This document shows, one piece after another, positions 1 to 64,000 of a DNA stretch of 64,000 nt (the first letter of the stretch is position 1; each line of letters starts with the position of its first letter). Both the position numbers and the translations under genes were made by a program. The stretch is from Trebouxia sp. TZW2008 (taxonomy: Eukaryota; Chlorophyta; Trebouxiophyceae; Trebouxiales; Trebouxiaceae). The DNA is taken from contig BDIU01000146.1 in NCBI GenBank assembly GCA_002118135.1, positions 248,001-312,000 on the forward strand. Direction: 5' to 3'. The notes below the pieces were generated by a model. It made no database searches. It was given only the letters and a program-made list of their open reading frames with translations, and had not been told where the DNA came from.

Positions 1-3000
1 AGGACGCCGACTCGATGGTGATGATGAACCCTCGACAGCCCAGAAAAGCACCGGATTTACAACCAACACTGCTACATGAGCAGAAGATTGCAGTAATGGA
101 AGAAATTCTGCAAGCAATGCAAATCTTTGGCCTGACTTGGACTACCGACAACTGAGAGGTATGATGCGGCATGCCACAGGCATGGCATCAGCTGCAAAAG
201 GGATGTAGACAGGACAAGAGATATACAGGCAGTGGAAAAGGTAACAAAAGCAGTAAGACAGTCCTGACACAAACTTATTTGCAAGCTTCAATTCATCTAT
301 TAGGGGAGTTCCTCTATGACTCTGTCAGGAAACGCAAGCAGTAGATCAAGTTTCTGCAGTTCTCTCGCAAGCACTGCCGCCAGTCAAATATCTGGCAGCA
401 GAATGAGAGTTTCAGACAGACTCATCGTCAAAACAGAATCCTGAAGACTCACCTGTTCCGCTTGCATGCCCTCAGCAAAGCTGCGGTCAAAGGCAGTAAG
501 GCTTGAGCTATGTGCATCCAGCGTCTGCCCAACTGTCTCATGGCAGCTAGCTGTTGCAGTGCTTGCCTCCTGCAGATGCTGTCTGGCAACTGCTATGGCA
601 GCTTGGGTGTGCTGCAGCATTGCATGGGAGGCTGCATGCTGCTGAGTGGCATACGTCTGCAGCTGCTGCCGTTGACTGTTTAGCGACTCTGTCAGGGCGC
701 CAAATGCAGTTTGCATCCAGGCAGCTGAAGCCTCCGCAGCCTGCATAATATTTCAGACTTTTGTGCTGTGCTTTGTTTTTGGATTAATTGATCAATTGAT
801 TTATGGTTTGATTGATTGACTGAAAGCTTGATCCATCAATCAAGTGCTTGACTGCATGACCGACCAACTCTCTATCTGAGTGATGAAATCACAACATGAT
901 TGGCAGATCCCGGTGCTCAAACACCAGGCAGGTGAAAGGTGTGCCTCACCCTTCATTGTGTGCCATACAGCAAAATCATGTACTCTTGCTGTGAGAGCCA
1001 TCAGCGCATATCAGAGGGTCAAAATCCTGAGTTTTGTGGGCGGATGCGCGTGGGCTCATCAAAACAGAAACTGACTCAGAAGGTCTGCATGACCCTGTGC
1101 GTCAATGCAGCAATATGTGCATGGTGTTTCACGAGTGACCCTAGGTTTACCTGATGTGATTGCTCTGCACTAGCTGTCTGCAGTCCAGCAAGCTGCTGCA
1201 AGTCCTGGGCAGCAGCCTGGTAGCTCTGGTGCATCGATGCAGCAAATGATGCATGCCTTTGGTGAGTGAGCATGAAGCATGCCTGATGTGCTTGCTCTGC
1301 ATTGGCTGTCTGCAGTCCATCAACGCAAAACCAGCCAGAGACTCAGCAGCCTTTGGCGCCAAGGTCTTGTCAACGCAGCCATGCACAGTGCATGATAAGA
1401 ACCCACAGGCCTACCTGATGTGCTTGCTTTGCACTAGCTGCCTGCAGTCCAGCAAGCTGCTGCAAGCCCTGGGCCGCAGCTATGCTGGCAGCATCCATGT
1501 AGCACTTCATGCACGGCTTTGGTGAGTGCGCATGAGACATGCCTGGTGTGCTTGCCCGATTTGCAGCAAGTCATGCGCTGTGCTTCATATGCCAAAAATG
1601 TACCTGGTGCGCTTGCTCTGCGTTGGCTGTCTGCAGTCCAGCAAGCTGCTGCAAGCCCTGGGCAGCAGCTATGCTGGCAGCATCAGCTGATCTGCTGACT
1701 AGGTTGCCCGCCTCTCCAACATGGCCCTGTAGCTGTGCTAGCTGGCCCTGCACGCATACATACCTGACTTGCTACTGTCCCTGTCGTCACTAAGCTTGCG
1801 GTTGTCACTAAGATTGCTATTGTCAGCTTGCAAGGTGGTGTTCAGCTAGCTGTGCTGGCTGGCCCTGAATGCACACAAAGCTTATACGCGCCTCTCAGTC
1901 TTGTGCAAATCAACTTGCATTTGGCAAGGCAGCAAGCAGTTTGATTTGCAATATTCACTTCATCAGTTGCCTTGATGATTTGAACAGCTGCGCTTCACAG
2001 CTGTAGGCTAAAGCAACGCAGCTGCTCTTGTCAGGCAGCGCATGTCTGAGCGTCACATTACTAAAGCACAGGCAACCATGACATATTGAGAATGATTGTG
2101 AGCTCGAGTGAATGTCTTGCTGGACGGCTGCTGCATGCCTCACCTGCAATGCTGCAAGATCTGCACCCTTCTGCTGCATAAACTGACTGGTCATATGCTG
2201 GATTGAGCTGTACAGCTGCTGCTGTTGCTGCAGGCTGCTTGCAACAGCGACCTCCAAAGCCTGCAGGCGCACTTCTGCCCCTTGCCTCAGCTGCTGCACC
2301 ACTTGGGCATTGGCACGCTCACGTGTGACTGATGTTTCCAACCTGCAAACAGCGCATGATGTGCATGGTCTATTGAATGATTTAACGATTTGTTTGATTG
2401 ATAAATTGCCTTGTTGGTTCTTGAAAGGTTGACCGAAGCACATGGTATGCTGTTAGTTCTGTGTCTGCCCCTTGGCTGCTGCGTCACTTGGGCATTGTCA
2501 CGCTCATGACAGAGTGACATGTTTAGTCTGCAAACATCACATGGTGTCCTGTCAGTTCACAGCTTTGCTGAACGAGATTTGAGTGCAGTCATGGAGGAGG
2601 TGCAGGTGATTGCAATGCTGGCGCTGTCATGAGTGACGACAATCATGATTTACCAGCTGGCCGCGCTGAATGAGCTATGCTTGATGCACGACTAGAATGA
2701 GCTTGCATTGGGGTATGGCAGAAGATGACACTGTGAGCTGCAAGGACAGCATATGGTGGTCTGGGTTGATGCAGAGCCATCTCACCTATCAAAAAGGGAG
2801 GTAGCCTCCTGAGCTGCGCCATCCAGCTCACTGCAAAGACTGCTGGCATGACCAGCCAAGGCATGCTCACTACGCTCATGGGTTGCAATCAGGAAGTCAC
2901 GTTCCTGAATGCCCTGCCGCGCAGTATTGAGGGCAGAGAGGGACCGTCGCAGCTCCTGAGCATGCATATCAGAGCGTTTGGACGTGGTGTAAGAAGTAGC

Positions 3001-6000
3001 TGTTGGGCAAAAGCTGAAGCAGCAAGACTGCTGTGCTATCCTGTTCTTGACAAGCTGTTAAATTCAATTGTGCAGCATTGCAAGGGGTCAGGACTGTACA
3101 AGGCCCTGATGCTGCTTTCACAGAGCACAATCAGCATGTGCAAGCATCTTTGACGCAGTCACCAAGCTAGCGGTGGAACAATCTACAGTCAGCAATATTT
3201 CAGGTCGTCGCCAGCAACACAGGGGTGCGTGAGGGAGGTTTCATTGCCAACGGTAACAGTAACCCAGGGCAATACATGATTGGCAAGTCGCTGAGGCATG
3301 CAACACTGCTGTGCCTGCTGTACTGTACCTCCTGTGTACTGTTCAACTCTGACTTGAGCTGCTCCAGCTCGTGTCTGCTCCTGTCTGCATAGATTTCCAG
3401 CTCCTTTTGCAGACTCTCCACGCGCTGCTGCAGGAACTTCTGCTCCTCCTGCAATCAGCACTCCAGCATTACCAAAAGACCTGCTTTAATTTGTGTCATA
3501 TGACAGCAACAATGAAGGCAACATGTACACGCTTCCCCAGACATTACCACTGACCAACTCTGGCGCAAATGTGTAACTTTGCGTCAAAGCAATTAGCTCA
3601 GTCATTTCACGTTTGCAAGCTGAGGGAGCTACAAGTGAGCAAAGCGCCCTGCCGGCTTCAGGAAGTCAAGCAGATTCTCAGCATTTCACAGCACAGTTGA
3701 GCACGCTATGCATGCAAGGCGTAACAACTGCATTTTGCAGCTTGAGACAGTCTGCCTGACATCTGGAAGTTTGCATCACAACAAGCATCAATTGCAAGTT
3801 GGGCATATCAGATGCACATTGCGCTTGGCCATGGACACAATGTTGTTTGTCATTGCACACCTGTTGGGATTCCCAATGATCAGCAGGCAGGTATATGCCA
3901 TTCTTCTCCCTAGTGGCAAACAGCTCCTCCTTGAGCTTGTCTATCTCGCTGTTTAGCTCCTTGATGTGAGCTGCCTTGGAGATGCGCTGATTGACCTCAG
4001 GCCTGTGCATACAGTCAAAGTGAGTCAGCATCAGAATGAATGGCATGACTGTCTAGAGCTCACTGAGAAACTCATGAGCTGCACACATGATTGATATTCA
4101 TGATGAGCTCAACCATCAGCAAGAGCAGAAAGTATCTGATGCTTCAAGATGCATGTCTGTCTTCATTGAATCACCCTAGACATAGCACGTCAGCAAAAAA
4201 GCATTCGAGTGCAATCCATCCATGCTGATGTGCTGCGTCATACCTGTTGCGGATGTTCTTTGCCCGATGTGCATAGTCAAGCGTGCTGAGGGTTTCCTCC
4301 TGGCACTGAACAGTTGGAGCAATTGTGGCTATGATGCAGGTCTTGGTGCGGCCTCCCAGTGAGTCACGCAGCAGCCTTGTCAGCTTGCTGTCACGGTAAG
4401 GGATGTGGCCTGACTGCTCCACCAGCGCTGTGATGACCCTGCCCAAGGTCAACAGGCTCTTGTTGATCAGACCTGCTTCCTTGGCCCGTACATCAACTGC
4501 TCCTGACCTGAAGCACTTCAATGCCACCTTCAGCATGCAGATCTACAGCTGCATTATGATGATGCTGGCCCCAGTCTTGAGTTGACACTGTGCAGGTGAA
4601 ATCAAGCCACCAATTGATATGTGTGTGTGCAGCGTGTCCATGTGCAACAAGCATGTCAATGCTTGGTGCACAATGGACTGTTGCAATGCAATGTCAAGCA
4701 GCATGCAAGCAGCACATATGCGCATGCCAATTGGGCTCAGCAGAGGATCAAGATGTTGCTGCTGCACTGCTTGACATGCTCCAGTGGTTGATCACCATGC
4801 AGTACTGACTCTTTGCCCAGGCTTGGAAACATCTGTACTTGCACATATTTTCCCCTCAAACGCCATGATTAAGCTGGTTTGGCAGCAGGTGACACGTGCA
4901 GCACTTGCATCATGCAGCTGCTGCTGATTCAGCTGAAAATCATACAAGTCTGGGCTTGTGTGAGCTTACCTGCCCACGTTTTCAGACCCAGCCAGATCTA
5001 CTAGGTACAGCTTGCCAACCTTGATGACATCTTCCCCTTCTGTTGGGGTCTCACGCATGTGCACCGTGATGCAAAACACACTGTGTGATCTGCTGGACTG
5101 CTTGTTCAGCAAAGTTTCTGCTGTCCTACGCTTGGCAGAACCTCTGTCCAACAAGGTGTAGATGTCAGCTGAGCTCTTGACAATGATCTCTTCCAGGCCT
5201 TGCACATTTACACCACTCTTATCTTCCAGCATACGCAGCTTCTGATTGCTCTTGCTTTCGCCAACTGCCAGCAAGTCTGTAGTCTCTTCATTGTACAGCT
5301 CAAGAAAACTGCACTTGACTGTGTACTCGCTGTTGATGCTGTCCAAGTGCTGAAAGATCTGGCTAATGGCCCTAGGAATAACACCTGCCACCTCTGAAAG
5401 ATCACGACCGTCTGTGGAATTGCGGTCACCACCCTCCATGGTGTACGTCTTGCCTGTGCCAGTCTGTCCATAGGCAAAGATGGTACAATTGAAGCCCTCT
5501 AGCACTTCAGAGACTATGGGAGCAATTGCCCCTGTGTATAGCCTTTCCTGACTGGAGTCTGGACCAAAAACCTGCGGCATCAAATGTCAATGTGATGCTG
5601 CAATTTGACACTACACCTGCAGAGCTACTTCTCGATGTGGACATGTTGCAGCCTGGTATTTGATGCAATGCTCCAATTTGGTAGAGCAGTCAAGCTCGAT
5701 AACAATGCAGCTCATTTTGGGCGGGAAAGACAAGTTGACCTTGTCGTAGTGAAAAGCACGACCCATGTGCTTGCCAGCCACACTTTGCATAAGCACCACT
5801 TCCTTGTTGGCCTCCACAACCTGTATAATCTGTGGTGTTCGACTGGCAACTTCCTGTTTGCTGCAGGGCCTGCAAGTTCAACATAACTAGTAAGGCTGTG
5901 CTAACCGTGGCACTACAGCTTCTGGCATTGCATGCACTGCTTTTTTGCATGTCAGGAACCTCACCTGCAACGCAGAATGACTTGCACGTTGACCGCGCCC

Positions 6001-6041
6001 ATAGAGCCATCCTTAAACCCGCCTGGGCCTTTATCGGCCAT
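1..6041 (-). CDS. Kinesin-5 (BimC/KRP125-type) mitotic motor, spliced, 3' end not in window
   Basis: Plus-end microtubule motor that cross-links and slides spindle microtubules. The start ATG at 6041 opens [20 protein letters not shown] followed by a typical kinesin first strand (VILRCR). Phase-compatible exons follow at 5740-5869, 4970-5571, 4244-4507, 3861-4002 and 3329-3448, then coiled-coil exons near 2786-2955 and further tail exons near 2100-2345, 1604-1750 and 454-746. Motor motifs visible: GQTGTGKT P-loop near residue 104, NKQSSRSHS switch I, DLAGSE switch II. The neck after the motor ([20 protein letters not shown]) and the stalk stretch [16 protein letters not shown] are diagnostic of plant kinesin-5. 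The stalk is Gln/Ala/Leu-rich coiled coil. No BimC box or stop codon was found, so the gene probably runs off the left edge; tail exon borders below 2800 are approximate. It is head-to-head with the CDC50 gene. Confidence 0.88.
1148..1695 (-). repeat. Tandem array of a kinesin-5 tail exon end with its donor (4 copies)
   Basis: On the minus strand four copies of an exon end reading roughly [19 protein letters not shown] stop at 1604, 1415, 1283 and 1151 (spacing 189, 132 and 132 bp). Each is followed directly by a splice donor: GTACAT, GTAGGC, GCATGC and GTAAAC. Only the copies at 1604 and 1151 keep a clean open frame over a longer stretch; the middle two are more diverged. They could be successive real exons, alternative exons or relics. 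Confidence 0.75.
2280..2545 (-). repeat. Two-copy duplication of a kinesin-5 exon start with its acceptor
   Basis: The exon that starts after TTTGCAG near 2345 ([21 protein letters not shown]) has a second, degraded copy about 185 bp upstream on the minus strand (2465-2533), again after a TTTGCAG acceptor and reading [14 protein letters not shown] before the frame decays. Exon start and 3' splice site were copied together. Confidence 0.65.
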
Positions 6042-6523
6042 CCCTGCAGCTCACACCGAATTCGGTGTCCGCAAGCAGGTCCAAACGCTTGCTGCGACAG
6101 GTCCGTATAGCTCAAGAGCACACGAGACTCCAGAGAGCGGCGGCACGGGGCCGTGCTAGGTGCGCAGTGGTGATCTGCTGATCGAGCAGTTCAAATTGGC
6201 ATCGTACGCCGTACACAATACGCCGTGCACGCGCCGTAGAAATTTGACGCCAGCCGTTGTATTGGAAGACTTATGCAATTTCTGAGCCAGTGCTGCCATA
6301 GCTGTTGCAGAAGTCAGCATCTGACGCTTGTGACAGGCTGTTAGCGCATTTCAGCACTGCATTTAGGCCGTGACTAAGTTTCTTGGCTGCATCGGCAATG
6401 CATGATCTGTGACGCCCGAGCGTCTGGTTTCGGAAGCCCGATCAACGGCTTAGCTACTGACAGCTGCAGCTCGAACAGCCCCACGCATAGACGGCCCGAA
6501 TAGCGAATTTGAGCTAGCACATC
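6042..6523. promoter_or_regulatory. Divergent intergenic region, kinesin-5 / CDC50
   Basis: The 482 bp between two start codons facing away from each other must hold both promoters. It contains a GC-rich stretch at about 6197-6240 with the hexamer CGCCGT three times at short spacing. No TATA box can be assigned with confidence. Confidence 0.45.
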
Positions 6524-9500
6524 ATGTGCGTATGGGCGATCAGAAGGTTATGGCCCAAACGGCTCCATAGAGGGCCGAGAAAGGATGGGAAAGACAGAGC
6601 GTACAAGCGTTTTGTACACCAGGAGTTGGCAGGCTATAGTCCTATCATGACGGGCAACAGAGTCTTGGCATTCTTTCTAGTTGCAGCTGTCATTTTGATC
6701 CCGCTTGGGGCAGCGATCCTGGCCGCCTCACTGAGTGTTGTGGAGTACAAAGTGAGATACGACAATGTTGGGGTCTTGAATAGTAGCAGCAAACAGCAGC
6801 AACAGCAGACATTGTTGGCTGCACCAGATAACACTGGCATCACTCAGACTGTCAGCATAACGACAAGGAAGAACATGAATGCTCCGGTATGTGCTCTGAC
6901 TCCAGCATCTTGCCAAGCATCGTCAACTGCCATGCATGCTCCAAGTTCCTGTGTGCCTGACATGATCTTGCTGATGCGGCACGCTTTTCAAACATATTCT
7001 ATTCTGTGCAGGTTTACCTGTATTATGAGCTGCATAGTTTCTACCAAAATCACAAACGGTATGCTCATAACCCTTCTCCTGCGTTACATGTTGTCACCAG
7101 CAAAGACTGTAACGTGAGCTGCACATGTTGTACCAAGATCACTCACAAACATGATACGCTGACATGCTCATGCTGAATTGCTATCATGCTTTCACAATGT
7201 CAACAGCAAAGCCATGCTGTTGATTGCATCAACGTATGCAATGCAATGTGCGTTCACTGCAGCTATGCCAGTAGTGAAGCTGTGTTGTAAGCTGTATCAA
7301 CCTGTGACATGTTGTCTTTTGTCCTGCAGTTACGTCAGGAGTTTAGTGTCATCACAGCTAGGTGGTGAAAACAAGGCGCCAAACACCCTGGGCACTTGCG
7401 CACCACAGCAGTATTTTGCAAACACTGCTGGATTTGATGACCTACCTGATAACGCTGCCATTGACCCATGTGGCCTGATGCCATATTCGTATTTTAATGA
7501 CAGCTACACACTGACTTCAACTCCAGCTGGTGGCGGTACCTCCACAGCTGTGGTCTTGGATGTAGGTCCTCTACCATGTTTGATGCATTGTAGTCATGGC
7601 TGCTTGTGCTATTCTCACAATGCTTGAGACAGAAAGCGCATGCAACTCCCGCTAAACCCCAGCTGGCTGCAATTCTGATGCCAAACACTTATATTTCTGC
7701 ATCTGTTGCACACTTCATGCGAAACATTTGCATGCATACTACATGCAGCAACTAATCGCTCATCTGCGCTCAACAGACATGTGCTTCTGGCCAACTTCAT
7801 CACTTCTTGTCCATGTTTATGCTTATCCTTCACCCTGCAGCTGTCTTGATACAGCAGTCATGCAGCTGTGCATGTACCAAAGTCAGCATTGCAGCCCTTG
7901 CACCTCATTCGATGAGACTTGGCATTGTCCCTGCTCTGCAGGAAAGCAACATTGCATGGTCATCAGATCACACTCAGTTGTACGGGGACTACCCTCCAAC
8001 CAACTTCAATCTGGCTCAGTACCCCCAGTACAGAGGAGGGGGAACCATCACAGGCAGTGTTCGTGATGACGAGCACTTTCTGGTGTGGATGAGACCTGGT
8101 GCAGCAAGGACTGTGCGCAAGCTGTATGGCAGAATCGACAGCAACATTCCTGCAGGCAAGGCAATGCATAGTGTGCAGTAATTTGCTGCATAAGGTTGTA
8201 ACTGTATGTCTGGTGTGGATGGGCCCGGGTGCAGCAAGAACTGTTTGCAATTTGTACGGCAGAAGCAACAGCAACATTTCCGCAGGTAAGGCAATGCCTA
8301 GTGTTTGATTTGCCAGTGCCTTGGTCTGCTGTGTAAAGCTTGTGTGAATGAGGCTGTGTGCAGCAAGGACTGTGCGCAAGCTATATGGCAGAATCAACAG
8401 CAACCTCCCTGCAGGCAAGGCAATGTGTACAATTTATCATGCCAGTTTGTTTCATCGCAATGTGCATTTGGTATGAATGAGGCTGTGTGCAGCAAGATCT
8501 GTGCGCAAGCTGTATGGCAGAACCAACAGCAATATCCCTGCAGGCAAGGCCATGCATAGAGTTTGATGCGCCAGTGCTTGGGATTGCATTGTATTTTTAA
8601 TGTGGATGACACCTGGTGCAGCAAGGACTGTGCATTATCATCAGCAACATTCCTGCAGGCAAGGCAGCGCGCATGCACAAATATGCTAATGCCTTGCCAG
8701 CGGCTTAGCAGCACCATGAATTGTCAGTCTCTGTTGCGAGCCTCAGGATGCCGAGATAGCAGACTTAGCGTCGGTTCCGTCAGTCATCGTAACTGTCACA
8801 GTAGGTTCTCAGCGGCTGATTTTATTACAAATTGGATGTAGCATCAGATAGCAGCTGACCAGCAATGCAAAAGCATGTTCTGCATGATGACGTTGCAGGG
8901 CAGAGCTGCAATCTGCAGGTCACTGTGAAGGGGCTCCAGCATTACAACAGCTATGTAACACAGCCTGTCTGCTATGGCCAGCATTGAGTCATTTTGTTTG
9001 AAACATGCATAAGCTGCTGTTTCCATAATGGTGAATGTTGAATCTACTGCTATTTACGAGACTCTGCTTGTTTCTGCAGGTACAACCATCACTATGCAGA
9101 TTGCCAACCGGTATAACACATACAACTTTGGCGGCAGCAAGGTGAGCAGACATTCACAAGTATTACACTATAAACCATCAGTGTGTTTGAACTTCAATAT
9201 ACAAAGTCATGAACTTATAAGGTCATCATAAGCATGGCTGGCACGATTATGTTGCAACAAGGCCAAATCATTCTTGGCATGTTTTGCTGTCTGTTGCATG
9301 CATTAGTCACATCCAACACGTTGCTCACTTTTATGCTTGTCTTCACCGTTGATCAGCTTCCTTGGGTGCACTAAGCATGCCCTGCACATGCAGGTTTGCT
9401 TACTGAAAATAGCTGCGTTCATTGTGCAATGCTGCCGAGTTTCAGCTCTTCTTGATTTGGTACATTGAAAGTCTGCAAAGCTGCTCTGGCTCCAGATACT

Positions 9501-9726
9501 TTTTCGAATTTCTCACCCCTGGGTGCTGCTGCAGTGGCTTGTGCTGAGTACAAACTCTTGGGTTGGTGGACACAATAATGCTCTAGGAGGCATCATGCTC
9601 ACAATAGGCGGCTTGGCTTTCCTGACAGCCATTATCTTCTTCTGCTCTTATCACCTCAACAAGAAGAGGAGATCATACGCTGATCCAGCCTATCTTTCAT
9701 GGAATCAGACCAACCTTGTGCACTGA
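6524..9726 (+). CDS. CDC50/ALIS family P4-ATPase (flippase) subunit
   Basis: Beta-subunit of P4-type lipid flippases (ALIS in plants, Lem3/Cdc50 in yeast), needed for ER exit and activity of the ATPase. Six exons close in frame: 6524-6886, 7012-7058, 7330-7561, 7942-8155, 9080-9141, 9535-9726, giving 369 aa. Features in order: cytosolic basic N-terminus, first membrane span near residues 46-72 (VLAFFLVAAVILIPLGAAIL), exon VYLYYELHSFYQNHK (the family's YYxLxxFYQNHR motif), large extracytosolic loop with DPCGLMPYSYFND, the LVWMRPGAARTVRKLYGRI block, NRYNTYNFGG, STNSWVGG, second span, and the C-terminal YLSWN motif. Exon 4 ends in a GC donor (GCAG|GCAAGG), forced by frame because the glycine codon is completed by GT of exon 5. 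An array of partial copies of exon 4 lies in the following intron. Between residues 88 and 100 there is a Ser/Gln run. Confidence 0.93.
8080..8670 (+). repeat. Tandem array of the 3' half of CDC50 exon 4 with its donor (5 copies)
   Basis: The end of exon 4 (LVWMRPGAARTVRKLYGRI to IPAG plus donor plus about 55 bp of intron) is repeated head to tail. The donor dinucleotides lie at 8156, 8286, 8415, 8544 and 8659, a period of 129-130 bp (last 115). Copies 1, 3, 4 and 5 carry CAG|GCAAGG; copy 2 carries the canonical CAG|GTAAGG. Copies 2 to 4 still translate as GAARTVCNLYGR, AARTVRKLYGR and AARSVRKLYGR in one of the three frames; copy 5 has lost the KLYG part. Only copy 1 is needed for the protein. 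Confidence 0.85.
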
Positions 9727-10531
9727 TTTGTTTGCTGGTCATTACATGTGTTGCCATGCTGACATATTTGCTTGTTAGTCAGATGTGTTGCAGCGTTGAT
9801 GATAAATGTCACTTGTTTTAGTGTGTCTTTCACAATTCCCGTGAGGTTGCATGACACTTTTGTCGAGTTGGCAGCAGCGTTTAGCTAGCTAGGTTGCTTG
9901 GACTCTTGACTCTCAATCCCACTTTCATTGACTGTACATTGTAGCTTGTTGGCAATCAACGATGTGTTGTGAAGTGAGTCATGCTGAGTCTTTTGAAAGA
10001 AAGCTGGAATCAAAACGGACATGTACTTAAAGCCTTCAAACACAAAGCGAATCATGGAGGTAACAGTTGAGACAAACTAAACATTCAAAGCTTCACACTG
10101 CAGCCTAGCATGAATTGGGCTTTGTCTAAAAGTACACGGTTGCTGCTTCCAACAAACTACGCTGCTCAATGCAGAGATACATAAAGTGTTCTTAGCGCTC
10201 AGTTACTCAGGTGCACTGGTTGGACACGCAAGTCTGTATGCATTCAGGTTATGCCGAACCTATTTTGACAAAATTGTGACTGCATTCTAGACTGCAAATT
10301 CCTCCAGGTTGCCCAGCTGACTGCAGTCTAGGCAAATTGATTGCTACATCCTGGCATGCATGGGGCAACACACATCACTGATGAATTCAATTGCTTATTA
10401 TTGCCCCAAGTCGTTCCGACCGCAGATGTCATTCTTAGTGCACAGCCATGCAGTGCTCATTTTGTCTGCAAGCCTGCATCACATCAGAATGAGGTCGTGC
10501 CAAGTCCCCCTTCTTTTGCCGAGACTGTAGT
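9727..10531. other. Convergent intergenic region, CDC50 / RlmN-like
   Basis: The 3' ends of two genes face each other over 805 bp. No coding exon, RNA gene or repeat was recognised. A short repeat at 10280-10330 and 10520-10570 (CTAGACTGCA, CTCCAGG, GCCCAGTTGAC-like) suggests a local copy of the RlmN last-exon end. Confidence 0.5.
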
Positions 10532-13500
10532 CTAGACTGCATAATCCTCCAGGCTACCCAGTTGACCGCAGGCAGCCATCTCATCATCGCCACGGCTATC
10601 TCGAACAGTACACACTCTTTTGGCCTGCGCAGCCATTTGCACATTTGCCCTGTGTTGCTTACTTGACAAGATCTGCCAGATTCACCTTCAGTCAACACTC
10701 TGGACCCCCACTTAGTTGATGAATGCAAGTGACCAAAAATCCAATACAATGCCAAATGCAATTGACCAAAATAACACAGCAATGATGCATGCAATCGACC
10801 CAGAACCAGCTGTGATCATGAAGCAGGCAGAGAAGCAAGCTGTCAAGCACATCGATCAGCGGGCTCACCGCAAGTATAGTGTCCTTGAAAGCTTCCACTT
10901 GCTCAGTACTGCTGGCAGTGAAGCGGGTGCCCTTATGGGGATTGAACATGATGAGGTTGATCTTGCACTCAATGTCTTGCATCAAGTCTACCAGCCTGCA
11001 GGAATAACTTAATGTCAACCTGTCTCAATACATTCCAATTCATTTCAATCTGACTGATCACACTGCCACCCAACTCCACTTCCAAAAGGGCAGCATGCTG
11101 CTCAACAGTGACAATGATGGGTCAACTTGCATTTTTTGCCAACAGCTAGCGGGCAAAACATAGTAGCTGTCAACTCAATTCAGCTCAACTAGACTGACTT
11201 TGATATAACTCAATGCAACCCAGTTTGGTTCAACTTGGTGGCAAGCAACTGCACACAAAACAGGCAGATTCAATGAATGTGCATTCTCTTTTTTGTCGCA
11301 CTACATCGCTTGCCAACAGCTAGCTGCTGGCTGACAAGATGACAGAAGCTTGAAGAGTGCTCCAAATTGTCTCATGCTAGCATCAGCATGCAACTTGTAA
11401 TTCCTCTCTGTTGGTGACATGTCGGAGCTTGCACCAAATGTAGTGTTGTCGCAAGTGCACAATGCACATGCAGCCAATGCAGACCTTGATCACTGCACAG
11501 AGAGATCAGCACTATCTCATGCATGATGTGCGAGACTAAAACAGATGCAGGTTGCTATTACCTGTGGGCATTGTCTAGGCTGTCATTGATCCCCTTGAGC
11601 ATGACATACTCAATGAGCACGTGACGGGGGTGTGACTTTGCCCTATCCCTTGGAAACAGGTCTTTCAAGGCGCCAATCAAGGTTGCCAGAGGCCACTTTC
11701 GGTTGACTGGCACAATCTGCTTTCTGACCTACAATGAACAAGCAGATACAAAAGCATAAGACGTCCAGATTTTGTGCATGTTGCTTGGCATGGCAGCATG
11801 CCAAGAGCTGAGCAGAGCAAAGACCTAGGGCAGGCAAGCGGGGACAGGCAAAGGGGGGCGGGGGGGCTAAAGGGGGTGGAAGTTGTTTGGAGGGGTTCCT
11901 TGGGTGACAAGGGGAAGGTGGGAAGGTGGGAGGGAAGGGGGCCACCTTGGTCGAGGTCGCATGCTGAGGATCGCATTCTGAGGAGCTGATCAGGGCAAAT
12001 ACACAAGCAGGCCGTGCTGGGCCAAGGGTGGAGGTTTCCTCATTGTGATGGCATGCTTGGGGACTGGGCAAAGCATACACACAAGAAGAGGAGGAGCGTG
12101 GCAGGGGAAGCTTTGGGGTCGGGCGGGAAAGGGGGGGGGGGGGGAAATGAAACTTCNNGGGGGGGAAGGGGGGGGGGGGGGGCAATTGAACTTCACTCAA
12201 ACAGCATCACTGAAACTTCTGACTGCAAGGGCTTGCAATATATGTGTATGCAATCTACCAAAAAGAGCGGCAGGGACCTAAGGCCGTACCTCATCTGTGG
12301 TGGCATGCAGGGAAACAGCCAGTTGGGCCGGGCTGTTCTCCACAAAATGCCTCAGCTGGGGCACCAACCCTACTGTGGACACCGTCACCTGCACTTGCAG
12401 CAGCCATGCTTAGTCAAGCAACTCATCACTTGACATGCTGTCAAAGACATTGCAAACAGAATCACAAACTAGTCAGGACAGCTCCACAGATGCGAAACCT
12501 TTGACAAACTGGGCTGCTAGTATTTGCGATGAGGACTACGCCAAGCAGGTGGCTAGCACATGACATATGTAATCGTGCGATCAACGAATCACGAATGAGC
12601 AATGCGGCTTGACATATGCTGATGCAAGTTGTGCTATCTTGGTGAGTGAGTGTCGCAAACTTCTGTTATCACAATCACAAAAGATATCAACAGCCAAATG
12701 AGAGTGCAAGTCAATATATGATTACCTTGTTGTGTGAGAACTGCAAGCCTGTGTTGTCACACAGGATGTTCACAGCTGCCATGACAGCTGACAGATTATG
12801 CAATGGCTCGCCCATTCCCATAAACACTATGTTGGTAATAGGGGGCAGGGGGGCTGCCTGGGGATGCCCTTGGGCTGCTGCTTCAGATTCGTGTGCAAAT
12901 AAGCGCAATGCCTCGACCACTTGCTCCACTATCTGGGCTGTGCTCAAGTGCGCCCTGCAGATCACATTGCGTTAACCATACTGAAAAACAAATGGTCATC
13001 AGCTAGCTAGCAAGTGAAAATCATGGTGATATGTCATGCAGAGGCGCGCTACTGATAAGACTCATGCATCCTGTGACTGGCCACAAACCACGCAACCGCA
13101 CAGGACAGGATTAGCCCAGGACCACTCTGGTTGGCGACAACTGATTGCTCCAGGATGTACCTGGCTGGGCCTGTTGAGCCTGTCTAGCATACGTCTCATG
13201 AATGCAAGGAGACAACGTGTACAAGCCACCGGGAAGCTTTGCATCTGAGCCCCACACAGGCTGTCGTTGAATAGTACCAGCAACAACAACTACATATGTA
13301 CAAGCTAAAGGCAATTCTATACCATTGAGTACCGCAACAAAATATTGCCTGTATGAGCAGACGCAGCCCGTGAATATTCTCCCTTTTCTTTCAATTTGGT
13401 TTCTTTTCATCTTCACAAGATAAAAGTCTGTGGACATGAGCCCCATGTGAAGAAGGACTGGCAGTTGATGGCGTAGGCAAACTGGAATGTGTTCCTTATC

Positions 13501-15421
13501 TTTCCCTCTTTTTACAAATTACTTCTCTTTTCTTTTCTTTGCTTTCTTATTTTGCCCTTTTCCTCCAGGGAATTGTATACCTGAGTCCCATGCGGCCTGT
13601 GAAGCAGAACTGGCAGTTCATGGCGCATCCAACTTGGGATGACACACACAGGGTGGTGCGCGGCCTGAGGCTGCCTTCCCTTGTGACAGGGATGAGAACT
13701 GTCTCTATCCCCCCCGCAGTTTGCTGGCCCTGAAGCAAAAGCCAAAGTGTCTCTCAGCACAGGACCAAATTGGAAGGAGGCAGTTGACTGCTCCAGTACG
13801 CATCTAGCTGGGTTTGCTGAGCCTGTCTAGCACCTATTTATAATGGATTGAAATGAATGAACAGCATGCATGCAATCAGCTGCGGCGCTGCAAGCCAAAA
13901 ATGTAAGTCATCTCTGACTGCAAATCATGCTGACACACTGCACCCCATTGCAAAATGACTCATGCTGCAAAAGGTACACACCAACCAAGGAAGCGTATGT
14001 GCACATGCAACCTACATACAAGCAGCCATTCATCAGGACTGTTGTCAACTCAATATGTCTGTAATGCCACCTTCAGTCTTAAGAAGTGCCCAGCATTGGT
14101 GGATTGTAGACTGCCACAGGAGTCACAACTCTACAGGGCAATGTCTTGTAGGCAAATCCAGCAGGTGCATCGACTGCTGATGAGTGCATAAGTCACGTCT
14201 GCAAACAGGCCTGAATACGACGGTTGGTACCTTGAGCTTGAACAGCATCTTGCATGTGCCGTCCGAGGCTCTGTGCGTGCTTTGCAACTCCAGCCCACCA
14301 TCTAGAGTTGCCTTCTGGTTGAATGACTCCCTGCCACAAGTCATGTCTTGCAAAGTCAGGAGCGTGATGGATTTGAGGGACTTTGGAATGATCAAATGAT
14401 TGAAGCAAACAAGTCACAGCAGCAGCAGCATCAATCAGGCATGTGTGTAGGCAGACCATGATCAAAGCCATGCCAAGGAACTTAGCTTTCCTGGAAAGTG
14501 TGGCAGAAGCAAAAATTGTGATCATGTCATGATGCAACACATATGCATCAAGCCAGAAAAATAGATAGTCATAACAATTGCTAGTGTTGGTATGCTTGGA
14601 TGATCACAGCAGCACAGCACAGCACAGCACAGAAGGTTGCAAATGTGCTAAGAAGCCACCTGAATTCTGTGCTGAAGCCCCTTTGCTTGCCATGCGTCTC
14701 AGCAAGATCACGCACCCAGTGGTCTTTGTAGTACATCCAGCGCCACAACTGTTTCGCCCTCTGAGGCCTGTCCCCTATCAAACGCAACAGGACAGACTTA
14801 TTGCCAGAATAATGCCAGACATTCTGTTTGCTTGAGATCGCCATCTGACAACGCCAGAAGTCTGAGAAATTCTCTTGTTTGCGTCAGAAGCAATGATGCA
14901 TTGCATGTCACACAGGTGTCTTTGCAGGCAAGAGATGTAGACCATGAACATGGAGCTGCTGTATGCAGGTGCACACTTGGTATTGATGCTAAGAAAGAAA
15001 GTTCTTGGTCGTCAGGCATCATAGAGGGAGCCTTTGTCAGCAGAGGCAGCCTAGGGATGGTGCTGATCATGATACCTTGCTGTTCCAGCCAGTGCGCAAG
15101 CTCAGACTTGGTCAAGTTTTTGAGCATAAGCCTGCCCTGGGCATCTGTGATCGGAGACCGCAGCCGGCCGGTGGGATTACGGTTGACCAATGGTGAGGCC
15201 TGCTCGATCGCATCAGAGCTGTCTTCCCTCACAAGTGGTGCCATCTCCACTGCCACGGCTTGTCGTACACGGGCACGGTGGGGTGTTGCGTGTGGTTGAG
15301 CATGTTGTACCAAGTGTAAGCCCCACTGTTGCAAGCTGGGAAGTTGGGATAGAGGCTGCCGGTAATGCTGCGGTAAGCAAGCCAACGCTGCGCCAGGCTG
15401 AAGGATGTGTGCCCTCAGCAT
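10532..15421 (-). CDS. RlmN-like radical SAM RNA methyltransferase, probably organellar
   Basis: Dual-specificity adenine-C2 methyltransferase of 23S rRNA A2503 and tRNA A37 in the bacterial family; a plastid or mitochondrial role is inferred. Nine exons join in frame: 15076-15421, 14660-14774, 14231-14330, 13581-13729, 12726-12954, 12290-12388, 11562-11728, 10869-10995, 10532-10624, giving 474 aa. Seen: an N-terminal extension of about 95 aa rich in Gln, Arg and Ala that could be a transit peptide; [27 protein letters not shown]; the radical SAM cluster motif CAMNCQFC (CxxxCxxC) in the exon at 13581-13729; [46 protein letters not shown]; and near the C-terminus AACGQL, which holds the cysteine methylated during catalysis in E. 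coli RlmN. The two catalytic cysteine sites and the GMGEP motif look intact. An intron holds the only assembly gap. It is head-to-head with LYAR. Confidence 0.92.
11820..12185. other. G-rich intron stretch with two unresolved bases
   Basis: Runs of G on the plus strand (11849-11880 and 12130-12182, with G blocks of 7 to 14) flank two N at 12157-12158. The stretch lies in an RlmN intron between the exons at 12290-12388 and 11562-11728. Four or more G-runs in short order satisfy a G-quadruplex pattern on the plus strand. The N pair probably marks a sequencing stop. Confidence 0.8.
13101..13200 (+). repeat. SINE-like dispersed repeat, copy 1
   Basis: About 100 bp sharing the core GGACCA, TTGG, GACA, CTGATTGCTCCAG, GTACCT, TGGGCCTG, TGAGCCTGTCTAGCA with 13755-13840 and 22864-22955. 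It lies in an RlmN intron. Confidence 0.7.
13755..13860 (+). repeat. SINE-like dispersed repeat, copy 2
   Basis: Second copy of the 100-bp repeat (CACAGGACCAAATTGG to GAGCCTGTCTAGCAC), followed by an AT-rich tail with GAATGAA at 13850. It lies in another intron of the RlmN gene. Confidence 0.7.
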
Positions 15422-15661
15422 GCTGCGCGATACAGCTTAATGCGTTTCAGACTCAGGTCGCTTGCTTGTGGTGTATCTCGAGGTGGTGCCACGATATCTG
15501 TGCACCAGTCACGCAGCCTACGGGCTATGCAAGGCGCTTCCGAACAGCGACACAAGCAGTGTACACAAATGGTTTCGGAGCGCATCCTTCCTTGAGCGCG
15601 GGCAAGAGACAACGCGGTCGCGCAGCTTGCATCGTGCTTCGCCAGTTGCAGTTCACAGAAG
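15422..15661. promoter_or_regulatory. Divergent promoter region, RlmN-like / LYAR
   Basis: The 240 bp between opposite start codons must hold both promoters and both 5' leaders. No core element was assigned. Confidence 0.4.
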
Positions 15662-17046
15662 ATGGTATGGTTCGTGTGCGATGACTGTGGTGACTCGATC
15701 AAAAAGGTACTGCAGCAGAGCTCGTCTTCTGGGTTTGTTGTCTCCTCGCCGCGCCGTCAACTTGCGCGTCTGCGACAAACTTGTAAGGATTGTGTTGGTT
15801 GCAGCCAAAAGTCCCCCAACATTTGCAGCAATGCTCCGCCTCCCGCTTTACCTGCATCGACTGTAGTCGTAGCTTTGACCGGCACAGCGTGAAGGTAGGC
15901 CTTTGCCTGATCGTGAAGTTAGAGACTCCTCAGACCGTTGGGTCCATTGCCTGCTGGCCTGAACGACCCTGGAGCTCCATAAATGACGTTGTGGCAAAGA
16001 TCAAAGTCCGTCTTCCATGCAGGGACATGCCACTTGTGTGACAGAAGCAGACAAATATGCAAAGGGCGCCACCAAGCCAGGTGGTTATGCAGCAGCGGGC
16101 TACTACAAAGACAACTCTGGTGCAAGTGTTGCTAGCGCCCAGCCAGAGCCAACCACAGCCAGTCCATTAGACACTGCATGCTTGTCCACCCGCCCTCCCT
16201 GGACATGTAGTGTGTGCAATGTGACTGTCACCAGCCAAGACACCCTGCTTGGACATGCAGCTGGCTTCAAGCACCGCCGCAGGGTACGTCTCAACTTCAG
16301 TCTTTCTTTTCCAATCTGATTGCTCAAAAATCACAGGCAGTTTGTGCTGTGCTCTTTGCTTCCATGCTGTGTTGCTATGATGGGATGCTGTACAGCGTGT
16401 TCAGCTTATCTTGATAGACAATTTTTGCTGCCTTTGCTCAGCAGCCATGTGTTGCCATAGTGGTTTGCTCAGCACCAACTGTGCTCAGCCTTACTTACAA
16501 CAAATGTGGATGCAGGTGAAAGCTGCAGCAAAAGAAGCAGAGAGCAGCGATGCACCACAAAAAGCTCCAGCAAAAGAGGCAGAGAGCAGTGAAGCACCAC
16601 AGAAAGCTCCAGCCAGCCCAGTGAACCAGACAGATGCAGCTCCTGTTCCTGCTGCAACTGTTGGCAGCAAACGAGCAGCTGACACAACCACTGACACTGC
16701 TGAGGTGCCTCCCAAGGCCAAGAAGGCCAAGAAACAGAAGAAGACTGATGCTGCACCTCAGCCAGGGCAAGATACAGTGTCAGCTGATGTGTTGGCAACA
16801 GAAAGCCGAGCTGTGCCGTCACAACAGCAGACGCTTGACAAGGTCAAGTGGAAGAAGCTGGCGCAAAAAGCCTTGAGAGAGCATAACGGTGCAATGACGC
16901 TATCAGAACTGCAGGTGGCATTATGTCTTGCTGCTCATGTTCCAGAACAATCGACAGCTGAAGCCAATGCCTTGATTGCTGCTAGAGTGAAAAGCAGCTC
17001 TCAATTCAAAGTGACAAAAAGAACAGTATCTCTAGTCGCACCCTAG
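15662..17046 (+). CDS. LYAR-type nucleolar zinc-finger protein
   Basis: Homologue of LYAR, a nucleolar protein tied to rRNA processing and cell growth. Four exons in frame: 15662-15706, 15805-15894, 16023-16283, 16516-17046 (308 aa). The N-terminus MVWFVCDDCGDSIKK and the next exon (CSASRFTCIDCSRSFDRHSVK, then GHATCVTEADKY) form the two zinc-binding LYAR units with Cys and His pairs in the expected spacing. A third finger CSVCNVTVTSQDTLLGHAAGFKHRRR is of the C2H2 (U1-like) kind. Then follows a low-complexity Lys/Ala/Glu-rich part with a 14-residue unit (KEAESSDAPQKAPA) occurring twice and a bipartite basic run KAKKAKKQKK, a likely nucleolar signal. The last 75 residues (VKWKKLAQKALREHNGAMTL onward) match the winged-helix-like C-terminal domain seen in LYAR proteins. 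Confidence 0.88.
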
Positions 17047-18079
17047 ATAGTTGCCTGTCTTGTCTCAACCAACGATTGAGTGTGTACCAGTATGCTCTTT
17101 GCTTTACCCTAGCTGTGGTTAGGACATCGCATGTCTGATCATAGCTTGCTTCTGACTCCTGTTGGGTTGCGGCTGTCCAAGGCCAATGTGTTTAGGCTTA
17201 TTATTGAAACTTCCGCTATGCACGCTGGGTCTTGGGTGCCGTCCAGCACCAAGCCAATATTGCAAATGTCACTGTTTTACATAGTGTCATTGTGACTCGT
17301 ATAGCCTATGGAATCTTAGTCAGCGCTCAAGTCAGACCCGATGTCATAAATGAGCGCTGAGCGTCGCAACGGTTTCCGCTTGTGCTTACTCCTCTACTGT
17401 AGCCTAGAGCATCTCATCGACGAGGCCCTGAACATGCCTACGTTTGGGAACAGAGCTTCTGAGTACTATTTTCCCTCACAAATGCATAAACCATGAACTT
17501 GTGATGATAACAAGTGCTGAGCGTCGCAATAAGGGTCAGGATCTCTTGCACCCTTTTCAATGTACAAAGATGTGCGCTGATGACTGCTGCTGTGCCTGCT
17601 CTGCTCACAGTCTGTCAGTGACTGTCACAATAACAGGGGTGCCTGATGTTTGGAATCAGTTTAGTAAAGCAGTTCTGCTTTGTCAAATTTGGCAAAAGCT
17701 GGTTATCATGTCAGCTAGCTCTGTTGCAAACTCAGCTGATGCAGCAACTAGTCAATTCACACACCTTTCCGTTTCAGCTGCCAGCTTGCAAGTGTCAAGT
17801 CTTGACGTCAGGAATGAATCATGATGCAGCAAGCAACGTGTAGTGTTGAACGCTGGGAGTTGCTCAGACGTCATTTGGCTTGAGCTGCGCCCAAGGCTAT
17901 AGCAAACTTGCTATGTGACTACATTGACATTGGTTACCAACTGACCAACGCCTTGTACTAATGCAAATCATTTGTCAAGCTTGTCTGCTCGTAAAAGCAA
18001 AGTACTTCAGGTCAGTTGAGCATTCACTTGCACGCGTGCCTTCCTGCTACCGTCACTGTGTAACTGACTGAAACAAAGC
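17047..18079. other. Convergent intergenic region, LYAR / RanGAP
   Basis: About 1 kb between two stop codons. A motif GCTGAGCGTCGCAA occurs at 17356 and 17516. No exon with coding potential was recognised; the open frame at 17444-17824 has no detectable similarity. Confidence 0.5.
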
Positions 18080-21000
18080 TCAAGAGCTTTTGATGCCTAC
18101 GCCGCCAAGTAAGTCTGTCAGTTTGTCAACCACTGATGGGCTCCTGGCAGTGTCTGCATCATTCTGCTCCTCACCATCTTCTTCTTCGTCATCTTTGTCA
18201 GCAGCATCTGGATCATTTTCTTCAAAAGACCCTAGAGCTGAAGCCTTTCCAGCCTTCTTCAACGTGGACTGCAACAACAGCACACCTTAGACCTTGCTAT
18301 CTGGCAGCTGCTATCGCTGCGCGATGCACCACATCTTGCATTGGCGTTGTTGAAAGAGACCATTGCAGCATGTTGACACAAAGAAGGCTATAAGTTACGT
18401 CGCTTATGTTGTCTTGACCATTAGTGAGCAGTGCGCGGGCGAGTTGGAAAACAGCCTAGACAATGCGTGTGACATGACGGCATGCAGCACTTGGGGCTTG
18501 GCAACAGGCACTGTTTTGTAATGCATTCAAGGTGTATGCACAACAAGGGATCTTGCAATCACATGCATGCATTCTCCAATTGGTGAGGCAGCTCTGCTTG
18601 CCTTGATGTTGTCAATGGCAGTTTCAGGGATCTCATTGGCATCCAGATCCAGCAGCTGCAGTTGCTGCTTATCTGCCACAGCTTTAACAACTGCCATAGC
18701 TCCAGCACGCCGTATCTACAGCATGCACATACCGTTTAGGTGTATCTGCAAGCATGCACATGCCATCAAAGCCTAGCAATACACTCATACCGCGTCAGTA
18801 TCTGCAAGCATGCACACGCCAGCAAGACCTAGCAACAACTCATAATGCATAGGAGTCTACAACCATGCATATACTATCAAGAAAAGCAAAAGATGAATAC
18901 TGTGCAATAAACTGGTCAGTGCTGCTACCTAGGGTGTGAGCAAGTCCCACAAGCACGCCGTTCGTCAAGGCTGTGTTTACAAGTGTTGGGTAAAAGCAGA
19001 ACTCATTCTGGGCCAGATCAACAGTTTGCAGGGCAGGCAAGGCCTCTGGAGGCCCATGGAGCAAAATGGCTCCTCGCTCTCAATTGAACAGAGCATGTTG
19101 ATCAAATTGCAATAACTTCACGCACCAATTTGCCAGTCACTTGGCAAGTTGAACCACCCATTGAGTCAGTAGCACACCTAATCTGAGCCAGATCAAGGCA
19201 GGTAGGGCTTGTAGAGGCCCATTAAGCAAAATGGCACCTCAGTCTCAAGTGAGCATAGCATGTTGATCAAATCACAATAGCTTTACGCACCAATCCTTCA
19301 GTCAAATCACAAGTGACAAACCCGTTTAGGCAGTAGCGCACCTGATTCTGAGCCAGATCAGAGGCTTGCAAGGAAGGTAGGGCTTGCAAAGGCCCTCTGA
19401 GCAAGATGGCTCTTCAGTCTCAACTGAACATTGCATGTTGATCAAATCACAATAGCTTTACGCACCAGTTTGTCAGTCACATCACAATTTGACAACTCAT
19501 TCAGTCAGTAGCGCACCTGATTCTGAGCCAGATCAAGGGTTTGCAAGGCAGGTAGGGCTTGCAGAGGCCCGCTGAGCAAGATGGCTCCTCGATCTTCCAA
19601 CTCATTCTCTCTGAGATTCAGCTTCTGCAGGTTGGACTTGTTGCCTAGGGCTGCAGCCAGCTGCTTGGCACCTTCCGGTGTCACCTCATTCAAAGCTAGC
19701 TCCAGTTCTTCTAGTTGTGGAGCTGCAACAGCAGGCATTGCTCAGGAGGACAAAGTTCTGATGCAGCTGAAGAAAGGCGCCAGCAGCAATAATGCTTTGA
19801 TTTGGCATCGATTTTGGCAGGGTAAGATATCTGAGTCATAAAGCTTTCACAGGTTTGCAAACTGTCAATTGATAAACAGTCATATAATAGAGCATGACTA
19901 CAACAGTCAGCCTCAAGCGCAAAGGCTTTACCTAGCCTCAAGTCTACCAAGTCGCTCAATGCTTGCGCATGCAAGCAGCAACACATACACAAAGCAATGC
20001 AATGTCATTTGAAGTACGTCCTAGGTTGCTTCTCGTAATAGGGACTCCCATGAAGGCGCCCAACAATGTTGGGTTTGTACAACTCTTTTGCTTTTGTTTC
20101 TGAGGAACATAGCTCTTGAGATAAACAATCAGATGTGAAGCGTGAGCTTTTCGTGAGAGTTTTTGTGATTCAGCTACAATAAGCAATCACCTGCGTCTGT
20201 GAGAGCCTGAGCAATGGTGCTAACCCCCTCATCTTCAAGAGAAGTGTCGTTGAGGTTCAACGCTCGCAAGTGTGGCTGGCCTTTGAGCATGGCAGCCAGC
20301 GATTCTGCAACCTCCCCAGTCATTGGGTTGTCGCTCAAGTCCAAGCGCTGCAAGCAGTTTCCTGGGAAAGCACAACACAAAGATTTCAGACAGCTTTCTC
20401 ATTTTACTCTAAGAGGAATGATGGTGATCTTTGCTAGGTCCAAGGTTTGCTTCTTCAACTCCCAGCTCAAGACTCTGCAACCTCCCCAATCTTTGGGTTG
20501 TCGCTCAAGTCCAAGCGCTGCAAGGACTTGGACTCTCGGTTGTGCTTGTCAGATCCTACATGCTTTGTTTGCACACCCCGAGCTAGTGACTTTGCAATCA
20601 TGCCAGTCATTGGATGATCACTTGAATCCAATCGCTGCAAGCAGCTTCCTGCAACAGTATTTGATGCCAAGACAGCTCCTCACGGATGCAGGGCAAAAGC
20701 TGTCAGCAGTTGTAGCTGTTAAAGCCTTCCCATTCTTTCCCCACAACGCCAGTTAGCAGCTCTGCAATCTCCCCAATCATTGAACTCTTGCTGAAGTCCA
20801 AACGCTGCCAGCAGCGGTCTGAAATCACATCAAGGCAGCTCTCACAATATGCAGAGCAAATCCTGGCGGAGAATGTTGTACATGCCACATCCTGAATGCT
20901 GTGCCCTCACGAGCATTCCACATAAATGATTCCCCTCTAACATGCTCAGGGCAAACATGGCTTGGTGCCTTTCACATATTGATAAACTGTGATGAATGGG

Positions 21001-24000
21001 GCCAGCTCAGACATATCTTGGGCCCTGGGATGTTCGAGCTGAAGTTTGACACATTTGAGCTTGGCACGTACATTGAAGGGCCATGGCACATCTAAGGTGG
21101 CACCATGCGACAATGTCATGCATGATATGCATCAGGTGGTACATGTCAGGTGGTACATGACATCCATATTGTGTTCGTGATCACACAGCAAATGCCTTTT
21201 GCTGTAGCTTGCTAACAAAGCAATGGACCACAAGTAGACAGCGACTGCTTGACTGCATGTGCAATCACGCAATATCAAGCAGTGTTGGGCTCCTGGGCAG
21301 CACATGCACATCATGCAATTTCATGCAGAAGTCTGTCTGTCTGTCTGTCAGCCGACATGATGTGTCAACTGCTGATGAGATCAGGCACTACCTGGTGTCA
21401 TGCTGTTTGCAAGTGCTATGCCCCCATCAAGCCCTACTCGGGATGAGGCCATTCTGAATGCCTCAAGCTTTGGTGCGCGAGCCAAGATCTGCATATCATG
21501 CCAACCTTGTTGAGACAGCTGTCACACAGAAGTCAGCAGAGCAAGCACAATAAGTAAGCACATTGTCCGCAGTGCAAACTGCCAGATGCAAGTGAGTGCA
21601 TTCAGCTAAAGCCAGCATAAGCAGTGGCATGTATGGTTGAGATTGTATGTGGTGCATGTTGACATCAGGAAGTGCAGATGGCAGGACAACATTGGTCAGG
21701 CTGCATGTTGCAGACCCGACAAGTACAACCTGTCACCAATCTGATGCAGTCGGACAAGCATGCATTAGAGTCTAATAGTCAGTCGAATTTGCACTTGCTT
21801 TTGAGCAGGTCACCATTCTGTTCATCTTTTGTGAGCCAACCGCATATAGACATTGACGCTGCATGCAAAAATTGTCTATTCCGTGTAACAGAGTCGCTGT
21901 GTAGTAGGCTGCAAATTCACGGGCATTGATTTGCTTGCGAGCCTTCACTTTTATTGCATTCCCCTTATATTTGCACAGAAGCACAGATGATAGTGTCCTG
22001 CACACCTGTTGCAGCAGTTCAAAGTGTCAGGTGATTACAATTGGAAACGCCTTAAGAGCTCACATCCTTGCTTGCGACCCCATCAACAGCCCCATAAATG
22101 TCAGCACGCTTCTACCATATGAGCATAGCCACATAACAGACACTTACTCAAGACATCATATGCTCAAAGATCAAGAGTGTCTTCTGTTGAAGTGGGAGGG
22201 CGTGGTGACAATGTGGCTGCTTTGCTGGGCAAGGATGTCATCAAGGCTTGGGTTTGCGACAAAGCAAGCTGCAAGCTGTTCACGATTAGGGTGAATGTGT
22301 CTGGGAGGTTTTCTGTGGCTCGTGGCATCATCTTTGGCTTTGAGGCCGAGTGAAGTTTGTATTGTGGTTCTATGGCTTGATGTTTGGGTTGTTCTTTGTG
22401 GTTGTTGTCACTTGTCTGCAGGATCCTGCTTCAATTGATTGTATGTTAAACAAAACATGAAGTAGATGTGTGCTTTGGAGGAAGTTCAATCTTTGAGCAT
22501 ATGATGCCTTGAGTGTCTGTCATGTGGCTACGATCATGTGGTAGAAGCATGCTCACATTCATGGTGCTGTTGTTGGGATTGCAAGCAAGGATGTGAGCTC
22601 GCAAGGCGTTTCCCATTGCAATAACGTTACGGTTTCAACTGCTGTCATAGGCAGCTTGCTACTTCAACAATATGTATAAGCTCGAGTGTTGCAACAGCAC
22701 TACAGCCAAGAACAATCTGATGACTTGACTGGGCATGTTAAGACGTTAGTGTTCAAAATCTAATGGGGCTCAAAAAATGGTCACTATCACCTTGCAAACC
22801 CAGACACTTGGAAGACAATCGTATATAAGGATCTCACCTCCCTCCATACTCAATGCAAACAGGTCAGGACAGCACAGGACCAAATTGGTTGGAGACAGTT
22901 GATTGCTCCAGTACATACCTAAATGGGCCTGCTGAGCCTATCTAGCACACATAAAGAAAGAAAGAAAGAAAGAATGAATGAAAGAATGAATGAAAGAATG
23001 AATGAATGCACGCACAAATGAATGCATGAATGACTGACCGAATAAACGAACAGACGGACGAACGCATGAATGAATGAAAGAAATATCACCTTAGCAATGG
23101 CAGCAGCTCCAGCATCATCGCTCATGTTGTTGTACAACCTCAGGCTTCTGAGCTCTTGGGCATTCTGTATCAGCTCCGCCAAGGAGGTGCAGGCATTGAT
23201 GGAGCAGCCCACATTCTGAAAGGCCAATTGCTCTAGGGCAGGCTGCAGCGCAACACAACGGGCTTAATGACAGTTGTTTCGAAGCAGCTTTACTGCACAC
23301 CACAATACGAGTCAACAGCTGTTTCTGAATACGCAAAGGGCTGAACAGCTATTGATGGAGCAGCCCGCGTTATCAAAGGCCAGCTGCTGTAGGGCAGGCT
23401 GCAGCGCGACAATAAAGGCTGGATGACAGTTGGTTTTAAACAACTTTACTGAACGCCACAATATGGCTTAACAGCTGTCTTGGAACACCACAATAAGGGC
23501 TGAACACCTAATGATGAAGCAGCCCACGTTCTGAAAGCCCAGGTGCTCCAGGGCAGGCTGCAGCACCACAACAAGGTCTGAATGGCTATTACAGTAAACT
23601 CTCTTTGTAGAGACTGCTTTGTTGCCATCAGATTGGTCCTTACATCAAATTGTCCTTACTCAGAGGTATCATTGCAGTCAGAATGCAGCAATTGGCCAAT
23701 GATCCTCATGTCGAGATTGTCCTTACAATGAAGGTTCACAGTACACAGAACCTTAAGAAGGTCTGAACAGTAGTCAATGAACGCCACGCAAAGGGCTGAA
23801 CAGCTAATCTAGACCAGGCTGCAGTGCCAAGCTGGACAGCTATGACTGAACATGCTCAACGATGATCACAGGCATGACCTGTCCATTTGCTGGAAGGATG
23901 GCACTCTGCCTTATTTGCTTGTGGTTCACAGATTTGATGCCCAGGCAGGTGCTGTGCGCTGCCCTTATCAGCAAGGACTCATGCTGGAAGCAACCAACAA

Positions 24001-25450
24001 AGCGTGGAGGGAGGCATAGGCTGACTTTGGCAGCCCTTCACAATCAGTGTGGATATCAGGACTGCACAAATGTGCTAGAGGCTTTTTCTGCATGAACTAA
24101 TGCAAAAAAAACAGACATGATATTGCATGAAGGTGCTGCCAAGGCCCATTACCTGCTGCGCAAATGCCTGGGCACAGGCAATGATGCCCTTCTGACCCAA
24201 AGCATTGTCACTGAGATCCAGCGCCTTGAGTTTGGCCTTTGACAGGCTCTGACTGATCAGCTGAAGAGCGCCAAGAACTTCCTTTTCTGGTCTTCCAGCT
24301 ATGATGTCTGATACGTCTGCATTTGTCAAGCTGCCTGCCACGTTCTCAATGGCCCTGGCAGCAACTTTGGCAGCATCTATTCCAAAGCTCTTGGTGCTGA
24401 ACTTGATCTGCAGCAGCGTAGACACAGCATAGATGTATGTCATGCGATGCTCAAGTGTGCAGTGCTGCGAGTACCGTGATTGCAGAAAGGAGGCAAGACA
24501 GGCAGAAAGTGAAATGTGAAACTGGCTGCTGGCATGCAGCATGAAGTTGGACGTAGAACCTGGGCAAGACATCAGACTACAGAGACTTCTCTTTATGACT
24601 ACTGCATTGATTACCGAGAAAAGCGTCCTTACATCAAATCGTCTTTACTCAGAAGTACCACTGTAGTCAGAATACAATGCTTGATTCCCAGCTGCATTGG
24701 TTCCACACTGACAATGTGCTTATGTCAAGTGTCCTTACATTGAGAAAATGCTGTACTTGAATTGTGGCAGGAAGCAAGGCCATTGGTGGCTGAGATCAGA
24801 CCTGAGAGATGGTGGAGCCAGATGCCAGCATTGATGCCAAAGCCTCTTCAGCGGTCTCCTTTGTCAGAAACTCTCGCTCCCCAGTCAGATCAACAGCCTG
24901 CATAGCATGATGTTGACATTTTTTGACAAACACTGCTGATAACAACAGCAGCATTTCAAACTGGTGCTGCAAGAGGGTGAGCATGCACACACAAAGGACA
25001 GGGGTTCAGGGTACAAAATTTTGTGATGGCAAGCCAACCTGACTGCTGCTTGTGCCATTCTGCGAGGCAGGTTCTGCCTGCTTGTTGGTATTTTGAAGTG
25101 CCTCGAGCACTAAGGAGGCAAGCTTCCTGAAAATCAAAGGTAAACAAAGCATGAGTGGACATGACAATGCCGCGCTGAAGTCAAGCTGCGCTGGAGCTCC
25201 GCTCACGCAACGCTGACCTTGTGTATGCTTCGTATGTCTCTGAGTGGGGCCTGACACCTGTGGTGGTGTTGGCCTCAACTCTTGCAACTGTGTATGCCTT
25301 TCTCTCAGCATTTTCAGCTGCTCGTTGAGCATCAGCATCGGGCATCGGCTGCCCCTTGGAGAATGCTATGGAAGCCATATTGGCCGCCACTCTGGCGACC
25401 GTGCTTTTGCGCTGATCATCTGATAGTTCCCAGACCCTTTCGTCAGCCAT
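18080..25450 (-). CDS. Ran GTPase-activating protein with plant WPP domain
   Basis: Activates GTP hydrolysis by Ran at the cytosolic face of the nuclear envelope, maintaining the Ran gradient. The start at 25450 opens a WPP-like domain (ERVWELSDDQRKSTVARVAA to RPHSETYEAYTR, then LASLVLEALQ), which in plants replaces SUMO as the nuclear-envelope anchor. Further exons: about 24800-24899 (VDLTGEREFLTKETAEEAL), 24140-24410 (LGALQLISQSLSKAKLKALDLSDNALGQKG), 23090-23246 (LEQLAFQNVGCSINACTSLAE), 20190-20362 (QRLDLSDNPMTGEVAESLAA, then LRALNLNDTSLEDEG), 19516-19738 (LEELELALNEVTPEGAKQLA, LQKLNLRENELEDRGAILLS), 18590-18720 (QLQLLDLDANEIPETAIDNI) and 18080-18280. These are RanGAP-type leucine-rich repeats. 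The C-terminus is strongly acidic (DPDAADKDDEEEDGEEQNDAD), as is typical. One intron (about 20880-23090) is unusually large and holds a foldback element. Three exon borders are surrounded by duplicated copies, so which copies are spliced in is uncertain. Confidence 0.88.
18985..19565 (-). repeat. Tandem array of a RanGAP LRR exon end with its donor (4 copies)
   Basis: The end of the LRR exon (GPLQALPALQTLDLAQNQ, donor GTGCGC at about 19515) is repeated at about 19340, 19170 and 19003 with a period near 170 bp. The copies read ALPSLQASDLAQNQ (donor GTGCGC kept), a frame-damaged copy (donor GTGTGC kept) and ALPALQTVDLAQNEFCFYP (donor lost). The spacer with GTTGATCAAAT, GCACCA and CAGTCA is copied too. 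Confidence 0.82.
20310..20835 (-). repeat. Tandem array of a RanGAP LRR exon start with its acceptor (4 copies)
   Basis: The exon start QRLDLSDNPMTGEVAES after a TTGCAG acceptor near 20350 recurs at about 20525 (QRLDLSDNPKIGEVAES), 20640 (QRLDSSDHPMTGMIAKS) and 20810 (QRLDFSKSSMIGEIAEL). All keep an AG acceptor just before the Gln or Arg codon and an open frame for 15 or more residues. The spacing is uneven (about 115-175 bp). Confidence 0.82.
22005..22655. repeat. Foldback element with ~140-170 bp inverted arms
   Basis: Sequence at 22038-22172 (CAATTGGAAACGCC to GCTCAAAGATC) is the reverse complement, with roughly 80-90 percent identity by eye, of 22489-22620 (AATCTTTGAGCAT to GGCGTTTCCCATTG). 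Weaker pairing extends outwards to about 22008 and 22650. The loop of about 315 bp has no recognisable ORF. It sits in the large RanGAP intron. The structure fits a non-autonomous transposon with long terminal inverted repeats or a long hairpin locus. Confidence 0.8.
22864..22955 (+). repeat. SINE-like dispersed repeat, copy 3
   Basis: Third copy of the repeat at 13101 and 13755 (CACAGGACCAAATTGG, TTGATTGCTCCAG, TGCTGAGCC, TCTAGCAC), here followed immediately by a tetranucleotide microsatellite that could have grown from a retroposon tail. Confidence 0.7.
22950..23087 (+). repeat. GAAA/GAAT microsatellite
   Basis: Imperfect tetranucleotide tract beginning AAAGAAAGAAAGAAAG and changing to GAATGAAT, CGAACGAA-like units. 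It directly follows SINE-like copy 3 and abuts the RanGAP exon donor near 23090. Confidence 0.9.
23200..23580 (-). repeat. Tandem array of a RanGAP exon start with its acceptor (3 copies)
   Basis: The exon start PALEQLAFQNVGCSINA after a GCTGCAG acceptor (about 23245) recurs at about 23400 (PALQQLAFDNAGCSINS) and 23560 (PALEHLGFQNVGCFII). All three keep the CTGCAG acceptor and the same frame. The period is about 155-160 bp. Confidence 0.83.
23592..23743 (+). repeat. MITE-like element, copy A
   Basis: About 150 bp beginning CAGTAAACTCTCTTTGTAGAG, with the internal doublet TCCTTACATCAAATTGTCCTTACTCA and GCAGTCAGAA, and ending CTTACAATGAAGGTTCACAGTA. The start is the inverted counterpart of the end of copy C (TTACAGAGAGAGGCTACTG). 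CAG termini and flanking TA recall pogo/Tigger-type elements. Confidence 0.65.
24595..24755 (+). repeat. MITE-like element, copy B
   Basis: Second copy in a RanGAP intron: GTCCTTACATCAAATCG, TTTACTCAGAAGTACCACTG, GTAGTCAGAA, TTGATTCCCA, TGTCCTTACATTGAGAAAATGCTGTA. Confidence 0.65.
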
Positions 25451-25602
25451 CGTGACGCAACAGGAAGACTGTTGGATGTCGCCAATCGCACAACGCTAGT
25501 CTCAAGACCAACGAGTGCACAGAGCTGGGGGGTATCAGCAGTCAAGTTTGTTGCCAACGACTGCTGCTCGATGCGTTTAAGCTGCAAGCAGAAGCTGAGG
25601 CG
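25451..25602. promoter_or_regulatory. Divergent promoter region, RanGAP / F-box gene
   Basis: Only about 150 bp separate the two start codons if the F-box start is correct, the tightest head-to-head pair in the window. Confidence 0.35.
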
Positions 25603-26794
25603 ATGATCATGAAGATGAACAGACAATGCAGCGTTTCGTCAGCTTGCACTTGGCTCAGCAAGGACTTGGCTCTGTGCTGCGTATGTTCGAAAGCCAGCTG
25701 CATGCTACAGACCGGACCGGACGCGCTAGCGGACGAGTTGTGGCAGAACATCCTTTGCCACTTGTCTTTGACTGAAGTGCTGAATAGCAGCCGGGTCTGC
25801 AAAAGGTGGCATAGCATCATTCAGCACGATGCAGTATGGCAATGCCTGTATGCAAGTGAGTTTGGCTTGCCGAAAGCTCCCAGTCTGATCACGTGTTGGA
25901 AGCAAGCTTTCTGCAAACGGTGAGGCTTCGATCTTAAGCAAAGCATGGCCCTGCTGCATACCTTGCAGTTCGGATCGCGTGACACATTGCACCAGCATCT
26001 GCAAGGGATGCAGATCTGCATTTTGGAACCTCAGCATGCAACCAGCTGTACCTGTTCAGGGCACACTTGGAGCGGGTACGGCTACGACAAAAACGCCAGG
26101 CTAGTCTCTTAAGATGGCAAAGCAAAGCGCAGGTCTGGCTGCAGCAACTGTATGCTGTAACCTACTGCAATCGTCCACTCAGAACGATCCACCTTTATAG
26201 ATCAGTGGGTCTGAATATCGGCAAGCAAAGGCCAATCTAGCCCAGGAACAAGCCAAGTTGGCCAATCGTCAGGAGGAGCTTCAAGTGCTGAAGCGCCTCA
26301 GGTACGCATTCAACAACTATGTCTTGTCCACAAGCTTGTCATAGCTAACCATCCACAATGCTTGTAGGACAAGTGTCAATAGTGAGTGTGACAATCATGC
26401 AATGCTTGCAGAATGACTGCCAATGCAACACAGTGCTGGACTCCAGCTGCTGTCTCCAAAGGCTTTGAGAAGGTCCTAGCTCAAGCCCCAATTGAGGCAA
26501 GTTGTCTTTGCTGAAGGGGCACTCACAGCCAATGTCAGAAGTCCTGTCTACCATGTGTCAGTTCCAGCAATCAATTTTTTATGCGTTAAGCCAGGATCAA
26601 GTACCTGACATGGCTACGCAACACTGCCTTTGAAGCTTTTGCTTGTGTTGCAGAGCAATTGGCAGGTTGAGCGCCTGCAGCAAAGCATACTCGACAGCAG
26701 GTTGCATTGTCAGACTCTTGAAAAGAGCTTGCTGAGAAGCAAGCAGGATCATGATAAGTCGCTGGGCCGCTTGAAGGCTCTGCAGGGAGCTTAG
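25603..26794 (+). CDS. F-box protein with coiled-coil C-terminus
   Basis: Probable substrate adaptor of an SCF ubiquitin ligase. Five exons close in frame: 25603-25919, 26060-26132, 26201-26301, 26412-26496, 26654-26794 (238 aa). The F-box (about residues 38-80) reads DALADELWQNILCHLSLTEV, then LNSSRVCKRWHSIIQHDAVW, with the usual Leu, Pro-less start and the VCKRW signature. The rest has no recognised substrate-binding repeat: it is charged helix (AHLERVRLRQKRQASLLRWQ; NLAQEQAKLANRQEELQVLK) and a coiled-coil end (ERLQQSILDSRLHCQTLEKS). The donor of exon 4 is GC (GAG|GCAAGT), forced by frame. The initiator is the first in-frame ATG; a later Met at 25609 or 25615 is possible. The substrate is unknown. 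Confidence 0.75.
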
Positions 26795-27842
26795 TATGCT
26801 GCAAATGCCAGAGCAGCCTTCAGCGCAAGCAGAAGCTGCTTGCTTGTATCAGTGGGACAGCATAGACAAATAGACACCTCCAGATCAGTGTCCAGTTGCA
26901 TGCTTATGTTTGAGGGGTTGCTCATCATTGCATTGTGCTGTCTTCAAGCAAGTTCACGTGCAGGTCTGTATAGCTTTTGACCTGCCCGACTGCTAACAAA
27001 GCACAGAGTACATACAATGCAACACCAATGACCCATTTATGTGAGGAAATGTGGCCCATAAGTGATTACTGAAAAGGCCGCTCTTGGATGCATTCTAGAC
27101 CAATTTAAGTCTGTGTGTCAGATAGGACGTGCGTGTCAGGTAGTCTCGCTCAGGCTTTTCATCGTTTTGCATCATACTTACTGATCCTTTTTGACGCTGA
27201 CCCTTCTCCAGTTACTTGATAGATGAGCTATGCTGGTTCATGTTACATGTAAAGACAGCTCAAAGAGTTGCCAACTAAACCTTGCTGACCTGCAATATTC
27301 CTCTCACTATCAAGATATACAATGTTGGTAGAGTGCGCAATGCAGCACAATGCAACACTGAGCTGCTTGGAACTGCTTGCCAAATTGTCTCTATCAGGCG
27401 CCTGATGTGTGTCTCACTTGACAACAAGTGGCTGAACACTGGGAGAACAGTGCGTTTTGATGCTGACATAGACTTTCTTGTCAGATGCTGGGACAGCATC
27501 AGAAGAACTCAAACACTCATTGTTCTTGAACCCCATATCACAGCATCAACACAGTGTTCAGCCGATAGGCACAATGTTGGAATGTAAAGCACATGGATGG
27601 GCAGTAACAGCTGGACTAGCTGTCATTGCTCCTGTAGCTGCTGTACAGATAGGCAGGCATACAAAACACAAAGTCAGGAAAGCCCTGACATAAATGACAC
27701 AGGAGAAGATCTGTGCAGCCCATGCCGAAAGCAGATGTACTGTGATGTTCAATGGGACTGAAGTGCAGCCTACGCAGCAGAACCATGTTGCTGCAGCGAG
27801 GGTGATGTTCAATGCAGCTTGCACACGCCTGATATTCTGAGC
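26795..27842. other. Convergent intergenic region, F-box / SmD2
   Basis: About 1 kb between two stop codons. Open frames at 27282-27587 and 27478-27693 have no recognisable domain. Nothing else was seen. Confidence 0.45.
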
Positions 27843-28328
27843 CTATTTGGGATTTCTGAGAACAAGGATGACAGAATCACCACGCAGAAACAACTTGCTG
27901 ATGAAGCGATCCTTGTTTACAGGCTTAGCACCCTTCTTTCCTCGCCCTGTTTTTGGCACCTGCAAAATTCCAAAGCACGTTACAGTGCAGATCGCCTCTT
28001 TCGAATGCACAGTTCCACAGAGTTATGACAAAGTCTGCCACACACCTCAGTCCACATCTCCTTGACGTTTTCCAAAATCATATTGCAGTGCCTGTCAAAG
28101 GCCTTAACGCGGCCCAGAAGCTTGCGGTTGTTGCGACAGTTGATCAGCACCTGCGCTACAAATCCAAGTGACCAACAGCTCTGAACACAGCATGCAACTG
28201 AAAGCCAGACAACAAAGGCATGCCTGAGAGTTGCTCTTGACACTAGTGGTTAGTACGGAAAGAGGCCCAGTCTTGAAGGCTTCCTCTTCCCGCTTCTCTA
28301 GCTCGTCCACCGTCGGGTGCGTGGCCAT
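27843..28328 (-). CDS. Spliceosomal Sm protein D2
   Basis: Core subunit of the heptameric Sm ring on U1, U2, U4 and U5 snRNAs. Three exons: 28224-28328, 28046-28150, 27843-27959 give 108 aa, the usual length. The N-terminus [20 protein letters not shown], Sm1 motif ([20 protein letters not shown] then [13 protein letters not shown]) and Sm2 motif ([15 protein letters not shown]) are nearly invariant with animal and plant SmD2. Intron 1 has a GC donor (CAG|GCATGC), with exact 105-nt exons on both sides. It is followed on the same strand by the TXNDC9-like gene about 0.9 kb upstream. Confidence 0.96.
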
Positions 28329-29245
28329 GCTTGCAGCCGAGAACGCCTGCTTCTGGCAGTGGCAATGTCACAGTAGATCGTCACAAACTGGGACACCACA
28401 AACAAGTTTCGTATCGGCCGCAGTTCGCACTTGGGCTGCAATCGACAGTGAGGCTGTAAATGCACACTCGCGGTTGGCTATTGCTTTCAGGTGCAACGTT
28501 TCAGCAGACTGAGCACTGCAATGCTGCAGGTTGAACGACGCTTGTTCAAACCCTAAGGCAACAATGAAACCCCAGCCAGGAAGAAATAGCTTAGTATTTT
28601 TGGGCTGCCCTATCTTCGGGAGCCATTAGACTTGATCAGCTTCGAGACGTTTGGCCTAAGCATGCAAGTCAAGCAGCTGATAGCACCGTTGAAGCCCTTT
28701 TCCTGTAGACCCCGAGTTCAGCACAATTGCGGGGCCCTGTCACAGTGTGATTACAACTCACACGTGTAAGTGCACTTACATCATAAAGATCCAACGGTAT
28801 GCTAGCTCATCAAAATTCATGTCACGTCTATCTGTACATAGCGATTGTCCTGACTTGTGTAAGCTCAATTCAAGCCTGAAGCCAAATTCCCGATGATTAA
28901 CAGCACATGAAATGAGTCAGCATGTTGGTTCAACAAAATTTGCAGGCCAGATCTATGTGCCTGACATGCACATGCATTTGGCACGCTTGAAGTCATAACA
29001 TGCAGGCACAGCAGCCCAAGCATGATCTGCAAAGGCAGCCAACAGCATTTCTGGTTTGGCACAGAGCAGGCATTTGTGTTCTCAGTCGTGGAAGCACCAG
29101 TACATAAGATCTGAGTAGGCTGAAGGGCCACAGCAGATGCAGCTGTATACAGTTGAGCCTGTGGAACCCAAGGCACGTCCCTCACTGGCATCTGCATCCT
29201 AACATCAAAAGCAACAGCGCTGACACTTTGCACAGTCACACAACA
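28329..29245. other. Intergenic region upstream of SmD2
   Basis: This stretch holds the SmD2 promoter and the 3' end of the TXNDC9-like gene. No exon was recognised. A GC-rich palindrome-like stretch GACCCCGAG, GCACAATTGC, GGGGCCC lies at 28710-28738. Confidence 0.4.
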
Positions 29246-30528
29246 TCAATCAAAATCTGAGTCTTCATCTGATGACACCCCTTCAGCGCTTTTGCGCACA
29301 GAATGGCGCACATGCTCAGGCATATAGTTGTCATCTTCTTCTTGATTTCTTTTGGGAGCATGCACAATGCCTGCATCAGACAAGATTGTGTCAAGGCAGT
29401 CTGTGTCCATCAAAGTCATAACTGATATAGCAGGAAACAGCCTTGCTCATGCTTGCGAGCTATCAATGCAGTTGTGACCAAGCAAAAATCCGTACCAGAC
29501 TTGAGCAAGCGCCGCTCAACTGATGTAGTTGTGAAGTCGTCAGTTGCTCCATAATCATCAAACCCTACAGCTCTATCACAGGCTACCCCATTCCTGAAGA
29601 AGATGAGGCAAGGCAGCATCTTGACTTGCAGCTTGACCGTAAAGAAAGGCGCATCCTGCACTGGTGCAGGAAGGTAGCAATGCTCAGTGTTGTCAATTGG
29701 CATAGGCCTCGATGATGCATTGTTCAGAGATTGTGCTGCCGTGCGCTAGCCAAGTATACAACATGACATGCTTGGCATGCAGGTATTGATCATCTTAGCT
29801 CAGCCATCGAGCTTGTCAAGCTGAACAATGAAAAGCAAATGGGTAGCCAAGAACTCACCGGTGCAGACACTTTTATAAAGCGTGTGTCAAAGTATTTTCG
29901 TGCCAAAATGCTAAGATGCTTGTCAAGAAGCTTGCATCTTTCGAAGTCTCTGTGGAAAAAGTGGCATACAACATGATCAGTCTTTGTGACTGCTTCCAAG
30001 AAGTCACCTGCAGCACAAGTTGCTGCGTCAGTGCTTGCTGCACTCTGTTTGCTCAATACAGTAGCTTAGCGCACATTGCTAACCCTCTTCAACTTCTTGG
30101 TAATCCCCATGCCCCTTTCGCTGCAACTGCTGCCGCTTCTCGTTTTCTTGCTGGAGCATTGCTAACCTCTCGGCATGCAATCTCTCAAGTTCTGGATCAT
30201 CAAGCAGGTCATCTATGTCAACATCCCGCACTTGCTGATGCTGTCTGCTGGCTGCCTCTTGGCTTTCCATGTCCTGGACAAGCAAGAACATCAGGGATGC
30301 ACACTAAAGTCAACAATATACATGCTGTCGACTGCCAGGATTTTAATCGGACCTCTTTGTAGTCTCTAACAGCAGCCAACATAGCATTGCCATAGGCAAG
30401 GCTGTGCATTCGGCTCTTGAACTTCTCAGGATCCTGCCAGCGGACCCATCAAAGCTCAGGGCTAATTCATTGCAGACAAGCAGAATTGTGACAGGCTGTG
30501 TGTCAGCAAACCTGACCATGTTCTCCAT
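29246..30528 (-). CDS. TXNDC9/phosducin-like thioredoxin-fold protein
   Basis: Member of the phosducin-like family that modulates the CCT chaperonin in actin and tubulin folding. Six exons close in frame: 30517-30528, 30353-30433, 30084-30273, 29859-30007, 29496-29655, 29246-29421 (255 aa). Seen: an N-terminal helix region (MENMDPEKFKSRMHSLAYGN); an acidic helix DVDIDDLLDDPELERLHAER; KGHGDYQEVEEGDFLEAV; a thioredoxin-fold core HVVCHFFHRDFERCKLLDKH with a single Cys in place of CxxC, as in the family; VKMLPCLIFFRNG with the cis-Pro loop; VGFDDYGATDDFTTTSVERR; and an acidic end SSDEDSDFD. The first exon of only 12 nt is inferred from phase. The gene is head-to-head with the ArfGAP gene. Confidence 0.9.
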
Positions 30529-36432
<5,904 letters not shown>

Positions 36433-37159
36433 ATGCCAGTGAGGGCCTTTGATGCCAGGGCTATTGGCAAGCATGAGGCTAGACTAGCAACCTTGAGGCA
36501 AAGCTGTCAGCTACTCGAGCTGAGAGCAGTACAGGCAGTCTAGATCTGACCGAAAGCAGTTGATCGACATGAACCTTATCGTAAAGTGTCTCGTGCTGAC
36601 TTTAATGATTACTTTGTATCAATGTTGCAAAAAGAAAAATTGAAAGTGCTCAAAGTCTGCTTGTGCATCATCCTGCTCTTTAAACGCCGTGCATCACAAG
36701 CTGCAATCACTGATTTCTGTGCTGAGCATTTACAGTGCAGACACTGAAGCACAGCAGTAGTGGTAATCACGACATGAACCCTGCGTGGCCTTGCCAAAAG
36801 GTCAAAAGACTGCAATGACAACACAAATAATCCAAGGGCTGAACTCAGGGAAGCACTGTCTGCATGCGTCTGTCACACGGCCAGTGAAAAACCACAGCGG
36901 CTTGATGCCACAAGTCAGGATGAGCACACAGTACAGCATAGAGAAAAGTGCACGTCAAGTCACAACTTCCGCCAAGTATTGCAGACAATGCTCGGCTGGA
37001 CAGAAGCAGTCGCAAATGATGCCAATGTCGGCATCAGGCACTAACGTTAGCAGAAATGGCCAACAAGTGAGTGGTGTTGCAGATGCTCTCATGCCCATGT
37101 GAGCTATAAGTCTCAAACGGCCAACAAACTTTATATAATGCACAGCAATGGCGTTGAAT
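36433..37159. other. Convergent intergenic region, ArfGAP / bL31
   Basis: About 0.7 kb between two stop codons; a 106-codon open frame at 36785-37102 has no recognised similarity. Nothing else was seen. Confidence 0.45.
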
Positions 37160-38389
37160 CTACTTCTTCCTGCCTCCTCCTTTCTTCTTGTCCTTCTTCT
37201 TGTCTTTGCCCACATAGGCAAGTTTGCCACCTGTGCCAGTGCCTACTTTGCCCATGCCGGCCTCGAGGCCTGCATTCAACAAGCTGGTAACTTCCAATAC
37301 TCTTGCAACACCCTTACAGAAACAAGCAGTGTAAGGACAGCGTGTGTTTTGATGAAAACTGTCTGTGCATTGACTTGTCCCCACGCGTGAATCCAGTGAA
37401 ACTGCAGATATTTGTTCCCAAGCGCACTGTCCCTTCTGGCAAGATTCATTGTATTGGCTGCTAGCAGAGTGCAGTGAGAGGTTCTCAAGTGCGCTGTCCC
37501 TCACAACAAGTGTGCTGTGTGCATCACAAGACTTCATTGTACTGAGTGCCACTGAGGACACCTGCATCAGGTCTCTGGCAGACGCATGCTCCAGACCGTA
37601 TCTCTAACTGCTGATGCAACATGGCAGCAGACTCAAAGTTTGCCACTATACAGTCGTTGCAGGATATGCCGCATCTGTGCAGTTTGTTTGGATTTGTGCC
37701 GAACCCACTTGGTCTGTACTGATACTGCGGTAGCACTGCTGCTGTACCAGCTAGAAAAAGCAATTACCTGTAAATCTGCGGTTGAATCTGTTCACGCGAC
37801 CCTCGTCCATCAGGACTGCTGCATTGCTGCCCTGGAAAAAGGGGTGGTTGCCGCTCCATATGTCAACTGTGTATGATGACATGGTCCCGCTAGTCGTCAA
37901 CACCTCCTCACCATTGCAATATACCTGTGTGATGACGATGATGGTATATGTCACACGCTCTAGCGCAGGTGTTAGATATGTGCAGCGCAAGTCTTGCATC
38001 ATGGTCACAAAGCTCAGCAAATGCAGCAGAAGCAGGAAGTGAAGAAGCTTCCAGTCCAACTGCACCATACCTTTGCTTCTGAGTGATACTCTGGATGCAA
38101 GCCTTCTTTGCCCATTCTTGTAATATGAGAGCTAGGCCTTGCCTGCATGCGCTTAATAGTGTGAGGGACAAGGAGAAGCCTGATCGCCCAGTCAACGATG
38201 ACTGCCGAAATTACACAGCATGATGAGCAACAACATGCAGGCTCTTACGCGCTGCAGTCCATGTTGAGAGCTTCTAAGTTCCGTCTGCTTTGCGGGGAAG
38301 ATGCTACACTTTTGAAATCGTGCAGCCTGTCTAGAGCATGCTCCTGAATGCGCGACCGACGAGCTTGCAGTCAAGCCTTGACACGCCAT
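37160..38389 (-). CDS. Chloroplast ribosomal protein bL31 precursor
   Basis: Large-subunit protein of plastid ribosomes. Exons 38249-38389, 38071-38151 and 37768-37924 join in frame; the last exon ends at 37160 and begins near 37306. The N-terminus MACQGLTASSSVAHSGACSR is rich in Ser, Ala and Arg like a chloroplast transit peptide. The mature part shows MGKEGLHPEYHSEAK, VYCNGEEVLTTSGTMSSYTV and DIWSGNHPFFQGSNAAVLMD with RVNRFNRRF, closely matching plant plastid L31. The zinc-type CxxC of some bacterial L31 is absent (a single Cys), as in plastid forms. The end is a Lys-rich tail (KDKKKDKKKGGGRKK), which is unusual. The gene is head-to-head with the galactosyltransferase gene. Confidence 0.88.
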
Positions 38390-38620
38390 GTCGATCCGTC
38401 GATTGTGGCGTTTGCGCTTGTTGGAAGCACGCAACCTGAGGTGCACCTCCTGCGTGTACTAGCCCTAGATCAGCCCTAACAGGCGCCATAGCAAAAGCGT
38501 CGCGCAAGTTCCAGCAGGTGCCCATTGTTGGAATTGTTTCCACCACAACCTTTTTTGGCGCTTCCCAGACATAAGTGATTTGCAAACTCCGCACAAGAGC
38601 ACCGCCAGCAATGCTGTGTC
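38390..38620. promoter_or_regulatory. Divergent promoter region, bL31 / galactosyltransferase
   Basis: About 230 bp between opposite start codons. No core element was assigned. Confidence 0.35.
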
Positions 38621-40625
38621 TTGACGGGAGTGCTGCGGTCCATGATCTGCCTGGCAAAACCTAACGTTCTGTGCGTTGTCCTCTGTGCGCTCCTTGTGAG
38701 CGCCTCTTGCAACACATTACCAACTTGCAAGCCGTTGAGAAACTCAGTGTATGTGCCCGCGCCGGCCTGCAAGCAGTTCGTGAAGTTGCTAGAGGATCCC
38801 CAGTTCTGTAATCTTGATCAGGCGCAGAATTGCTGTGTATTAGTCGACGCGGCTGTGACAAACCATTGCCACTGCTGGCAAGGCTTTTCAAGCGCGACGC
38901 TCGGGCTGCTCGAGCTGCTACATAAGCAATGCACGAAGCATGACCAGGCTGAAAGCATCCAGCGGTCAGAGATCAAAGTATTTATTGGTGTCTTGACAGG
39001 ATCAGCAAACGCCCAGCAAAGGCAAGCAGGTGGGGAAACATACATGTGACAGCAAGCAGTTGGCAAACTCATCAACTGCCTGCGACAGTGCCATGATGTC
39101 TTAAATCGGCTGCACCTTCTGTGGTGTTACTTTCCGGATGTATGGCCTGGCAAAGCTTTTGCCAAAATAGTGTGCTGTGCACATAAACACATGACTCACA
39201 TCTGTGCTGCAGTGCGCAACACGTGGGCCAAACATGCGAATGGACACCGCGTTGTTTTCTTCTCAGCAGTTCCAGACAATGAAACTGTTTTCGACATGCT
39301 GCGAAGGTACATCCCAGCACATGCCATATGTTCTGATGTGTGTAGCATTTGACATTATCTATCCATAGATTGCTGAAATCCATATCTGAGAGGAATCAAT
39401 CTACATGCAACGAACTGTTGTTGCTGTGACTCTATGCTGTTCAGCATGTGTGCAGACTAGATCGTCAAAGACAGTTGCTTGGTGACTATGCGTACATAGC
39501 AAGGCCTGGAGCCTGACCAGCATGCATTTCACGCTGTAATCCATGCACTTGCCAGCAGCAATGACACTAACAACATTGGCAGTTGTAATCCTTTATGTCA
39601 CTCAAAGATCAACCTCAGAAGCCTCTGTATGCACATTGTGAACACTTTGTCTTGTTGCCTGGCAGCGAGGCAGCAGCAAAGCAAGATGTTGTGGTGCTCA
39701 CAAACATCCAGGAGTCGTACTACAATATCACACACCAGACACTAGAGATGTGCCGTATGGCTGCAATGGACCCCAGCGTCACCCATCTTTTGAAAGTGGA
39801 TGATGACAGCTATGTACACATAACACGGCTGATGGGTAGGCTGAAAGCCCTGCCCCGTGAGAAACTCTTTCTAGGGTACATTGAGAAAGCAGGTAGGGTG
39901 CCATTGTCGGCTTGTGCATTTGATCATTGGCTGGTCATGTTGTTAGCTCCAACAGTGACGGCACGATGTGCAAGTATGCTGCTGCTGTGCATAGTGGGAG
40001 GCTGCAGTAAAACATCATGCTCACTATTGTAAGGGTACATTAGATCAAAACATGATTGCAATCAATCTGCGGTACAAGTGTTTCCCAAACATAGTGGCTG
40101 CTGTAATGCAGCTGCATGTTCTCACCTTTCTGATTTCATCTGCACCCAGAGGGAAAGGCTGAGAGATTGACAAGTTGCTGGCATGACAAGATGCTTGCAT
40201 GACGTGAGTGTGCTGCAGGTGGCACACCACACAGGGATCCAGCAAACAGATGGCATGTGCCTGTTGAAGAATGGCCGTGGGAAACATATCCTGCCTGGGC
40301 TCACGGGGCTGGCTATGCTATCACAAAAGATATAGTGAACGAGATTGCAGCCGGTGCAGCCATGAAGGTCCAGAATCACACCTTGTTCAGGCTGGAAGAT
40401 ATTGCCATGGGTGCATGGGTGGACTTTGTGGGCAAAGAGAAAGGCTGGTACATTCAGCTAGTCAAGGACAAAAGATTTAACTTCAATGGGTGCCTTGCCA
40501 ACGATCTTGTGTCGCATTACATACCAGCTCAACAAATGCAGTGCATGTTCAAAAACGATGGCAGGTGCTGTGTTGATGGCCAAGTAGTGCTTACAGGGCT
40601 ATCTCGTTCTCGCAAATTGCCTTGA
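38621..40625 (+). CDS. GT31 beta-1,3-galactosyltransferase-like protein
   Basis: Golgi-type glycosyltransferase that would transfer Gal or a related sugar from UDP-sugar to glycans. Four exons close in frame: 38621-39029, 39213-39306, 39666-39892, 40219-40625 (378 aa; 371 from the Met at 38642). An N-terminal hydrophobic segment (VLCVVLCALLVSASC) looks like a signal peptide or signal anchor and is followed by a Cys-rich stem. GT31 motifs: FIGVLTGSANAQQRQAVRNTWA, VVFFSAVPDN, YYNITHQTLEM, LLKVDDDSYV (the DxD metal site), GAGYAITKDIV and LEDIAMGAWVD (catalytic ED). The acceptor and linkage cannot be read from sequence. Confidence 0.88.
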
Positions 40626-41205
40626 TGACATGCGAGACCGTGAATGAGCTGAACAACCTATTGGTATATCAGGAACGCCAGCGCACTGTGCTTGTGCCAC
40701 GTTGATGGTGTCTGACACATCTCATTACGTCATCCAAGCGGTTGTCGAAGTCCTTGATCGATGAGCTACACTCTAGATGTGCTTTCTGGACATTAAGAAT
40801 GATTAGCTTGGTCTCAAACGCGAGACTTGGTGCGCATGTCCGATGACTTATGCAGATGAAAGCCAGCTGCCTGTGAGTCAGGTATGTCACTTGAGCTTCC
40901 ATCACCGCCAAGATGTTGAACATACATTGAGGGTTAGACATTTCAAACAGACCACATACACAACATTTGATCGATCTGACTCGACTACTATACTGCATTG
41001 TCTACAGCCTTATGACAAACACTGGTCACACACAAGACACACACAGCAGCTGCGCTCAGGTAGCCAGAAAGATCAGCAAGATCAAGGTGGCATTGGCAGC
41101 AAGCACAGCTAACACGAGGCATGTAGTGCTCCTGCCAAAGGTATACAAAAGCTGCATGCTCACGTGCTGCAGAAGCCTGGCAATGAAATAGCATTCACAG
41201 AAAGT
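40626..41205. other. Convergent intergenic region, GT31 / SERRATE
   Basis: 580 bp between two stop codons. No feature was recognised. Confidence 0.45.
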
Positions 41206-44200
41206 CTACAAGTCGCCATAGTCAAGCACGCTGCGCTGGTTCTCTGGGGCATCAAGATCAAAGTAGCCTCTGCCGCCGTAGCCCCTGCCACCGCCCATCG
41301 GGGGCCCACCAAAACCCCTACCACCATGTTGATTACGTGCTCTGCCAGGACCCCTAGGGCCACCCCTCTGACCCATCTGGGGACCCATGTCCATAGGGCC
41401 TCCTCCTGGCACAGGCACTTGCACAAATGGTCCCATAGGCCCAGCACCTGCAGAAGAACATGATTCCATCTGCATATCCAATACCAATTTGCATTGAGGC
41501 ATGCCTTGCTGTGAATGCAGTAGGGCAAACCAGAGCCCAAGGACCATAATTTGTCACACAGCGGAATTGATGCAGCTTGCAGCCAACCAGCCGTGGCATT
41601 TTCTTTCCACAGAGACTGGCACACTACTCTCTCTAGGATCTCAGGGGAATGCAGCAATATGCTCGAGGGCTGATGCATACTTTAAATGTTGACAGCGCTG
41701 CAAGCTTGTGAAGATATGCAGCTGCAGAGAGAACAAGCAGAATCTGGTCACAAAGCGGTACAAACAGCTGAGGAAATACGCACAGTGCTGAAAGACCAGC
41801 AGAACTTAAGATAAGCAGAAACTAACCAGGTGCCAGCACAAACATCTGGCCTGGCATAGCTTGCATGCCACCCATCATAGGTGCCATGGGCATGCCCACT
41901 GCCCCATCCATACCCATGCCAGGGCCCCTCATTCCCATGCTACCCCTGCCAGACCTGAGGGGCCTACCGCCCCTCTGGCCCTTGGGTCCCCCTCTGCCAC
42001 TGCCAGACCTTTGTACACCATTTGCATGGTCACCTGAACCACCTTGATCATCCATGTCGCCCTGCACCATGCATGCATGCATTTGGCAAGTGTCAAGGTG
42101 CTTTTTTGTGTAGCTTCTTCAATTCACACGCACGCATGCTCAGCAGAGTATGTTGGACCATAAAGCAGAACGCAGCAGTCTGCAGTTTAATGGCTTTTAG
42201 CGCAAGCATGCTCAGCATGCTCAGCATTGAGGGCAAAGCAGCAGACTCAAGGTATTTGACAGAAATGCAAGAAGCAGGAGTGAGAACAAGATGCACCTTG
42301 CCAAGGTGGGGGAAAAAGCCACTGCCCTGCTGGAGCTCTGCAGGCAGTTCCAGGTCCTCCTCGGACCTGTTGGCAGCCTCAGCAGCCTGCAGAGCCTCCC
42401 GCCTCGCCTGCTTAGCCAGCTCGATACGGTTGCTCTCCATGGTGTCGTAGTTCTGCCAGTACAGCTCCTCATACAGCTGCATGACATGAAGCCTGGTCAG
42501 ACAGGTCCCAGACAGCTCAATGAGCCGCGAGACACAGTTGAGGGACACACGGCCTGATCAGAAGAGGCAGCGTAGCAATTTGAGACTTTTGCCATTGCAG
42601 ACCACGCCCCAAGTTGCTGGTTTTGATGGGCTGAGGACATGATTCTGGCTGGCATGATCAGGAACTGCGCAACACTATACCTAGACACCACTGCACCAGC
42701 AAGATTGTCCGACATTCAATTGCAGCATTGCTTGCAGTAGACATCTGTTTGGAGGTGACTGTACGCAGACATGCTGATGGCAGCTGTGCCATACCAGCAC
42801 AATGTTGCAATGCTCCGTATGTAGAACGATTGACAGACTATCATATGTATCAACCGCTGGTGGCCAGCAGGCAGCAGAGAGCTATGAGATCACTCACCTG
42901 GTTCTTGAACTCCTCCACCTTCTCAGCATGCTTCACACGAATGTGCTTCAGCACAAAGTCTCTACCAACAAACATCTTTGCGCTCAGCTTGTTGCCCCAT
43001 CTGCAGCATAGCAGAGATAGTTCACCTGAATGATTGTGCTCTAAAGCAACTGCATTTGACCTGCCACAGAGATGTTGGACACGGCGTAGATGGAGAGCAA
43101 GCAGGAAGCCAAAAAACAACTCTACCAACCTCACTGTGGGGCATAGTCAAAGCTGGCTGACTAAGCTGGAAGCATCTGGAAAGCTGTCGTGGCTGATTCA
43201 TGGTGTTTGCTTATGGCATTTTGCATGTGGCAAAATATGTGATTGGTCCTATGACAGCTGCGTCTGAGGCATGCCCATGTGGGGCAAGCTCTGAAGCTTT
43301 CATCACTGGTATATAGTTTAGCATGGCTGCTTGATTGTACTGCTTGATTGCACTGCTAACACTGCTAGAGAAGTTGGCTGGGTGAATTGCTGCTTGCACC
43401 ATGCTGACTGCTGCTAAGCACATACAGCAGGCAAGCTTTTCACAGAGTTGCATGTTTGACTGACTGCACACATGTGCCCGCTGACAGCACTCACTGCTTT
43501 GCATGCCATAGCAAAGTGACCATGAATAGCGTAAATTATTGCTGACAGACAAGCTGCTGACACATTGTCATGGGTGACATACTTGGTGTCGCTGTGCTTG
43601 ACGACCTTCTCCTCCACCCAGTCATCAATCTCCTTTGTCACCTGAAGATGCAATCACATGTTTCGCACAAACCCCAATGAGCACAAAGTTGGCTCACAGA
43701 ATATCCAAAACGGCAAATGGGAAGCTTTAACAGGCAAGATCAGCCCCGCACAAGATTGGCTGCCAGCATGACCAAAATGATGTGTGCATGATAGCAGCAT
43801 TTTGTGGGCATTAGCTCAATTGGAAAGGCAATTGTGCTGTATTCATCTGTGTGATAATGCTACAAGACAGTCTAAGAAAGCATGCAGCTACCAAAAATGT
43901 CACACCTTCTCCTCATGCAGCATGGCCTCCAAAGGATCACCAGAAACAAGGCGAGCCTGCCAGACCTGGTCTACCATCTTCTTCACTTGGCTTGTCTCTA
44001 GCTTCTCTGCAACAGAAGAGCAAGATGCAGTGATACTCTGACTACAACTCCAGTGCTGATTTCACAACAACCGATCACACAGCATATGTGCATGTGCAAT
44101 GAATGATGAGCTACAAGTTTACATGGGCAATGGCCGCATACCCAGTGACATGCGGATGAACCTGAGATAGCAAATTGATATGCAACAGTGCCTAGTTGTG

Positions 44201-47200
44201 ACTCAGTTGCCAAGCATTCACAACGGTGATGCATCTGAAGCTGCCATACTCAGTCTGATCAACTCATTACCAAAAGCTCTTTCTTCGTCATAGCATTCAT
44301 TACAACATCTGAACACAATAACCTCTTGGCAAAGCAACCCCTTCAGGCAAAGACCCACAGTATGAAAGGTAATACGACTTAGAATCAATTGCTGCGTTCT
44401 GGCTGCAGCAGTCCTTCCGAGCAAGGACAGCTTGATGCAGGGACATGTGCATTGAATGTAGAGGCACATGGTATGTCCAAAAAAATGCATATGCATGATC
44501 ATTGCTGAGAAGCAGACCTTGGTCAGCATCTGGCTGCTCTCCTTCCTCAGGGTGTGGGGCACGCAGCATGCGCTTACTGCTCACCCACCTCTCCCGGTCA
44601 CAAGGGTCCCACCACTCCCCTGCACAAGCCACACAGCTCTCATGCCACAGAGTGCCGCAACTGATTGGCAGGATGTCTGCAAGAGGTATTGTTAACCTTT
44701 GATGCGCCCAGGCCAGCATGCAATATGCTCTTTGCTGTTGACAACATATCTGGCAGCAAACCCATCTTGTTCAACGCTCTAGGATACTCCTGTCAGCACT
44801 GCATTGACAGTGCAGCCAAAATATGCAAGCAGCGCAAGGCTGAATGATCTGCACCAGCTAGAGCTAGGCACAGGAAGCTGATGACACTCACCTCCTACAT
44901 AGTAGTTGACACGATGCACCTGCCACAAGTATGTGAGGTGGACATCAAGCTTGCCAACAGCTCCAGGACTGCTACCCTCTGAGGCGCCATTCTCGACTTG
45001 AGCTGCTGCTTTGACTTCAGTTGACTTCTCCTGAGCGCTAGCATCGCCTGTTTGACTGTCACTGACAGCGGCTGACTTCTCGTCTGTCTTGACATTGATC
45101 TCATAGCTGGTGGTCGACGGAGCGCTGGCAGCATCGCCTTCTTTCGGCTTATCAGCATCAGCCTCAGCCATTTCTGTGTCTGTGTTTACAGTGGCTGCCT
45201 CAGGTTTGGTTTTGCCATTGGTGTCCTCTGCTGCTGCAGGCTTGTCTTCCTTGGGGCCTTCCTCTATAAACCCAATAGCGAGTTGAGACACATGCAATGC
45301 GTCTTTGTAATCCATTTACTCACCACTGACGACTACTAAAAACGCGACAGACAAAGCAGATGTGACAATCACCAGCAGAGTGTGATAGACATCCTTGCAG
45401 ATCTATGTTGTGCATAAGCAAAAATTTGCATGCTCCAGCTGCGTTGCACAGCACATACATGATTATACAGTCAAAGCTCCTGGACCATGATAATGGTGAC
45501 CCTATTGGCTATTGACATGTCATGTCAGAGACGCCTGCTGAGCAGCAAGCTTTTGTCACCATCAACCTTTGACAGATATGACACTTGTAAGCATATGTTC
45601 CACACATTTATACCCTGGCATTGATACGGCTTGAACATCAGCATTGAAGTAAAGCAAACAGGCAGAGTGAGATTGGCACCTGTGGTAGCAGCCTCCAGCT
45701 CATCTACAGCAATGAGTGGATTGCTGGCAATGCCTTTTTCCTTGTCAAGTTTCTTGATGAGCTGCCTGCTAAGCTTCAAGTCAGCTGCAACACGCTCAGG
45801 CTTCCACAGCAGTGCAGGGGCAACTGGTGTGAGGCTCTGATTGTCCCTGTCCCCGTCAGCATCACCATCTTGCATAGCTGTGTCGCCATTTCTGCAATAA
45901 TGAAGATGACTTGGATGTGCTCGTTCGGCATCAGGATTTAACACAAACGCTTTTGTGCGGTGCAGCATATATGCTGTAACATGTCAGATCCAAGGCCACA
46001 CCTGCAATAGGGTAGGGACCCAAACTTAAGGTCTGATCAGTCCTTAGCAACGACATGCTAATTTGTGTGACTAGAACGTCAATCTGGTACGGAAGCGTTG
46101 CATGGTCAGGCGTTCGAGCATGCTGAGGACAGCTATCAAAGTCCTATAGCTGCAGAGCTTTCAATTGGCAGATGTGAGAAGGCCTGCCCTCAGCACAGCA
46201 AGCGACAAACCCACAGCACAGGCCCAGCGCACATGACATGATGAGAGACATGATTGCTGTGAGAGATCAAGTGTCTTACTTGGATCCAGAAGGGCCCTCT
46301 CCCTGATTGAAGTCCTGGGCATCTGGGTTGAGACCACCTGAAAGAAGTTGCTCAGCAAACTTCTTGGCTGCTTCCTGAGCTTCCTCGTTTCTGGTTTTCA
46401 AGCCCTTGGCCTGTTCTCGTGGATCAAATCTGGCGCGTGTCCTGCAATACATGAACAGGAGTACAGACGTGGTGCTTGGCAGATTATTGTGCACTTTGAT
46501 CTTCACAGCATGGCTTGCTAGCAAGCCTTTGCAGGAGCTTACTCTGGCTTCTCCTTGATGTTTTGGAAGTGTGACTTGCGAGCTGAGCCCCAAAAGATGT
46601 TAAGGTACTCGTCATATCGCTTTTGAGCCTCTTCCGGTGAAATTTCATCTGGAAGGTCCACCATGAAAAGCTTGTATGGCTTGGGTTTTGAATGGTCTCG
46701 CCTGCAGCAGCAGCCTTGGCATTGTGTTGCTGCAGAGGGGTGACAGGCTTTGCGACGTGAACAAGCCAGGAGCATATGGGAGCGTGATCACCCTTTCTTT
46801 TACCTAGGAGATGGAGCCCTGGGATACGAATCTGTGTAGCCTGCTCTCGGCTCGTCATAGGCATGGTCAAAGTCCCTTTCATATTCAAACGCTCGAGCGG
46901 ACCTGCATGCATTAGCGGTCAGTCAGCAACAAGCCGGTGGCGAGGCAACGCTGCCGGCATTTCGACAACGGAAGCACAATCAAAAGTACAAGCAAAAGAC
47001 CGAGATGTGATAGTAGCAGATAAGCTTATTCAAGACAAGAAACATACGGTGCATCGTATCCCTCACGCGCCCTCAAACGCTTGTTATAGCCTGGGGGAGA
47101 TCTTCCCCCACGCGGCGAGTCCTCACGCTGGCGCCGACGGTCACCATTGGGGAAGCGACTGTGTCCTGCTGCAAACCGATTGTCCATGCCTCTCGGAGGA

Positions 47201-47292
47201 GACCTTCTGCCCCTGTCAGAACCCCGCATCTGCTGCGATACAGCAAGGGGAGGTAAGGAGCTGCCATCGTCAGTGTCACAGTACTCTGACAC
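41206..47292 (-). CDS. SERRATE/ARS2-like RNA-processing zinc-finger protein
   Basis: Adaptor between the nuclear cap-binding complex and microRNA processing, splicing and RNA decay. Exons recognised on the minus strand: about 47040-47230 (RS/RG-rich, DRGRRSPPRGMDNRF), 46545-46700 (YKLFMVDLPDEISPEEAQKR, YDEYLNIFWG), 46280-46440 (RARFDPREQAKGLKTRNEEA), 45680-45895 (LLWKPERVAADLKLSRQLIK), 44890-45270 (acidic, then KLDVHLTYLWQVHRVNYYVG), 43900-44010, 43570-43640, 42905-43000 (LSAKMFVGRDFVLKHIRVKH), 42295-42480 (YWQNYDTMESNRIELAKQAR), 41825-42060 (Gly/Met-rich) and 41206-41450. The C-terminus YFDLDAPENQRSVLDYGDL fits the cap-complex-binding tail. The zinc finger keeps both His but appears to have Asn where ARS2 has Cys. 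The start is uncertain; an upstream exon may exist. Confidence 0.85.
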
Positions 47293-47602
47293 ATGAAGAA
47301 TGTAAGGCTTTCAAGGCCAAGGCCTGGCAGCAGTACTGCCTGGTTCAGTGACACTGACAATGCATTCAAGCTTTGACTGCTTTGATATCGAAACACAGCA
47401 CAGGTTGCATGCTCAGTACAGCCATGTAAGGGGTGGTGCGCCACGCATGATCAGCAGGATGTATACCTTGCGGTCACGGCAGTGGCGCAAAAGGTCAGTC
47501 CTCCCCGGACAACAGGATTAGTGCCTGAGCCTGGAATAGAGGGCCTGAAGGCACAATCTGCCGCAGCAGGTCTTCCCTCGCGTCGTGCCTTGAGTCATCG
47601 AT
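47293..47602. promoter_or_regulatory. Divergent promoter region, SERRATE / CIAPIN1
   Basis: A 310-445 bp gap depending on which starts are used. A first SERRATE exon could still lie here (a donor-like CGCAAG|GTATAC on the minus strand at 47462-47472). Confidence 0.35.
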
Positions 47603-49075
47603 GTGATCAACACGAACGAGATTTCCTTGCGCACTTGCTCAGCAGGACAGGAAGCCAGAACGAAAACCTTGCGAGGCTCGCTCGTGCGCGATCTCAGAAA
47701 CTCACTACTGCACGTCTCCACAGCCTTTGCGTACATCATGCAGTGCCTTGTCTTGTCAAGTGCAACATACGTCTCCGGAAGCTTCCTGTCAACTTTGCTT
47801 GTTGAGCAAGATCTAGACCTGAAGGTTACAACCCTGCTTACCAACTCAGCTTCACTACAGCCAAAAGCGGCGCCACAACAGGCGTTTGACAAAGCATTGT
47901 CGATCGCACAGTCCTCAGGGCACCATACTGCTGCTTACCTGGCACTGGTGGGGGCAACCCTCAAGCCAGGTGCTTCTCTGACCGTGTACGAGCCAACATC
48001 TATTTCAAGCGAACAGACTGCTTCGTTTCTCAAAAAAGCCCTGCTGCTTGCTGGCTTCGTTGACAGCACAGACAGCAAGACCACAGATAGCTCTGAAAGA
48101 CAGCTAGTCTATGTAAGCAGAGTATACTTGTGTTCTACTTGTGATGCTGCTGACCTTCGAAAAGTCAGCTGTGGCATACAAGCTTTATCATGCTCACGCT
48201 GCAGGTCACAGCAAACAAGCCTCAGTATGCTGTTGGGGCTAAAGCATCCATCAGCCTCAAGCCAAAGCAGCAGCCGAAAGCAGCAAGCTGGACTCTAGCT
48301 GCAGATGATGACGATGAGCTGGTAGACGAAGACGACTTGTTGACGGAGGAAGACAGGCAAAGACCAGCTGTAATAGGTGATCAAGCATGCTGCATGATAG
48401 TCCGAGAAACAGTGTAAAGTAAACGTAACACCCAACAGAGATGACATCTGCAGTCAGCTTTACATTTCATGCGCTAGTGCACTGTCTTTTGTGCAGTCGA
48501 CTTTCTTGTGGGTGTACAACGCAAGCACACATGTTGATGCTATTGTATGTGCAGCTGCAGATGACTGTGAGGTAGGTGCGGGCAAGAAGGCGTGCAAAAA
48601 CTGCACCTGTGGCAGAGCAGATGCTGAAGCTGCAGTACAGAAAGTTGATCTGTCACAAGACATGCTGGACAATCCTCAGTCAGCATGTGGAAGCGTAAGC
48701 GCTCCTATGCCACCTTGCATAGCAGCCGTCTGTCTTGCTCCAAAAGTATTGCCTGCACTTATAGAGCAGAGCAGGGATGCCATGGTGCATGCAGCGCCCT
48801 CCAAACGTTCCATGCGGACATGTCAAACAGAAAGTTGGCATATGCTTTTGCTTTGTCCTTTCTTCTTATGCCATTGTTCAATCTGTGCATCTTCTGGCAA
48901 AATCAAGAGTTCCTTTCACGGTGCACTCGCATGTGGCCAAACTGTGCTGTCATGATTGCAGTGTGGCTTGGGAGACGCCTTCAGGTGTTCTACATGCCCA
49001 TATAGAGGACTGCCTACGTTTGAGATGGGCAAGAAAATTGAGCTAGAGTCTGATTTCTTGACAGCAGATGCTTGA
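47603..49075 (+). CDS. Anamorsin / CIAPIN1 (Dre2) Fe-S assembly protein
   Basis: Electron carrier of the cytosolic Fe-S cluster assembly chain, receiving electrons from Tah18/ATR3. Exons to 48112, 48205-48376, 48561-48694 and 48962-49075 join in frame. The N-terminal part ([20 protein letters not shown] to [14 protein letters not shown]) fits the SAM-methyltransferase-like domain. Then an acidic linker [21 protein letters not shown] with [10 protein letters not shown], the first cluster motif [30 protein letters not shown], and the second motif CGSC plus CSTC of the twin CxxC type, ending [16 protein letters not shown]. All cluster cysteines are present. The initiator may be 47603 or, better fitting the family, the in-frame Met at 47738. 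Confidence 0.92.
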
Positions 49076-50325
49076 GCTCTAGACATGCATACAAGCTGGC
49101 CGTTTGCTGATGTAACAGCTTGCCCATCATGAGCGCACAGCAAGACATGTGGCTATTTGTTTTTGCATTTGATCAATGCTATCAGGATCAACCGTACTTA
49201 GAACATTGCTAGACCCTCAGCTGTGTGACTTGCTTGGCGCTGTACATGTGGATCATGTATGAAAGGCCTTACTGCACTATAAATATATATATTTATAGAC
49301 ATCATGATCTGCGCCAACTACATTAAACAAATCTTCTACAGTCGCGGTAGGCAACTGAGCATTGTGACGGCAATGTACTTTAATGAAACTGTGCTCAACG
49401 CAATTACAAATACAGGTCGTGTGTGGTCATCGGCCTGCCGTTTCATTGCTGGTGTACATGCTGGGTCATGCTGCACGAAACATGTCACATTCAATGTGCA
49501 GGCATAACTCACATGCTGGCACGCTGAACTGTTACAAGCTTACGACTAGCGCTTGTGACACACATTGCCACCAATTTGGTCAAGCAGCCGCCGTCCGGGC
49601 CGCTGCTTGATGCCTGCCTGCCTTCCCTGCACTAGCATGTGCCTGCCTGTCACGTCATCACCCTCACAAAGTACACCCGAGCTTCCAGATCTGACGCAGA
49701 GTATCACCCAAACCACACATCAGGTGCAGGACGACCGAAGATCCAGCCTTTTGTTCAGGTAGACGGATTCAGCACGTGCTCGCTCATATTGAGCTTAAGT
49801 ACTGAGCAAGGTGACCCCGGGAGGCATGCCCCTTCTTTCCCAGTAAGCTTCGGAGGCAGATCGGGATCGATGGGCATATCTCGTGCTACATCCTGAGCTT
49901 GCACACTCCAGTGCGGGCTGCTTTCGGTTCTGTATATTATGTGCCGATTGCAGAAAGCATTCCCAGCTCACGAGCCCAACTGCAAGCTGTGCGTCAATAT
50001 GCGTGTGGGTCACGCATGCATTTTGATCTGGTCGCTTGCTGTCACCTACCTTTTGACGATGCTTGTGCAGATTGCGCGATCAAGGTTGAATGATCTATGC
50101 CAACCTCAGGTCTCGCGACTGCGTAAGCCTGGAGACGCGAGCTGTCTGACATCAGGCGCTTAGCTATAGAGACAGTCGGCCAACACCTTTCTAATGCCGT
50201 TCGAGGGCGCAAGGCATCTTGATGGCTTGCAAGGAACACTGCAAATGCTAGTTTCGAGGTAGATTTTGCCACGATTTGTGCTTGTTATGCTGCTTCAGTA
50301 GAAAATGCTGCTCTACTACAAATCC
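49076..50325. other. Gap between CIAPIN1 and the synaptotagmin gene
   Basis: About 1.2 kb holding the CIAPIN1 3' end and the promoter and probable first exon of the next gene. A hydrophobic open frame at 49999-50090 (CILIWSLAVTYLLTMLVQ) may be that first exon but does not join provably. An AT-only palindrome lies at 49279-49297. Confidence 0.4.
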
Positions 50326-53300
50326 TGTGATGCAGGCAGCCACCCTGGCAGTTTTGGAACTGCCTGCTTTCATTTGCTCTTGTAGCAATTGCTGCTGCCG
50401 TTTTCGTCTATCAAGCCAGGGTGGAAAAGAAGTTGCAGAATCTAAAAGTCCACCAAGCTGAGGATGTCCAGGTGGTCAGCAGCATGCCTCCTTTTGCCCT
50501 CTGTTTGCAGTCTCAGCGCAGAAGATCTGGTATCATGCAGGCAATCGGGACCATTGGGCCATCTGCCGTCAAACATATACTGGGGCAGGTCAGTGCACAA
50601 GGCACCAACAAGCCACCATCACGAAGTGGATGCTTGTTTTGTCACTGTCCTCAGGGACTGTCAAGTTGCGCAATCATGGTCTGTGTGTCATGACTTTGTG
50701 GTCTGAGGTTGATAACCTGATGCAGGTTGAGCTACCTGAGCTGGAGAAAGTTCAGTGGCTGAACAGCCTTGTAGGCATGTCGTTATCATACTGCTGCTTG
50801 CTCAAGTCAACTGCTTGTACAAAAATGGACTTTCGCAGAATATTTTGAGCTTGCATTCATGGCTTTAGATCATAGCAACAATGCATGTGCAACCTGCAGC
50901 TGACTTGCAAGTAAAGCTGCCCAGCACTTACAAGAATGTACTGAATCTGACCAGCACACAAGACGCTGATTTTGCTGCCAATTGCCAAACACAGTGCCCA
51001 CATGACTCAGCATGAGAGCAAGCATGCAGAGGCCTCTGCGTCATTTCAGGCAGCTGCATCATTTCACGTGCAGTACCTTGCATTCATTTCCAGCGCCTTG
51101 TCATGACACAATTGTGAGCTCTGCTTGTATGGAGCCCGCTCTGATGCCAGCAGTGCTCTCTTCACACAGATCAGACCTGGCCTCATATCAATCGTGTGGT
51201 GAGCCCCATTCTACAGCAGATACTGGAAGACTTGATCAGCCATAGTGCTCCTGCCTGGCTGAGCGCAGCCCACTTGAAGCGGTAAGTCCTGTCAGTGAAC
51301 CCGCACCATGTACACATGAGCAAATGCATGCTTGTCATGCCTCATGCACTCGTGCTTGGTTAACCTAGGATTTCTTCAAACCTCAGCAGCGCCCGCTCTG
51401 AGAAGGTCACTAATCGTGTTTGACATTGCTCTTATCCTTTGTGTCTTGCGCAAGGGTGGCTTGCACCAGGAGTCAGATGTATTTTAATTGTCTACATCTG
51501 GGCCGTTGTGGTGTGCAACACTCTAGTGTTATGGGCGCCTTCAGGCAGTAGCTTGACATGAGCTCCTTCAGACTGTTTTAAACATGCTTTTTCTGACGCT
51601 GTCGTGCGCCCACCTGCAGATTTGATCTCGGGTACAACCCTCCAAAGGTGCATGGCATCAGAGTTTACCCAGTTGCAGGGCCAGATGGAGAGAAGCTCAC
51701 CGTCGAGCTGGATGTGGAGTGGCATAGCCTGGCTGACATTGCCTTGTCTGCTTCTGTTGCAGCAGACAAGTATTTGTTGAAGCCCATTGGCAAGGCTGTC
51801 AACCTGTTGACCAACATGATGCCTTTAACGGTGAGCCATATTTCCTTGGACCGGAACTTGTTTGCAGGGCAAGAGCATTATTGCTTTAACAAGGATGTCT
51901 CAACCTATGGGCCCTGCCGCGCCCTGCCCCGCCCCGCTCTGTCCTGCCCTGCCCAATATTACTATGTACTTTGCTATGCATTTTTCATTGCAAAAGTACA
52001 GCCATTGCAGATGCACCATTAACTTCCACCAGATGACCGTGACTGTTGTAGTCTGCATGCTGCTGCACATCTGCTGAGTGCTGCTGACTGCTGACCACTG
52101 TCACATACACAGGTTGGAGTAAAGTCAGTGACCCTGAGTGGCCGCTTCTGTATCATGACAGGGCCTTTGCTGAACAAGATGCCCATTGTGACCTTTGCAA
52201 AAGTGAGTATTACTGGTAACTCACCTGGACATTGCAAATGCCACCTGACTCAGGAATGTGATGTTGGATTTGGCACTTGCTAGCAAAGATCACAGGTGTG
52301 CAGACACAACCAAGATTGGTTCAACCTTCTTTGATGCCTCTTCAGCATGCTTTATCCTCTGGGTTGTCATCAGTCTTGCATTATGAGCACTCCATGCTGC
52401 TTGCCAGCTGTTTACGTCATGCCACACCAATCACATTTGTTGTGCAACACAGCTGCACTCCTGTAGGTCTTGTTGAGTCCACAATGCTGAAAACCACTGA
52501 GACATATTGTGGCCAGATCCAGGGATCACAAACATGTACATCTCCTGCACAACAGAAGCAACATTACTGTAGACTACAAGAGTCATGTGCTGAAGTGCTT
52601 GAAGGATGCCAGAGCGCCAAATCAGCGCGGGTAGCTTGTTGCTTTTGCAGGCAGGACTGATAGAAAAGCCGTTCCTGTTCATTGAACTGGTGCTGTTTGG
52701 AGCAAGCTGCAGTTACCTCCTAGCACCCCTTCAAACCTGGATCAACACTCTCATTGGCAACAACCTCAAGTAGTGACGACCCCTCCTGCAGCTTACGTCG
52801 CATCACAAAGGCTGCTGTCCCTCTGGAGCTTTTCTGCAGCTGCTCTTGTGCTCTGATGCGTGTGATGCAGTGGCAGCACATGCATGGGCCACAAGCATCA
52901 TGGCATGCTGGAAACAGTGTGGCAACCATCAGATGGCAGCTTGTGGGCGCATTCCTGCATGTGCAGTTGCTGCATTGACACATCACCAGAATCAAATGGC
53001 ATGCAAGCACAAACGCAAGCATTGCCATCATCTGTCTTGCAGCAAGTGCAAGATAGGTCCTGCATGCAAAGCTGTGTTGTTTTAACCTCATGATGATCCT
53101 TGCTGCAGAAAGTACATCGTCCCAGAGTCTGAGAACATGCCTGTTGCACCTGATGAATTCAAGCAAATCCATAGACCATGTGGGCTGCTGTTTGTGACCA
53201 ACCTGAGCGCCACAAATGTACCCAAAATGGACATATTCACAGAAAGCGATCCTTACATCAAGTAAGCAGCAAATTTGCAGTTGCAGCGGTCTCTCACTGA

Positions 53301-56300
53301 GCAGTCATAGTGCAAGCTGCTGATCTGGCTTGGTGCATGCAAGACTGCAACCCCATGCAGTCATGAAGTGCATGAAAGCACATCTCCTGAGGGTGGGCCA
53401 TGTATACGGCTGACTGTGTGGCTATCATATCTCTGTGCCAGGGCATCTCATTGCACGTGCTGACATCGCTGTGAGACTACAAGCTTGCTTGTGAGCAGCT
53501 TGTTGAAGTATCACGCTGACATTGCTGCTGAGTATAGACAGCTGCTGCTGAACCATAATGTCAAGACAAGGTCCTGCTGTTGCAAAATTCAGCAGGGCCT
53601 TGTCTAGCAATCAGCACCGCTTGAGGTGTATCCAAGCTTGTCTGGGAGCTGACATTGGCGCACCTTTACTCCTTGCAGACTGTTTGTGTTGGACCGAGGC
53701 CAAAGCGTGACAAAGAGGATTGAGTGTCAGAAAACAACAGTAAAGCTGGATGAGCCCAACCCAGTGTGGGGAGAAGAGTTCAGGCTGCCAGTGTACCGGC
53801 CGAATCAGGAGCTGACTCTGCAGATGTGGGACTGGGACCTCACCAGCACTGATGATGAAATCGGGCAGGCCTCTCTAGCCATCCAAGATCTCATGAGCGG
53901 CACAGCTGAAGAGGTGGCTGCAGAGATAAGATTTGTGCAGGTGAGTTTCAAGCAGTCAAACAGAGTACAGGCTGCTCTTGTGCCTACATCAATGCTGGCA
54001 ATGTGAATTGTCAATGTGTTGCGAGAACTCACATCTGCTCAGCAAGCCCAGGTCAGTAGAAGGTGCAGGCATATGTAAGAAAAGCAAAACCCGTAAGCAT
54101 TGAACGCAAGTGCTTCAGCCTATAGGACACTCTCTTGATGCAGCCAAACATGCCAATATGGCTGCTACAACATCTCAACCAGCACCTTGAATGGCCTCTT
54201 TGCAAGCAAAAACAATGCTGTCGCACATGTCTGGTAAAGTTGGCCCAACATGAACCTAAGTTGGACCACCATGGCTTCTTAGGATTCTACGTCATGCATG
54301 CAGCCTCTGGACGTGCCCCATGATTGCTGACAGAAAGACAAGTTGATGCCGTGAGGCATCATGACAGGAGCCTCTGTGCTAGCAGCTCAGAGACAGCCAA
54401 GGGCTAGACACTGCTATCCAGTAATCCAGGCAATGTTGTCTTTTCTGTGCGGCCTCAACAGTGCAGTGTATAGCGCCAATGAGCAGGCGATGCCACTCAT
54501 TTGCAGTGTGTGCCGGCAGGCTAGCAAATCAAAGCAAGCCGCATTGAACACACATAGCTGTGTCCTCTGCCACACCTTTTGTGAGCTAGCAATGTGTGTT
54601 TGGCAGCTTCATGAGCGGCCAGGTTGAGTGGCAGCCCTACTGACGATGGTGAGGTTTAGGATGCAAGGTAGGTAATTGCAGCATGAGGCGTATGCAAGGT
54701 AGGTATATGCAGAATGAGGCATGCGCAAGTCGTAAGCAGAGGCTTTTCCAAGAAAGTTGGACGTGTGGAAGATACACCAGTGGTGCTTGAGCAAGACCTT
54801 ACCCTGCTAGCCATCATTGGCGTGATTACATCATGACGGCAAGATTGTTACACATCGTCACAGTGGGTCCATTGTGCAGATCCATACAAAAACCACATCA
54901 AAAGCTTTGCTGACAAGAAGCAAGTTTGCCCCTGCAGGGCAGGGTGGATAATGGAAGCGGCGCTAACAGCTCCACAGCAGAAGGGGTGAGCAGTCCAATC
55001 AAGAAGCGCAATGGGAAGCCATGCATCATCTCATGCAAGGTCAAAGTGTCAAGTGCTGTGGTGCTTTTCAGACTGTGCTACATACCACTTGCATTGCAAC
55101 AGACCTGCTCAAGTGCAAGTTGTGGTCTGCGGTCCAATGAACCCTGACTGTGTAAGCTTTAAACTTGTAGCTTGCTTGATTGATGGGCTTATCCTCTTCT
55201 CACAGGCTAAGCAGAACAGAGCAGTAAGCAAGTTGCTACAGCAGACCTGCCAGCATGTCGATGGCTGCCTAGTCCCTGCTTCACTGCAGTACACTAATGC
55301 ATATGCTGGCAACGGATCATGCCTCCACGCGCCCTAGCGGCACAGCTGCATGCAATGATGGATTATTGATCTGTAATTATTCCCCATCTTGCCTGCATGG
55401 CCTTGACCGTTGCTGCACAGTGCTCAAGCCAAATGTGCAGCAGGTAGTGCCTCAGTCACTTATACATGAAATGCAGCTTGACTTGCTGTGTGTTTGTCAG
55501 GTCACCTACCATGCGTTCAGCCATTGCGCGGAGCCCTTCCAGCCCCCAACCAAAACCTATCTGGACAGTGCCACATCCACAAACAGCAGCAGTGACACTG
55601 TGTCGCCGTTGCAAGGCCTCAGTCGCACTGTCTCTCAGCTGTCTGGCCCACAGGGTAAAAGAGCTGAGCTCCTGTGCTCGCTGTTTTGGCTGGCAAGTTT
55701 GATGCTGATACCCAGGCTGCAAACTTTCGCAGTCATGTTGATCTTCCGTAAGCGTGCCATATCAGACTTGAATGTGGGTGGATGTTGTTCCCACAGTGCA
55801 TTGGCTTTCTCATGCTCTTCAAGGCCTGCAAGTCTGCCAAGAAGATGACTGGTGTGTGAAAGTTTTGTCAAGATGCATGCAGGACCAGAGAGGCAGCTAG
55901 TCCAAGACGGTGTACCAAACAGTGGCAGCACACCCTTTGGCAGTGGTGAACAGCAGAGGTGGGTGACAGCCACATGCAAGTGTGGAAAGCATCTCTCCAT
56001 GCTGGAAAGTAAAGCTGCAAAGTAGTATCTGTTCAGCATGGCCCCTCATTGCAAGGCATTTGGCATGGCCAGTTCCACACAAGTTCCCAGTACACCCCAG
56101 TGCAAATTGCAGAAAGCATGCAGCTTGCCAGTTTGACTGGAAGTAAGCACTGCATACAGCAAGCAGCTCGTCAAGTGCTGCTTACATTGTGCACTCTCAG
56201 TGCCCCACACACGCAGTTGTTGCAGTAGCATGCACTGGGAGGCCTTGAGGGTGTGTGGGTGCCGTTAATGCATGTGAAGCTGCATGCAAGTTATAGGATA

Positions 56301-59035
56301 GGGGTTTAGCATGCCGAGACAGTCGTGATCTATCAGTTCTGCTAATGCTTCCCTGTACTGTAGTCCTGTGGGTGGTTGTAGGAGAATTTTCTCTGAAGGT
56401 GGCAGCAAGAACGTGAGGCGAACAAGATCCTGGGGATGCGGCATGCCCTTTGGGCGTGGATCCAGTAGCATTGAACGAAGGAGGTCACAGGGCAAGACGA
56501 GCATGTCATCTGCAGCCCCTAAAGGTGATTCAGCACAATTGTGTCACCTGGCAAGCACCCATGTGTCTGCTACATGGCGTGGCAGGTCAAAAGCAGCAGG
56601 CATACAGTTTGTAATCAAATGCGCATCTGTAAGCAAGTCTTCTTGAGCAAGTGTTACTTGACTTCAACGCTATGCAGCACATGTGCAATACCACACACAG
56701 CGAGGCTCCACAGCACAGGCGCACATCCATCAATCTCACTTGACTCCACCTGTCAAAAGTATCCTCACTACAAACTTGCTATAATGAGAAAGAGCACCTG
56801 CAGGTCAAACGCTTGTGTTGCACTGCACTGAGCATTATTTTGGCCACAACACATGCGTTGCTTTCTCACAGCCACGTTCAGCACATGCAGCAATTGGCAG
56901 AATAAAGATGAGTGCAACACTGATGTCAAGTGTGTAACATGGGGCAAAAGTGATACCACTTTGGGCTGAAACAGAGCATGTAGGCAATGCAGGGCCTGAC
57001 CGAATGGGCAGCAAGACTACATCAGACATCATGCAAGTCATGAACAGCTTGGAAGCTACTTCACCTCAGCCTGCCAAGGTACTCTACATCCTACACTCTG
57101 GCCTGACTCAGCCAGCGTGATAGCTGGCCAGCATGACAATAAGCATCGTGCATGGTAGTGCTTTGCCACTGTATCTTACAGTTGTGGGATTGATGGCCTG
57201 CCTGTGCTGGATTGCTCTATATATGATAGAAGTCGTGTCACCATGCAAAACGGCATTGGACAGATAAGTAGATGCGTGTTGCAAGTAATCATTCATGCTC
57301 GCCATGCTGCCGCTTAGTCATTGGTGCAATACCCCATGTAGCCAGATGACACTGTGTCGATCATGCTAACACATAAGTCACACAAGCCCACTCCTTGCAG
57401 GCAAATGTTGTGCACAAAACATGTTGCAGTCCAAGTTTGCCATTTTGAGCTGACTGATGCAGCAATTCTGAAGCAGCTTTACAGCATGCCTCATTGTGGC
57501 ACCTTGCTGTAGCTTCAGGTACAAAGTGGGCACTCTCAACCGCCTTGCGAGCAAGTCTGAGTGGCTATGAATATCTTCATGGCCTGTTGAAGCACTGCAG
57601 CTTGTCGTTGTTTCACTCTTCAGACATGTCTGCCATTGCAGCAGAGAAGCTCAATAAGTATGGTGTCAGAGGTGGCCACTTCTGGGCGCTGTTTACCAGG
57701 TGTTTCATCACTCCCAGCTGAGCGGCTTTCAGGCCGCCTGCTAAGTAGAAGAAGCAGCATGGGTGCAAACTTGCCAGCATTGGACTCTGCGAGATTGAGT
57801 GGAGTTGCTGATCTCAGACATGCAGCTTTTTCGGTAAGCACAAGCGCTGCTCCTGTGAAGACCCGTCTTTTCTGAAGGCAGTCTGCTAAATAGCATGCAA
57901 GGCTCATCCACCAAAGCCGCTGACAGCAGCCGCGGTCGATGTGAAGATGCGTGCGAATGCTGGTCAGTCATGCGCTGGTGTTAGTGTCCCTCTGACGGTG
58001 CAGATGCCTTGACAGACATGTGATGATAGCTGCATGTCAATGTCATTGCACATTCCCTGACAGAGTATGCTGCATTGTAGGGCGGCATGCTGTATGTCAA
58101 AGTCAGAGGAGTGTCGCTGCTGAACAAGATGAGTCAGGGCAGACGATACACTGTGGACAAAGCTTTGCCACTACGCATGTAAGCTTGAGAGAGTTTTGAC
58201 ACAGAGACATTTGATGCTGCTTTTGCACAACATGCAGTGTGCCCGCATGTGCTGCATGGCATGTGTGCAAATCCCCACACTCAGGCAATAACTTCATACA
58301 GTACATTGACAGTTTGATGACAATGCTCATGCTACACTACCATGTTTGCATCATTGTTTGCCGCCTCCCACTTTGCTTGCGTTGGTGTTGCAGCAAATAC
58401 ACTGAACATGGATGTTGTAGTGAACACTTGCTACGCTGCTTTGCGTAGGACTGTGAAGGTCACAGTTGCTGCCATAGTCAAGCTAGTGGTTGTCGCAACA
58501 GACAGGAATGCTCGTGAAGATCAGATTCTTGTCTTTGATGTCAGCAACAGAGATGAAGTGGGCATGGTAGAACTGGAGGTGCGTGGAGACTCGCATGTGC
58601 AGGTAAACTTCTCTGCCTATTGTGTTTGCTAGAGGCTTCTGGTCAGGAAGCGCACTATATGATGTGATACTCTTTTGCTGAAAATGTTGCCTCGCTGCGC
58701 CAAAGAACTTTCTGTGACCTGTCTGTAGCTACATTGCATTGCTCTGATGCTGAGATTTTGTACAAGCACAGGCTGGGCATGCATTGTTGAGTAATCATGC
58801 CATGTAGAGTATGCCTGTGCATGATTTTCCAGACCGCTTGTGTCAATCACCTGCCAAGCAATGTTGCATCAGGCCTGCCTGTGAATTGAGGGTACATACG
58901 CTGCAGGGTCATGTAAAAATTCCGTTCCAGAGCGTTATGAAGACAAAACGCATGAAAGGCGACTTCCCTGTTAAGGGAGCAAATAGTAGCCAGCTGACAT
59001 TGAGTGTGAGCCTTGCTTGGGAGGGCAGCCACTGA
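50326..59035 (+). CDS. Synaptotagmin-like (SMP plus two C2 domains) membrane-contact protein
   Basis: Tethers ER to plasma membrane and transfers lipids in the plant SYT/E-Syt family. Seen in order: a membrane segment (FWNCLLSFALVAIAAAVFVY) with a following helix KKLQNLKVHQAEDVQ (50330-50470), 50511-50588, ELPELEKVQWLNSLV (50727-50774), DQTWPHINRVVSPILQQILE (51170-51280), the SMP domain FDLGYNPPKVHGIRVYPVAG to LLTNMMPLT (51621-51831), VKSVTLSGRFCIMTGPLLNK (52112-52201), KPFLFIELVLFGASCSYLLA to GNNLK (52653-52770), VPESENMPVAP, LFVTNLSATNVPKMDIFTES (53109-53262), C2A core RIECQKTTVKLDEPNPVWGE and LQMWDWDLTSTDDEIGQASL (53680-53940). A long Ser-rich linker (54938-57830) precedes a second C2 (GGMLYVKVRGVSLLNKMSQG at 58081; FDVSNRDEVGMVELEVRGD) ending AWEGSH. 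The intron after 50774 has a GC donor. The first exon is not located, and linker exons are approximate. Confidence 0.85.
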
Positions 59036-59976
59036 GTGTATACAAAACCAGTGCTGTAATGTAGAGAAGAAGGGGAAGCATGCGGTGTTTAGCATGATTG
59101 CCAAATAGAAAAGCTGCATACTAATTTTGCGAGATCAGAAGCCCAGAAAGCATGCTCACTAGTTCATACTATGATTGCACGTTGCAATCTGTGTGACCAT
59201 GTGTGTCCGTCTTTTCTGGCTTTCGTTTGACCTGGAGATTCACTGTACTTTTGCATATTCTAGAGCAGGCTGTGCACATGTGTTGGCAGGTCCTGTCTAT
59301 GATGTTTGGTTAGCATCAGCCAGACGCTTAGCGTAATATATATCATTATGAGTTTGGCAACGTCTAGCAAACATGCATTTGTGCATGACTTACAGCCGCT
59401 TACTGACATGCAGCCACTGCACAAGTGGTTCCTGTGCATTGCCCCTCACTGGCCATCATCATGATTGTTACTGCCTCATTGACTGTGCTCATACAGGGCT
59501 AACTCCTCCAAAATCTGCATGTTGATGTCATTATGCTGAGTCTTGTCCCTCTCTGTGGGCTCCTGGTTGTAGTAAATCACATTGTCATGACAAGTACCAA
59601 CATGCATGGGCAACAGAGTCATGACATTTAGATGCTTGCACTAGATGCAGTCCTGGACTTCAGGTGCTACCTGCCAACTCAGTGAGGTTAATTCGAGCAA
59701 AGCGCTTTGCCAGCAATCCCTTGCCTTGCACAAAAGGAGACAACACACATGGGTAGTTCATATCCTGCAGCGTGCTGAAGTCGGCAGCAACTATATATAT
59801 GTGGTGAAAACACCAAAAGTAATTTGATCAACATTGATGCAGGATCGCAAGCTATATATCGCAAATGATGTAGGCTCTTGCTTTGATGCACATGCACTCA
59901 GCTATAGCTAATTGTGCAGCATACAGAGACACATCAACGAAACCGGTGGTCTCAAGGGTGATCGCAAATCTGTGCA
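59036..59976. other. Convergent intergenic region, synaptotagmin / TLC-like
   Basis: About 0.94 kb between two stop codons, AT-richer than its surroundings near 59335-59350. No gene or repeat was recognised. Confidence 0.45.
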
Positions 59977-62110
59977 TCAGACTAAGTCATCGTTGTCAGC
60001 TGCAGCTGAGCTGTTGTCACGGGCAGAACGCCTACTTGGCACATCCTCGATGATGTTGTCCATCAGAATGTTTTGGCTTGAGCAGATGTCCTTATTGTCT
60101 GCATTCGCAGCCCTGATTCTATTCAATTTCACACCTGGAGTGTCTACAGGATCATCTGCCAATTCGGAGCTGGCCGCTCTGGTCAGTGAGCTCAGCATTG
60201 ACTTGATCTTGCCCTACAATTGCAGGATGTTGGTGTGCATATGATGCACTATCCACACACATATACGATGTAACGCTCTATTCAGCAACACATGTGACAG
60301 ATGGGTGAGAACAGATCATGCACATATATATGCATCTGACACAATGGCAATGCAGTTGATTTAAATTTGTAGCTCCAAGTTAGCTTTGTGGACATGTTAT
60401 GCAACGTGTCCCGGTGGTCAAAGGACTAGCTGATGCGTGATGGACAGTGGTGACAGCAGTGCAGCACTTGTCTTGTCTACATTGCTGTATCGCAAGGTGG
60501 ACAACACACCTGGGGGGGGGGGTCAGAGCTGTAACTCCCCAAGCCCTTCAAGTTCGTGGCTGTGTCGGTAAAGCTCCTGGGCATCTTAATGGTGCCACTT
60601 GAAGTTCTGACCGGGTTTGCTGCAGCCTTGACGTCACACCAAAGGTGGCGATAAACAACAAGCTTCCATAGCTGTGCAGCTGTGATCACAACGGCCATGA
60701 GTAGCGCTATCCAGTATTCAACAATTGTGGCTGCTGAATGACCAGATGTGAGGTTTGTTTGGGTGCTAGATTGATCGTCTGTCAGGGACAATGGCATAGC
60801 CTTTTGGGTATTCATTGGTCCAAACCCAACCTTGAACAATAGGACAATCAAGAATGTCTGAAGCACGCGTGTGGCACTATACAGAATCAATCCCAAAAGG
60901 GTGAGCCAGTAGAACCATGAGCGTAGCAATGGCATCTTGCTGCAAATGAGTGCTGCGTGCAACAAGAACTCATAGCTCGCAAAACAACTGATGACAACAG
61001 TGAGCTTCAACACAAAGGGAGATTCAGATTGAAAAGCTAGGACTGGGAGAGCACACTGCACAATATGATGCAGAATTAGGAAGTAGTCCACGTCAACAAC
61101 TGCTCTGGTGCCCGCCTGCAAGCATAACCAAGCAGTCACGGAACATTTGTCACATGCCATGCTGTTATGCCCTAAGTAGTGAACATAGCAATGATCTTGA
61201 AATGATCACGATCACATTGTGCAGATGTGACAAGCAGCAATGGAGGACTTGTAGCTGCATTGGTAATTGCTGCTGTATCTGTGCCAAACATAGTCAGGGC
61301 TTTGTATGCTGGACAGATGCCCTTGGTTGATGCCTCAAAGTACAAATTGCATAAGGCTTCGAAGCATTTCACACATAGCTGGAAGTCTAGTGTGCCTTCA
61401 AAGTTCAAGGCACATCACAGACAAAGGAATGCAGATGGCACTGAATCATTGCTTCTGCTTTTTTGGCTTGTCCACTGCTTAAGATTACCTCGTAGACATG
61501 CATCGACAGCTGTACACCCAGCAAGCAGGATACAAGGCGCAGAGCCCACGACTCCAACTGGTGCACATGTTGCCCGTGGCTGGACGTCCCGTCCGCAACC
61601 ACGCCGTTGGTACCGTCACCACTTGTGGAAGAAAAAAATATAAAGTACGCGGAAATGGTGTAGGGAGCGAAGCTGACCAAGTATACCAACCCAAACAGAG
61701 CGCGGTTGACCAGGGCCAGACGTGCGTGGAGTTCCAGGCGTCGATAGCTGCCGATGTCAAAAGCGTGAGCGACTTTGGTGATGATGAAAACCAATATAAT
61801 TACTCCTGCAATACACAGGCATCTGACACCAAAACACCCGCACGTTTCAAAGCGCCCAGGCAGCTAGCTAGTCACCAGCACTTGCTCGTGATCATGAGCT
61901 ATTGCGCGCTCGTGAACCAAAAGAAAACACTCGAGAGCGGCAACTTACATGAGCAAATTGAGATTTGTACAACACACCTGCGGGACCGTAGTATGCTGTC
62001 TGGTTCAAATCAGGGGCAGCCCTCGCCCGAAACAGGTCAGAGCTCTGCAGTGCGTCAGTCGCACGTGTGAGAGCATGCCAGCCAAGACCCTCCGGTTCTG
62101 AATCGGTCAT
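59977..62110 (-). CDS. Multipass membrane protein, TLC-domain-like
   Basis: Exons near 61980-62110, 61490-61810, 60510-61118 and 59977-60210 read as one membrane protein. The start MTDSEPEGLGWHALTRATDA is soluble. Hydrophobic segments follow: VIILVFIITKVAHAFDIG, ALFGLVYLVSFAPYTISAYF, WALRLVSCLLGVQLSMHVYE, then VDVDYFLILHHIVQCALPVL, VLKLTVVISCFASYEFLLHA, SWFYWLTLLGLILYSATRVL, VEYWIALLMAVVITAAQLWK. The phrase DYFLILHHIV followed by a buried acidic/His helix recalls the TLC (TRAM-LAG1-CLN8) core, but no catalytic identity is claimed. The cytosolic tail is Ser/Thr-rich and ends KDICSSQNILMDNIIEDVPS, RRSARDNSS. An extra exon at 61225-61380 is possible. It is head-to-head with the Cys-rich gene. 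Confidence 0.5.
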
Positions 62111-62531
62111 CGTGTGAAAACGATACCGCCGTATTGCCCTCAGACGCAAGCCTGCGACTAGCTGCTGATATTTGAGGGGTCAGTGCCCTGTGCTCGGCGC
62201 TGTAAGTATCCAACCCCGGTGTGACCGGCTTTCAGTACTTTGTGCACAACAAACATTCGTCTGTACATTAAGTACCTAAGGCAGCCTGCACAATGCATGA
62301 CGAGGTACCTGATGGACATCCGTCCGGTTCGTCCGTGGCACAGTTGTCTTGTCATTCTTTCAATCATATACGTAGCTAAAGTACTAGCGCTTTAGCTTTC
62401 CTGGTAGTCAGTGACTACCAGTCACTGCCCCACATTCAGCTCGAAGCCAATCGAGTTGCAACCGAAAATCGCATGTCGAGCAGAAGCGCGTGACTTGCCC
62501 CGCAAGGACCTTTGTATGCACCGTGGCTACA
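62111..62531. promoter_or_regulatory. Divergent promoter region, TLC-like / Cys-rich gene
   Basis: About 420 bp between opposite start codons, including a perfect short palindrome-like block GGTAGTCAGTGACTACC at 62402-62418. Confidence 0.4.
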
Positions 62532-63555
62532 ATGGGTAACTGCTTTTCCTGCTGCTGCTGTGAGGGTTGTTGTGAAGGGTGCTGTGGCAACGGGAATGCA
62601 GGCTCGAGCGATCACGAAACTTGCTGCGATTGTTGTGGCGAATCGTGTCTATGCTGCACAACCTGCTGCGGCGGTTGCTGCACCATTTGCGGGAACTGCA
62701 CCGAAATGACAGTTGAAGCGGCTAAGACAGCCGAGCACCTGTCCGAAGGGGCGGAGAACATCACCAACATGCCTGGAAACTTGGTCTACGCTGCTGCTTC
62801 TGGGGCGACGGCAGGACTAGCGGTCGGCACGTACCAAGTATGATTATTGTCAACAATTCTTCTCGCGCACTCGATGCTGTAGCACAGGATGTCTTGATTT
62901 TTCACGCCTAGTGCACACCATCTCACACCATGGCCAAGGTCATGCAGGCGCATCGCTATCGCAGCTTTTGTGCTCAGCAAAGTGTCTACATGTTGCTGTT
63001 CTACAAGCTGTCGCGGTGTTGCTTGATCGACGGGACCGTACTCCTCCAAGCAAAGGTGGCAAAAGAAGTTTGCAAATGATGTTGCTAGCTTGTTGCTGCC
63101 TAGACTTCCAATCAATCATCACCTAGCTCGATTGGTGCATATATATGAGCATTACAGTGCATGTACATGTATATACATATATGCATTACAAGTATACATC
63201 TGAACTTGTGCACATGATCCTGCTGCTTTTGCAGGTTGCGCAAGGACTTGCACATCACAAGCCTGAACGCCATGACCCTGCTCCTTTTCCTGCTATGGGC
63301 AAAATCAAGAATAGCAGTCACAACAAAAACGGTAAGGAGAACCAAGCTCATCACCACCAGCAGCATTCCCAGCCTGCTCACCACAACGCTCATCATGCTC
63401 CTCCACATCATACCTCCCACCCTCACCGTCAACCTCATGGCCACCCTCACGGTCACCCTCAGCATGGACACCCTCAGCATGGTCACCCTCAACACGGCCA
63501 CCCTCAGCACGGGTATCCACAGCACGGTCACCTACAAGGCCGTCACCACCGTTGA
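62532..63555 (+). CDS. Acylated Cys-rich / His-rich protein of unknown function
   Basis: Two exons, 62532-62837 and 63235-63555, join in phase 0 to 208 aa. The start MGNCFSCCCCEGCC matches the N-myristoylation rule (Gly2, Ser6) with many cysteines for palmitoylation. Residues 1-56 hold about 24 Cys in CC, CxxC and CCxxCC patterns. A middle part (MTVEAAKTAEHLSEGAENIT, then NLVYAAASGATAGLAVGTYQ) is helical and weakly hydrophobic. The second exon is His/Pro/Gln-rich, ending in five near-identical HPQHG units. No homologue is recognised. Membrane attachment and metal binding are inferences from composition. Exon-like pieces downstream (donor at 63592, a 46-nt exon at 63655-63700) may be a spliced 3' UTR or another gene. 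Confidence 0.65.
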
Positions 63556-64000
63556 CTGTAGTGACTATAGCTAGCTAGCTCCTCAATTCCAAGGTAAGGT
63601 ATCACAAACGACACAGTTTTAGCTTGTGTCATGTTGCCTCTTCCATTTTGCAGCAAGATTATACACAGCCTTCACTGCTTGGCAAGTGGGGCTATCATGG
63701 TAAGTAAGTATCTGTTACGGTTTACAGACTATGACCACGGGCACAAAAAGTCACCATGAAACTTGCATGTTGCATTGTGCAGTCTGAATGGCATCAGACA
63801 GTCACTCTGATTGCCAGAACTTGTCAACACCCTACATTGCAATGCATGCATGGGTTTTGTTGCATTTTGGCAGATCTCATGCACACGCAAGTGAGCTGAT
63901 ATGCTATAGTAGCTACTTCAGCCTCGAGGTCTTGCTCAAGTCTTGCTGTATATTGTCATGCCTGGTTTAACTACTATTGTTGCTCGCAGGAAAGCTATTG
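63556..64000. other. Right edge, probable further exons
   Basis: A splice-bordered piece TTGCAG|CAAGATTATACACAGCC to GGCTATCATG|GTAAGT at 63655-63700 reads QDYTQPSLLGKWGYH and looks like a genuine exon. It cannot be joined in frame to the Cys-rich gene because of its stop at 63553, so it may be 3' UTR or the next gene. Confidence 0.35.

Follow-up and report, generated by a model that had tools for sequence, protein, structure and literature searches.

Serial copies of exon borders in the introns of Trebouxia sp. TZW2008

Genes commonly undergo internal tandem duplication, which can carry splice sites along with the sequence that is copied. In tandem exon duplication, including that of mutually exclusive exons, exons are copied head to tail together with their splice sites, and minisatellites are composed of many copies of a unit of about 10-60 bp, irrespective of gene structure. 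Introns, too, are said to arise in this way, the tandem genomic duplication of an exon segment bearing AGGT having reportedly been put forward by Rogers in 1989 as a source of intron gain. This AGGT tandem-duplication route is reviewed in PMC3443670, as far as the accessible part of that review goes. In addition, variable internal tandem repeats across exon-intron boundaries alter splicing in human segmental duplications (PMC2812944); these are near-identical paralogues, and the accessible part of that paper reports neither an excess at borders nor genome-wide serial copying. Introner elements, according to the portion available of PMC9860276, are repeated sequences with splice sites that lie in introns. 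In the literature searched, as far as its texts were accessible and with subscription papers largely outside the scope, no description of a serial amplification of exon borders was found, nor any counterpart of the border bias, the density and the copy order reported here.

This paper describes such copies in the genome of Trebouxia sp. TZW2008, starting from a window, that is, a whole stretch of 64,000 nucleotides at positions 248001-312000 of its contig. The assembly comprises 68.5 Mb in 527 contigs with a GC content of about 50%; a Trebouxia genome of 69.1 Mb and 49.7% GC is given in the accessible part of PMC12712428. The sample amounts to 304 kb: the window, 100 kb around it and 14 pieces of 10 kb from 14 other contigs.

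The relatives of these arrays are known ones, namely internal tandem duplication and intron gain by tandem duplication. With internal tandem gene duplication the arrays share the direct orientation, the position in the adjacent intron and the spacing of mostly 100-200 bp, and by these features they belong to it; they differ in that the copied borders stay in the introns as near-neutral relics, are found at about 18% of the exon edges and are biased towards borders. With AGGT intron gain they share local tandem duplication within genes, the product being partly spliced out. There, however, a new intron is formed whose splice sites are two copies of one site, whereas in these arrays the copied border already exists and the intron just lengthens. 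Within an intron, the donor region resembled the acceptor region in 13 of the 307 introns tested (out of 397), against 0/307 controls, and only one of the 307, a predicted 122-bp intron at 8033 of piece L025, had the exact AG|GT register, so AGGT intron gain was rejected as the general cause. This one intron (L025:7722-8462), with donor CAG|GTGGGG and acceptor TTGCAG|GTA in register, is itself a candidate for intron gain by tandem duplication. Introner elements have in common with the arrays that splice sites occur in intron repeats, but introners are similar sequences at many loci and the arrays are locus-specific: no pair with cross-locus similarity was found among 134 arrays, and a whole-genome search for further loci of three arrays gave none, each lying at one locus. 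A mobile element or introner was rejected on these two grounds. In tandem exon duplication the whole exon is copied, whereas 78 of 93 junction arrays copy one kind of border and 15/93 both; with stops at the neutral rate in the 73 intronic copies analysed, tandem whole-exon duplication does not describe them. A coding or intronic minisatellite does not describe them either, as the median period is 161 bp, 64 of the 96 edges whose copy reaches the junction have a single intronic copy and the copies are biased towards borders.

Gene models and the nine arrays of the window

Junctions were predicted from the sequence only, by a purpose-written unsupervised gene finder trained on the 304 kb. It converged on the donor CAG|GTRAGY and the acceptor TGCAG|G and predicted 456 exons; the median length is 143 nt for exons and 377 nt for introns, and three exons crossing the end of a piece were clipped. 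Of three settings, 'boost 10' was picked for recovering the Pfam-supported CDC50 exons, the other two having fused genes and placed CDC50 on the wrong strand. The placement test was run with all three settings, and all other tests with boost 10 only. Repeats wholly within predicted exons had a period that is a multiple of 3 in 8/10 cases, as expected if the predicted exons are coding. Furthermore, 5 of 20 exons with edge copies, drawn from the 48 of usable length among 102, had a Pfam family match on their own (E <= 0.01), the sequences queried being short.

The nine arrays that the first-pass annotation had claimed in the window are real: self-blastn of the window gave direct repeats at 9/9 places, with a shortest period of 130-190 bp in each array, and TRF detected four of them (8079-8633, 19049-19590, 23197-23584 and 34990-35509). 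The identities that it had given to the kinesin, CDC50 and ArfGAP genes were confirmed by the Pfam domains Kinesin, CDC50 and ArfGap. For the gene called RanGAP, LRR domains were confirmed and the name is the annotation's alone.

In the kinesin-5 gene, with its kinesin domain at 4174-5586, the donor-side array (1151..1690, minus strand) consists of the modelled exon edge at 1604-1690 and copies at 1415-1495, 1283-1323 and 1151-1216 with identities of 0.90, 0.90 and 0.89, and it lies at a single locus in the genome. The donors are CAG|GTACAT at 1604, CAG|GTAGGC at 1415, CAG|GCATGC at about 1283 and CAG|GTAAAC at 1151, so that of the four donors described as kept three are GT and the fourth is GC. 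In the acceptor-side array of the same gene (2262..2524, minus strand) the exon edge ends at 2342, and the copy at 2464-2524 has its AG displaced by one base. A kinesin-5 exon is 77% identical to Coccomyxa subellipsoidea, with four further matches at 97-100%. The genome as a whole has 146 exon-level kinesin-motor matches (E <= 0.001) on many contigs, which indicates a large kinesin family with dense introns, and it has 47 exon-level matches to the chlorophyll a/b-binding family, which together with the Coccomyxa match place it among the green algae.

The donor-side array of the CDC50 gene (8079..8666, plus strand), whose domain lies inside 7163-8178, also occupies a single locus in the genome. 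It has five copies with donors after 8155, 8285, 8414, 8543 and 8658, that is, in steps of 130, 129, 129 and 115. The five donor motifs reported for it are indeed present, but 4/5 are CAG|GCAAGG, of the GC-AG type, which differs from the earlier reading, and one is CAG|GTAAGG. The GC donor was missed by the gene finder because only GT-AG introns were allowed. Nearly identical GC and GT donors stand side by side in this array as a natural series.

The LRR gene carries a donor-side array at 19002..19602 (minus strand), again single-locus, with the exon edge at 19517-19600, in an exon with an LRR match (19517-19720), and copies at 19342-19420, 19194-19245 and 19002-19080; GT is kept in the first of these and lost in the other two. 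Its acceptor-side array at 20280..20814 (minus strand) has the exon edge ending at 20361, in an exon with an LRR match (20192-20359), and copies at 20471-20529, 20581-20648 and 20750-20814. A further acceptor-side array at 23165..23584 (minus strand) has the exon edge ending at 23242 and copies at 23319-23398 and 23512-23557, both with CTGCAG. AG stands at the aligned position in 2/3 and 2/2 copies of these two acceptor arrays, respectively.

In the ArfGAP gene (plus strand) both copies of the acceptor-side array at 34267..34697, with the exon edge from 34589 and copies at 34270-34349 and 34458-34530, keep AG, and both copies of the donor-side array at 35780..36119, with the donor after 35831 and copies at 35937-35980 and 36054-36103, keep GT. 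Between them lies an array at 34990..35516 (plus strand) that is wholly exonic, with a period of 189 bp = 3 x 63 (63 codons). It lies within one frame, which is open throughout the predicted exon 35001-35831, and this agrees with the statement that one array has become exon.

TRF also detected short repeats elsewhere in the window: a 31-bp repeat of about 2.2 copies with the donor-like AAG|GTAGGT at 54661-54729, codon-multiple repeats in possible coding sequence at 16519-16613 (42 bp) and 63436-63532 (15 and 30 bp), and a TCAG microsatellite of about 22 units with 98% matches at 32591-32677.

Density of the copies and their preference for exon borders

The arrays extend far beyond the nine and occur throughout the sampled parts of the genome. 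Self-blastn of the 304 kb gave 134 local direct-repeat clusters (period 40-1000 bp), one per 2.3 kb. The count was again 134 for best non-overlapping matches of at most 600 bp in period, and arrays were present on 15/15 pieces examined. When each exon edge (at most 100 nt) was aligned to its own adjacent intron, with the 99th percentile against other introns as the threshold, a same-strand copy was found for 127 of 723 edges, against 1% in controls. Donor edges contributed 65 (of 362) and acceptor edges 62 (of 361); searched in reverse orientation, the same intron gave a copy for 1.1% of donor and 0.3% of acceptor edges. The median distance from copy to real junction was 149 nt on the donor side and 164 nt on the acceptor side, typical values being 100-200 bp, and recognisable edge copies make up 6.3% of the predicted intron bases. 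The median intron measures 558 and 622 nt with a copy but 353 and 351 nt without one, a difference that arises in part because longer introns present more target. Copies on the wrong side were found in 10/224 and 9/227 cases (4-4.5%), above chance, and copies in the next-but-one intron in 4/203. The period of border-spanning repeats was a multiple of 3 in 28/118. In addition, the density differs greatly from region to region (chi-square 110, 30 df), with a hot spot in piece L020, where 13/18 exon edges have a copy. There is also a cold stretch, comprising positions 40001-64000 of the window and the first 6 kb of piece L008, with a copy at 0/82 edges; in most other 10-kb bins of the window's contig 7 to 44% of the edges have an intronic copy.

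A predicted junction lies inside a copy in 93 of the 134 arrays, while random placement gives 64.6; the other classes were noncoding-only (17 observed, 46.7 expected), mixed (13 and 15.6) and exonic-only (11 and 7.2). Among the 22 arrays of at least 88% identity, 19 were junction arrays, and the noncoding, mixed and exonic classes had one each, against expectations of 9.1, 8.7, 2.9 and 1.3. For the classes of at least 0, 80, 85 and 88% identity 0/1000 placements reached the observed junction or noncoding counts, and for the 90% class (n = 12: 11 junction, 1 mixed) 1/1000 reached the junction count and 2/1000 the noncoding count. The two other gene-finder settings gave the same outcome (0/500 each). 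Comparison with shuffled positions, which the first-pass annotation had proposed as a check, thus shows that in the 304 kb arrays overlap predicted junctions beyond random placement in every identity class tested.

A stricter test compared 365 exon edges of 80 nt with those 80-nt windows from intron interiors that are unlike exon edges (574/659). The rates of copying were 23.3% for edges and 10.3% for intron interiors at scores above 14, 20.5% and 6.4% above 18, 19.5% and 4.2% above 22, and 14.8% and 3.7% above 30, a 2.3- to 4.7-fold excess at the edges. An apparent preference would also result if tandem duplication took place randomly everywhere, duplications inside exons being purged, those within introns alone decaying twice as fast and junctions being dense. 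Junctions are dense in these models, as the median exon and intron lengths indicate, the exon-internal periods do reveal a filter, and any tandem duplication that moves exon into intron necessarily includes the splice site, a point of geometry that the earlier reading had omitted. Against this, a null simulation with random tandem duplication, exon constraint and two-sided intron decay, in which small indels only are modelled, gave edge/intron ratios of 0.70-1.09, so that geometry and decay, as modelled, fail to explain the edge excess; moreover, the bias peaks in the class of highest similarity, given above, where decay matters least. Pure random placement is rejected by the placement tests and the null simulation, and we regard random duplication followed by such filtering as rather unlikely.

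If repeat borders ignored the junctions, this would have spoken against a process centred on them, and here the picture is mixed: on the exon side the ends range between about 40 and 150 nt, and on the intron side about 60% of the copies are without homology past some 25-30 nt. Of the two interpretations originally offered, a recurrent process, which would be centred on exon borders, is supported by the sequences; the decay of the copies gives little backing to the other, selection for competing splice sites.

Decay, order and structure of the copies

The decay was followed in 73 exon/copy pairs with an intronic copy, 52/125 having been set aside since the copy overlaps another predicted exon. 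At codon positions 1, 2 and 3 the divergence was 0.124, 0.113 and 0.243, a pattern near that expected for a neutral copy facing a constrained exon. Position 3 nevertheless exceeds the simple neutral model (0.15-0.20), and synonymous codon differences numbered 267 where 172-211 were expected; this synonymous excess could come from mutation bias or weak constraint. In-frame stops in the copies amounted to 13 in 1537 codons, the neutral expectation being 13.5-17, and with stops at this rate the idea that the intronic copies are coding exons was rejected. Retention of splice sites was scored in 66 pairs whose alignment reaches the junction, a crossing rule that favours retention for both types of site: GT was kept in 23/30 intronic donor copies, close to the neutral value of about 77% (0.88 squared = 0.77 at 12% divergence), and AG in 34/36 acceptor copies, where about 28 were expected neutrally (one-sided p = 0.006). 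Because donors faced the identical rule, the acceptor excess is a small point in favour of the earlier statement that splice sites outlive the coding frame, a statement which otherwise mostly fails, donor GT and stops being at the neutral level. Selection for multiple competing splice sites or for decoy exons, which that statement was meant to suggest, could account for the many copies with good splice motifs, for the acceptor excess and for the synonymous differences, although weak constraint would give the last as well; the neutral level of donors and stops argues against it, and we consider it highly improbable. As judged from their sequences, the copies for the most part have the look of ballast, not of functional splice sites.

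The order of the copies was examined at the 35 edges with at least two intronic copies. The innermost copy is nearer to the exon in sequence than the outermost in 26 cases, the reverse holds in 7 and the two are equal in 2 (p = 0.0013), and the pooled within-array correlation is r = -0.27 (p = 0.012). Mean identities by order from the exon are 0.82, 0.78, 0.82, 0.80 and 0.84 (n = 35, 35, 11, 5 and 2), so longer arrays do not show a monotonic gradient. The step between successive copies is about the same as the first step (medians of 145 and 152), and this, together with the greater similarity of the inner copies, fits birth at the border and displacement inward.

The units themselves are less regular. 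Homologous intron flanks were found in 11/24 pairs with a core identity of at least 0.88 and in 16/38 and 8/27 pairs of the following similarity classes, far fewer than the 95, 82 and 63% of a neutral simulation, and in the remaining flanks no residual homology above same-intron controls was detected; a weak residual signal (z 3.9-5.3 against other introns) was dropped, as it vanishes with those controls. Copies of one array are 0.758 alike in the exon part and 0.625 in the intron part (46 pairs). Either the exon part is refreshed by the exon, or the copied block ends near the splice site, or indels larger than those modelled have struck the intron. The first of these would hold if the duplications were old and their exon-derived halves were homogenised by gene conversion from the exon as a fixed donor while the intron halves drifted. 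Gene conversion of this kind agrees with the greater likeness of the exon halves, with the fact that roughly every second pair with an exon part at least 88% alike has lost its intron flanks and with the tendency of the nearest copies to greater similarity, but the lost flanks are without residual homology and some arrays, such as that near L003:75-700 (0.97 and 0.98), are alike over the whole unit, which attests to fresh full-length duplication; we therefore take it to be unlikely. The second would hold if a double template switch copied short fragments, consisting of an exon edge and 5-30 nt of intron, and inserted them 40-100 nt away. Many pairs have a non-homologous spacer, for example L020:2098-2344 with 95% identical blocks of 104 nt that lie 39 nt apart, and such spacers, like the missing intron flanks, count in favour of template switching. 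Contiguous arrays occur too, however, reverse-strand copies are not in excess, and the distance depends on the copied exon length with r = 0.28 (68 pairs) instead of the 0.60 expected if fragments were placed independently, which speaks against insertion at independent distances. Template switching is accordingly judged quite improbable.

A proposed serial border duplication and the growth of introns

We consider it about an even chance that border-straddling segments have been serially duplicated head to tail, with introns growing from their exon edges. The duplicated segments, about 100-200 bp long with a mode near 150, would lie across an exon-intron border and be copied head to tail, and repeatedly so, while the real splice site remains where the reading frame requires it. 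The extra exon edge and splice site would be left in the intron, presumably spliced out, and would decay roughly neutrally. The border would be the birthplace of new copies, by which older ones are displaced further into the intron, and introns would thereby lengthen from the exon edges. The bias would then be one of birth, duplication starting more often in or beside exons than within introns, and would not stem from the exon homogenising its copy later on, and the step of 150 bp may reflect a repair or replication intermediate of the size of a nucleosome or an Okazaki fragment. That exon-internal duplications survive mostly in frame indicates that they are filtered, and the exon duplications that remain to be seen would then be those spanning a border. 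The copies, their orientation, spacing, density, border bias, near-neutral decay and nearest-to-farthest gradient are all observed on the predicted gene models. The lost intron flanks, the non-monotonic gradient, the wrong-side copies and the uneven density count against serial border duplication, as do the acceptor AGs and synonymous sites, which deviate from the simple neutral model. A bolder view, in which a standing process aimed at exon borders extrudes copies of edge and splice site in nucleosome-sized steps and contributes substantially to intron sequence, is put forward only tentatively and is, on balance, doubtful.

The origin of intron sequence and the differences in intron length between lineages are open questions to which these arrays relate. 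About one in six exon edges has a roughly datable relic of its own border, which corresponds to hundreds of events per megabase. Edge copying would be an unusual route of intron growth, and if the bias is mutational, duplication would be linked to exon chromatin or replication structure. Furthermore, it would imply a large load of decoy splice sites in this genome, and near-identical donors and acceptors at fixed distances would make the choice of splice site directly testable.
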